A stretch of 64,000 bases of DNA, from positions 310,001 through 374,000 of the forward strand of contig JAPDRO010000009.1 in assembly GCA_030247885.1 (NCBI GenBank), given 5' to 3'. Source of the stretch: Taxawa tesnikishii (nom. ined.). Lineage: Eukaryota > Ascomycota > Dothideomycetes > Dothideales. Below the pieces are notes generated by a model. That model was not told the origin of the DNA. It saw only the letters and a list, made by a program, of their open reading frames with translations, and searched no databases. The translations under genes were made by a program, and so were the position numbers. Shown here one piece after another: positions 1 through 64,000 of this stretch (the stretch's first letter is position 1; each line of letters starts with the position of its first letter).

Positions 1-1055
1 GTTAGCTGAGCTGCCCGGCGTGGTAGCACGCCAAGACGCGCTTGGAGCCAGACCCTTTTCAAGGCGTTCCACCCTTTCGGACTCTGGTGCACCCCACGTT
101 ATAAGTCTGACTCTAGTTCGGTCGGCCGCAGACTGCACACCACACACTGCATGTTCTTGGCAAGGGCAAGACATAATTTCCTTTGGAGCCTCGATAGGAG
201 AGCTGAAGCAGAAGGCGTCGACATATGTAGCTGTGGTTCGAGGCTCGATCGGCAGGATTGCAAGAAGTCCCCGAGAATCAAGGCAAACGGGCTGTGGCTC
301 GACGGCCCGCCTAACGTGCTGTTGATGTGAGGGCGGGGATCAATGCCCCTTTTCAGTATAAAGAATGTATATCCTTCCGTGGATAAAACACCCTGCAGGG
401 TCTAGAAACTTGGGGTTCGGGAGATTGAAATGGACTTCGGCAATGGCGAAACGTACGCCCGCCGTCTAAAGTATCATACGTTAAACTACTATTCTGGACT
501 CGGCAGGCGGTGTAGTGGAGCCATGGCTTGGTCGGACAACGGGTTGCTCAAGTAGCCGCGCTGATGTTGCTGCGTTTGCGCCGGGCAAACAGCGCTTGCT
601 GGTCGCGCACAATCGGCAGATCCGCCGGGCGGTGCACATGTATGGCGAACTCTGTAACAACAATGCACCTCGACCTGCCTTGTCCTGTTCCTGTTCCTGT
701 TCCTGAGGCTGAGGCTGAGGCTGAGGCTGAGCGACGAGCCTGTTCAGAGCCGCCACAGTTACCCGCTCGTACAGGGACAACAATACTCTGGAGCATTTTT
801 CATCCGTTCTTACTCCATATCGTTTTGGGTGTAGTATCGTCAGCTGCGAGTACACAACCCTTGTTCAGAGTGCATGTCTTGTACCCTCCAACCATCTTTT
901 CATGGCTAGTCTTCCCGACTCGGCCGGAACCCTGCAGTCGCAGTACAATACGAGACAGTGCTGGAGTGTCTTGGTGGGGAGTGTCCAAACGGAAGAGGTT
1001 GTGCCTGATGCGGTTGTTGGCCTGAAAAGCTTCGTTCCTGCATATGCTGACCAGA
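1..1055. other. 5' flank without a recognisable gene
   Basis: No open frame here has family-like sequence. The longest frames, around 481-1025 on both strands, cross a compound simple repeat at about 681-732 made of CTGTTC-like then AGGCTG-like hexamers, so their low-complexity translations are not evidence of coding. The stretch is downstream of the minus-strand rhodopsin-domain gene. Confidence 0.6.
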
Positions 1056-2145
1056 TCATTCCAGGAGATGGTGCGTCTGCAAAACGATAGAACATGGATG
1101 GCGATCTGCAAGGCTGTCATCCCATTCGCGTACTTGCACCACCATGCCCTGGTCTTTCTGTCCGGTTTCGACGTCCCTTGCACCGGAATCGGAAGCGACG
1201 CTCGAATCGGAGGATGGTCCAAAGATCCTGTCTAGCATAGCCTCGTTCTGAGCGTCTGCGTAGGAAGTCGACCTTCGGGTCCGCTCCCAGCAGCTGCGGA
1301 ATAACGGGCGAAGCGTCGCCAGGGAGGCAGCGGTGATACCTAGTCCGGCTTCGAGATTCGACCAATACAAGAATTCTATGGCTTGTCGTAGAGTATAGGT
1401 GAAGGTGCCTTCAAGCGCGGCGAGGCCAAGGCGGACGCATGAGCAAAGACCGCCCAAGGTTCCAATAAACAAAAGTGCCGACGCAGATATCTTGGCGGGT
1501 CTGGGAATTTGGGAAGACCAGATAGCAAAGCCGGCCAGCGATATGAATATGAAATCAGTGAGAACGTCAAGAGCCCTCCAGGACATGCCGATAACGACCG
1601 ATGTCTCCCTGATGTCGCAAGCGTATCTGTGCGTGTTGAGAAGTGACACCGACGCGCATGTGCAGATAACCACGAAGAAGTATCCCATACCACAGACGGT
1701 CGTCAGGCACACAGCGATACGGACGAGGGTGCGCTTCCACTTCTCCGTAAGGAAGATCCTCAAGAAAAAGAAGCCTAGCGATATCTTCAGACTCATCTGG
1801 GCCAGAATGTAGCACGCGGTACTCGCAATGAACATCTGGAGGGTGTCAGTGAGGAACAGCGAGGCCGAGTCAGAGCTGGTTTACTTTGTGCAGTGTGTCT
1901 GTGGAGACACCATCCTTGCGGATCTCGATTACGGACACTGCTCCCAGCAGCGAAGTGGCTGAATAGAAAAGGAGTGACACGACCATGCTTGCATCATCTC
2001 GGCCGAGAGTACGCAGAACAATGGCTCGGGCGTAAACCCTCAGAGCCACGGAAATCCAGCAGAGTATCAGGAACGTTAACGAGATCGCGAGCAGAGTGGT
2101 GAGCTGGTTTTTCGTTCCGTCCCAGATTGATGCCGTCGAAGCCAT
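1056..2145 (-). CDS. Fungal rhodopsin-domain integral membrane protein
   Basis: Two exons, 2145-1885 and 1835-1056, give 346 aa. The 49-nt intron (1836-1884) starts GTAAAC and ends CAG, and splices in phase 0. Several hydrophobic segments separated by short loops are visible, with the motif 'YILAQMSLKISLGFFFLRIF' in the middle, which is typical of the fungal rhodopsin-domain (PF20684) family of seven-helix plasma-membrane proteins. The C-terminal ~70 residues are polar and acidic, as expected for a cytoplasmic tail. The start at 2145 was chosen because it opens just before the first helix ('MASTASIWDG'). The molecular function of this family is mostly unknown; some members are PTH11-like receptors, but no CFEM domain is visible here. 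No frame disruption was seen. Confidence 0.85.
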
Positions 2146-3452
2146 CGCGAAAATGGTAATGGCGTGATGAACTGTAGAAATGTTCGCGCGAGAAGGCGGG
2201 TGGTCAATTGTTCGAACCTCAGAAATGGAGCACACGTGGGAAAGAAAGTATACTTTGGATGAGATGCCCGTGATAGATGAGGCTTACCAAGACACAAGCA
2301 GTTTAGGTGTGTGTGGCTGGAGCATGAGATAGCAGACTAGTGAACGTTTCGATAAAAACGCACAAGATCTGGCCTTCATGCCCAGCAGCAAGATAAATTT
2401 GTTTTGCCTCCAACCAGTCATCTGTCAATATCGAAATTCCTACCAGTTGACAAGGCATGTACGGTAGAGTGCGATAGACAGGCGGCTGCACGAAATCTTA
2501 TACGATCTTCGGAGACCTACTTGCTCGTTGTGGTATATCGGTTGTCACTCCGAATCTTGGCGCTGTTTGAGCACTGCAGCTCCGTTCACAATCTGCGCAG
2601 TTGGATCATGCTGGGTAGAGAACGATGTCGATTGGAAAGATGAATTGACGAAAGTGAACAGTATTGCGACAAAATCACTCACGAATCCAGCACCACCCTT
2701 CGAGATCGTCAAGCGTACCGAAGTCGTTGTACCGCCATCGTGCAGCAGCCCTAGACGTGCCTTTTGGCGTCTTTGGCACAGGGAATGTTCCGGACAAAAG
2801 ATGAGATCTGCATCGAGTCTTGCGCAGGAGCAGCTAAGTGTCGATTGCCGGGTGTAAAACGAGGAGTGGGCAAGCCCACAACGCCGACGTTGATGCTACA
2901 GCAGTGTCGACGACTGTTTCGCTGTCCACCGATCATGATAGCCGCAGGGCTGTACTTGAACCAGATGTCCCAGCGGCCGGATAAAGGCTGTCCTATCCTG
3001 TCCTGTCCCGTCCTTTCCTGTCCTGTGCATGGTGAGAAGTCCGGATGCAGGTCGTGTGGCAGCCGCTCATATCTGGGCGTAAGCTGCGGTCATTGATAAT
3101 GACAGTGATATCGTAGGCACATGGACAAGAGACGAACTTGCAGATGGCTGTGGATGCGTGTTTCTTACGTGTTTCAGTTCTGCAGATGCCTGATCCCTGC
3201 CCCGCGGCAAATGACGCAGCCGTGCATTGCTCGCGGGTTCCTTCGCCGAAAGCTGTGACGAGAAGGTGATGTTCTGCATGTGAAAGGCAAACTGAAGACA
3301 ATCAATTGCTACCACCACAAACCGCATACTGCATATCGCATACTGCATACCACTTACTACAGTACGCGTCAGCTCCGCAATCTACCTGCATCTGCAACCT
3401 GAGATAGCCAGACGCACTCCGCCTATCACAGTATCTACAACAAACAGCGGCC
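2146..3452. other. Intergenic, divergent promoter region
   Basis: This 1.3-kb stretch lies between the divergently transcribed rhodopsin-domain gene and the Doa1 homologue. Frames of up to 110 codons are present on both strands but share no family signature and overlap each other. It contains the TCCTG-rich simple repeat at about 2988-3028. Nothing else was recognised. Confidence 0.6.
2988..3028. repeat. Imperfect TCCTG pentanucleotide tandem repeat
   Basis: About eight imperfect copies of a TCCTG/TCCCG/TCCTT unit are visible in a row, with single-base variation between copies. It lies in the upstream region of the Doa1 homologue, about 430 bases before its start. Confidence 0.85.
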
Positions 3453-6315
3453 ATGAGCGACTTCAAGCTCTCCGCCGAGCTCAAGGGCCACGAAGACGAT
3501 GTACGTGCTCCACAGACCTGCCGTGTGGCAGCGTGAGTATGTGGTTCTACTTGGTTCATGTGCTTGCGACCGTTTACGCTGTACGGGTTGCAACAGTTAT
3601 CGTTGCAGCTCTTACATGCATCATGGCTGCTCTCGCTTCATGTTTCCTAGCGCTGAACCACCAGTGCTAACAATGCTACAAGGTCCGCGCTGTCGTCTTT
3701 CCCTTGCCAGACACCATCTACTCTGCCTCGCGTGACGGCACCGTGCGGCATTGGCGGCTTGCCTCTTCCAAACCCCCACCTTCGATGACACGCTCGCTGT
3801 GCAGTCAGGTTCATTCATTAACTCCTTGGCCTACATTGCACCGTCTAAGGAGTACCCCGAAGGTCTCATTGTCTCCGCCGGAAAGGACACCATCATAGAC
3901 GTGCGCCGATCGGGAGGCACTCCAAACCAGAACGCTGAGAGGCTCTTGCTTGGCCACGCCCACAATGTCTGCGCCCTGGATGTTGGAATGGGAGGGAGGA
4001 TGATTGTTAGTGGCGGCTGGGACAAACAGGCGAGAGTCTGGGATGTCGAAAGAGGAGAATGCGTGACAGAACTTCAAGGGCACGAGGCTGCTGTGTGGGA
4101 TGTCCTGGTATTCGACCAGGACCACATCATTACTGGTAAGCAAACAGAAGAGCGATAGAAGAGACGGCGGTGGAGGAAGGTGGAAAAGACTGAAACGGTT
4201 GTTCGGAGACATTAGTTGTCTACCTGCTAATGCTGAACATTAGCATGTGCCGACAAACAGATCCGCATTTTCTCCCCTAATGGAAAACGCTTGCAGACTA
4301 TCTCTGGCCTACCGGATGTAGTCCGTGCCCTCTGCAAGCTTCCGCCCAACCATCCATCTGGAGCAGCATTCGCATCTGCAGGAAATGATCAGATTATCCG
4401 GCTGTGGACATTTGACGGCACCGAGGTTGCCCAACTGCACGGACACGAAGCATTCATCTACGCTCTTGCGACTTTGCCCAACGGGGACATTGTAAGCTCG
4501 TCGGAAGACAGAACCGTGAGAGTTTGGAGCAATGGGGAATGCGTCCAGACAATTACCCACCCCGCAATCTCTGTATGGACCGTGGCAGTTTGCCCCGAAA
4601 CGGGTGACATCGTGACCGGAGCTAGTGATCGGATTGTTAGGGTTTTCAGCAGAGACCCAGAGCGGAAGGCCAGTCCAGATGTGCGTGACTTTGTTGCGGC
4701 GATGCAATTTCGAGTGCAGCTTGCAAGGCTAATGCAAACGTGTAGGCAATTCGACACTTTGAAGAAAGCGTGAAGTCGTCTAGCATCCCGCAGCAGACAG
4801 CCGGGGATGGAGGGCAAGTCAACAAAGAGAAGTTGCCGGGACCTGGTAAGCCCAAAATCCGCACTAGCGATGCATGTAACATAGATTGATGCGATGCAGA
4901 ATTTCTGCAACAAAAATCAGGCACCAAGGAAGGTCAGGTGCAGATGATCAGAGAGGCTAACGGAAGCGTCACCGCTCATCAATGGTCGTCAGCCGCACAA
5001 CAATGGATCAATGTGAGTGCCTCTCCTGGTTATATGCAATTATGAAGCTGAAGACTGCCGCAGGTGGGCACGGTTGTTGATTCCGCTGCAAGTAGCGGCC
5101 GCAAAGTCACGCATCAGGGCCAGGATTACGATTATGTCTTTGATGTTGACATTGAAGACGGCAAGCCGCCACTTAAACTTCCCTTCAACTTGGGTCAGAA
5201 CCCGTACGAGGTGGCGCAAAAGTTCATTGCGAACAACGAGCTGCCCATTACCTATTTGGACCAAGTAGCGAACTTTATTCTTACAAACACGCAAGGCGCC
5301 ACGATTGGATCAAACTCGCACCACACCCAGACTCCTGGAGGTGATCCATGGGGCACCGAAAACCGTTACCGGCCTGGTGAAGCCGGTGCACCTGAACCAC
5401 ATGGTAAAGCCAAATTTGATACCAGTTTGCCAAGGCAACGACGAACACTGTGCTGACAATGGTCTAGGCGACTCTCGACCTCGCGCTCTTCCTCAGACTC
5501 AATACCTCTCCATCACTACTGTCAACCTCCCCGCCGTGCGGAAGAAGATCACGGAACTGAATGATTCCGCCTCAGCAGATGTTGCTCTGTCTTCGGACGA
5601 AGTGAAGCATCTCGAAAACCTGGTCAAGCAATTGCAGTCTTCCCCGACAGACCCCAAACCGCAACCAGATCAGCTTTCTGTGGTGATCAAGATCATATCG
5701 AAATGGTCTCCTGCGAATCGCTTGCCGGGTCTTGATCTTCTTCGTCTATGCGCCATGGCATCCTCGTTCGCTATGGATACCAGCGGTGGAGAGGGTACGG
5801 TTGTCGACACTCTAGAGGCAGCTGGCGTGTTTGCGGCCGACACGGACAAGCCAAACAACACCATGCTTGCTGTCCGTACCCTAGCCAACATGTTCAATAC
5901 AGAAGAGGGCAGGTTCATTGCGGACGGCTGCTACGAACAAATTGTAGGCCTCGTGAAGCCGTTCGCAAAGTCGTCGAACAAGAACCTTGCGACAGCGATA
6001 GCCACGCTGTACATCAACTTCGCCGTCCTGCTTACCGCTGGTGCGCCATCTGATGAGTCTGCCACTCGGGAGAAGCGTGCCGCTGCAGTGTACGACGACG
6101 CCATGTCATTGGTGGAGGTGTCCAGCGACAGTGAAGCAACGTACAGAGGCTTAGTCGCGTTAGGTACGTTCCAAGCACTCGGCGACGAGTTCAGAAAGAC
6201 TATCGCCTCTGAGAGAGGAGTTGGAAAGCTGCTCGACAAGGTCAGCAAAGGACCCCTTGGAAAGGAGAAGAGGATCCAGGCTGTGGTGCAGGAGATGCGG
6301 GATCAGTTCGAGTGA
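3453..6315 (+). CDS. DOA1: Doa1/Ufd3 (PLAA) homologue: WD40, PFU and PUL domains
   Basis: Ubiquitin-binding cofactor of the Cdc48/p97 ATPase, acting in ubiquitin homeostasis and mitochondria- and ER-associated degradation (family knowledge). Seven exons fit: 3453-3500, 3683-4135, 4244-4680, 4746-4845, 4900-5012, 5064-5403 and 5468-6315, with introns of 54-182 nt. Residues 1 to about 310 are WD40 repeats ('SASRDGTVRHW', 'GGWDKQARVWD', 'SSEDRTVRVWS'). About 384-497 is the PFU domain ('PFNLGQNPYEVAQKFI'), and about 520-779 is the helical PUL domain that binds Cdc48. The frame breaks once inside the first WD40 repeat at the C5 run 3773-3777. One more C there restores 'SSKPPTFDDTL' and makes the total 2340 nt, or 779 aa, the normal family length. 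I read this as a base-call error, not a dead gene. Confidence 0.9.
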
Positions 6316-7020
6316 GACGGTGTTCGGAGGACGACGGTCCTTTGTGACATGAGCAAAACTTAGTATTCCTTCGGACAGTGGAGAAGGCATATAGACGCTG
6401 CCTACACGGTAGCGTGGTACAACGGAGCGAAAGCCACCAACATAGCAGTACGATGTTGTAAAAGTTAGATTCGACAGTAAGCCATCAGCGCTCACTCTTT
6501 GTGCGAACGTGTGACGTTGCGACAAGGAACGCGTCGGAGCATTTATTCGCAATCCGGCCTTCATGCAGTGTCGCTGCCCCACAAGAGTGGAGAAGTTCCA
6601 AGCCCCCTGACGGTAACCACGAGGCCGGGACGGAAACCGTCATACCTACTCTACTCTCTCCAGCCTCCTCCTGCTTTGCCGCGTGCAGAAGCAACTGTTC
6701 ACTCGTGCAAACAGGGGCCCTTGTAGCCGAACCTTGTGCTCTTTCCCGTCTCCACAGTACGAAACCGATGATCAGCGCGCCGTCCTAACAGTTCCCACAT
6801 CTATGTCATCTGAAAGGTCAGGAGAGGTTAGGTAGGCACCAAGACGTCAATCACGACCGACTATGCTTTCCTGTTCTTGAACACATATCAACCCCTCGTC
6901 CCTGTTCCTCTTCCCGTTCAATCCATCACCCATCGAAACACTCTTCCTGAGTTCCGCGCTCCATTACCCTAGCAAAAAGACGGCACATCCTACCAGAGCA
7001 TCCACGATTACTACGCCGAC
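6316..7020. other. Intergenic, upstream of a secreted-protein gene
   Basis: No gene recognised. The last ~100 bases are pyrimidine-rich (CCTCTTCCC and similar tracts), as is common just upstream of fungal start codons. Overlapping frames at 6485-6788 have no family features. Confidence 0.55.
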
Positions 7021-7733
7021 ATGCGTCTCACATCCTGCCTCGCCTTCCTCCCTCTACTTGCTGGAGCCTCGCCTCTGCCGCAAGCCACCACATCTGCGTC
7101 AGCTGCATGTCCTACTCCCTACTATCCGGTCAGATTAAACGATACCTCCTTTGTCGGCTCTGGCCTTTACCTGCATGTCCGTGCGAACAACCCCGCCTAT
7201 GACGGCCACAATATTCAACTCCGCTCCACCACCGCTGGTACCTCTTTCGTCGCGGTTGACACCGAATCTCCCGTCCTCGCCGCCGAACTCCGCAACGGTA
7301 CCATCCATGCCACAGGCCGAGACCTGAGCAACAACATTTACGACCTCGGGCCCATCGGTCTGCTCACAAACACAACCGGTGTTGGAAATGCTCAGAGATT
7401 CGCTTTCAACTTTGCCAATGCAAGTGCGGCCCGTCCGGCTGACAACGAGTGGTACCTGCAAGGATTGGGGAACGATGGCTCTTACGGGCTTTACCACACC
7501 TCGCCGCTGAACATCGTGAACGGATTTATGATCTGTCCCTCCACAGCTTCTGGCACCGCAGGATATGAGGTGTTTTATTACGAGTACGAGAGCACGCCGG
7601 GCGATTTGGGAAGCTGCGAGAGCATTGGTCTGCAGGTGAGTTGCATCGTGTGCCAAGGGATGGGGTTGATACTAACTTAGTACAGACCACCGTTGCTCCT
7701 ATCTTCAATGGCGATTGCTCATACTTTGATTAG
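7021..7733 (+). CDS. Small secreted protein of unknown function
   Basis: Two exons, 7021-7635 and 7686-7733, encode 220 aa. The 50-nt intron begins GTGAGT, has an ACTAACT branch site and ends ACAG. Residues 1-16 are a clear signal peptide (MRLT, then a Leu/Ala-rich core, then an Ala-Ser-Pro cleavage region). The mature part contains 'YYPVRLNDTSF' and 'SGLYLHVRANNPAYDGH', several N-x-S/T sites, four cysteines and a C-terminal 'NGDCSYFD'. The Cys positions could form two disulfides. I do not recognise a named family; its architecture resembles fungal secreted or cell-wall-associated proteins of about 200 aa, but I cannot assign a function. There is no frame break. Confidence 0.85.
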
Positions 7734-9029
7734 GCGGCGGTCACGGGCACGGTTGTGTGTGGAGTATTTGTCATAGCTGTAGCCAACGAGTTAACGAAGT
7801 AATGCCAGTGATCGCCTCTCTTCTCTGTGTGGTCTGAGGTATGCATTGTAGGAACTGAAGTCGGCAGTCTTGTTTGTCCCGCCACTTTCCATTGAGGGTC
7901 TTGCGCAGACCAAAGACTTGCGCATTTCCGAGCGAGGTGACAGAATCATCCTGCCACGACCATAGCTGCATGTGTGGTGGACCTCTTAAAACAAGACTAA
8001 CTTGCGTTCTTAAAGGGTACTTCGCCGAATCGATAAGGTACTATTAGAAGGCAGGAACTTTACTATAATCTTTCTTAAGCTCAAAACGAACGTAAATATA
8101 GATCGTAATTAATTGCCCCTTATGCTAAAGAGGCCTATAAAAGGCGATAGCTATTAGCGTTCTCAAGGGACGGATTTTATGCCCGGATTTCTTATTATAG
8201 GATAAGCATGATGCTATAAGGCCTATATATATTATATACCTTTAAAACTACGCTTTAATTTATTACCTTTTTATATAAGGAGAACCTCTAAAGCCGCAAT
8301 ATATACGGCAAACTAGATTAACTATACTTTAAGTAGAAATAACTACGACTCATAATAGTAACTTATTAACTTTGGGAAGAAGGATGACGAAGACTGAAGC
8401 TCCTGCCTTCAGCTCGCCGTTAACGCCTCAAGGGAGTTTTACAAAGAGGATGGCGAGGTAGCGATAGAGCGTCAGAAAGATCACGCTCCATTGACTCATT
8501 TTTGACGAAGAGATCTGTCCCGTGGCTGAAGAAGCTCCGCGACAGCATGAGGGTCAGAGCGATCTGATCGCGGTGGTCATAGGGGAAGGGATCGAATTTG
8601 AAAGAGCAGATTGCAAGGGTGGTCGTGTTCCTGATATCCAAACTGAAAGTTGCTGCGAAGGATCCGGGTTGAGAGCGTCATCACGATGCTCGGGAAGTTC
8701 GTGAAACGAAGCGTAGACTGAAGTCCGATCAGAAGTACAACGAGGCTCTGCTCGTTCCCTTTGCCGACCCCACTTGCATACAAGCGGGAAGGGTTCCTCC
8801 GATTGGCTGCAGCATCCCAATCCCAACCTCTCGTTTCCTGTCTATCTTCTTGCACAGCCTGCTTCAACCGTAGAGTAACTCAGTACGGGTAGTTCAGGAA
8901 CACACTTTCCTTTTATGTGGGTGGCTTTAGAGGATTAATGCCTGTCTCTGAGTTGCTTGTAGAGGCTTCAACGCGAATGGACCAATTGCACCCTGGGTTC
9001 TCTGCATCTCCGGGTGTCATTGAAACAAT
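7734..9029. other. Intergenic stretch containing an AT-rich island
   Basis: Between the secreted protein and the Zn2Cys6 factor. The middle third (about 7985-8372) is AT- and TpA-rich and is listed separately. The flanks have normal base composition. Overlap-prone frames at 8420-8867 on both strands carry no family signature. Confidence 0.6.
7985..8372. repeat. AT-rich, TpA-rich island; likely RIP-affected repeat relic
   Basis: Composition changes abruptly from about 50% GC to strongly AT-rich. TpA steps are very frequent (TATATATTATATA, CTATTAG, TTATTA) while CpA and TpG are scarce. This is the signature expected when repeat-induced point mutation converts CpA to TpA in duplicated DNA of Pezizomycotina. 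No open frame survives, no terminal repeats are visible, and the parent element cannot be named. Its boundaries are judged by eye. Confidence 0.65.
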
Positions 9030-10730
9030 ATGGTCGGCGTTCCGGGAAGATCAAAAGCGTGCCACACGTGCAGGAGGAGGAAGAAAGGCGTATGTTCTAC
9101 CTGCCGTACCCGGAAACATCGTGCGACTATCCTCTGACAGTATCTGTAGTGCGGTCAGCAACGCCCCTTTGCCATCAGTGCGTGAGCAGTGGCTTAGTGT
9201 GCGAAGGGTACGAAAGACAGCGGATATTCGTCGCCCACGAACCATCGGCTTCAGTTACCAAGACCACCCGGCCCTTGGTAGTCGCGCCACAGGAAACGCC
9301 ATCGCTCAGGTTACTGCCAGATACGGTTAGCCACGCTGCATACGACGAGCAGACATTTGCCCTCTTCTGGGACATCTATCTACCCAAGTACCCGCTTGGG
9401 CCCACCGGATCTCTGGGAGTGCCAGTGTCGTTGTGGACAAAGATTGTCACGACACTCTACCCCAATGACATTGCGCTTCGAACAGCGCTTCTTGCCATTG
9501 CCGTGGATTGCATTGGAAGACAATTCGATGACAGGCTTTATACAGAGAAAGGTATTGGGCTGTATGGCAAAGCTCTGCGCGAAACAAACCGAGCCTTGCA
9601 GGACCCCAGGAGGGCTCATAGTGATGAGGTGCTCGCTGCTTGTAGGTTGCTAGGGAGTTACGAGGCAAGTCATCCCAACGAACCAGTTGTATCAGTGGCA
9701 GGGCGCTCTGAGAAGGGGATTTTGCTGTGGCTTAACTAGCTTGCTAGTGGCTCAAGTGCTTATTGCTGACAGAATCCCAGGTCTTGCACACGTCCGACCA
9801 CGAACAACGCACGGCTGGATACAACTGGCTGAACCATGCGCAAGGCATCTGCAGATTGATCCAGCACCGCGGGCCCCGGAGACATATCTCCGGCCATGGC
9901 CACCATATTTTTGCCGAAGTTCGTTTCTCAGGAGTTCGTTCATCGCCACCCCACCCTCACTATTCCTGCAGCTTACGTATCTCTAGATTATTGCAGCTAT
10001 CAGAACCCGAACAAAGACCTTTCTCAGCGATCCAATGTGGACGAGCGTGCCATGGGAAGACACACCCAGAGACATCAAAGATGAATTGATTGATATTTTG
10101 GCCGTTGTCCCTGAACTATTCTATCATCTCGACGCCTATGCATCTTGCCAAAATACCTCGCAGGCAGCACAGGGGCGCCAGTTCGTCCTGCAAAAGTGTT
10201 GGACTCTAGACAGCGCATTACAGAAATGGCACCTCAAGCTATTGACGATGCTTGATCAACCCAATCCGACCAGCAGCAGGATCTCCGAAGGACGGAACGA
10301 GTTGAACCCGCACGACTTCAAGACCTGTGGATTTGGTGCAGCATATCTCATCTTGCTGTACTGGGGCATATGCATCATGGTGTATAGCACACTTCGAACC
10401 GTGGTGCGCCAGATTGGAGAACCTTTGGGTGTTCCACTGCCAGCTCGAACCGATCCTGGGCTCTATGCAATCAAGATCACGCAGTCAGTGGACTATTTCT
10501 TCGCCCAAGATGCAGGTCTCGTAGGGATGCAGTATGTCATATTCCCGCTCGGTGTCGCGTTGCAGCATCTGATAGCGACGCGGGCTACGGACACCCAAGC
10601 ATGGCGCAAGGCCACTCGAGTCTTCGACCAAGAGGGCGTGGGATCTTCGCTTGGCAAGTTTTTGAAAAACCACCTGACCATAGTTTCGTTGATGTCTACG
10701 CTCAAACAAGACAGCAGTGACCACCCGTAA
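9030..10730 (+). CDS. Zn2Cys6 transcription factor with fungal-specific PF11951 domain
   Basis: Exon 1 (9030-9089) encodes 'SKACHTCRRRKKG'. After a 60-nt intron (9090-9149) the cluster continues 'CGQQRPLCHQC', placing cysteines at residues 11, 14, 21, 28, 31 and 38 (C-x2-C-x6-C-x6-C-x2-C-x6-C), a complete binuclear zinc cluster. The frame needs one more C in the run 9164-9167. The next intron appears to use a GC donor (GAG|GCAAGT, 9665-9780); a weaker GT donor at 9689 is possible. A third intron is 9934-9986. Total about 490 aa. The body matches the PF11951 domain ('AGYNWLNHAQGICRLIQ', 'GHGHHIFAE', 'RTRTKTFLSDPMW'). It is a nuclear DNA-binding regulator; the target is unknown. It ends 62 bp from the converging PF11951 gene. 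Confidence 0.8.
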
Positions 10731-10792
10731 TCCTTGCGCTCGACGTGGCTCCGACCTCTCCGCTCTAGTGACACACCGCTCTTCGATCGTAG

Positions 10793-12600
10793 TTACTGAA
10801 GCTCATCTACGTACCGCCCAGTCCGTTGCCGCCACACATCCTGGCAAAGGCCCTCACACACCTCATCTTCCAACAAAAACGACAACAGCGCGTCTCGAAC
10901 GGCTTTCCACGTCTCCCAAGTCAGCGTTACTGAAACGAACATGAGCTCCTTGATGCTCTCCTCCACCTCCGCCATGCGTTTCGTCTCATTGCCAAGCAGG
11001 ATCCACAACAACGATAGAATCGTGTGACACCAGTCCGTATACTGGGATAGCAGCGTTGCTTTTAACCTTTCCACCAGCCGCTGGCTTTTCCTGATCCATG
11101 GCACGTGCGGCGGAGACATTGAGACAAGATATATGAGCGCACCAAGCCGGACGGAATCCCGTATCAGCCGGCGGCGACCGAAATATGTCTTCTCCGGCGG
11201 CGAGTGCAGATTGCCAAAGATGCGCGTCGAGCTCGAGCATCGTTTCCGAGCCCATCGGGGACGCGGCGGCGACTTCGTGAGAAGGAGCTTTCAGCTGCAT
11301 GTTCTCTTGGAATATCTTTTGCACAATGCTGGTACAATCTTCGCAGAGGTCATAGCAGGCCGGAAGTTTCCAGTTCTGGAACAACGTTTGCGGATTTGAG
11401 GTCCTGAGAACCCCAGAGATAGTACCCGAGCGAGGGAGAGAAAAACGGCGATGGCTGATCAGGTGGCACGAGCCGGCGTAATCGAGCCTACGGTTCAACT
11501 CAGCACGGGCGGACGGAACGGCTTAGGGAACACATGTACCAGAGAACCAGAAGTGCTAATGAAGGATTGGAAGCCTCTAGACTGTCAATCCCACCTCTCA
11601 TATTGATGATGTGCTGTAGCCCATCCATGTGTCTGGTGTACGACTCATGGTTTCCAAATTGTAGCTTGCCATAAATTAGCTTTTGCCGTCAGCCACACTG
11701 GCCTTGGGATGCCTGCCGTGCTCATATGGGGAGAGGAGTCACCCGACATACCTCCAACCCTGCGTTGGCCGCAACGGCAATTATGGTCTGATCCCGGGTG
11801 GCGGTGTATGTGTTTGACAAGCGTTGGTTGATGGAGAGTATGGATGCGCACTTTTGCAAGGCAGCTTCTTCGGATTCCTTACGCCCGTGCCTGACCGCGA
11901 TGTCCATGGATGCAGCGGACAGCAGTGCTTGAATGGCGGCTAGATCTTGTCGTGCTAGGTCGTAGAAGAGCATCCTGATAGGCCGAAAGTCCGAACTCGA
12001 ATCGGTCGCAAACGGGCCGGGGTTACGGTGTAGACGACTGAGCTTGTATCAACGCCGCTGCAAACATGGTGAAAGGGGGACAGCATTAGTATCCTGAGCA
12101 GTCAGTCGAAACGACTGTTGAGAACACTGAGCAGCATGAGGGCTTGGACAGCATGGCCACAACCTACAATGACTAAGAAGTGCGTCCATCTGACGTGGGG
12201 TCCGATGGGATGTGTTCGGGCAGAACGGATCAACCTTTGTTGTACCCAGCGTACACAGTTGCATTGCTTCAGGCGCCTGTTGAGTGTCGCTGTAATGCCC
12301 GCTGTCACTCTCTGGATCATCACCATCGAAGACGTCCGGAACTTCTGTCAGTGCTGGCGTTGGTAGACTACCTTGACCTTTGGGAGTCGGTTCTGCTGTT
12401 AACTCCGCGATGAATGCTGATCTGCTCCACTGCCTGACGGTTCGCGTGAGGTTCCGTTCGACACGTCCGCTGCCGTCGTGGGCTTGACGGTAGTTTGACT
12501 CGAGAGACTCCCGGCTTGAGGATATCTCGTCACAATTCGACATCACAGAATCCTTGCGGCAATCCGTTCGTCTTGAGATTGGCGAGTCCTCGAGCGACAT
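10793..12600 (-). CDS. PF11951 fungal-specific regulator lacking a visible zinc cluster
   Basis: N-terminal exon from 12600: ~140 polar residues ending 'TKVDPFCPN...RQMDALLSH', the usual entry to PF11951 domains. The middle exon has 'YDLARQDLAAIQALLSAASMD', then a clear 87-nt intron (11665-11751, GTATGT...AAG), then 'LQFGNHESYTRHMDGLQHI'. The C-terminal part includes 'RDSVRLGALIYL' and 'LLSQYTDWCHTILSLLWIL', ending at 10793. The frame changes several times. Two changes at C3 11251-11253 and G4 11257-11260 each fit one missing base; those near 11500 and 12010-12110 are unresolved, so exact exon borders are not given. I considered a pseudogene, but the conserved motifs survive throughout and the breaks follow the window-wide missing-base pattern. 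No Zn2Cys6 motif was found upstream. Confidence 0.65.
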
Positions 12601-13945
12601 TTGTGGGGGTTGTAGAGTGTAGATACCGATTTCACTGGCCCTTCCATATCAGCGAAGAGCAGAGTGGTCGGAGGGAGGAGAGCGACTTGTAGAAGGCCGA
12701 ACGGGTATGTTATCCGCAACGCGCTTGGTAGGTGAGACTAGAACAGATCTTCTGGATTGCTTCTGATGGAAGGTGACTGCTGCGCAAGGAAGAGATGCGT
12801 CTGAGCGGTTCCTGGTAGACATGCCTTGAGGTTGGATCAATCGCTCCCCCATGTGGGTAGGTATCCGAGGCAACCTCAGACGTCCTCCGTGCTGTCGGAG
12901 CACCGCTGTTATCTACCCATCCAAACGTCTGCTGTACAATGATTATCGGTCGCGTACCCCGAGCCCTGTGCATAAGTGGTATTTTAGGCCGCTGGCTTGT
13001 GCGCGATCGTCTGACAAAGCAGCGTGCGTCTGTCCACTGTAGGGTGATTGGCCGAACCAGCAACTACACTGTATACTCCGTTGCTAGTCCAACTTGATAA
13101 GGCGGGATACCGGCTGAGGAAAGGATACACATCCGGAGGCCGTGGACCGCCCCGTGATCGGCGGTTGATACATTATACTCCGTCCTGAAGATTAGATGGG
13201 GGAGAGGCGATATAGGGGCGGTATACGCATGGAAACGCGATGTGAAGTTCTTCTCACCTGCATCCTTGAAGTCAGTACCGGACAGGCTGTGGATGGTTGC
13301 AGTGTCGACCGCGATTATATACAATTCATAGTATTGCTAATCCGTGCATTTGCCAAGTGCGGTACGGCCGCTCGCAGAATGCGCTCCCCGTGTACCTCAA
13401 CAAAGGCCCGCCTATCCAGACGTCAAAGCCATCAGGTAAGCAGATCTACGGACGTATGATAGCAACACGTGCAGCCAAGAGACTAAGGCCAGTCTGTGTC
13501 AGCTTAGTTTTAGTACAGTCTTCATCACCCACGAGCCCTCACTTTGTTCTTCGCTCACGCGTCATGACGATAGTTTGTTACAATAACAACCCAATGCATG
13601 GCTTTGGAAGCTGACAGTACATGTGCTTACTCTTTTGACTAGACTCGCGGTTGCCGATAGTCACGGGAAAAATCATGGAGTATAGGGGATGCTCTTTCCG
13701 GATCTGGAAGGTCTGACGTAGACATGCATTTGCTAAGCGCCTTGATAAACGGCTATCTCCTGCCCAAAAGCCATATAGGTATCGTGCAAGATTGACGGAA
13801 ACACGTAAAGCAGAGAGTGAACCATGGGACCCAAAGAGTGAGAAGGATATCCCGAGAATGGTCAATGATCGTAAAGCATTAACCGCATGCGTCGTGAACC
13901 ACTCGGCATTTACCGTCTGTCCACAACCGCCGCCACAGCGTTCTC
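12601..13945. other. Gene-poor intergenic stretch
   Basis: Frames of up to 117 codons exist on both strands but none resembles a known family and none continues across a credible intron. I looked here for a missing zinc-cluster exon of the upstream end of the minus-strand PF11951 gene and found none. Confidence 0.55.
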
Positions 13946-15127
13946 CTATTTGAAGGGGCTCCTCTCCGGACCACCCTCGTCTCCGCCCACAGCGCTTGCG
14001 GGCAGACTTCTGTGGACGCTGAGATCACCACTTCCAGTTTTGCGCAACGCTTGTCGCATCGTTTCAATGGTCAGTTCGCCATGCTGCTGTGGGTGTTGAG
14101 GGTTCAGTCCTGGGCTACCCAAAGATGGGCTTGTAACCGGGCTGCGACGTGGACTCAACTCCACTCCTTTGACCGAACCGGTTGGAGGCGTGGTTACTTC
14201 TTGGGAGAAAGAGTGCGAGTGCGCCGACACAGGAGACCGTACTGGCGATGGAGAACGGTTGTGGGAAGGCGAATGATGGGCCGGAGGATGCGCCAGGGAA
14301 GAAGCGGAAAGCGGAAGATGATGTAAGGATTCCTTAGATCCAGACTCCGCGTGCTCGCCCTGCATTACATCGGCAAACGAGATAAAGCTCAATCGTCGAA
14401 CATCGTTGGGGTCGAGGGAGCCATAGTTGGACGCCTCTTCGCTTTCCTGCTGTACATGTGGAGGCAGGGCTGAGGGAAAACCTTCATGTTGAGGCTCCTG
14501 CGGTGACACGGAAACTTCTGACTGAAGTCCGCTAGAGACGCCTTCCGCAACTGTCACAGCAGCTGGTTGGTGTGCGGCATGTGTGACTATCTCAACCTCG
14601 TCCGGGTTGAGGTGGTTGTCTGTGATTGCAAGCGACGAGGCTTCTAGCACCGGGGGTATATAGTTTTCAGTCTGAATGTGGGAAGGAATGGCTGGTGAGA
14701 GCTCGCTGGGCAATGCGTTCTCCTGAACGTTCCGCTCAAAAATCTCCGAAGCAGCTGGAGAGTGAGGGCGAGGAGAAGATGGCCGTAGTGGTAGGGCGGA
14801 AGGGTATGGATGCGACCCTCGGTGTGGAGAAGTTGGTACAGGCTTGTGATCTGGCTGTCCAGGAGATGTTGGGCGCATTGCAGATATGGCTGCTTGTGTT
14901 GCGGGCATAACGGGAGCACTCGACTGAGAGTCCGCTGGGTTCCTCGGCACCATGTTGTCTTCTTCCTTCTTCTTGCCGAAGCCGAACAGTTTCCAATTGC
15001 GGGACTTTGCCGTGTCCCTGTGTTCCCTCTCGTCAGTCCTGGCCGGGTTCGATGTGGTCTCCTGTTGCGAAGGCGCAGAAGAATTTTGAGTGTCTGGGTC
15101 GGCCGTACGCGTACCCAACGTATTCAT
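13946..15127 (-). CDS. Conserved Ser/Pro-rich protein of unknown function
   Basis: A single uninterrupted exon of 393 aa. The start at 15127 is the first ATG of the frame. Near the N terminus (about residue 45) is 'KSRNWKLFGFGKKKEED', a basic patch typical of membrane- or phosphatase-associated fungal proteins. The centre is low-complexity, rich in Ser, Pro and His. Close to the C terminus is 'GELTIETMRQALRKTGSGD', which I recognise as a motif conserved in otherwise divergent fungal proteins. No enzyme domain or membrane segment is visible, so it is probably largely disordered. Function unknown. Confidence 0.8.
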   Translation of the reverse strand: MNTLGTRTADPDTQNSSAPSQQETTSNPARTDEREHRDTAKSRNWKLFGFGKKKEEDNMVPRNPADSQSSAPVMPATQAAISAMRPTSPGQPDHKPVPTSPHRGSHPYPSALPLRPSSPRPHSPAASEIFERNVQENALPSELSPAIPSHIQTENYIPPVLEASSLAITDNHLNPDEVEIVTHAAHQPAAVTVAEGVSSGLQSEVSVSPQEPQHEGFPSALPPHVQQESEEASNYGSLDPNDVRRLSFISFADVMQGEHAESGSKESLHHLPLSASSLAHPPAHHSPSHNRSPSPVRSPVSAHSHSFSQEVTTPPTGSVKGVELSPRRSPVTSPSLGSPGLNPQHPQQHGELTIETMRQALRKTGSGDLSVHRSLPASAVGGDEGGPERSPFK

Positions 15128-15837
15128 TCCGGTGAATGAGGGCACGGTTGGTGGGTAGGACAGTGGGCTGTGGGCTGCGGGCTGTGGGCTGAGGGCTGAC
15201 GAAAGCTTAACTAGCCGGCCTTAGTATGGAGAAGGGCGTGACGAGCGTCGCAAGACTGGACCATTGAGAGTAGCTAAGAGGAAGAGGGGAAGAAGGTCAC
15301 AGTTGGGAAGGATGCGAGTTATTTGTGAGAAGTGGGTAGCGTTGAGGATGCGTGTGATCTTGCAAGGCCTAGCGACTGCCGTCATCAATGTATATCAATC
15401 GATCAACAAGGGTCCCGTCTCCGCAGCAAGCAAGGAACAGCAGCCCACGTCTGCCAAGCAACCGGTATAGCCCAGCCAACAGTGCAGATCTTCTGTTTCC
15501 CGTACGGCGCTCAGAGACGTGCAGCCCGATGCACTGCTTGCTCCTTCTGGTTGTGTGTCATGTCTTGTTTGTACCAATCATCATCCTTCTCTCGCATTCT
15601 CAAACGTGCAATCACTCGGTCAAATCCGCAAGACAGATCTCGGCAGAGTCAACCGATCGGTTCAGACTCGGAGAAGTTTCATCTACCACGGAACAATAAA
15701 AAGGCAAACAGGAACCTTAGATTGACTCACGCGTGTGCAGAAAGCCTAAAGCGTTCCGTCAACGGGATCTCTTCTACACAAGAAGGTAGTTTGCTGTCAG
15801 GCTTGTGTGACAGCAAACGACTGCAACAACGTTAACA
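15128..15837. other. Intergenic with a short GGGCTGT-type repeat
   Basis: Contains a short tandem repeat at about 15161-15200 (GGGCTGT/GGGCTGC/GGGCTGA units) just upstream of the Ser/Pro-rich gene, then ordinary sequence. The long frame at 15332-15835 has no family features. A first exon of the DUF3669 locus could lie here but none is recognisable. Confidence 0.55.
15161..15200. repeat. GGGCTGN heptamer tandem repeat
   Basis: About five heptamer copies in a row, differing at the last position (T, C or A). It sits in the presumed promoter of the minus-strand Ser/Pro-rich gene, about 35 bases above its start codon. Confidence 0.8.
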
Positions 15838-17007
15838 ACGCAACAAAACTACAGCCGATTCAGCAGATTGTAGGGAATCCGTCGATAGATTGGCCAATGC
15901 AGAGCTGTTCGTGAGGCCCTTTCCATCCAAGCACCTGGTCCAGGCCCAATGGCAGTCCCGACAAGTCGGCTTCGGCAACTGTGGCATCGTCTGGGCCAAA
16001 GATGGATTTTCCCACGCCGTTAAAACAGAATGACCTCGGCTCGACGGGTCGCCACGGAAAGAATACCAAATGCAGACCCGGGTGCTGGAAGCCTTCAACA
16101 GGACGAGGGCCAACGGAACATGTCCAGACGTTCTCGTACCACAGTGCCACTGGTCTACCAACAGGCACGATACCGAATGGTGGGACCAGCACACACAAGA
16201 ATTCCACAGTGACACTAAAAACATGTCCCGGAACGTCATATGCTCGGGGCGCATTCATCCTCTGCCAGAGTGCACCGTGGAACCCGTCTTGCGTGAGTAC
16301 TTTCCGCCGGATCGCCTTGATCTGGTCTCGGGCGATGCAAAGATGACCTGCATGGCTCGCATTTACCTGGGGAGGAAGGAAAGGCATACAAACATGTGGG
16401 AATAGTAATTACGTCAAACACACCAACTTCCCGCCTTACCTAGATCGAGTGGAGGACCTTCATCTCGAAAAGCTTCGGTAGGCGAGGCAATGACTGACGC
16501 TCTTGCTATCATGCATTGGGAGGCTCAGGTCTATGCCAACGATTGCGAGTTTGCACTTGCATCTCCGCGTCTGGTTGATTACGAGGATCGCGTACTCCCG
16601 TACAGCACCATTCAGCCGCCCGAAAAGAACAACTTGACAAGGGCACTGCAGACAGCCGAATACAGGACACTCTGCCAGTGCCGCCAAGACGATCAAACTC
16701 AACTTTTGGTTATTGGACTTCGACTTGCGCCTAGGCATGAGTATGGATGAGGATGGAGTCACCGAGGCAGCGGGCGCACATGTCAGAAACGACAAGTACT
16801 TCCTACGCCCTCCAGAACCGCACGACGAGGAGAAACGGGACTTGTAGTTGTGGTTGGGAAGCCTTCGAGCAGCGCTACATTTATACCAGCCATCGTGTCA
16901 TGGATGCCGCTGCAGCCGATTGGGATGTTGATAGACGACTACCGGAGCTGTTCATACGAAAAGTGGTGGAGACGCTGGCGATGAGATGGTCATCGAGTGC
17001 GGACTAG
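15838..17007 (+). pseudogene. Disrupted DUF3669 (PF12417) gene
   Basis: Pieces of a DUF3669 protein appear in order in shifting frames: 'ELFVRPFPSKH', 'VGFGNCGIVWAK', 'EYQMQTRVLEAFN', 'EYFPPDRLDL', 'FPPYLDRVEDLHL', 'MTDALAIMHWEAQVYANDCEF', 'FWLLDFDLRLGMSMDEDGV', 'EAFEQRYIYTS' and 'RRLPELFIRK', ending at 17007. About six separate points need a frame change over 1.2 kb, and no start codon or first exon is visible. Some breaks resemble the missing-base pattern seen elsewhere, but the density is several times higher than in any other gene here, so real decay is the simpler reading. DUF3669 proteins are uncharacterised fungal proteins, sometimes labelled zinc-finger proteins. Confidence 0.65.
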
Positions 17008-19107
17008 AGCAGTCCATCTGACCGTCGTCTCCTGTTTTTGTTCGATAGATTACGACCGACGAATGGATACCAGCTGCGTCATGGGCGTGGATAGAAAGAG
17101 GAGTACGGCCGTCAAGCATCTGACAACGACAACAACAAAACCAACAGTGCGTGTGCTCTGCCACCGCAATGTCCCAACACCGCCCTGATCACCATAGTAG
17201 CTGTCTACAAGCCCTATCGTGATATGTCACTCATCCAACTGAAACACTTTCCTTCCCTTCCTTCCCTTCCTTCCCTTCCTTCCCTTCCGGCGGCCCGTCC
17301 ACCGGGAGCGCTAACCGTCCGAAACCAGAACCAAGCACTTGGAGTCGGCAAACACGGTGTGGATGCACCCACCGCCAAAGTAGTATACAGTAGTCACGCG
17401 ATGGTATAAACTCTCCGACGCCTCAGGAGCTGAATGTTGTGCACTTCTGACGGCATGGGGAGAGCGTTGAGGCATTCAAAGCGATGCCCTGCATCCACCA
17501 TCATCGGATTCTCCCACAGGCTAGGAAAAGAAGGAAAAGCTACCAGGGTCGGAGTACGAGCCGGGCAGGCATCGATGATATTGCTGATGAATAGTCGATA
17601 TGCGCGAGTCAGAATAGGGCAATAGGGGGCGTGGGCAGGGTTGTATTTGAGATCTAAGGCACGATTTGCTAGGGCAGATGGCCGCTAGGTGCATACAGAT
17701 TTCTTGCATCTTTGGTGCGTCTTGCTGCGGGTTCTTGGGCAGAGAAGATCATATGGAGATGGGCGATGGCATTTGGAATGGCGTCTGTGAGGCGTCGACT
17801 TAGCACATCTGGAGTGGGCTGCTAGGCCCTTGGGGAGTCGGGACTACAGCTCCACAAGACGCCCGGCGGGTTATATATGGTTGCGGACGGCATTTCCGAC
17901 GTAAGCCACTCAGATGATGGTGGGTGGACGCATGTCAATCTGGTGGCCGGCTAAGGCAGAGGCAGGCCCGGGGCTGAAGGCGGCACTGACTGGTGGCCAC
18001 AATGCCGAGGGTGTGGAGTAGTCGTGCAGACGTGTCTCGCAGCTCAGCTCAACCCTACCGTTATACAGCGGTTTGCTAGCTGCTTAGTTGCAGCAACCGA
18101 AACAGCGAGGAGAGTCAGGTACTGGTCGAGTGTGGTCAAAGTGAACAGCAATATCTGAGGTTACGTGATGGCCCAGATGGTGTAAGGGTACCGTGGGCTT
18201 GGGATTATCCAGGGGCGGTCCCGCAAGCGATCCTTCGCGCAGGCACATTGATCCGGTGCAGACTGTCCACATCGCGGGCCTGTATGCGCTGCATATGCGC
18301 ACTCTGCTGTTCGTGCGACTCCTGCTGTCCGCTGCTGTATGTGTGCAAAGGCCCAGCTTGCCACGCCAGACACGGCGTTTGGATAGTATGGCCGCATGGG
18401 GCGGTTACAAATGGTTAGATATATGTATTTGTGGACTAAGCCTTGCCCCGTCGCCGGTGCGTGGGCCGGAGCGTAGACTGAAACGAGATCATTAGCCATC
18501 TAAACCCTGCCCGCAGTCCCAAACCCTTACCTATTTTGCATGAAACCGAGAAAGTCTGACCAATTGCACCGCGCATTGCTCTGTCCAATCCTCCTGCATT
18601 GGGGACGTCTGCTCTGATCTGTTAGTCCACGTGGTATTGCTCCCTCCCAACGCCCTGCACTCTGCGAAATCCCACTGACCCACGAGAGAGGCCACTCCCT
18701 TGCCGTAGCTCACGGCCATGCGCCGGAGACGCCTCGCAGACCAGAAACCATAGACAGCCACCAACTTCTTCCATCGCACGGCCACTCCCATCTCCCTGAC
18801 ATGAAGCATAGCGCGGGCTCACGAACCATCCCGCCTAAACACCATCTGGAAACCGCCTACACCGCGAGCCGTCTCGAGAAGAGCATCGACCGCTATCGCA
18901 AAAGCACCGACATAAGGGGCGCAACGAGGACATTGAGCGATCAGAAGACTGGCGCCAGATCGCGCCATCTGTGAAGAAGGATTGGCAAGCCTGCTCACCC
19001 GTAAGCAGCGGTTGTGCGGCACAGAACTCATATAACGACGCAAGGGCACGAATTAATAATAGCACACGCCGTGACCCTAAGGGTCTCGGGTGTACCTTAT
19101 CAATATC
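17008..19107. other. Gene-poor intergenic stretch, 2.1 kb
   Basis: No gene recognised on either strand. It holds a TTCCC-type simple repeat at about 17250-17289. Frames at 18084-18822 overlap each other on both strands and lack family features. The last few hundred bases are the presumed promoter of the RasGAP gene. Confidence 0.55.
17250..17289. repeat. CCTTCCCTT simple repeat
   Basis: Four to five near-perfect copies of a TTCCCTTCC-like pyrimidine unit are visible in an otherwise ordinary intergenic region. Confidence 0.85.
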
Positions 19108-22100
19108 ATGGACCATCACCGCCAGAGATGGACGCAGGAAAGACGCCGCAAGCAACCGAGTCTCTACGACGAATACCTTAACGAGGAGAGGTCCGCCCAG
19201 CGAGAAGCGACACCGCAACGCAACCCCTCCGCCATGCGGAATGTCAACGCCAACAATGCCGGCACCATTCGCGCCGTAACCCCCGACAACCAGTCCATTG
19301 CAGAAGAGGCAGTCGTACAGCCGACGAGCACACATAGTTTCGAACGGCAGTACCTGTCTCACGTCACACCTTCTTCGTCTCCTCGCACCCTGAAAAGAGA
19401 AAGAACCAGCCCAAGGAGCATACCGCCGGAAATCTTGACAAGGTCGGATTCGACAGATGGAAGCAAGCGGGATTTCAATAGCAGCGTCAGTGGAGGTATA
19501 TACGGGCACGTCAGGCCCCGAACGAGGACACTTGAGGAGGCTAGGACAAGGGAAAGATCTCCGTCTTCAGTGATTGGAAAGAGCAGGGCCAGGATAGGTT
19601 CTGTCCATACCGCAACATCCCCTTACACTGGCAGTGATGGCATGTCCTCCGTCGGCCATCCTTCGCTTGTTTCGCCACTCTCACAAGCGTCTTTCGGCAG
19701 CTCGTCAGTCGGAGATCATCCGCAACGTCCCGTTTCACCGGAGTCTTCCACTGCGCCCTTGGTAGCCGAGAGCAACACGAGCAAGCGCAGAACCGTGCAT
19801 CTGATGAGGACGCTCTGTGGTCGCATGTCGGGAAACTTGTACTTTCGACGTGGTGCCAACAACCCGTGGTCCTCATCGTACTGTTACATTCATGAGGATA
19901 CTGGAAGTTTGATGTACGAGCCGGGCGTTGATACCGGATTCCACAAGACGCTCATTCCTGACCTTCGCGGTTGTCGCATCAACGCGCTGATTGACGAATC
20001 GTTGGAAATGCCTTACCTGGAAATTGTCGTGCCCAACTCCACATTATCAGTTCACATCCGGGCAAATGCCCAAACCGATTTCGATTCTTGGTATGCGGCG
20101 TTAATGTGCTGGAAGCCGCTGAAACCGAAAGGTATTCACAATAGGATGGCAAAATCACAAACAGGGGTTTTCTCAGGAGGCCACTCACCGCTGAAAGCCG
20201 GAGGAATTCTGAAATGTCCATGTTGAAAGAAGCACCCATCATCAAAGTTGGCAAAATGATCTACTGGGATACTAATGTCTCCTACAGTAATGTCGGCGCC
20301 TCAAAGTCGGTCAGACCGCAGGTGCACAGGATGCAAAGCTACGGCTCCCGATGGTGGCGAAGAGTTTCGTGCACGCTAAGAGAGAACGGAGAGCTCAAGC
20401 TGTACACTGAGACCGAGAACTCCCTAGTGACGGTTGTACAACTCTCGCATCTCTCGAGGTGTGCTATACAGCGTTTGGATCCATCCGTCTTGGACAATGA
20501 ATTTTGCATCGCCATACACCCCCAATACACCTCGACCTCAAGCACAACGCCTTCACGACCAGTATACCTTTCCTTGGAATCACGCATACTTTACGAAGTT
20601 TGGTTTCTACTCTTACGAGCGTTCACGATACCCCAACTCTACGGCCCAAGGCCTCCGACGCCGGATGGCCACGACGACATGAGCACACCGTCTGATTTCA
20701 ATGCTCTTCTCGAAAACTCTGCAATAGACATGTTCCGCATGGAACGCGCTCTTTCCATTCGGATTGTAGAGGCTAAGCTACCGCCTAGCGCTGTCGTTCC
20801 ACCTTCCGATTCAACCCATCATTCTTCCAGGTCTAACCATTCGTCATATAAAGTCGATCATGCGAACGGATATTATGTCGAGATCCATCTCGATGCAGAG
20901 ACGCGTGCCAAGACGATGGTGAAGTATGAAGGGCTGTACCCGTTCTGGCGAGAGGAGTTCGACTTCCTGGATTTGCCCGCTGTTCTGAGCTCCGCTTCTG
21001 TGGTTCTGAAGCACCGCCCTCCCGATACAACAACCATGGCCGAACGGCAGCAGGCGCGCCTCATCCACGAGGCTTATGGGCTCATTGACAATGGGCAGGC
21101 CGGTGGAGCAGCATCGGGGTACACGGGCGTCTCGCACGATCAGACACTGGGCAAGGTGGAGATATATCTAGAAGAACTGGAAGCATGCAAGGAGATTGAG
21201 AAGTGGTGGCCTGTGGTCAATGTGTACGGCCAGAACGTCGGAGAGATTCTGATTAAGGCTCGAGCAGAGGAGAACGTCATCCTAATGACCCGCGACTATG
21301 AGCCGCTTAACCAGCTGCTGCACCGGTTCGGCAACGGACTGACTCTGCAGATCGCACAAATGATCCCAGGAGAATTGCGACGGTTGTCTGACACGCTACT
21401 CAATATATTCCAGGTCTCTGGCCAGGTCACGGAGTGGCTCATGGCGCTTGTCGAAGAGGAGATAGACGGCATTCACAAGGAAACGCCCATCTCCCGATTG
21501 CGGTATAGCCGGCGTATGGGGAGCAACGAGTCCGAAGCCTTGGGGTCCTCCGGTGTGCAAAGTGACCGAGAGATGATTGTTCGTGACATGAACAAGAATG
21601 CTACGCTGGAAGCGAACCTTCTATTCCGTGGAAATACCCTCCTCACCAAGTCTTTGGATTCTCATATGCGTCGCGTTGGCAAAGAATACCTTATCACTGC
21701 TCTCGGCTCAGTGATCAAGGAGATTAACGACAAGGATCCTGATTGCGAAGTCGACCCGAACAAAGTTTCGGACAACCACGTCATGCAGAGGAATTGGCAC
21801 AGGCTTCTAAACTGCACTCAGGACGTCTGGGCCGCCATCAAAGGTAGTGCAAAGAAGTGTCCCTTGGAGCTGAGAGTCATTTTCCGGCACATTCGAGCTT
21901 GCGCGGAGGACAGATATGGTGACTTCCTGAGAACCGTCATGTACAGCAGTGTTTCGGGTTTCCTTTTCTTACGGTTCTTTTGTCCTGCAGTTCTTAACCC
22001 AAAGCTCTTTGGATTGCTCAAAGGTATGCACACGTGTTTCTAGTTGCTGCTAAAAGATGCTGACCACACATAGATGATCCCAAGCCTCGAGCTCGCCGAA

Positions 22101-23371
22101 CCTTCACTTTGATCGCCAAATCCCTTCAAGGTCTCGCCAACATGGCGTCCTTCGGCAGCAAAGAAGTCTGGATGGAGCCCATGAACGCCTTCCTGAGCAA
22201 TCACCGCGACTCTTTCAAAATCTTCATTGACGATGTCTGCTCTGTACCCGCTCCGCCCAACACTCTCCCAGAGATACCGCCCAGTTACTCGACCCCACTC
22301 GCCATCAAGAACCGCCTTCCCCTGACCTCTAGGGAAGGTTTTCCTAGCTTGCCTTATCTGATTGATCAAGCCCGCGAGTTTGCGGGTCTTGTTGAGCTCT
22401 GGCTGACTGGTACAAGTGGTGGCGGCAGCTCTCCGACTGGAAGCACAAATGGTGGGCAGACCAGCACCCTTGACGAGAGGAGCATCGCCGCACAAATTGT
22501 CAAAGAGGACGGAGATCTCCTGGCCTTCCACAACCTGTGCACAGCCCTACATACCCGTACACAAGAATGTCTCTCGCGAGCCGAGCGGGCTGAACGACCA
22601 AGTTCGTCATTAAGTTTCCGCTGGGAAGAAGTCATCGAGCAACTTCACGGCAGCAACCTGGACGAACAGCACACCGATTCTGCTGAGGCGACGCCCCACA
22701 CGGGCACACCGGTACGCAACTCGTTTGACGAGATCGCCCACTCCGCTATCGGACCCAGTCCAGCGCTGTTGGGTTCTCCTGACCTAGGTCATGGCAACGG
22801 TGGCGAGGACGACTGGGGCCGTGATCGCGACGCCGGAGCCGCCACTGCGGCCGCCAGCCTAACGCAGGAACGTACGGGTCATCGTAGCGCGCTGAGCGGG
22901 TTCCGGGATGGAGCGGCGCGAGCGAGCAATTCATTCGATCACGGCAGTCGGATCACGGCCGGCAGCAGCGGAAGTGGCGGCAGGGATGCGTCGGTTGCCG
23001 GCAGCGTGAGGCAAGACCGCGGATTGGGGCTAAGCGGAGAAGCTCTAGGACGGCGCAGCACTGACTCCCGGGACCTATCTGGATTCGGCAACGGAGGAAA
23101 AGGCAAGGAAACCGCTGCGCCTGGCTCGGGCGTCAGCAGCACGGTGAGCAGCGACACGGAACATGCGATTGCGCTGCCGAGTCTGCTGCGCGAGCGCGAG
23201 AGGAGGGCGAGGGCGGCGGAGAAAGATAAGGACAAGGGCAGAGATAAGGATAAGGAGAAAAGGGAAGGCAAGAGCGGGTTGAAGGATTTCGTGCCCAGTC
23301 TGGGTATGAAGAGACGAAAGGAAAGACGCACGGAGGCAGGAGCCAGATTCAGGGTGCAGAAGGAAGATTGA
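19108..23371 (+). CDS. BUD2: BUD2/CLA2-type Ras-family GTPase-activating protein (PH, C2, RasGAP)
   Basis: A GAP that stimulates GTP hydrolysis on a Ras/Rsr1-type GTPase and so helps set polarity at the cell cortex (family knowledge). Exons 19108-22023 and 22074-23371 are joined over a 50-nt intron. Residues 1 to about 230 are polar. About 232-350 and 370-480 look PH-like. About 544-640 is C2-like ('YYVEIHLDAETRAKTMV', 'FWREEFDFLDLP'). About 740-1040 is the RasGAP domain, with the arginine-finger region 'LLFRGNTLLTKS' near 840 and the signature 'FLFLRFFCPAVLNP' near 950. The C-terminal ~250 residues are disordered, with an EKDKDKGRDKDKEK stretch. One frame break lies in the G4/T4 run 20164-20171; one added base gives 1404 aa. 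IRA-type RasGAPs are much longer and lack this layout. Confidence 0.85.
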
Positions 23372-25408
23372 GAGCCTTTGCGAGTCTGAAGGAGGGGCTC
23401 GGAGATCTCTTGTGTAGAGTGAGGACGCGACGGTTCGAGTCAAGGGCATGGGCAGGACTGGGTGCGGGTCGGTTGGAATGGACTGGATGAGGGCTTGGTT
23501 GGTTTTGGGTATACCAGTCGGTGAGAGCTCGAGCGCGGATGGGGCGTCGAGCGGATGACGAAAGGGTGTGGGAACTGGCTCATCTTTGTTCCTCCCCATG
23601 GATTTTCGTTTTTCTTGCATTCGGCGGTGACCTTTCATGGGTACCTCTTTAGTGTCTTGTGGTTGCCTCATCCTTGTGCATTTGCCAGGACCAGCGGTTT
23701 GTTTTGTATTCTTTTTCAATTTCCATGACTGTAAGATCTCGGGGTGGGCAAAGAATTTGAGCAGTTTTTGGATAACTCTTGAAGATGATATCAATGTTAT
23801 GTAGAAAACTGTTCCTCCTAAAGATGAGCTGTTGGATAGCAATGAGTACAGGAGAAAACGAACATCTCCTTCCACAACCGATAGAAATAAGTGAAAACGT
23901 TGTCCACCGTATCTCGTGTCGAGGCGCTAGCCATTGAAAGTGATAGGAGGGGAGTACAGCCTGTTTATGGCCGTCGAGCCTCCCATCAAGCAGACTGCAC
24001 CAGGCAAGCACTGCCTTGCAAATCCACTATGCCGCCCGAATGGGGTATCCGATCTCTGATACGGATTGCCAGCTTCAGTCATATTGCTGATTGCCAAATT
24101 AGTAAAGGGTAGTGTTTGGTAGTTGTGTACGATGGTGAATTTCGTATGAGATGGTGTTGTATGTGTTGGCTAATGATGCTGGCGTGATGAAGGCCGCTGT
24201 ATGATATGGACAGAAAGTGGTCACAAGTACCGGCTCATGCTGAGGTGTGGCAGATGGGACATGTGGACCAGGTAAAGCCCAAGCCATTGCAGCGTCTGCA
24301 AAGCTGGTTGCGGAGGCTGTCGATAGAAGATCGGGTTAGCTTGTCATGTCTCGCTTTCACCAAGTGGTCGGGCATTCCTGTTTCTCGTGTCTCGTGTAAT
24401 GTCTCTATTCATCAGTCCCATGTTTCGCAATGGTCTCGATGCCGCGATGGCGCAGTGTCAACCTGCTGGAGTACGTACCTCCCGGCCGCCCTCGGTCACC
24501 GATTCATGTCTTTGCATGTCGCAGAGCGTTAATGCCGCCTGTAGCAGCGACGCGGCAAAGAAGCCATCGTGTCAAGAGCGGTGGGCGCTTGGTAGTGCAA
24601 GCATTGGACGCATACTCGTCCGATCGGCTATCTCTCCATGGTGATGTTCCAGACCGTGGGTGGAGGCTGATTGGGTTGCCTTGAATCGATTCGATGTATC
24701 CCTGTACGAATCCCCTTTCGGTGACCTCCCGACATGCAGTTAACTGGCAATCCGTGGCCCGGTATTGCGGATGGAGGTTTTGATAGGTCGATGTCTATGC
24801 AGGCCTCCGCGATTTGGGAAAGGCACCGTGCTGGCTTTGTGCGACGGGTTCCTTCATGTGCGTCATTGCAAATTCCAAATCTAGCAAACCGGAAGTCGAG
24901 AAAAGGTGCATGACGATGGTATAGCATTACCAAAGGAGGTGTGTCACTTCCTTTGATGATACACGATGACTCGGTGCGTTGGACAGAGCGTTCCACGGTG
25001 AATCCCCCGTCGGCAGCATCACGCTTGGGAAGACCCGAAACTTGAGAGACAGTTGCTAATGGCCCCCTGCTTCGTGACATGTGTACGCTCACTCTACCGA
25101 GAAGACACGTTGCAGAACACCAGACACGTACACACGAAGGGACGTCGGAAGTGTCATTGACTCGCTGTGTGACTGTGAGTGTAGAAGATACGATCCAGAC
25201 CCATGAGTGATCCCGGATACCTGACCCAACTCCAAGCCTCCATTACCTGCAAGCGAATCTGTGTTAAGCGAAACAAAATCAGCCGGTCCGCCAGTGTACT
25301 CCTTGTTCCCCGCGTTAATGATCTTCTGTTGAGAGCAGTAGCACTAAAACGCCATTTCAATCATGAATCGTTGATGCCTTGTTTGCGCCGTTCCAATGCC
25401 ATGTGGGG
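23372..25408. other. Intergenic stretch, 2.0 kb
   Basis: Lies between the 3' ends of the convergent RasGAP and FHA genes, so it should hold both terminators. The frame at 23075-23875 on the minus strand is mostly antisense to the RasGAP tail and has no family features. Nothing else recognised. Confidence 0.55.
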
Positions 25409-27619
25409 TTAAGCCTGGATCAGACGTTCAGCCAGTGGGCTTATCAGGAAACCAAAAGTGGCGATGCAGCCTCCGATCGCTCCAGCTGCAGCTGTCAACG
25501 CCAGCTGCGTCCTCGCGCGCTTGGCTGGACGTGGCGTGTCAGTCTTCATCTTCTTCGCGGCAGGGGCTTCGGCAGCAGATGATGGGACGTTCACCGTAGT
25601 CGCTTCGTCCACACTCGCAGCAGATACCCCTGCGTTGCTGGACTTCGTTGTAGCAACCGAAGCATGCTGCTGCATCGTAGGCTGTTCATCGATGGCATCG
25701 GCTTTGCGCTTCTTACCGGCAGTGGCGGTCTGCTTGACGGTCTGACGAGAAGCGTCGTTGATGAGGTTGTCAATGGCCAGCCGGTTCTTGACACTGACAG
25801 TTGGGGTGCTGCTACATGACTTCTTGGCCGCGTCTTGGTCGGCGCGATACTCTCTGCACCTGATCCTAGGTGAGCATGGTGTGTCGGTGGTTTCACAGGG
25901 TTCCTTCACGCACAGTGCATCCACCTCCTTTGCATCCCTCAGGCGAGGTACATAGTCTGGACCTGCCTTGGCCATCTTGCGCTCAAAATCAATGCCTGCA
26001 CGCCACTCCTTGCATCTAGCTTCCGGTGAGTAACAGCGAAAGACATGCGGACGAGGTGCGTCTACGAACAAGGCTTCCACTTCCTCGGGGCTTCTCAATC
26101 TCGGAACGTAGTCATCTTGAACGCCTGCGTAATCCGGCTGCTGGTGCAGGTTCATTGTCTCATCGGCGAAGCCCTTAGGGCGGAAAGAGCCGTTAGTGAA
26201 AGGTACGGAGTAGGCGCTCGGTATGACGGACGGCGTTAGTGCTGCAGTAGCATTGCCAGTAGGAGGAGCGTAAATGGAATAGCTCGGCACAACGGGTGCT
26301 AGAGGAGGAAGGGTCGGCGCGTAAGGAGCCATGGCTCGCGGCATGAAGCCAGTGGACGGTCCGGGGGCAACGTACAGCTGGGCGGGGTTGGCCTAAAAAC
26401 GTGGTTGCTGACTTCAGGATCGATGTAGTCCATAGTCGCAGGCTTTGGATGTGAAATCTTTTCACAGTCTGAGTAGTCAGGCATATCTGGATCAAAGTCC
26501 TCCTCGCCGACAGACGCATCGTCCCAATCCGATTCCATCCTCGGAGAAAATGGGTTGCGCGACATGAGGTTTGCGTCTGGAACATCGTCGTCATCGCCCG
26601 GGTTCTCAGTATCATCTAGACTGCAGTGAGCAGAGCTCAGATCATACTGTGAATCTACGTCCGCATCGTCGGAAAGACCGGGATCCGAGTCGTTGTGTTG
26701 CAACTCTTCGCCGTAACACCTTGCCATTTCAGAGACCGGCGATGGGCTCTTGTAGGATGCCGATTTCCCCACAGCTGAATTTGCTAGGAAGTCAACCGTC
26801 TGTACAGGTTGTTGGATAGCATGGCAGTCTTCATCATCATCGTCATCCTCAACCACAATGACGCTAGGCGTCGAATGTGGTTGATCATCCTTGATGACGA
26901 CCACATTACGGGAGGAGGTAGCTGGACACTCCGTACCATGACCAGCCTGGTTCAGATGAGGAGGAGAGGCTGAAGAAGGAATCTCGATGTTGCCCTGGCT
27001 CTTGAACTCTTCGACCTCGACAACGCTGGCACAGTCACTGTCCGTGTCTGAAGGAACTCTGAAGTGATTGTTGGCCTTGGCGATGAAGACTTGGACTGTG
27101 ACGCTTTGGTGGACGGCTATGTTGCTTGTGAGTGTCTACTGGTATTTTAAGTCATGGTGTACACATACCTTCACCACGTGACACTGAGGCTCCGAACTGG
27201 AGACGGTCACCGTCTCTGAGCTCGAATGGTTCGTTTGGGACGACCTTGGTGCCGTTGATGCACGTGCCGTGCATGGAACTCGTGTCAGTAAGCATGATGG
27301 AGAGCTGCTAAATTAGCCGATGTTCACATTGGACGCAGGCGGTACAGCTTACCGTTGGCCAAGTCACCATGGTGAGGGTGGCATGGTTGCGCGACATGAC
27401 AGGGCAGTCGAAGAAGGCATTGCCTTCAGCTTCTGGTAGATTCTTGCTGTCATCCTTGGAAGAACGACCTATGGAGATGGCTTGTCCAGGGCTGATGGTA
27501 AGGTTGCGCGTGCTGAATGGGACGAGGCGCTCGTTGATGAGCGTGATCTTAACCGGTGCTGTAAACATTATGAGCGTTCTCGCATTGTATGAGTGACAAG
27601 CAATGTACATACGGCTCAT
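25409..27619 (-). CDS. FHA-domain protein with internal repeat and C-terminal membrane segment
   Basis: Exons 27619-27613 (MS plus one base), 27558-27353, 27304-27169 and 27116-25409; introns 48-54 nt. FHA domain, about residues 7-105: 'SIGRSS', 'SRNHATL' and 'DTSSMHGTCING', the phosphothreonine-binding core. Residues 150-360 are acidic (EDDDDDED). One missing base at G4 26384-26387 joins 'HVFRPTPAQLYVAPGP' and gives about 685 aa. Near 452 and 504 a ~52-residue unit occurs twice ('DYVPRLRSPEEVEALF' and 'DYVPRLRDAKEVDALC', each followed by C-S-P-x-x-R-C-x-E-x-R-A). The last ~30 residues form a hydrophobic segment, suggesting a tail anchor. FHA plus tail anchor recalls the STRIPAK proteins Far9/Far10/SLMAP, but no long coiled coil is visible, so orthology is unproven. 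Confidence 0.8.
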
Positions 27620-27800
27620 GGTGGTACAGAAGGGGACGTTCTTCGGCTGCGTCAAAGGGTCGCCGGCGAGGCTGGCTTGGTGTCGTGAGGTCGTGTCAGA
27701 TTGAAAATGGTGATCAGGCTGTGTTTGTGAGATGGTTGGTTTGAGAAGACAAGACAGCCAAAGAAAACCAGCGGTATCAGCCGAAACCAGCGATCACACA

Positions 27801-27839
27801 AAGAGAGAGGAAAAGAGAGAGAGAGAGAGGGGGGGGGGA
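27801..27839. repeat. (AG)n followed by a G run
   Basis: AGAGAGAGG, AAAAGAGAGAGAGAGAG and then a run of about nine to ten G bases are visible. Given the missing-base problem in this assembly, the true length of the G run is uncertain. Confidence 0.9.
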
Positions 27840-28238
27840 GCGTGTGCGTGCGATGTGCGTGCGTCGAGGTCGGAAAGGTACAAGGCGTAGTGATCTCAAG
27901 GAAGGAGCGAAGGGAGGTCGCAGGACAAGAGGGAGAAGGAGGGGTACCCTAGCTGCCTAGGATTTATCGATAAGCCCGAAAGTGCTTGCATGTGATTCAC
28001 TGCAGCCGCTCTGTGGGTCTTTTCCTTTACAACTTTCTGATGCAAGTGGCCAAGGAACTCGATGAACGAGATCTGTCTCAGTGACCAGTGTCATGCATGC
28101 TAATCTTGGTTACCGGAGCAGAGCGGAATTGGTGGTATGTAGCAGAGTTCCCTGACTTCGAGCTGTGTAGGTTTTGGATACCTGTTACGCTACTGAACCC
28201 TGACCCGTGATCGGCGAGCGGGATGTCGGGAGCTTAAG

Positions 28239-28272
28239 CTGCACTCTGCACTCTGCACTCTGCACTCTGCAG
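28239..28272. repeat. CTGCACT heptamer tandem array
   Basis: Four to five perfect copies of a TGCACTC unit lie in the RPC1-side half of the divergent promoter, about 290-320 bases upstream of the proposed RPC1 start. Confidence 0.9.
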
Positions 28273-28560
28273 GGCCCGTGCACCACTGACCTACCGACTC
28301 TGCGGGGCGTGTTTGAGAATTTGTGACTCTGAAGAAGGACGACGGCGAAACTGATCGCTTGCTCATCCAACCATCCACAACCGCCGCGCCTCGGCTCACT
28401 GCCGCTCTTTCTTCTGCTGCGAACCTCCAAAAATACAGCGCAGGTCAAGCAGCAACGAACAACCAGCGACAGCAACCTTCGTCCACCAAGCTTGCGCTAG
28501 AGGCTTTGCGTACCACATGCTCAGTTGACAAGCGAGGGTATCGGCAAGACGAACGGCGTG

Positions 28561-33091
<4,531 letters not shown>

Positions 33092-33490
33092 TGGCTGATG
33101 GGGATGCGGGAACGAAAAGATGACGGGTGCATCGTGATGGCGTTTTGAGAAATTTGCGAAACACTTGTGCATAGCGGTCGGCGCTGTGGGTTGGTTTTGC
33201 ATGTAGATACTGGCTGGGGAAGCGTTTAGGTTCCGCAGCGTGTATACCCAAATCCATGTGGCATCTTTTGTTGTCGGAGTTTTACACATAGTTTCTGGAT
33301 GCTTCATGATACTGTCATTAGAGCCATGATGTATTGGTATCTACGCATATGCACAACGCCACCCCTCCCAACATGCGTGTTTCTCGCGGCTTCCTTTTCC
33401 CTTATATCTACTGAGGCGGGTCGAATGGATGCACCAGCATATCACTGAATCTGTCATGACCCGTTAACACACACACACTCTCTCTCTCTT
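33092..33490. other. Convergent 3' region with (AC)n/(TC)n
   Basis: About 400 bases between the converging RPC1 and GET3 genes. It should contain both 3' UTRs and terminators. A short ACACAC then TCTCTC run lies at about 33466-33490, right after the GET3 stop codon. Nothing else seen. Confidence 0.6.
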
Positions 33491-34561
33491 TCACTGCGTC
33501 AAAGAAGAGGGGTTCACATACTTCTCAAGCTTCTCCTTCCCCGCACCTCCTCGACGAGTAAGGGCATCTTGACGACATTGAAATCCTCATATAGCTCCTC
33601 GATTTGCTCAAGGTACTTCTTCTGCATCTTCCTCCTGGCGCCGCACTGCTCGCAGGGATTGTTCTTTTGGGGAAGAGCAGCTGATTGACGACAATCGAGT
33701 GGGTATCAATGTGGTAACTGTTCAGTTCTTGGATCATGCGCTCCGTCTCATACAGCGACAAGAACTCGGGGATGCACACGCAGACAAAAGTCGTCAGATC
33801 TGCGTCCTTGAATTGCGTGTTGACCTCTCCGATGGTGGCCCGCAAATCCTCCATCTTGCGCAACATGTCGTCGAGGTTCTGGCCGTTGGGCAGCCCGCCC
33901 CGCGCCCCCAGGACCGAGTTCAACATGGGTCCGAACTGGCTGGAGAGCTGGGAGATCTTTGCCAAAGCTTTCTCCATGACAGTGGGGAATTGGAGGAAGC
34001 GGAGGGTGTGGCCTGTCGGGGCGGTGTCGAAGATGATGACTTCGTAAGAGAGCGACTTGACTTGCTTCAAGACTTCGGCGAAGGACATGGCCTCGTCCAC
34101 GCCAGGAATCTGTGGCGATCTGTCAGCATGCGTTTGTCACCGTACGTATACAGGACTTGAGAGTGCCGTACGCTGAAGGCAAGGTCCTGCATCATGTTCC
34201 CCATTCCGCCCAGTGCTTGCATGCCCTCTTGTGCCTCGTCTCCTCCCGCTGCCAGCAGGTCCTGGATGCTGCCGTTCGGATCAATTTCCATAGCGCTAAG
34301 GTTGTCGAACCCGTTCACGAGTCTCGCATCCTTGCCGAACTTCTGGTTGAAGGCGTCGGACAGGTTGTGCGCCGGATCCGTTGATATCAGAAGGACGGAC
34401 TTTCTGTGCTTGGCCATCTGGATTGCGAGCGAGCATGATGTCGTTGTCTTTCCGACACCTCCTTTGCCGCCGACGAAGATCCAGCGCAGCGACTTCTGGT
34501 CGAGGAGCGACTGGAGGCTGGGCTCCATAACGTCGTCGGCGTCGACAAGGGCGCTACTCAT
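33491..34561 (-). CDS. GET3: GET3 ATPase (ArsA-family, tail-anchored protein targeting)
   Basis: Cytosolic homodimeric ATPase that carries tail-anchored membrane proteins to the ER receptor Get1/Get2 (family knowledge). Exon 1 is 34561-34172 (130 codons) and exon 2 is 34109-33491; the 62-nt intron begins GTACGG. The deviant P-loop '[13 protein letters not shown]' is at residues 31-43, then '[12 protein letters not shown]', '[10 protein letters not shown]' and 'VVNQLLFP'. The zinc-binding C-x-x-C of the dimer follows ('[10 protein letters not shown]') after one missing base in the T4/G4 run 33665-33672. A second is missing at C4 33539-33542, giving the usual end '[11 protein letters not shown]'. 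With both, the protein is 336 aa, the normal size. Convergent with RPC1. Confidence 0.92.
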
Positions 34562-35192
34562 TTTGCGAGGATAGTATGTTGTACTGTGGAGTCTGTTAGT
34601 GGGATTTGATCCTGTTGTATCCTGCAGCCAGACACTCGAATCGGGTTTGTGTCTATGAGATGAATGTATATACAACAACCTTACAGTGGAGTGAAAGTTG
34701 GCTCTGGCTTTCCTGCCCCGCCATCGTCATCCGACAGATCTTTCAGGGTCCAGGCTACATCGAAGACAAACACGTTCATTCCCCCTACCGAATAATCAAA
34801 CAGCAAGGCATGTCTGTCCAAACGCACACCTAGAGACCTCACGAGCATAGCGAAAAGACACTTGCAAAACCACTCGTAGGGTTTTCGTTAGCAGCCGACT
34901 TAGGTAGCAACAACCTCCGAGCGTGGCCACAATATCTACATCACCACCCTACGCGACACCACCAAGGAAAATAGGTAGGTAACAGTGGACCTTCGTCAGG
35001 GCGCTGACTGTACGCTTCGCCAGCCTGAACTCCAAAGACGCCTCGGAACCATGCAGCAAAACGCCACTATAAATGCTCGCCTCGTCCAGAATAATGACGC
35101 TCCTCTATCCGCTCACAGATCGGTCGGAGGCCTTTTAGGTGTGCTGATCGTCAAACTCGTCCGGGTTCTGCGCCGTCTTCTTACGTTGTGCC
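34562..35192. other. Intergenic, 0.63 kb
   Basis: GET3 promoter on the left and trehalase 3' region on the right. Just after the trehalase stop, a minus-strand frame could continue for about 18 charged residues in a different register; I do not include it because the exon sum is already divisible by three with the stop at 35193. No separate gene seen. Confidence 0.55.
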
Positions 35193-37612
35193 TCAGGTCA
35201 AGACGTCACGCTCCGCGTTCTTTGCAAAGATGTCCCAGGGTGTCACGGCTCCAAGGGCGCGCTTCATGTGGGCATTGACGATCTGCAAGCCGTAAACGTA
35301 GGATGCGTTGACCCAACCAAATCTGTTCATATGTTAGCAAACCTGTCAAGTAGTTGGCATCCTTCGTAGTAGAGATTTACCCTTCCTTGGCCACACCCTT
35401 GAAGTCGGATCCCTGGTTACCGTACTCCGCCTCGACCTTGTGTGGGTGAATGGGCTGCGTGACATCGTACTTTTCGACCACAACGCCGTTGAAGTCGACG
35501 AAAGCTTTGGTAACCATATAGAGCCATCTGTAAGCTAGACGCTGAGCCTCGGCCTCGTAGCCGAAACGCAGCAGCCCAGTCCACGCCAGGATTTGCTGAG
35601 GGGCCCAACCAAAGGGATAGTCCCATTGACGGTTAGGTCTCTCAAGTCCGACAGGGCCACGCGACTCCTCAGTACCGGAAACAAGGCCACCGAAAACCTC
35701 AAACTTTGAAGTGCCATCTCGACCATAGTCGATGCTTGACGAGGAGTACAGGCACCAGCCCACATAGCCCAGAAAGTCGTTGCCGATTCGTAGCCCGTGT
35801 GGTGCTTCTTCTTTGTGTCGTAGTCGAAGAACATGCCCTTCTCCTCATCCCAGAGAAGCTTCTCCATGGTCTGACGCCTACGCTTGGCACGGCGGTCCCA
35901 GATAGCCGAAGTCTCGATATGGCCTGGCTTTTGATCCCTTGTGCAGAATTCTGCCGGGATGGTAAGACGATCTCCGAAGAAAGCACGGATGCAGCGCGCG
36001 ATATCCACCTCGTACTTGTATAGCAGGGAGTTGAGATCAATAGTCGCAAGGTCAGCAGCTACACGTTCTAGACGATAAGAGGTATCGTGGCCGGTCTCGC
36101 GCACAGCACGGTCGTGGCGGAAGTACTCATCCAGCTCTGGTTCGTAGACATGTCCATAGTTGTAAGCCTGAACGAAGTCCTCAAAGGTCATGTTGTGCTT
36201 CTCGGCGTATGGTTCCAGGATGTGCACGAAGTGAGTAGCCTCTGTCTCCGGGGGTACACCAAGACCACCCGGCGCATACTTTGACAGGCCGGACTCTGGA
36301 TCGTAACGTGGCTCCGACATCCAGACGCTGTAGTACTCCTTGATGGCTGCCAGGATGGCATCCTTTAAGAAGTCCTTGGCATCTTCTTCGTGCTTGATCC
36401 TGTCGTAAACTCGCAATGCCATGTCTGTGAGAAAAGGTGGCTGTGACCGGCAGAGGTAGTACGAGCGGTTGGCGTTAAGGATCTTGTTGTAGTGCTTGAT
36501 GCAGAAACAGAAGTGCTTGACCATGGACTTTGCAAGATCGACGCGGTCGTTGACCAACAAGCCAAGGGTCTCCATGTAGCTGTCCCATCCATACAGTTCA
36601 TTGAAGCGACCTCCTGGTACGACAAACGGCAATCCCTGGTAATCTGGCGCACCGTCGGGAGTATCCGCGACCCTCTCCATGGCGATAGCCAGCAGCCCAG
36701 GTGCGGAGTTCAGGTCCCGCACGTATTCTTCGTTGTCTGGGTCTTCTGACAGCCATTGCACATCGAGACGCATATCTGGGTGCTCTCTTGCAATCCTGCT
36801 GTAGTACTCGTGCTGCTCTGGAGCACCAACGGGGATGTAGATACGGGGCCTGGGATCTGGAGTCCAGTCCTTAGGATCCCTGGCGACTTGCGCAATGTTC
36901 GAACCATCGATCCGCCTCGTTAAACCTGGCCAGAAGGAGTCTTTGATCAAACGTGAGAGACGGCTGACCGGATTTTCGCTCAGGCGTGCCTCGTCGAGCA
37001 CAATGTGCTTACGACCGTACTCTTTGGCGAGCGTGAGCTCCTGAAGGAGGTTTGAGAGCATGTACGTTCCACGAACATCGAAGGTTTTGATGCCACCAGA
37101 GGCAAGCGTGCCCAGCTGTAGTGTCTGATTCCCTCGTAAGCTCTTGCAATCGCCGTCCAAACAGACACTCCACCCACCTTGGGACCCGAATCCTCGATTG
37201 TGATCTGCACATTGTTGTCCGTATCCTCGCGGGAAAGCAAGGTGTTGAGTGTGTCTTGGACGTTAATCAAGTACTTCCGTGGCTGGTGTCCTTCCACATC
37301 TGGGCAACGTCAGAACTGGGGGTATCGTAGGAAGAAGGGAGGTCGGGCTCACCGTGACTGAGACGACGATTGGGGAGGGCCAGGCCAGGAGCAGACTGCT
37401 GGATTCTGCTGCGGGCATTTGGGTCGATCTGTGGGTTGGTGGTCAGCGCGGGGAAACAGATTGTCTTCAGACTCTTAGCTTACCGCCGAGTATGTCCTGG
37501 CCTTGGTGTGGTTCCTCTTCCCATGGGACTCGCCGTAGTAGATGTGGGCAGCCGAGTAGGGGTCGAGATCCCCGGAGATCTTCCTTTCGTGGGCGGATTT
37601 CTGCGCGCTCAT
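35193..37612 (-). CDS. NTH1: Neutral (cytosolic, cAMP-regulated) trehalase
   Basis: Hydrolyses trehalose to two glucose (GH37). Exons 37612-37484, 37428-37178, 37115-35381 and 35322-35193; introns 55, 62 and 58 nt. The N terminus carries 'NRRLSHG', the PKA site that activates neutral trehalases, and the calcium-binding loop '[12 protein letters not shown]'. Both trehalase signatures are present: '[14 protein letters not shown]' near residue 294 and '[10 protein letters not shown]' near the C terminus. Two frame breaks, at about 37285-37292 and 35709-35715, each fit one missing base; the total then is 748 aa, the standard length. There is no signal peptide, which separates it from acid trehalase. 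It ends with 'NAERDVLT'. The upstream region contains two simple-sequence arrays. Confidence 0.93.
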
Positions 37613-37671
37613 GCTCTGGTTGAGGGAATGTGACTGTGTGCTGAAGGAATTGATAACTCCTGAAGCGGGTA

Positions 37672-37733
37672 CTGAGTACTGAGTAGTGGGTAGTAGGTAC
37701 TGAGTAGTGGGTAGTGGGTAGTAGGTAGTGGGG
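37672..37733. repeat. GTAGTGG/ACTGAGTAGTGG minisatellite
   Basis: A run of imperfect units built from GTAGTGG, GTAGTAG and ACTGAGT, starting about 60 bases upstream of the trehalase start codon, so probably in its 5' UTR or core promoter. Confidence 0.85.
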
Positions 37734-37898
37734 CTCAAGTATGATGTAGTTGGTGGGTGAGCTCTGGCACGAGGACAGGGTATGTGTGTAGAATAATAGA
37801 CACGCGACGGCGATGTGCTACGAAGGAGCGTGTGTGTTAGGAGACAGGGATCGATCTATGAGAAAGAAGGGAGAAGCAGGGCAGATCGAGTTGGGCGA

Positions 37899-37943
<45 letters not shown>
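37899..37943. repeat. (CAGGAG)n hexanucleotide array
   Basis: About seven perfect copies of the hexamer are visible in tandem. Antisense frames across it encode Ala-Pro or Leu runs, which is a repeat artefact and not evidence of a gene. Confidence 0.92.
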
Positions 37944-40900
37944 AAAGTGTGAGTAGGAGGCAGAGGGTTGTAAACTTCAACCCCCTTCCCGCGACGCGCT
38001 TGCCCTGTCGGTATCGGTATCGGTGTTGGTGTGGACCTGAGCACGCTGTAGAACGGTTTTTCAGATGACGTCTCCGTCTCCGACGACTTTCAGCCGCGCC
38101 CAAGGGAAGGCCCTTTCTTTGTCCGAGCCTGCTCTTTCCCTTGCACAAGAGAGCAATACCCCCACACAACACAACACAGGTTTTCAAACAAAGCGCGGCA
38201 AGAGCAAGACACATGGGTTTGTGTTTATCAGCTATACAGGCCATCCCGACGCGACAACTGCGGCTCAGTAAGCTGACCGACACCGGGTCGACGTCCAGCC
38301 GCACCCTTTGTGATTGTCAGGTACCAGCCAGAGGGTCACATGCTTTCTGTTAGCTGCATGCGATACAAAGTACACTGCGAATTTTCCTCGCTCGCGCCTC
38401 CTCTTCGAACCGCTGTCGCGTCGGCGATCGGCCTCTTCAGCGCGTCTAGAGCGAGCGGATCTACGCACCCTCTTGCTGTGCTACATGACTTCCTGTCGCT
38501 TTCGGAACCCTCAATTCGTTCGGAGCCAACTCCGCCGTTAACTCCAGAACAAGATCCGTCGCCTGCCCGCCATTACGCTCAAGGCCTACCGGACACTCAG
38601 CCACTGCCTTTACCTTCTCGAGAGGCGCATCTTCTGTCCGACAGTCTTTGGTACATGTCATCGGCGAACATTTAAAGTGGACCGAGGCCATGCAACGTTG
38701 TGGCTCATAAATCGTGTGCTCTTACATTGCAGACTAGACGGTTTGGTAGGCATATGTATGACACTTCGTTTCACATGTTTTACCACTCAATCACATCTGT
38801 CGGTTTCATTCGTTCCGTTGTGCTTGCCTTCGTCTTTCGTTGCATCCATCTCGCGTCTAGTCTTCATGATCTGCCGTCCTTGGAATCAGAACGCTTTCCG
38901 GAGGTCGCGTTCGATTCGGTATTGCTAGCGAGCTTTGCAGCGGCCGTCTGCAGAGCATTGACCGATTCCAGCGATGCGACGTTCACGCCCGAGTCTCTCA
39001 TTGTCAGCCTGCCGTATACTGGCAATGGGTCATGCCCTGGAACTGCCACAAGCATACGCTCCACAGGTGACATTGAGGATTGGAGTCGTGGTTGATGCAG
39101 CCCAAGCGCGGCACTCGGTGTCAATTGCCCTTCGGCCGACGATCTGTGGATCTCCTCAATGGACTTGGACGCCGCCGGATGCTGGTTGTACAACAACTCT
39201 CGGTAGAAGATATGCACTTGCTCGTCCCGGATTTGGTTCTCCACGAATGGTCTCTTTCCCTGGGTGATTGATCAGAAGCAGCAACAGCCGCGGCTATGTT
39301 CCATCCTCACTCACCATTTGCGGAGCGGCTTGGAGAAGCCTTAGGTTCTCTCGGGAAAGTGGCATGTTGGCCATCGCGTCCGTGTATGATCCCGTCTTCG
39401 CTCGGAACAGGATGGTGGAAGGTTTTGATGCCCTACGATTCTGTAAGGGCGATCCCTGTTGTCGCTTCGAGGCTTTGAGCAGCTGGATGTCATGAGCAGG
39501 CGTTCACTAATCGTTCTCCAAGACGCCTCACCACTGGTAGAAGTCAAGGATCAACAATGTCTGGAATCAGGGATGTCTGTCCGGGTTCCGAGCGTCCAAC
39601 CACCGGAGGATATAGGAGTGTCTACAAGACGAGCTGCGTTGTCTAGAAGCTACAAGAACCGAACAGAGACTATGTTTTATCGTTCGTCTTGGAGCATCGG
39701 GAGGTTACCTGACATTTAAAGGCAGGGCGATTCTCGGTTGAATTGATGTATGGAGACTTTGGGGAAGGGCGCAGTCAATTGAATCAGACGCCCCTTTCGG
39801 CAGAGGTCGAGCTTTGCTCTCTGTCCAACAATGCAGAAGGGCGGTTCATGTCGAGGATGATGGACTGGGAAGGGCGGGTGCACGGACGGTAGTATGAACA
39901 ACGGTTTCTTGAAGAAGACATTCACATGAAGGAAGGAAACTGTCCACACTGAGATACGCGCCATGGCTCTTCTGTATGAGGGAGAGTTCTTGAAGACGAG
40001 TACTCTTAAGGGCCTATTCGAAGTGGTAACTGAAAGATATTAGTCCCCGAACTCGCGAACCGTAGCAACAAGGCAACGAGACCATTTACTCGTACAACAA
40101 GGCAACAAGAGGTTTCTGCATGAGCCCTGGAGCACTGCCTACAACCGCACGCCAGTGCCAGCGCAAAGGTCCGGCTCAACACCAAAGTCCTGCAGTGACG
40201 AACTTTCACCCCGTGTCCGTACCCTTGTCTGACGCAACGCGCATCTGCATCTGCGAACATGTGTCTCCACCACGCCTATTGTTATGCTGACTCTTGTGCT
40301 GAATACTGATGCTGATGCTCGCACGCCTGGAACATGTAACGTGTAACACCAAAGGCAACGCGACAGTATTTGCATCACCGATCCAGGACAGACCAAACAT
40401 TCCCGAGGCAGCAGGGCTATAAATATCAACGTCACTGCAAGTATACTCAAGATTGCGAATCATCATCAGTCCGGAAAGCACATCGACGATAAGAAAGACA
40501 GCAGACAAGCGCTCAAAGAGCAATGGTCGCCTTCTCTTGACAGACTTAGCAGAGACGACAAAGTTGTCAGAGTTTGGCTCCGAGAAACATGTTCGGGCAA
40601 GGGCAAAGCTGCGCTCGGCGGCCGGCCCAAGAATGGGACACTCCACAGCTGCTCAACACCGCTTTTCTGAGCGAAGCCAGAAACCCCAGGGCAGTCCAGG
40701 GCCTGCACTGAATCACTGATGCAGTCGGGAAATCTCAGTACGTAGCCGCCAGAGGTGAAAGACTTCGGGGTCGGAACGATTCACGGAATCTTCGCAAAAG
40801 GGCGTAAGCATCTGAAGCAGACGCTCTGTTGATTGGTTGATCCGCGTCGTAATCTCGTCACAGCACTACAAGAGGGCGGTTTGTGTCAAGGTCAACAGAC

Positions 40901-41057
40901 CAGACTCCGGTCACAGTGTGTATGATGTATAATCGCAAGGACTCTTTGACGAGGCTCGTGTATGGACTGTTCGCATTGCAACCACCACACGCGAGAACGC
41001 CACGCTGTTATTCCTCCAGTCAAGTATGTAGAACTCGGCATCCAAAGCACCAATCTC

Positions 41058-43796
41058 TTAACGTCCCGCGCTCAGCCTCGCCAACCTCTCCGTAGCCGCC
41101 TCTACCAACGCCGACTCGCGCTCCAGCAACCGCCACACCTGCTCCATTTTCTTCTTCCTGAAGTCCAACGGGATCCTCGACGTGCTCTCCCTCATCGACC
41201 TGTTCGTATCCTCTTCCTCTCCCTTTCCCTCGGCCAGCTCCTGAACTTGCGCCAGCAGTTCTTCCCTCAAGCCCTTCGCGGCCTCGAGGCGTTTCTTCAA
41301 CACGCCCACCTCCGGCTCATCATCCTGCGCTTCAGATTCTCCAAGACTCTGGTCGAGCGTATCGACCTCCCTTGCCCAAGCTTCTTCTTTGGCGCTCAAT
41401 TCCTTGCCTCCCAGACCGGCGACTCTCCTCTTCAGCCGTTCCACGCGCTGCTGCAAGCTCTCATGCTCCGCCGTCGCGCGTGTGATGCGTCGATCGATGC
41501 GCTGCTTCGCTGTTGGCTGCATTTCGTTACCCGCAGGTTGCTCTGCTCCTTCATCGTCTGCACCGCTGACGGAATCTATCCTGGTAGCGATTTCGTTGAC
41601 GCGTTCGATTTGAGCGGTAAGCTCAGCTCTCATGCGCTCACAGCGGCGGAAAAGGTCGGCAGCGGCGAGGCCGAGCTTGTTAGTTTCGGCGGAGAGGACG
41701 CGGTGAGCGTCGGTGAGAACCTGCAATGTGGCCGAGGAGAAGCGGACCTGGGATTTCATGTCCGCCCGGGTCAATTTGGTTCCAGAAGTGTCGGGAAGTG
41801 ACGCAAGAGAAGTAAAAAGGCGGATGCTGGCCGGTAAGGCTGTCGGATCTCTGCAACAGGCAACTCGGCTTCGTCCGGTGCGAAGGAGTTGTAGATGTTG
41901 GAAACGACGGGCATTGGAAGAACAGCCGCATAGGGCGTGTTTGATCTGACCGTCAGAATAAAGTAACCCAGATCAGAGTCGGTAAGAGGGACACAAGCGG
42001 ATGGTGCAGACTGATTAATGTCCTCTTCACCGGCAAAGGTGATAATTTGCTGAACCTCAGTCTTCTCCGATTCGAAGCGGACGCCGATGCGGACAGCGGC
42101 GCCAGACTCGCTGGGTCCAGAGAGCTCGTCCTCCAGGTGAGATATCCAAGGGGTAAGGGAGACGTTGTGTACCCCATTAGCTGTCGTCAGGAAGAATGAA
42201 TAGCGACTGATCGCATCGTCTTGCGGGTTACGGTAAAGGATGCGGCTAAACGAAGCTGAATATGATGAGTCGGAGGCAGCGCCAAAGTCGACAGTCTCGA
42301 TGATGAGGAGTTCAGCAGGCTCGCTTGGCGTCTCGAACGGGCGTTTGAATGTGCTCTAGTCGTTCTCGTAAGCTTCACTGATCTGTACGCGGGCCGTGCC
42401 TCCTCCATTTTTACCTTCTTCGTAGGCAGCCACTGTGCTTCCACTCCTTCAAGATCAAGACAGACGTGTACTTTGCCCGTGTTTGTCGCTAAACAGATGA
42501 CGCTTGCCGACAAGCCCTCAATATCATCGTCAACAAAATCTTCTTCCTGTGCAAGGGCATCGTCATCGATCTTGGCTCCGATGACCAGGAGATCCACAAT
42601 CTCGTCAAAGTCGGGTTCAGGTGTCAACGTGAATGGGCCCTGTAGCTTGGGGATAGCGGGCGGATGCGAAGGTCTAGAATACAGCTCCGTGCCGTCTTCT
42701 ACGTCGAGCAGGGGATCCTGCGCATCTATGTCCGCAAGCCATTGTTGCTGTTGATCGGCAATTCGTTGTTCCTCTTCAGTTGCCGTGGGATCTTCGCGGA
42801 TGATTGAAGCTTTAGACACCACAGTCGTAGTCAGTGAAGGTATTGTCGTAGGTATCGTCCGCCACTTGCTGGGAACCAAGGGACAGAGTGCGTAGATATC
42901 GCCTTCGGTCATGGCAATCCATAGGGTCATAGCCGACCATCCGTGCTCTTCATGGAGTCCAAGACCGCCAAAGCAAGCGGACGCAACCTCCATCTCGACG
43001 GAGTCAGGTGAAAATCCCTTACTCGTGCCGTACTTGGAAGCTCTCAGGTCATCGCTGGAAGAGGTTGCGTTGGCGAGCTTCTTGAGATCCACAGCCAGTG
43101 CAGGTTCGTCGAATGTGTGACGTGAGTTGCGGTCCAGCTCCCACACCCGCACGCAAGAATCCTTGGTAACGGTGACCAAACAAGCCTTGCTAAGAGGATG
43201 CCACAATGCGGCTACCACAGGTGCTTGTTCGAGCACATGAGCGGTCGGGCCTAGCTGGAAGGTCTTAAGGCGTAGAGGAGACTCATCCATAGAGCTGAGG
43301 TGCGAAACATCCGGCAAGACTGCAACATGCACAGTGTGCGAAGTGAGAATGGCCATGTAGTCCGACTTTGGGCTTATGGCAAGCTGCCGTATTTGACCGT
43401 GGACTGGGACCTTTAGGACCTGCGCAACAAGCTGTCAGCGCTTGCAAGCGCATCGTGACCTTAGCTCCAGCCTACCCTGTAATACTCTGTGTCATTCAGA
43501 CCATGTCCAACAGGTTCATCTGTTCCCCGAAGTCTGGAAGAGCTCTGTCTGAGCTTGTCCTGCTCTTCTCCTTGCTCCTTCAGGTTCACCAGATCCGACC
43601 ACCTGATTTCATTGGCCACCACACAGAAGACCTCTGTTCCTCTGGTAGCTATCGTGCGAAGAGGTCCTTGGTACTCATACTTCTTGCCATTGCCCAGCGT
43701 GCTTGTAGGCTTGATAGGGGAGGTTGGCTGGAAAAAGTTGAAACCAGGTGACGGCCTAGAGAGCCACGAAGGGGTGTGACTGAGGATTTTCGGCAT
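41058..43796 (-). CDS. NUP82: Nucleoporin Nup82
   Basis: Cytoplasmic-face nuclear-pore protein that with Nup159 and Nsp1 anchors the mRNA export platform (family knowledge). Exons 43796-43476, 43419-42415 and 42355-41058; introns 56 and 59 nt. Residues 1 to about 550 have the beta-propeller pattern of the family ('QIRQLAISPKSDYMAILTS', 'AALWHPLSKACLVTVTKDS', 'RVWELD', 'HEEHGWSAMTLWIAMTEGDIYALCPL' split over two strands). The C-terminal ~230 residues are a long coiled coil rich in Glu, Arg and Leu ('AETNKLGLAAADLFRRCERM', 'LKKRLEAAKGLREELLAQV'). One missing base in the A5 run 41814-41818 gives '[13 protein letters not shown]' and an 874-aa product. It is divergent from CBC2 by 228 bp. Confidence 0.85.
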
Positions 43797-44024
43797 CGCG
43801 CCCAGGTTCCAGCGAGCGTGTCCAGTCTCGGATCAAGGCAGCATGTCGGGGATATGTGCTTTGGACAATCAGAGTTTCAGTTGCTTCTGTGAAGTTGACC
43901 AGAAAGTTGGAGGTCGCGTCAACACCGCGCGCATTCGTTTATATAAGAAGCTTTGACCATCTTGGATCTACATCGAAACATTACCCACGGGCAAAAGACA
44001 ACCACTTGCGGCCACAACCTCACA
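43797..44024. promoter_or_regulatory. Short divergent promoter shared by NUP82 and CBC2
   Basis: Only 228 bases separate the two start codons. No TATA box is obvious. The compact spacing suggests a shared bidirectional promoter for two genes acting on capped mRNA, but co-regulation is an inference from position. Confidence 0.5.
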
Positions 44025-44663
44025 ATGGCTCCTCTGACAGTGCGCAACACCGTCGACCGCCTGGACAAGCCCAGTTCCTACGCTACCGGCAAGGTGTGCC
44101 GCCTCTCCGCACGATATTGCAAAGCTCACTTCTGACTATCACCAGTACAAGCGGCGCAGGTACAACGATCGCAATGGAGACGAGGATCGCCAGCCCGAGC
44201 CCGAGCCTGAGGACAAACTGAAAGATGCGACGACCCTCTATGTAGGGAACCTGTGCGTAGACCTCAATCGTAAGCCACAAGACTCCGCGAACTAACTCCC
44301 CGTAGCTCATTCTACACAACCGAGGAACAAATCCATGAACTCTTCTCCAAATGCGGCGAGATCAAGCGCCTAGTCATGGGTCTGGATCGCTTTCAAAAGA
44401 CCCCCTGCGGCTTCTGCTTCGTCGAGTACTACACGCATCAAGATGCGCTCGACTGCCTCAAGTACATCGGCGGAACCAAGCTGGACGAGCGCATCATCAG
44501 AACCGATCTCGACGAGGGCTTCGTGGAGGGCAGACAGTATGGCAGAGGCAAGAGCGGCGGTCAAGTCAGAGATGAGTACAGAGACGAGTTTGACCCCGGC
44601 AGGGGCGGTTACGGACGGAGGATGCAGGAGAACTACGCGGACGAGTACAAGCAAGGACAGTAG
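44025..44663 (+). CDS. CBC2: Nuclear cap-binding complex subunit 2 (CBP20)
   Basis: Small subunit of the nuclear cap-binding complex; its RRM binds the m7G cap together with CBC1/CBP80. Exons 44025-44093, 44146-44252 and 44306-44663 (introns 52 and 53 nt) sum to 534 nt, 177 aa, with no frame problem. N-terminal '[19 protein letters not shown]' is the cap-stacking region with Tyr residues. The RRM has RNP2 '[15 protein letters not shown]' and RNP1 'GFCFVEYY', and the characteristic CBP20 tail '[21 protein letters not shown]' region follows. Length and motifs match the family closely. Confidence 0.95.
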
Positions 44664-44927
44664 GCTGGTGCATGGTGCATACCCAGGGGCTGGAGTTTGG
44701 CGCAGGAAAATGACTATGGGAGACACGGCCGTCAAAAGGTCTTCTATTGGGCGTATAAGATTCTATCAATATAGCGCACCGCACGCATCGCCTGGCGGTG
44801 GACGTCTGCAGAGAACTCCAGCAAGTACATGTGATAAAGGTACAATTTTCATCTTGGGCCTTTGTCACGCGTGCTGGACGAGCTCGCAGATGAGAGCCGC
44901 TTTGATATGCTTTCTCGACGCGTGTGC

Positions 44928-45758
44928 TCATCTCTTCATGACCTCCATCACACGCTCCATCCACCAGACATGTATCCTGGAATCGCCCGTAAGTTCCGGA
45001 TGGAAGCTGGTTCCGAACACGTTCCCCTGCTTTACAGCAACAATATCTCCTTCCTCTCCAATATCTCTAGCCGTGACCTCCCGATCTTTCAGGGCCTTTG
45101 CGCGTCCCGGTAGCCTCGCAAGTACCTCGACTCCGCCAGCAGCAGCTTCCTCGGCCTTGTTGTTTGCAGGCGCTTTCGATGGTGCAACAACCGTATCGTC
45201 CAGCCGTGACTGCTGAGTTTGTATGCCAGGCTGCGGCTCCAATATCTTCTCAACAACAGGGGCGCGAATGAAAACACTCCTAAATGGCTTCTTGCTGGTC
45301 TCGAAATCTGCTCCGCCCACAGAAGCCAAGAACGGCAAGTCCAAATCCGCCTCGAAACTCTCAACCTGGCGACCGAAGTGGTTCCTGTTGACTCTGACAT
45401 CCAATCCACCTATCAAGTCTTGACCGGTCTGCTTGGTACGGTTCGCGCTTTCGGCTAGCAGGATCAAACCTGCGCAGGTGCCCCAGACCGGTTTGCGGGA
45501 TACCTTGACAAAGTCACGGAGAGGTTCCAGGAGTCCGGATCGTGCGGCAACGAGTGAGATTGCTGTACTCTCGCCACCGGGTAGGATCAGAGCGTCGCAA
45601 GTTGAGAGCTGCTCCGGCGTACGGACTTCAAGGAAGCGCCACGAGACTTGCCGCGAGCCGTGCTCCTCCGATAGAAACGTGGCGGCTTGACGGAGACATT
45701 GGATGTGTTCGCTGAAGGCGCCTTGCAGCGCGAGCACGCCGATGGTGATGTTGGTCAT
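44928..45758 (-). CDS. PDX2: Pyridoxal 5'-phosphate synthase glutaminase subunit (PdxT/SNO)
   Basis: Glutaminase half of the DXP-independent vitamin B6 pathway: it releases ammonia from glutamine for the PDX1/SNZ synthase. Single exon, 276 aa, no disruptions. Visible motifs are N-terminal 'IGVLALQGAFSEHI', 'ILPGGESTAI', the nucleophile region 'VWGTCAGLILLA' (catalytic Cys), 'GGLDVRVNRNHFGRQ' and the catalytic His in 'GTSFHPELTGD'. An insert of about 60 residues before the last strand, rich in Ala and Lys, is usual in fungal members compared with the ~200-aa bacterial enzymes. Convergent with CBC2 and divergent from the PPTase gene. The partner PDX1 gene is not in this window. Confidence 0.95.
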   Translation of the reverse strand: MTNITIGVLALQGAFSEHIQCLRQAATFLSEEHGSRQVSWRFLEVRTPEQLSTCDALILPGGESTAISLVAARSGLLEPLRDFVKVSRKPVWGTCAGLILLAESANRTKQTGQDLIGGLDVRVNRNHFGRQVESFEADLDLPFLASVGGADFETSKKPFRSVFIRAPVVEKILEPQPGIQTQQSRLDDTVVAPSKAPANNKAEEAAAGGVEVLARLPGRAKALKDREVTARDIGEEGDIVAVKQGNVFGTSFHPELTGDSRIHVWWMERVMEVMKR

Positions 45759-46037
45759 GTCATGGTGAAAGTAGACTGTGAAGAGGCGGGATGACTTTTA
45801 TGGCCCTCACCAAACCAAGCAGTCATATAAATTGCGCAAGTCGCGGAAATCTAATCTAATCTTCCAGCCTTCTAGCTAAATTTGGTAACATGCTCGGAGT
45901 CCGAGATGCACGACTGTCAGAGGCAATGACATATCGCGATACCCCTCCTTCTGCTGTCTGTTGCTAGTGCTGCTGAAATTTCTCTTTGTTTTACTCGACT
46001 GCATAACAATAGGAGGAGGCGAGGGCGTGGCTCGAGA

Positions 46038-47150
46038 ATGACGACTACTCAAGCAGTAGCGCAGTCTGAGCAGGGTCAGATTGTCTGCTGGCTTCTGGAT
46101 ACCCGTGCTCTCTGGCCTGGGGAGAAGATTGAGAATGCCGTTCGTCGACAACCCGGATTCTGAAATCCCGAGTGCTGATGGAGGAACAGGCCGCAGAGGA
46201 ACTCAAGCTTCTTTCACTTGAAGAGCGGAAAACATGCATCCGCAAAATGTTTGTTGCTGATGCGAAAATGTCGTTGGGGTCAGCACTTCTAAAGCGTCTT
46301 TTCGTATCGAGAACTTGTGGTTTGGCGTGGCACGATATCCAGTTTGCCAGAATAGGGGACCCGAAGCATGGGAAGCCATGTGCTGTCCTTCCAACCGGCG
46401 GGTTTGCGCCCATTGACTTCAACGTGTCCCACCAGGCTGGGTTAGTTGCTCTGGTGGGCTGGACCGGAGTTCAAGGAGACAGAGCGCTGTCGGACTCAAA
46501 AGCCGGAGGCAACGTCCAAGTCGGAATAGACATCGTTTGCGTTAATGAACGAGATGATTATCGCACGATCGACCAAGAAGGCTTCAACGGCTGGGTTGAT
46601 ATTTACGAAGAAGTCTTTTCCGAGGAGGAGCGCTGGGACATGAAGTACAACGTGGACGAGGTCACACTTCTGGACGGCCGAACGCTCACAGCAGAACAGC
46701 TAGGTCGGCATGATCGATGCGTACGACGAGACATTGAGCTGAGCTTGACTCTACCGTCGGGACAGCAGCAAACCTTCAACAGCGACATCTTGATCGATGC
46801 GAAATTACGGCGGTTCTACACCTTCTTTTGTTACAAGGAAGCCTACATCAAGCTGGCAGGCGAAGCGTTACTTGCCCCTGGCTCAAAAACTAGAATTTCA
46901 AAACGTCCGCAGTCCTAAGGCGGGAACAGTAGCCAGATGCTCGACACATGGCACCTGGAGCGAGAAAGTCGAGGACGTCGAGGTCTTGTTGCACGGGAAA
47001 AGGGTCGAAGATGTCAAAATGGCAATCCAAGCGTTCGAGGAGAACTTCATGATTGCCACTGCCATTCAAGGGAATGTTGAGCTTGAAGTGCCAGCTTTCA
47101 CCAAGCTCAACCTCGAGCACGACATCTTGGCCTCAGCAAGAACTCGATGA
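46038..47150 (+). CDS. 4'-phosphopantetheinyl transferase (NpgA/Lys5 type)
   Basis: Transfers 4'-phosphopantetheine from CoA to a Ser on carrier proteins of fatty-acid, polyketide, NRPS and lysine-pathway (Lys2) enzymes. Starts 'MTTTQAVAQSEQG', then 'CWLLDTRALWPGE', 'RKMFVADAKMSLGSALLKR', 'DFNVSHQAGLVALV', the metal-binding 'VGIDIVCVNE' and the P3 motif 'FFCYKEAYIKLAGE', where the Lys-Glu pair is catalytic. Three single missing bases restore one frame: C3 46152-46154, C4 46875-46878 and A5 46885-46889. The sum is then 371 aa with no intron, similar to Aspergillus NpgA in layout. Only 279 bp separates its start from that of PDX2, which is divergent. Confidence 0.88.
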
Positions 47151-48077
47151 GTGTTCCGGAATCCCGAATAGCCGACGACTGAGCCCTGCCACTTCGAGGT
47201 TCGAGCGAATGTCGATTCATACGTGACGCACTCGAGAGTGGTCACAGGGTGGCTTGTCTGCTGCCAGGCGCTGCATTTCACTGGGCTTGGCGTGGACCTG
47301 TTACATTCCAAGAACAGCGAACGGGGAGAGCGCGTCCTGTACCATCTCCCGAAGCATTTCCTACTCGGGCATTCTGGACATCCACCTGCTATGAAGAGCA
47401 ATACGAAGTAATCTGAGGAGACGGTGCCATTCAATGCGGCAGCAAGGACAATGCAAAGTTTTGGAGGAAGAGCCGGTTCATCCACTGAGCCACATGATGG
47501 AGGGAGGACTGGAGACAGCCCTAGAAACGGGGTGTTCTTGGCGCGGATCACGAAGCAGCGGAGAAACGCCCTACGATTAGAACGACTAGGGAGACTCAGA
47601 CTCCTTGACAGACCCTGGAACGTCAGAGCCGGTTTATCGGTGCTATTGCTTTTGGAGATCGAACAATCAGACACGCGACCAGACGTGCATCGAGAGTTTG
47701 GAATTCGGCTGCACGGAAGCTTCCAAATGCCCCACCATACGTCATAGCGCGGGTCAAATTCCTTTGTTGTCGTCCACAAGCACGCAACCCACTGCCACAT
47801 GCTCTGTGAGGGAAAGGATGCATCATCGGACCGTGACAGCGTTGTGAGGTGAGGAATCGCGATCTTGGGCATTCGAAAGATAAGGGGTTGCGCTTGCTTA
47901 TGAACTCTGCTCCGCCCGTTTCAAGCTGATATGCTTCCCTTTCACGTTCACACAAACCACTACCTCCATTCATTGACGGCGCCGTGTAGCGAACAATTGT
48001 GCTCGCGAGTGAATACGCTTTGTCCGTTCCCATCTTCTAAGCATCACATTTCCTACCCGTCACGCATCCCTGCAAAG
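47151..48077. other. Intergenic, 0.93 kb
   Basis: Follows the PPTase stop and precedes the F-box gene. A 268-codon minus-strand frame (47066-47872) runs through it, but its composition (Ser, Arg, Cys-rich) and lack of motifs argue against coding. The last ~150 bases are pyrimidine-rich, as in a promoter or 5' UTR. Confidence 0.55.
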
Positions 48078-48788
48078 ATGGACGCGGCCGGCAGCGCCAT
48101 GAGCCAGGTCCTCGACACGCCTGAGCTCCTAGAACAGATTCTCACGTACCTTCCACCACTAGAACTGCTCGTGCTCCAGCGTGTTTCACAACTCTGGAAT
48201 GGTACCATCAACGCCTCTCCTGAGTTGCAACGCCAACTCTTCATGCGACCAGATTGGCGTCTCGAAGCAAAGGCATTCGATCCGTGGCGCGAGATCAACC
48301 GACCCGGTGAGCGACCCAAGAACAACCGTATGTTAAGACGCGTCCTCGGCGGCAGTTATCCGACCGTGACCTTGAAGGTGATCACTAGCGGCGTCGACCC
48401 TGCCCCAGAAGCGGATAACGACGAAATGTTTATCGCCATGTCCGAACTTGACCAACGACCTCGGCGGAGGAGTTCCGGTCACTGGTCCTGGGACGTAGCA
48501 ATCAGCTTCCCGGCGGACAAGCTCCCGACTAACGATCCTGCCATATATCACGAGAGCGCCAGCTGGAGGAAGATGTATCTCACGCAGCCCCCGTGCACAA
48601 CCCTCCATTTAGTTAGGAGATGGCAGAGAGCGGCCAGGCCGGCGATTGAGTGCGAGACCGGTATCACCATGGGCGAGTTTGTGGACAGGGCCATCAAGGC
48701 TAAGGAGGCCTGGAATGAACTGTTTATCGCCTCTGACCGGGACTGGCACTTCGAGGGACCCATCAAGTGCAGCAAGTACGAGGACTAG
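48078..48788 (+). CDS. F-box protein, 236 aa
   Basis: A single exon with the start at 48078 (AAAG-ATG context). Residues about 13-50 form an F-box ('LDTPELLEQILTYLPPLELL', 'LQRVSQLWNGTI', 'SPELQRQLFM'), which would dock to Skp1 in an SCF ubiquitin ligase. The rest has no repeat-type substrate domain; it includes 'SWRKMYLTQPPCTTLHL' and 'ITMGEFVDRAIKAKEAW', features seen in a large family of small fungal F-box proteins whose targets are unknown. No frame break. Confidence 0.85.
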   Translation: MDAAGSAMSQVLDTPELLEQILTYLPPLELLVLQRVSQLWNGTINASPELQRQLFMRPDWRLEAKAFDPWREINRPGERPKNNRMLRRVLGGSYPTVTLKVITSGVDPAPEADNDEMFIAMSELDQRPRRRSSGHWSWDVAISFPADKLPTNDPAIYHESASWRKMYLTQPPCTTLHLVRRWQRAARPAIECETGITMGEFVDRAIKAKEAWNELFIASDRDWHFEGPIKCSKYED

Positions 48789-49179
48789 TGGCATGGATCC
48801 CTTTCCTTGGTGTGTGTGCGTTGTATCGCGAAGGTCTTTTGCCTTCGGGCTTGGGCGTCGTTCCTATACACCTTCTCTCTTTCCGGTTTTTGGGTGTTGT
48901 ACAGACCCGGAGTTTGACTGTAGGGTCCGGTATTCTGTGCCTCGGCTGGGTTGACCACAACCATGATACCATGTTTTGTATTTAATCTTCAATCAAACAT
49001 GTGTTTTTCTCTTTGCACCATAAGGACCAGACCATACATCTCCCGTCGTCGTAGAGTTGAGTGGTATAACACAACTTTTGAGCCCAACCAAAGATGCCCC
49101 CAACGCCACCATTGGTATCTGTAGTACAGCTTTTGCTACACCCAAGCAAGCCTCCAACGCCTCGCACTCAGTCATCCGC
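48789..49179. other. Convergent 3' region
   Basis: About 390 bases between the F-box gene and the PET191 homologue, which converge here. Nothing beyond presumed 3' UTRs and terminators is seen. Confidence 0.5.
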
Positions 49180-49572
49180 TTATAACTCCTCATCAGGCGC
49201 ATCGTTCCCACTCGTGGCTTTGATGTCCTCAAAGGCGCTCTTGCCAGCATAAAGCTGCCTGCTGGGTTCGCTCGCCCCGGCTTCGAGCTCTACGCTTGAT
49301 GCGACGGGCTTGTTTCCTCTGAATCGTTTGCGCATGTCGATCATGCCGCGCTTGCATTCGCCGTAGCCTTTTTAAGCTGTTGACATCGTGTGGGAAGGGT
49401 GTCGACGAGGGGTGGTCGCAGGCAGTCGGAGGGCTTGTTACGCTCGATGAGGATGCAATCGGAGTTTTGAAGACATTCGGCGAGCGCGGCTCCTGGTATG
49501 GCGGATTAGATTGAGGTTGTGTTAAAGGATCAGAGGATATAGCATACGGATGTCCTTGCAGGAGGACGGCAT
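49180..49572 (-). CDS. PET191: Cytochrome c oxidase assembly factor PET191 (COA5)
   Basis: Small mitochondrial intermembrane-space protein needed to build complex IV. Exon 1 (49572-49548) encodes 'MPSSCKDI'; after a 55-nt intron (49493-49547, GTATGC...CCAG) exon 2 continues 'RAALAECLQNSDCILIERNK' and 'DCLRPPLVDTLPTRCQQLKK'. The C-x9-C spacing of the first Cys pair and the later Cys pairs fit the twin CX9C family imported by Mia40. One missing base at CC 49367-49368 links to 'GYGECKRGMIDMRKRFRGNK'. Final length 112 aa, as in other filamentous fungi. The gene is easy to miss because of its tiny first exon and frame break. Confidence 0.9.
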
Positions 49573-50103
49573 ACTGAGAGTCTAAGAAAAGTGCAGAATG
49601 AATTGCTCTCTTCCTAGTCTGATGTTGAAGACTGTCCGGCGGGTCTACTATATCTAATCCCCTATGCTTGTCGAACCTCTCGTGAAACGAAGATGGCCAC
49701 TGGGAACAGCAGACCGGAAACGACACTACCGAGCAAGCGAGCAGCCGACCGGGACGATCCGCAGGGTCTCGATATTCTCGATACTCTCGATACCTGACAC
49801 GGAACACGTGAATTCACATGATGTCACCAAGTGTTGACCGCAACTCTCTCTATCGTACACTTTCTTCAATCTCCCACGGCAAATAGGACGAAATAGGCCT
49901 CAATCTCCCTGGATATCCCATCATGAGTTTTTGTGGTCCAACTGTATAACGGATCCAATCGAACCCCGGAATTCCACTGTCTGCGTTCGGACCTCTTTAT
50001 TCCTATTCCGGATTCTATACGTTGAACCTACTTAGCAGCCCGCCCTTTGAACTTGGACATCGGATACTTATCTTGAAGAAAAGGCTACTCTACTCGTGTA
50101 ATC
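49573..50103. other. Divergent promoter between PET191 and the lipase gene
   Basis: A 531-base stretch with no gene. A short CTCGATA-type repeat is visible at about 49771-49795. The antisense-looking frame 49229-49807 on the minus strand is the same strand as PET191 but a different register across its intron. Confidence 0.5.
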
Positions 50104-52122
50104 ATGCCAAGGATACCCTTTATTGGGCGACTGGCCTTTGCAGAATACCTAGCACTGATAGGGTCTTTCATACTCATCGGTTTGGAGATATTCGTCCGCG
50201 GCGTTACTCTCGCTCTACCTGCGCCGCTGTTTCGGTTTCTGTATCAATCTTCGAGACGGGCATTCAATTGGTTGTCCTCCCCACAAGGCAGGAGGTCCAG
50301 AAACAGGAAGAAGTCCATTTCTTCCCCAATCGCGCAGGCCTCCGACTTCGTGGAGCTGTGCGAAATCTTTGGCTATTACGCTGAAGAGCACATCGTGCAG
50401 ACCGGCGATGGCTACCTCCTTGGCCTCCATCGCTTGGGTTGGCGTAAAGGCGAAGAAGACCAACGGGTGAATGCCGGGGAAGGAAGCATTCAGAAGAAGG
50501 TTGTGTATCTACACCACGGTCTCATGATGAACAGTGAAGTCTGGGTGTGCTTAACCGAGAAGGAGCGCTGCCTTCCTTTTGTTCTCGTTGAGAAAGGTTA
50601 CGATGTTTGGGTAAGTTAAGTGCCTGATGTCGTTCCATCTTTACTAAACACGGAATGCATAGCTTGGCAACAACCGCGGAAATAAATACTCGAAGAAGTC
50701 GGTGCATCATTCACCAACGAACACCCACTTTTGGAATTTCTCTATCGATCAGTTCGCCTTTCATGACATCCCAGACAGCATCTCGTACATCTTGGAAACC
50801 ACACACCAGCCTTCCCTGTCTTACATAGGCTTTTCTCAAGGAACAGCGCAAGCATTCGCTACGCTGTCCATACACCCAACACTAAATGAGAAGGTTGACG
50901 TGTTCATCGCTTTGGCGCCTGCAATGTCGCCACCTGGCTTGGCCTCAGGCATCGTCAGTTCGTTTGTCAAGGCATCCCCAGATTTACTCTTCCTTGCCTT
51001 TGGCCGGAAGGCCATTTTGAGCAGCGCGACCATGTGGCAGGCATTACTCTACCCAGCCATATTCACCTGGTTCATTGACGTGAGCTTACGCTTTTTGTTT
51101 GGTTGGCAAGCGAAGAACATTACGGCGTATCAGAAGCTGGCAGCTTACCCACATCTCTACTCCTTCACAAGCACCAAGAGTGTCGTACACTGGTTCCAAA
51201 TCATCCGCACTGGGACATTCCAAATGTTCGATGATGAAGTCCAGGCCCCACTAAGCCTCACCAACGGGTCCAAATACTATAAGGTGGCCAAATTCCCAAC
51301 GCGAAACATCAAGACACCCATTGTTCTGGTTTACGGTGGGAGTGATAGCTTGGTGGACATCAAGATCATGCTGAAAGAGCTGCCACAACATACCCAGGCC
51401 AAGGAAGTCCCCCACTATGAACACCTGGACTTCTTGTGGGCTTCCGATGTTGACAAGCTCGTCTTTCCGCACGTGCTGGACGCACTCGACTTTCATGCGG
51501 GAGGCAGAAGCCGCAAAGGGCGTAGGTCGCCGTTCAAAACTGTAAGAAACGAACATTCGACAACGCCCCAGCCGCCAAGCTACTCCGAGGATGAGCGAAT
51601 ACCTACGATGCCACAGAAGGTTCAGGACACAGGCACTGGCAGGGTAGAAGAAATGGGGACGGCTATAAGGAGAGGACCATTCCGTGCGGGTACACCAGAG
51701 CGACCGACATCGTCCCAAAGCCGTGTCGCAGCTGTAACCTCCCTGTACAGGTCCCCAGCTCGCCTATCAACTCGCAATTCACGGACCGATCGACCAAGTC
51801 GAGACCAGAGGGATGGTGGTCGTCTGATGAGGTGGCCGGCACTTCTGATTCGCCATCGCCTATCCAGGAGCGCCCGTCTAGTTCCGTCTACCGGACCATA
51901 ACAAGGTCTGATGCAGCCCCGACGGCGAAGCACAAGACTCGGCTCAGTACAGACAGTGCACGCTCGAGCGACGCAAGCGTAAACCGGCGGGGGATAGGTC
52001 TGGGAGCGGCAAAATCGCCTGTCGTGGAGGGCCTCGAGAACCGGGAAATAACTACACCGGGTAGTGCTGCGGATGAGGATATGGCAGACACGAAGGAGAA
52101 GAGGAAGGGAAGGAGAAAGTGA
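50104..52122 (+). CDS. AB-hydrolase lipase, probable steryl ester or acid lipase
   Basis: Exons 50104-50610 and 50663-52122 (52-nt intron). Residues 10-33 are a hydrophobic N-terminal anchor. 'ELCEIFGYYAEEHIVQTGDGYLLGLHR' (spanning about residues 95-121) is the PF04083 lipase lid region. 'VYLHHGLMMNSEVW' is the oxyanion loop, 'GFSQG' holds the nucleophile Ser near residue 227, 'LVYGGSDSLVD' the Asp and 'HYEHLDFLWA' the His. The C-terminal ~130 residues are Ser/Pro/Arg-rich and disordered; the frame shifts once between about 51700 and 51830 (exact base not placed), giving 655 aa. The layout matches fungal TGL1/YEH-type membrane-anchored steryl ester hydrolases, which act on lipid droplets or ER. 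Substrate is inferred, not shown. Confidence 0.85.
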
Positions 52123-52460
52123 GATGCGAAGTGCAAGAAAAGATTGGCAGTTTGTCTGCATATGTATGTCCAATACAAACAAGCATCTCCGTTGAAAACA
52201 CAAGAATTCCAACACGGCTAAGCTTTTTGCATTGGGAGATAAGGGACTCGGCGGATGTATTGATGCGTCCGGTGAGGATGATGTGCGATGGGGAGTGTGC
52301 AGCGAGTTGTTGAACAACCCCTGTACCTAAACCCGACGTTTCTGTAGTTGTGATGAGCGTAGACGAAAAACGAAATGCATTGAATTGACTGACCACCTGT
52401 CACGAGAATGACTTTACCGGAATGGCCGGGGACGTCGCTTTCCGGATTAAAGGCAGTCAT
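52052..52460 (-). pseudogene. Truncated short-chain dehydrogenase (SDR) fragment
   Basis: Exon 52460-52394 encodes 'MTAFNPESDVPGHSGKVILV' followed by T-G; a 52-nt intron (GTCAGT...ACAG) leads to 'SGLGTGVVQQLAAHSPSHII' and then 'LTGRINTSAESLISQCK'. This is the N-terminal Rossmann strand, glycine loop and first helix of an SDR. After about 60 residues similarity stops: there is no NNAG strand and no Y-x-x-x-K catalytic site, and the frame ends at 52052, overlapping the 3' end of the lipase gene on the other strand. It is most likely the head of a lost gene; a very divergent small gene is the alternative. Confidence 0.55.
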
Positions 52461-53211
52461 CCTTGGCAGTAGATGGTGCAAGAAAACAATCCAACAGACT
52501 TAATGGAGACGACAAGGGCTGAGAGAAGGTACGAACTGAAACTTGGGATATTTGACTACTTGTTGGGACTTCTCATCGTCTCTCAAGATTCCTTATATCT
52601 ACTTCCGCAAGAGGACATGTCTCCAAACATGAATCGAGCATGGGTGTGGTTCGACTGAGCTTCGTAGCCAACAGTAAGTCATACAGACAGCTAGCGATGG
52701 TATAGGCCGCGCAAAGAATACGAGGCGAACGAAGAATGCCACCAATTGGATCTCTCGCTCGCTGGAGGTCGGCGGAAGTTCGCACGCAAGCCAGACTTCG
52801 GCGGTGATGCGGAAAGAGATTGAGACAGAACAATCATTCAGTCACGTCTGTTTCGTCTTGTGCTTGTCTTGATGGATAACACTACATACCTGCTGCAAGT
52901 GTGGCATGTATGGGTTGCGGTCTGCAAAAGGATATCGGATTGGACGTCATACACAGAGTGCTTGCCCAAGAAACGCTAGGAAATAGGCGTTGCTCGATAA
53001 GGAAGCTGTATGCGCACGTTCGGCGAAGGAGTCATGCGCTGCAGTCGCGTTGGCGTGCTGTACGTACTCGCGTAAGGCTCATCTAGCATACAGTCATTGG
53101 CTGTCCGCACCTCTGCAAAAACATACTTATCATAACAACCACGCAGTAGAAGTTTTTCGAGCATTCACTCCTGTTTCCGGTCAAGATTCAAGAAGACCCA
53201 GCTCAGGCAAT
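52461..53211. other. Intergenic, 0.75 kb
   Basis: No gene recognised. I searched the plus and minus frames next to the SDR fragment for the rest of that protein and did not find it. Confidence 0.5.
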
Positions 53212-54052
53212 ATGTCCGACTCAACTGTATACACCCCAGACGAAAGGAGCAAGGGAAAGCGGTATGCAAAGCGAGGTATGTTACATGCCCATATATCACA
53301 AGTCCTTCATGCGCCAAATTTATACCCAATTTGATCCAGTGAACTACGACAAAGAAGCTGTCTCGTCCATCATCAAAGCAACGCCTATCCTGCATGTTTC
53401 CTTTAACGCCCCCTTCTCCGACGACTCCACGCCCCAATTCCCGACCATCTTGCCCATGCTTGGCGCCATGTCCACCTATCCCAGCGATAACGAACCTAGC
53501 ATCTACCTGCACGGCTCCTCATCCGCACGGCTCATGCGTCTAACCAGCGGCCACGAAGACACTGGCCTGCCCGTCTGCATCAGCGCTACCATCCTTGACG
53601 GTTACGTGCTGGCCCTGACACCCTTCAACCACAGCTGCAACTACCGGTCCGTCGTGGCTTTCGGACACGCAACCCGTGTGACGGATGCCGATGAGACTGT
53701 ATGGGCGATGGAACTGATCACGAACCGACTGATTCCAGACCGGTGGGCGACCTCAAGAACGCCGCCGACCAAGGCCGAGGTCACGGCGACTGGGATTTTG
53801 AAAGTCAGGATTGAGACCGCTAGCGCCAAAACGAGGACCGGCGGACCGCATGACGACAAGAAGGATCTCAAGAACGAAGACGCGACTTCGAGAGTGTGGA
53901 CCGGGACGGTACCGGTTTATGAAGTCTTGGGAGAACCGGTGCCGAGTGCTGACAACCAGGTGAAGCAAGTGCCGGGCAACATCGCGCAGTGGGTGCAAGA
54001 GTCGAATCAGAGCAGTAGAGAGTATGCCACCGTTAGGTCTCTGGAAGAGTAA
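53212..54052 (+). CDS. FMN-binding split-barrel (pyridoxamine 5'-phosphate oxidase-like) protein
   Basis: Exons 53212-53275 and 53340-54052 with a 64-nt intron sum to 777 nt, 258 aa, in frame. N-terminal 'TVYTPDERSKGKRYAKR' is followed by 'YDKEAVSSIIKATPILHVSF', 'IYLHGSSSARLMRL', 'LPVCISATILDGYVLA' and 'NYRSVVAFG', the pattern of the Pyridox_ox_2 (PF12900) flavin-nucleotide-binding family. These are FMN- or heme-binding split beta-barrels; the physiological substrate in fungi is not known. It should not be read as the vitamin B6 enzyme PNPO merely because PDX2 is nearby. Confidence 0.85.
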
Positions 54053-54126
54053 ATACTACAGATGGAAAGTTGAATGGTGTTCCTGGCTTCAATCGAAAAG
54101 ACGTTTTCGCATATGGCCATGTTCCG

Positions 54127-56805
54127 CTACGTACCGGCAAAGGTTTGAGACGAGTTCTTCTCCAAGGACTGCTCCTTGTCTGCACGATGCCGTGAAGCTA
54201 TAGTCGAGTCTTGTGTTGCAATCTGCAAGAGACCGCTGTGAACAATACGGGTCGCACTCAAATCACGACTGCGGTGCCGCTGCATAAGAATTCGGCGTCG
54301 CTGCTTGAAAGTCCGGTGTCTTCGTTGCCCAAACACAATATTGTAGAGCTTTGTTTCTGACGTTCTGTCTCCCTCGAGAGCTTCCGGCGGAAGGTCAAAC
54401 AGTCTCTCGCCCCATAGATTCTGAACGTGTCTGACTCTATCAGTCAAAGACATGTCATTGGTTGTCTTGAGCAGTCTAGTACTCTTCCGTCTGGAGACCA
54501 AAGGTCCGTACAGTTTCCAAAGTTCGAGTACGATCTCCTTGCGAACAAGCGAGGTAGGCACTTGAACGCCAAGTTCTTTCAGCTTTTGAAGAAGGATCAC
54601 TCCTCTTGCCCAACTTTGGTAACGGACGAAAGGGGCTCGAACACGTGCGTTCCGTGTAGAAATGGCCATCGAGAGATCGCTTTCTCGCTCACGATCGAAT
54701 CCTAGCAGAGTACTCTTAAATCCCCAAGAAATCATTGCGCGTTGCAGGGCCGGATGGAATATCTGCCTGAGTGGATGTGATACATCCTGAGGCGGCAACC
54801 AGCCCGGCGCATCCGTGTTTGATGGCTGGAAATCGTCGATGTCTTTGTGACGTCCAGAAAGAAGTGACCGATACTTCACTCTGGTATGCTTTCCGTACCA
54901 CAATGCAAGCCAAAATGACAACTGTTCAAGCCCGCTCAAACGGCCAGTCATGCCATAGCGCTTCATCAGTTCCCTCCATCGTGTAGGTTCGAGATCTTGG
55001 CCGGATCTGAGCACTGTTATGAAAACGTTTCTCACAAAGTTCATGTCATCGAAGTTTTCAAAGCCTGGGGCCTTAGTAACCGGTCGCTTACCAGGCCTCC
55101 TTGTTCGTAAACAGTAGCGATGCAGCACGTCGAGGGAATAAGAAGAGATCGGTATCCTTTGCAGTTGCATATCATGGACGATCTGCAGTACGTGCCACCA
55201 ACTCGAGTTTTTGCAGTACGTCTGCAGCAACAGGTTCCACATGTCCTCTTGTGGGTCTTTCTTTGACAAAGTGAGAATTGCAAAAGTTGCGTGCGCTTTG
55301 GCCATATCTCCAGCTTCGAGATGAGAAGCCAGCAACTTTTTCTGCAAGGACTGGTCTTCATAGGACTGCGGATGTTGATCGCTTGTGACCAGAAAGTCGA
55401 AGTATTGCTGTTGCTTCTCAGAAGCAAACTTGAGCAGTGCTTGCGTGAAAGTCGACTTCGGGATCTTGATCAAGGCTGCCTTCAAAGCTCTGATAGCGGC
55501 ATTGAACTCAAGTACAGTCTGTGAACGTGCAGCGATCTCCCGAAGAGCGAGAGGGCCAATCTCCTCTAACCCAAAGAGCTGCAGACCGTTAACAACCGTA
55601 CCGACGGAGAAGGTACTAGTTGCGAAAAGGCGTGCACAGAATTGATCGCTGATTTCTTTCTGTTTGAACCCGTGCACGTCACCCACGATCCTATTCATGC
55701 TCTCTCGAGACCACAGTGGCGGGTCAGGAGAAACAGAGCCGGGTGTACGCGAATCTCTTCGCAAAGAGCTGTCTTTTCCGAACAGCTTGAGCTCCCGTGC
55801 ATTCCGCGGATCCGAGAACCTGAACAGTCGTTGAATCGTCTGGTTGGTCCGTAGTTCCGGAGAAGGTAAATCGTTCTTCCGGACGAAGACTTTATGCCAC
55901 TTCACCATGTCTTCAAAGCGGGCGTGTTCCATCAACACATACATGTAGTGGTCGTACAGATCTCGTTCTTTGCTGGAACCATACAGCTCTCTGAAAACAT
56001 TCCGTGCTTTGCCTATTCGCGGGGCGAGAACGGCATCGTGGGCTACACTTCGGAGAGCATCCGAGGGCAACATCCCATCTGCCTCGAAGCGCTTGTGCCA
56101 ACGATTGACAGTAGTAGGTTTCTCACGGAAGAGCGGACCGATGATGCATTTGTAAAGTTCCGCATAGTACATGCCCGAAGACCGAAATTGCTTCTTTGCG
56201 TGGGTATATACTTCTTCCAGAAGTTCGGAGTCACCCACGCCCATTGCAGCGAACGTCTGCCAGAACATGTCTGCGGCTTCGCCCTCTGTGGGCAAGGCTA
56301 CGCCTCGAGTTTTCATCCCAGTCCAGATATCTCGTACGCCTTTGAGCCCGTCAAGCCTCCTTCGGTAATACAGCAACTGTATCCACAACGCCTGGTTTTG
56401 CGCATAGAATGCATCGTCCACCAAACGCTTCCCTCTTTTGCTATCGCCAGTAACGTTCGCCTCGTAGCGGAGCCACTCAAAAGGCTCCTTGCCAGCGTGG
56501 ATCTCTTTTGCTCCAAGATACAGGCCTGTAGCCATGGACATGAGCAAGGCCAGGTGGGCATCTTCGCCGGCTGTGGGCTTGTTTGTCTGCACGAGGCGGA
56601 CAAGTGATTGAGTAGTGTCTCTCTCCCGGCTATCCTTTCCATCTAGGGTTGGCGAATTCACCGAACAGGCTCTCCTCTGTGCTGCCTGGCGGCAACAGCA
56701 CCCAATGTTTGTCGCGGGCAGGCGTGCATTGTTGATGGTTATTGTTGTCCGTAGAAGTCGGAAAGCTGATGGTCTGCCCAGCAGCTTTTCCAATGCTGGT
56801 CCCAT
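54127..56805 (-). CDS. Large mitochondrial PPR-type helical-repeat protein
   Basis: One 892-codon exon without interruption. The first ~45 residues are rich in Arg, Leu, Ser and Ala and poor in acids, consistent with a mitochondrial presequence. The body is alpha-helical with repeating patterns such as 'KARNVFRELYGSSKERDLYD', 'YMYVLMEHARFEDMVKWHKVF', 'AGDMAKAHATFAILTLSK' and 'WNLLLQTYCKNSSWWHVLQI', which resemble degenerate pentatricopeptide repeats of fungal organelle RNA-binding proteins. The C terminus is basic. A specific target transcript cannot be named. It lies head-to-head with the COX7 gene across 307 bp. Confidence 0.75.
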   Translation of the reverse strand: MGPALEKLLGRPSAFRLLRTTITINNARLPATNIGCCCRQAAQRRACSVNSPTLDGKDSRERDTTQSLVRLVQTNKPTAGEDAHLALLMSMATGLYLGAKEIHAGKEPFEWLRYEANVTGDSKRGKRLVDDAFYAQNQALWIQLLYYRRRLDGLKGVRDIWTGMKTRGVALPTEGEAADMFWQTFAAMGVGDSELLEEVYTHAKKQFRSSGMYYAELYKCIIGPLFREKPTTVNRWHKRFEADGMLPSDALRSVAHDAVLAPRIGKARNVFRELYGSSKERDLYDHYMYVLMEHARFEDMVKWHKVFVRKNDLPSPELRTNQTIQRLFRFSDPRNARELKLFGKDSSLRRDSRTPGSVSPDPPLWSRESMNRIVGDVHGFKQKEISDQFCARLFATSTFSVGTVVNGLQLFGLEEIGPLALREIAARSQTVLEFNAAIRALKAALIKIPKSTFTQALLKFASEKQQQYFDFLVTSDQHPQSYEDQSLQKKLLASHLEAGDMAKAHATFAILTLSKKDPQEDMWNLLLQTYCKNSSWWHVLQIVHDMQLQRIPISSYSLDVLHRYCLRTRRPGKRPVTKAPGFENFDDMNFVRNVFITVLRSGQDLEPTRWRELMKRYGMTGRLSGLEQLSFWLALWYGKHTRVKYRSLLSGRHKDIDDFQPSNTDAPGWLPPQDVSHPLRQIFHPALQRAMISWGFKSTLLGFDRERESDLSMAISTRNARVRAPFVRYQSWARGVILLQKLKELGVQVPTSLVRKEIVLELWKLYGPLVSRRKSTRLLKTTNDMSLTDRVRHVQNLWGERLFDLPPEALEGDRTSETKLYNIVFGQRRHRTFKQRRRILMQRHRSRDLSATRIVHSGLLQIATQDSTIASRHRADKEQSLEKNSSQTFAGT

Positions 56806-57112
56806 CGACCGTTCTGTATCAAGCGAGCCCCTCGATCAGGAGACATTGCATCGAGCCAGCATGCGAGCTGAATGGCCGTGTCGCGTCAGTCGCAAATCGT
56901 CCAACAGCGTAGTTCCTGGTCGACCTGTTCTCCAGAAACGGAAGGAACACGAGATATTCGGAAGGCACGGGCCACGATCGCTCGGCTGCTTCCGAACCTG
57001 CGTTTCGACGACATCTCCTGCGATTGCAGACAGCTCCGCGAGCACTCGCACCAAGGTACTCTCTCCACTCAACTCTCCAATTAAGCTCGTACAGACACCA
57101 ACCACCTTCGCA
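56806..57112. promoter_or_regulatory. Divergent promoter shared by the PPR gene and COX7
   Basis: About 307 bases separate the two start codons, both for proteins predicted to be mitochondrial. No TATA box was recognised. Shared regulation is inferred only from spacing. Confidence 0.45.
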
Positions 57113-57662
57113 ATGGCCGGGTCAGTCCTTCCGGAGTTCTTTGCTATGTGCTGCCAACATTGTCCACCCAAGATCCGCACCGCTCTGTCACTGCAGCCCA
57201 AGGAACAACTGCTGACATTAGGTCGCTAGCATGCCCTCCTTCCCAGGTCTTCACCGCAAGAACAACGTCCCTCACTGGCAGCGCCTCCACCAAACACACG
57301 ATGGTGTCCGTCAATGGAACAAGGTGGGACGCCCTTCCCAATAGTATTCGAGAAAAGAGCTAGGCCCACACTGTAGGAGCACAAACAGTCTGGTCGGGTG
57401 CGGATACAACACTGATACAATTGGGCCTTGGATGTTTTCGAACTCTGGAGCTCTCGTCGCTAACGCCGTTTCTCTAGGGCCCACGCGCAAAGTTCATGCT
57501 TTACCCGTACTACGGTCTTCTGATCTCCACTAGCGCCGCAACCATGTACATGATGTCCCGCATGGTCCTGGTGCGTCGCCTCCGCCTTGTTTACATACTT
57601 CTCTTCCCAGCTCTTACTGATATGCGCCACAGGGACACAAGACCTGGTTCAGCGACAACTAA
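57113..57662 (+). CDS. Probable cytochrome c oxidase subunit 7 (COX7a-like)
   Basis: Four small exons fit: 57113-57120, 57230-57323, 57478-57570 and 57633-57662, summing to 225 nt, 74 aa. The first intron (57121-57229) has its CTGAC branch ~14 nt before the acceptor at 57229, which gives 'MAGMPSFPGLHRKN' in frame. If that first exon is wrong the protein starts at the ATG 57231. The rest reads 'VPHWQRLHQTHDGVRQWNKG', then a membrane helix in 'KFMLYPYYGLLISTSAATMY', and ends 'GHKTWFSDN'. One transmembrane helix, a basic N-terminal side facing the matrix and the small size fit inner-membrane complex IV subunit 7 of filamentous fungi. The intron after the second coding exon is 154 nt. Confidence 0.65.
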
Positions 57663-58286
57663 AGGTTCGGCACCAGATGGGTTTGATGTTGAAATGGTAA
57701 AGACTCGAGTGGAGATTGCATGCTGTATACTAGAGCGCACGAGAAGGCAATCCCGGCCTGGGATACCACGTTTGTACATAAGCTCCGGCCACAGAACGTC
57801 GTCTGCAATCCAGCATTCATTTATGTGCAACTTCGACCTTGCGGCTGCGTATAACAATTTAATAGTCGTTGCTACGCCCGCACACTCCCCGAGGTTTTTT
57901 GAAACGTGCTACTGACATCAACACGCGGTCTCCAACGAAGAGAATGTCAGTGCGACAATGGTCTTTGGCGTGCTCGACACAAGGCGTCACATACCTCGGC
58001 AGGTTTGGGATTTCACTTGCTCCAACACAGGCGCAGCTCAATCTGGGTGCTTGAGCCAGCAAATCTGGCAGAATCCCTATCCACAAGTAGCATCGCATCC
58101 AATACCGGTTTTGGATAGATTTGCGAAACACGCCTGAGATTCCGTTAACATTCTAACCCCTATCCCGTAGCATCACTTACAGAAATTGCGGTCGTTGATA
58201 AGAGAGTAACCCCAAGCTGAATTCGTTACTCGTTGCTCCCTGCTTAACAAAACCCATGCTTCTTACTGTCTCCCCTAGCCAGTCCA
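57663..58286. other. Intergenic, 0.62 kb
   Basis: Lies between converging genes. Frames of 60-90 codons on both strands have no family signature. Nothing else recognised. Confidence 0.5.
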
Positions 58287-58903
58287 TCAGCTCAGAAATG
58301 ACCCGCTTACTTCCACGAGGCCCTCCAGCGACCTATAAACCTCACACTGTCCCACGTAGTCTCTTACATACGTAAGCTCCTCCTGCGTGCTGCAACCATA
58401 CCGCACTACGCAACCCTTCGGCACCCTCTCCCTAAGCCCCTGCCAGATCCTCCTGCACAGCTCTGCCACTGCCTCAGCATCGTCATCCTTGTCATCTACC
58501 ATCAAGACCCGCAAACTCTTCAACGCCACCATTGCATCCAAAGGCTCAAGATACTCTCCAGGATCAAAATCGGGGTGCGTCGACTGTTCAACTCGAGCAC
58601 TATGAACAAACTCCGGAGTTTCGGCAACGCTTCCTCGCGCATCTGAAGATCGATGATGGGCCAGCTTTTCTCAAAGACCTCGCTGGGTAGGAAGAATGTG
58701 TTGGCTTCATAGTAAATACGTTTTGCTTCGGCATGGACCTTCTTGTTCACTTGTAAGAGTTCAGGAGAGATAGTGGGGTTCTTCTTGTATGACGCGGTGC
58801 TGTAGTCGTAGTTGATTTGGATGCTGTGCGTGGGCGCGAGAATGTAAGTATAGATGCGGAGACGGAGCTCGGCGGGGAGGTCGAGGAGGCGGAATGGTGA
58901 CAT
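58287..58903 (-). CDS. Small F-box-like / 2EXR-like fungal protein
   Basis: Starts at 58903 with 'MSPFRLLDLPAELRLRIYTYIL', the opening helix typical of a large fungal family of F-box-like proteins. It continues 'SPELLQVNKKVHAEAKRIYY' and 'EANTFFLPSEVFEK', also hallmarks of that family. The frame breaks once at about 58584-58590; one missing base joins 'STHPDFDPGEYLEPLDAMVA' and leads to the stop at 58287, for about 205 aa. Function is unknown; family members are numerous and fast evolving. No intron is needed. Confidence 0.7.
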
Positions 58904-59166
58904 GATGAGTTGAACTGCCACTCCAGTTCTTATTGGCAATGTGCCATTGGGGTACGGTTCAGTTGGTATAGTAGGCGGGAGATGGAAATCGCCACCGTAA
59001 TGATGACGAGGCGGGATTGGCTTTACCGGTCAGCTCATTGTTCAACGCATGGCGTTCTCGACTACAATGTCACTTCTTCAACTACACTGCTCATTCAGGT
59101 CTTGTCCCGTGGGTTGAGTGCTATACGACACAAATGCTGAACTCTCAACAGTGTACAATTGTCCAA

Positions 59167-61083
59167 CTACGGAACTTCCCCATCCTCATCGTCACCACCA
59201 AATCCAAAGCTAAACCCGCCAGCGCTCTCGCCGTCTTCCTCCTTTCCCTTGCCTGTCAGCTCCTCCCACCGCCCCCTCTTCCCCTTACCGTCCCTCTCCA
59301 ACTTCTCCAACGCCTCGGTCAAAGCCTCCGGCTCCTTTCTCCTCAACTCCTCTACGAACAAACCATACGGATCCTCAACGCTATCCGCAAACCCACTAAT
59401 GCTGTCCTTTTGATCCCGTAAGAATGCAAGTACGTCCTTAAGATTCCGTCTTGGGACGAAGTTCTGCGTCAGAGCAATGCTCTCCTCGAGGTTAACGACC
59501 AGGTGATACCATCCCGCCGGCACGTACAGCATCTCGCCCTCCTCACAGATAGCCTCGATACAGCCTGGTGTGTGTCGGGCTTCTGCGTGAAAGCCCAGAA
59601 GCCACTCAGCGATGCTCAGAGGGCTGGTGACTTCGCTCTGATCCTCGGAGACGAAGACGCCTGGCGGCGGTGGAAAATTCGAGGAGGATGGAAACATAAT
59701 CCAGTACTTACGCCCACGAAGGACTGCGTTCCAGGCGCACGTTCCGTTCGGGTCTTTGTGGAAGGTCGATCCAGAACGTGCGGGCCCAATGATAAGCCAG
59801 CGGTGGTGGGGACGCTGATCGCCCAGGACGGAGAAGAGGTCCTGCTTTGGGCCAAAGCAGGTCGGTGGCCAGTATGCGACCGTACGTGCATCGTGATCCG
59901 AGCGATAGCCTGGCTTGACGGTTTTCTCAGAGTTTGGATAGTAAAAAGGAACGCTAGTGCAGTGTGTACCAACGATGCGATCCTTCAGTTCGGAAAAGGA
60001 ACGCTCGTAAAGTCGCGCCTTGGTCGGTTCAGGTACCTTGACTTGCATCTTCTCGGCAAAGGAGTGGTCAAACAGGTACAAGGGTGACTCATCGCTGCTG
60101 CTGCGCATGTACTCAACGTAGCTCCGGAAAGGCCAGTCTACGGATTCGGCACGGAAGGGCACATCGGCGTATTTTGAAAGCAAGTAGTCGACAGACCAGT
60201 GTTCGTACGCAGCCCAGCGGTGTGGAGGGCTTGTGACAATGAAGGGGTATTGCCAACAAGCTCCTCAGTAAGATCTTCGTACCGCATGATCTGGTTGCGC
60301 TCGGGAATGTTGGTCACAAATGGCTCAAGCGAAACATGGGCGCAGAAAAAGGGTCGGTGAAGTGCGTCGGAGAAAAGGTTGCTGCAGTCAACTCTCGGTT
60401 CTTGTGATTGAGGCTGGGAGAGATAGGTAGAGCGCCATGTGCCATGCCATGAGAAAGAAGAGGGGGCAGACCTACGAATCTCTCAGCCTACTGTTTTTGC
60501 ATATTCTATTGTGCTCGACAGACAGGGCACATAGGAAGTGTCTTCAGATCTGGTGGTATCTGAGCATGCAACGTTCCATAACAGCACCTCTGGAGGTGCT
60601 TGTATGCACCGCAACGGGCGAACTGATAATCTCGGAAGCCTCGTGCCACCCGAGCCCTCCATCTTGAACAACAGCTGTTTCCTATGTGCACGCTCCCGAA
60701 CACACATATGATGGGCACATGGCTAAATGCTGTACTTACTCGAGAAATAAGGTCTTCCATAGTTCCTCGGCTCTCGAGAAGGCGAAAAGTGCTCTGCATG
60801 TGCCACCGAGCTTCAGCAAAGAAGGCGCGTCGAGGTACTCGAGAAGCTGTATCAGAAGCTCGTCCGGAAGCACGGAAAAACTGCCACATGCTGCTTTCAG
60901 ATTGACATTGGAAGTAAATGCGTTACCAGACGGTCGGATGCCCAAAGGATGGCGCCGCACAGCTGTGGATTGCTCTGATTCAGTCGTCGAGTCATCCACC
61001 GATGACTGCAACTTGACTCTCTTGACCGGCCTGGAATGTTCGCTCTGTCTGTACTCGTCAAGGAGGGCGGCTGGTGGAGACAT
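59167..61083 (-). CDS. F-box plus JmjC-domain protein (JMJD6-like cupin)
   Basis: Exon 1 (61083-60740) carries a polar leader and an F-box at about residues 66-114 ('FSVLPDELLIQLLEYLDAPS', 'LGGTCRALFAFSRAEELWKT'). A 268-nt intron (60472-60739, GTAAGT...GTAG) is long for this window. Exon 2 (60471-59167) continues 'SWHGTWRSTYLSQ' and 'PFFCAHVSLEPFVTNIPERN', then the JmjC cupin: 'GSTFHKDPNGTCAWNAVL' with His353 and Asp355, and 'YVPAGWYHLVVNLEESIALT' with His437, the Fe(II) triad. The tail is Glu/Gly-rich. One missing base at 60244-60247 gives 549 aa. This is a predicted Fe(II)/2-oxoglutarate hydroxylase or demethylase tethered to SCF; the substrate is unknown. Confidence 0.85.
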
Positions 61084-61645
61084 GGCTGTACAACGTCGCC
61101 TGCCTACTGTACTCGCACGCGACAATTTTGCCAACGCTTCCGGCGGGACTCGTGCACAGCCGAAGCGTGAAGCCGTGGTTCGAAGCAACTGTATGAAAAG
61201 CCTTTGTGGCGAAAGTCGGCCGCTGTAGTGTTTTACAGGGACCGAGTAATAACAAATGCGGAAAATCGGCTGTCATGGAGCAGGAAACAAGTGGAAGCAT
61301 GAGTCCGCGTTGGAAGCTTTGCCCTTGTGGTTTTTGCCTTCGCCTCTTCACCACGGTCGGGCTACGCACGGGCCACAAACTTTAGCGCGGTCAATGAAGA
61401 AATCTTCCCAAAAGTCCCATATATCTTTCCCTTCCCACGCTGATTGCCTCTGCACATCACACAAACAACAACCTAACCGCTTACACCTAACACACTAGAT
61501 TCTCTGTAACTCTCAACTGCGAGAGTACGGTTTCTAGTCTTTCTACGACTCAGAAAACAGCAAGCGGCGGAATCCGAGCAGGACCACCGCCCCACCAAGC
61601 GACTTTCAGCTCTACAGCGCAAAGCGAAAAACTTCAACCGCAATC
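61084..61645. promoter_or_regulatory. Divergent promoter of the F-box/JmjC gene and eIF4A
   Basis: About 560 bases. The eIF4A side (61430-61645) is rich in pyrimidine tracts and CAAC/CACA-type sequence, as usual upstream of highly expressed fungal genes, and ends in a CAATC-ATG start context. No other gene seen. Confidence 0.55.
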
Positions 61646-63029
61646 ATGGCTGACGCAAAGGGTCTTGAGGACGTTCCCGAGGGTGAGTTATTCGATACTG
61701 CGCATGCCCTCCTCTGCTCTGTTCTCTCTGTCCTGCTCCGGCTGGTCAGGTTGCGCTGCACGGCGCAGCAAAGCGCCCGCTTTCTGAGAATTTGCGAAAC
61801 TGACTGATAACAGGAACCATCGAGTCCAACTACGATGAGATCACCGACTCCTTCGATGCTATGGACCTGAAGCCCGAGCTTCTCCGTGGTGTCTACGCCT
61901 ACGGTTTCGAGCGTCCCTCTGCTATCCAGCAGCGTGCTATCATGCCCGTTATCAAGGGTGAGTTCTACACCGCCAGAAAGAGATTGGGGATTACAACGTA
62001 CTCACACATAATGCAGGCCACGATGTGATTGCCCAGGCCCAATCCGGGACTGGCAAGACCGCCACCTTTTCCATCTCCGTCCTTCAGAAAATCGACCCAT
62101 CCCTCAAGGCTTGCCAGGCCCTCATTCTCGCACCAACCCGTGAGTTGGCTCAGCAGATCCAGAAGGTCGTTGTTGCCATCGGTGACTTCATGAACATTGA
62201 GTGCCACGCTTGCATTGGTGGTACCAACGTTCGTGAGGACATGAAGGCTCTTCAGGAGGGTCCCCAGGTCGTTGTCGGTACTCCCGGCCGTGTCCAGGAC
62301 ATGATCCAGCGCCGTGTTCTGAAGACTGACTCCATGAAAATGTTCGTCTTGGACGAGGCCGATGAGATGCTGTCTCGTGGTTTCACCGAGCAAATCTACG
62401 ACATCTTCCAGCTCCTTCCTCAGTCTACTCAGGTCGTCCTGCTGTCTGCTACCATGCCCCAGGATGTCCTTGAGGTTACCACCAAGTTCATGCGCGACCC
62501 CGTCCGTATCCTGGTGAAGAAGCAGGAACTCACCCTGGAAGGTATCAAGCAGTTCTACATCGCCGTCGAGAAGGAAGAGTGGAAGCTCGACACCCTGTCC
62601 GATCTCTACGAGACTGTCACCATCACCCAGGCTGTCATCTTCTGCAACACCCGCCGCAAGGTCGACTGGCTCACTGATAAGCTGACTGCCCGTGACTTCA
62701 CTGTCTCCGCCATGCACGGTGATATGGAGCAGGCCCAGCGTGATGTTATCATGAAGGAGTTCCGCTCTGGTTCTTCCCGTGTCCTGATCGCCACCGATCT
62801 TCTGGCTCGTGGTATCGACGTTCAGCAGGTTTCCCTGGTCATCAACTACGACTTGCCCGCCAACCGTGAGAACTACATTCACCGTATCGGTCGTGGTGGT
62901 CGTTTCGGTCGTAAGGGTGTTGCCATCAACTTCGTCACTGCTGACGATGTCCGCATGATGCGTGAGATCGAGCAGTTCTACAGCACCCAGATCGAGGAGA
63001 TGCCCATGAACGTTGCTGATCTTATCTAA
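61646..63029 (+). CDS. TIF1: Translation initiation factor eIF4A, DEAD-box RNA helicase
   Basis: ATP-dependent RNA helicase of the eIF4F complex that unwinds mRNA 5' UTRs. Exons 61646-61682, 61814-61957 and 62017-63029 (introns 131 and 59 nt) total 1194 nt, 397 aa, exactly family length. All helicase motifs are present: Q motif '[12 protein letters not shown]', I 'AQSGTGKT', Ia '[10 protein letters not shown]', Ib 'TPGR', II 'DEAD', III 'SAT', IV '[13 protein letters not shown]', V 'ARGIDVQQV' and VI '[13 protein letters not shown]'. Third positions are strongly C-biased (GTC, ATC, CTC), unlike the neighbours, as expected for a highly expressed gene. No frame break. Confidence 0.97.
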
Positions 63030-63796
63030 ACGAATCTTCTGGGAGGACGAGCAGGTAGATCAACGAGTTCGGCAAGGCTTGGAGTGTTGTTGATACCCCA
63101 AGTTGTCAGCGGCGAGCGACTTGATTCCAGGGATATTTCTCGTGTCGTGGAACGCGTCTGCTGAGACGCCATGGACACTTTTACATTCGCATTTCGGCGT
63201 TTGTGCATGCCGTGTCAAAAATGCTTTTCAGTTTCCTTAGAGTAGGACGGGCTGATCTGGGTTCTTCCTTTAATGCAATCAAAATGCTCCATCTTCATTC
63301 CTATGTATCGCCTTTAGGTTCATGTGCATGTATGGTCAGTCCGCTTTACCACAAGATAAGATCGTAGCCACAACAGTTTTGGAGTTCGTTTACATGTAAG
63401 TTCAGTGCCTGTTTGCTTCAGCTGCTGCTACGATCCTGTACATGTACCAGCGTTACCTTAAGCAAGGAGACGAAGGTGCGGTCTTGAGAAGTCTCTGTAG
63501 CAATCACTGTTTGTGAGAAGACCTACGTCGAGCTAGAGACGTACCTTCCGCTTTGGGAAGCTTGCTCCTTCCCTAATCCCGACTGAACACCGGCCCTCCT
63601 TGAACCGACCGACTCCTTTCTTCGTCTCTCTTCCCCCATCATGCATTCGCTCCACTGCCCTGGTCGTCTTGAAGTGTTTTTGCACTGAATCTTGTGTTAC
63701 ATTCCATCCTTGCGACCCCATTACTTATTTCATGCATCGATTTCCAGAACCTTAAGCACCCCATCCTGCCCGGATAGATCTATAGAGCTCTTCATC
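63030..63796. other. 3' UTR of eIF4A and upstream region of the next gene
   Basis: No gene recognised. Pyrimidine-rich sequence at about 63580-63640 may be part of the promoter or 5' UTR of the gene starting at 63797. Confidence 0.5.
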
Positions 63797-64000
63797 ATGG
63801 TGTCAAGGCCCAAAGACTTGGAGGCCCTTCTCTGGGCGTATCAGCTCAAGCGGGAGCACAACTACCTTCTCGAACGAACCACCGCTCTTGAAGCAAGTTC
63901 CAAATCCCAGGATGAGCGCCTCAAGACGGCCGAAGCTGTCGCAGCTAGGATGAAGTCCGCCGACCTGAAACAAATCGCCGTTGATCTGGCGAGTATCCGA
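63797..64000 (+). CDS. N-terminal part of a coiled-coil protein, cut by the window end
   Basis: An ATG at 63797 opens a frame that stays open to base 64000 (68 codons): 'MVSRPKDLEALLWAYQLKRE', then Leu/Glu/Lys/Ala-rich sequence with heptad-like spacing ('KSQDERLKTAEAVAARMKSA'). It looks like the start of a coiled-coil protein. No family can be named from this fragment, and an intron could begin beyond the window. Confidence 0.6.
   Translation, partial: MVSRPKDLEALLWAYQLKREHNYLLERTTALEASSKSQDERLKTAEAVAARMKSADLKQIAVDLASIR

What the first reader, a model, noticed from the sequence alone, without database searches (positions are those of the whole stretch)
3773..60247. Window-wide pattern: conserved genes broken by single missing bases in mononucleotide runs
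More than 20 frame breaks in otherwise conserved genes can each be explained by one base missing from a short run: 3773-3777, 9164-9167, 11251-11253, 11257-11260, 20164-20171, 26384-26387, 29714-29716, 30561-30564, 31028-31030, 32437-32440, 33539-33542, 33665-33672, about 35709-35715, about 37285-37292, 41814-41818, 46152-46154, 46875-46878, 46885-46889, 49367-49368, about 51700-51830, about 58584-58590 and 60244-60247. None needs a base removed. Counting the missing bases makes total coding length divisible by three in every gene with resolved exons and returns normal family lengths (GET3 336, NTH1 748, RPC1 1477). Most runs are G or C. The simplest reading is homopolymer under-calling; if confirmed real it would be an extraordinary case of recoding.
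Basis: partly seen in the sequence, partly recalled or inferred. Interest (0 to 1): 0.7.

Follow-up and report, generated by a model that had tools for sequence, protein, structure and literature searches.

The report
Missing-base sequencing errors in fungal assembly
Several essential fungal genes look broken here, almost certainly because the assembled sequence dropped single letters from short repeats, not because the fungus reads its genes in a new way.

Summary
Seven of 22 listed sites are firm: RPC1 (4), GET3 (2, one partly by eye), NTH1 (1). There, alignment to solved homologues runs on across the break in another frame, with no room for an intron. All seven steps look one base short. 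Five more sites lie in recognisable domains. Ten are not confirmed here, and one pair of them (11251-11260) has a net step that a single extra base would also explain.

The window holds 2 mononucleotide runs of 6 or more where about 37 are expected. Firm breaks are denser (7 in 7.2 kb) than in seven gene families elsewhere in the genome (2 clear in 75 kb, a lower bound). RPB1 is unbroken over 1406 residues. RPC1 has no second copy. Outside the window, 8 of 9 run contexts are also read straight through in the same phase.

This fits under-calling of short runs in a poorly polished stretch of a long-read assembly, not recoding or gene decay. No raw reads were available.

The parts
28693..33070 (+). 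RPC1 (RNA polymerase III largest subunit) in six frame pieces: f1, f3, f2, f1, 53-base intron (31790-31842), f3, f2
   Evidence: Pfam Rpb1 domains 1-5 spread over three frames; pieces match yeast Rpc1 5fj8_A 21-366, 358-639, 632-792, 791-1045, 1059-1254, 1249-1454; intron length 53
29714..29716 (+). RPC1 frame step -1, at a short G run in a stretch almost identical to yeast on both sides
   Evidence: chain residues 366/358 meet across frames f1 to f3
30561..30564 (+). RPC1 frame step -1, at a short C run
   Evidence: chain residues 639/632 meet, f3 to f2
31028..31030 (+). RPC1 frame step -1, at a short C run
   Evidence: chain residues 792/791 meet, f2 to f1
32437..32440 (+). RPC1 frame step -1, at a short G run
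   Evidence: chain residues 1254/1249 meet, f3 to f2
33478..34560 (-). GET3, one intron and two frame steps -1 (33665-33672 and 33539-33542); gene limits approximate
   Evidence: 3ibg_A residues 3-131, 131-280, 275-330 in successive pieces; Pfam ArsA pieces overlap at profile 246-249; last residues in the third frame, by eye
35290..37262 (-). NTH1 (neutral trehalase), firm frame step -1 at about 35709-35718; intron between 35380 and 35324; outer limits approximate
   Evidence: 5nis_A 32-510 then 500-622 in adjacent frames, then 610-641 after an intron-sized gap; calcium-binding piece in the third frame
3683..6312 (+). PLAA/Doa1-like gene; first WD40 blade one frame away from the next blades, step near 3773-3777
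   Evidence: WD40, PFU, PUL domains; first blade in frame 3422
9164..9167 (+). frame step inside a Zn2Cys6 motif of a fungal transcription factor
   Evidence: three-frame translation; Fungal_trans_2 at its cut-off; motif spacing recalled
46152..46889 (+). Sfp-type phosphopantetheinyl transferase with three listed frame steps (46152, 46875, 46885)
   Evidence: AASDHPPT_N and ACPS in one frame; flanking frames by eye
11251..11260 (-). two listed sites whose net step is +1; direction not resolved
   Evidence: three-frame translation

Best explanation
The firm breaks are errors of the assembled sequence. In this stretch of contig C34 the consensus dropped single bases from short mononucleotide runs, as happens in long-read (nanopore-type) assemblies with too little polishing or depth. 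The genes themselves are most likely intact in the organism. Shown: the frame steps, their common direction at the firm sites, the scarcity of long runs, the excess over other gene families of the same genome, the single copy of RPC1. Inferred: the platform, low depth or missing polish in this stretch, and the intactness of the true genes.
For: Seven firm steps, all -1, with homology unbroken across each. The two clear breaks found elsewhere are also -1 (rows). Runs of 6 or more: 2 in the window against about 37 expected from a first-order Markov model; 35 against 105 in 18 sampled 10-kb loci. The window is poorer than those loci (P 0.0004 Poisson, 0.01 allowing for their scatter), and runs per 10 kb are over-dispersed between loci (P 0.0005), as for uneven polishing. 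Break density 7 in 7.2 kb here against 2 in 44 kb (four families) or 2 in 75 kb (seven families): P 3e-5 and 1e-6. The sister gene RPB1 on C1 matches known RPB1 in one frame over 1406 residues with no break. RPC1 pieces are open up to each break. RPC1 has one copy. Published parallels, passages read: nanopore-only fungal assemblies broke frames at homopolymers (PMC7500977); in a long-read bacterial draft most indel errors were false deletions, most often after 4-5 equal bases (PMC12007338).
Against: No reads, depth or second assembly could be examined. No genome of known quality was available as a control for run counts, so part of the genome-wide shortage of long runs could be natural. PMC7500977 reports over-long runs more often than over-short ones after polishing, the opposite sign. 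The genome does hold long G runs elsewhere (up to 22 bases). Firm steps occur at runs of only 3-4 observed bases. The frame-scoring script without homology was weak: it called 1 of 15 window pairs a clear frameshift, only one of the four RPC1 breaks, and elsewhere 6 clear pairs of the one-short sign and 3 of the other.
Confidence: 0.94

Rival explanations
1. Recoding: the cell makes up for the missing base by ribosomal slippage or RNA insertion at these sites, so the genes work as they stand.
For: All seven firm steps go one way and each interval holds a run of 3 or more.
Against: Sites share no motif. In 44 long open frames outside the window, 8 of 9 run contexts with one flanking base occur in the same phase, and 4 of 9 with two (an earlier count, included window frames that hold two of the sites themselves). 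RPB1 is unbroken. Only 2 clear breaks in 75 kb of other families. The density is regional.
Confidence: 0.01
2. Real mutations: the region is decaying, or the strain has a repair defect that shortens runs.
For: One-base-short steps at runs and scarcity of long runs genome-wide could come from a mutator.
Against: RPC1 is essential in yeast (recalled) and is single copy here. Its four frame steps in 4.3 kb come with no nonsense substitution and strong similarity to yeast, whereas decay brings mostly substitutions (recalled).
Confidence: 0.03
3. Part of the list is ordinary introns misread as breaks.
For: Introns here are short (53 bases in RPC1; 19 of 35 family junctions elsewhere were intron-sized). 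Ten listed sites are unconfirmed. The script preferred or allowed introns for 14 of 15 window pairs.
Against: Cannot explain the seven firm sites, where homology leaves no room for an intron.
Confidence: 0.02

Closest known systems
Homopolymer-length errors in nanopore-only fungal assemblies (Drechmeria coniospora, PMC7500977; 11 passages read)
   Same: Conserved fungal genes broken by errors in mononucleotide runs; in its example the broken pieces together rebuild the protein; error rates uneven between genes.
   Different: There, polishing gave more over-long than over-short runs; here all seven firm steps are short by one.
Gene-fragmenting false deletions in long-read drafts (Kastor paper, PMC12007338; 12 of 45 passages read)
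   Same: Most indel errors are false deletions next to runs of 2-8, most often 4-5.
   Different: Bacterial genome; A/T runs dominated there, G/C runs are 14 of the 18 named here.
Frequent programmed frameshifting (Euplotes-type; recalled)
   Same: Many genes with frame steps in one direction.
   Different: No shared slippery site, not genome-wide, same contexts read normally.

Membership tests
Homopolymer under-calling in an assembly | Steps in one direction, one base short | tested here: met
   7 of 7 firm sites in the window and 2 of 2 clear sites elsewhere; unresolved at 11251-11260
Homopolymer under-calling in an assembly | Breaks lie at mononucleotide runs | tested here: met
   run of 4 or more in 4 of 7 break intervals against 14% expected, P 0.009; 3 or more in 7 of 7 against 60%, P 0.03
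Homopolymer under-calling in an assembly | Long runs depleted | tested here: met
   2 seen, about 37 expected by a Markov model; 35 against 105 in 18 other loci; no outside control genome
Homopolymer under-calling in an assembly | Raw reads carry the longer run | not testable with these tools
   no reads available
Programmed frameshifting or recoding | Common slippery signal that is not read normally elsewhere | tested here: not met
   diverse runs; 8 of 9 contexts read through in the same phase with one flanking base, 4 of 9 with two
Programmed frameshifting or recoding | Used across the genome | tested here: not met
   2 clear breaks in 75 kb of seven families; RPB1 unbroken over 1406 residues
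Pseudogene | An intact functional copy elsewhere | tested here: not met
   RPC1 only: one DNA copy, and three Rpb1-family loci (RPB1 on C1, RPC1, and one on C9 taken as RPA190 by elimination); the search covering GET3 and NTH1 was not scored
Pseudogene | Nonsense substitutions and relaxed conservation | tested here: not met
   RPC1 pieces open and similar to yeast

The most novel reading that the evidence does not exclude
The short runs are real and the cell restores the frame, by slippage or RNA insertion, in one chromosomal district holding essential genes.
Probability: 0.01. Interest if true: 0.95.

Novelty: not a real feature. Interest (0 to 1): 0.07.

Why it matters
It matters mainly as a warning. 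Genes in this stretch, RNA polymerase III included, would be annotated as lost, split or intron-rich. Frame breaks in conserved single-copy genes, together with counts of long runs, can point to poorly polished parts of an assembly without any reads.

Tried and rejected
Codon-usage and Markov frame scoring: too weak to tell breaks from introns. One search gave 8 one-base-short and 0 one-base-extra pairs in the window (one of the 8, at 61.9 kb, looks like an intron), 8 and 6 elsewhere. One search, looser, gave 14 and 1 in the window, 24 and 15 elsewhere; of the four RPC1 breaks only 32437 was called clear.

Flank loci on C34: an SDR gene near 300 kb and PCNA near 200 kb show gaps that are intron-sized by hand arithmetic; the 380-kb locus gave one partial domain and is uninformative. 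Too little to map the edge of the poor stretch.

C9 locus taken as RPA190: a probable extra -1 step in an unconserved part; not counted, and the junction script could not see it, so the count elsewhere is a lower bound. With 4 breaks elsewhere instead of 2, P is still 2e-4 (44 kb) or 9e-6 (75 kb). Large-family searches scored only the best candidates (11 of 48, 9 of 323) and so lean towards intact genes.

Naming the organism: rRNA searches failed; paper searches by assembly size listed nothing fitting (2 of 2 listed, 10 of 54; listings only). tRNA and Rfam scans of the window were empty. A search on Euplotes-type frameshifting listed one ciliate review (listing only). Two other literature searches supplied the two papers used.

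I also added (RPB1). The odds did not need changing.

Full report
The window is C34:310001-374000 of a 29.4-Mb genome in 34 contigs. Its genes are fungal by content: a PLAA/Doa1-like protein, RasGAP, RNA polymerase III subunit RPC1, GET3, neutral trehalase, an Sfp-type transferase, a JmjC protein, a lipase and a DEAD-box helicase. The organism was not identified.

Observation. I tested frame steps by reading genes in three frames with X at stops. RPC1 is the clearest: against yeast Rpc1 (5fj8_A, 1460 residues) the pieces match 21-366, 358-639, 632-792, 791-1045, 1059-1254 and 1249-1454 in frames f1, f3, f2, f1, f3, f2. One of the five changes is a 53-base intron (31790-31842). At the other four the chain residues meet, there is no room for an intron, and each step is -1. 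GET3 gives two such steps (the second, 33539, by a seven-residue match seen by eye) and NTH1 one. So 7 of 22 listed sites are firm, 5 more lie in recognisable domains or motifs, and 10 were not confirmed here. At 11251-11260 the net step is +1, which two missing bases or one extra base explain alike.

Not chance. 7 of 7 firm steps have one direction (two-sided P 0.016; 6 of 6 without 33539, P 0.03). Four of seven break intervals hold a run of at least 4, against 14% of 24-base stretches (P 0.009; interval limits set by hand). Runs of at least 6 number 2 in 64 kb against about 37 expected from a Markov model fitted to the same sequence.

Region and genome. In 18 loci of 10 kb sampled across contigs, runs of at least 6 are also short of expectation (35 against 105), unevenly: 0 to 8 per locus, over-dispersed (P 0.0005). 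I had no fungal genome of known quality as a control, so some of this shortage may be natural. Across seven families elsewhere, 98 matched rows (75.3 kb) gave 35 junctions: 19 intron-sized, 13 in frame, 3 short. Of the 3 short ones 2 are clear one-base-short breaks (a TCP-1 gene on C1 near 528262, an HSP70-like gene on C3 near 494622) and 1 has 38 extra bases and is unclear (three window rows left out). Breaks with a weak side would be missed, so 2 is a lower bound; a probable third lies in the C9 polymerase gene. The firm density here, 7 in 7.2 kb, exceeds 2 in 75 kb (P 1e-6), or 2 in 44 kb if the two families scored only in part and the polymerase family are dropped (P 3e-5); with 4 breaks elsewhere P is 9e-6 and 2e-4. 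An earlier tally that counted the PLAA-like step gave 8 in 9.4 kb against 2 in 44 kb. The plainest contrast is within one gene family: RPB1 on C1 matches known RPB1 in a single frame over 1406 residues, RPC1 is cut four times in about the same length. The window was noticed because of its breaks, so these P values flatter the contrast.

Mechanism. Consensus under-calling explains the sign, the runs, the lack of long runs and the uneven density. Published long-read drafts show similar errors: passages of PMC7500977 describe homopolymer frame breaks in nanopore-only fungal assemblies, though with over-long runs more often after polishing, and say PacBio assemblies are spared; passages of PMC12007338 describe mostly false deletions, most often after 4-5 equal bases. 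I infer, but could not show, that this stretch had low depth or escaped polishing.

Recoding is disfavoured. In 44 long open frames outside the window (68 kb), 8 of 9 run contexts (8 sites, one tested two ways) occur in the same codon phase with one flanking base, and 4 of 9 with two. Some of these frames may not be genes. Decay is disfavoured: RPC1 has one copy and its pieces are open and similar to yeast. The matching copy search for GET3 and NTH1 was not scored.

Against my reading: no reads were seen; long G runs survive elsewhere; firm steps lie at runs as short as 3 observed bases; frame scoring without homology was inconclusive and found some steps of the other sign elsewhere.

Noticed in passing
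window 8020-8360: AT-rich islet (33% GC in a 53% GC window) with TA/AT 1.39 and (CA+TG)/(AC+GT) 0.50, the usual marks of repeat-induced point mutation (meaning of the indices recalled).
   Followed up: partly
G000:C1:2192281-2192302 and other places: Uninterrupted G runs of up to 22 bases (longest among the places listed) in a genome otherwise poor in runs of 6 or more.
   Followed up: no
L030 about 1446-1474 (C9, taken as RPA190): A probable further one-base-short step in a third Rpb1-family gene, in an unconserved part.
   Followed up: partly
window 27829-27838: The only run longer than 6 in the window, ten G at the end of an AG repeat.
   Followed up: no
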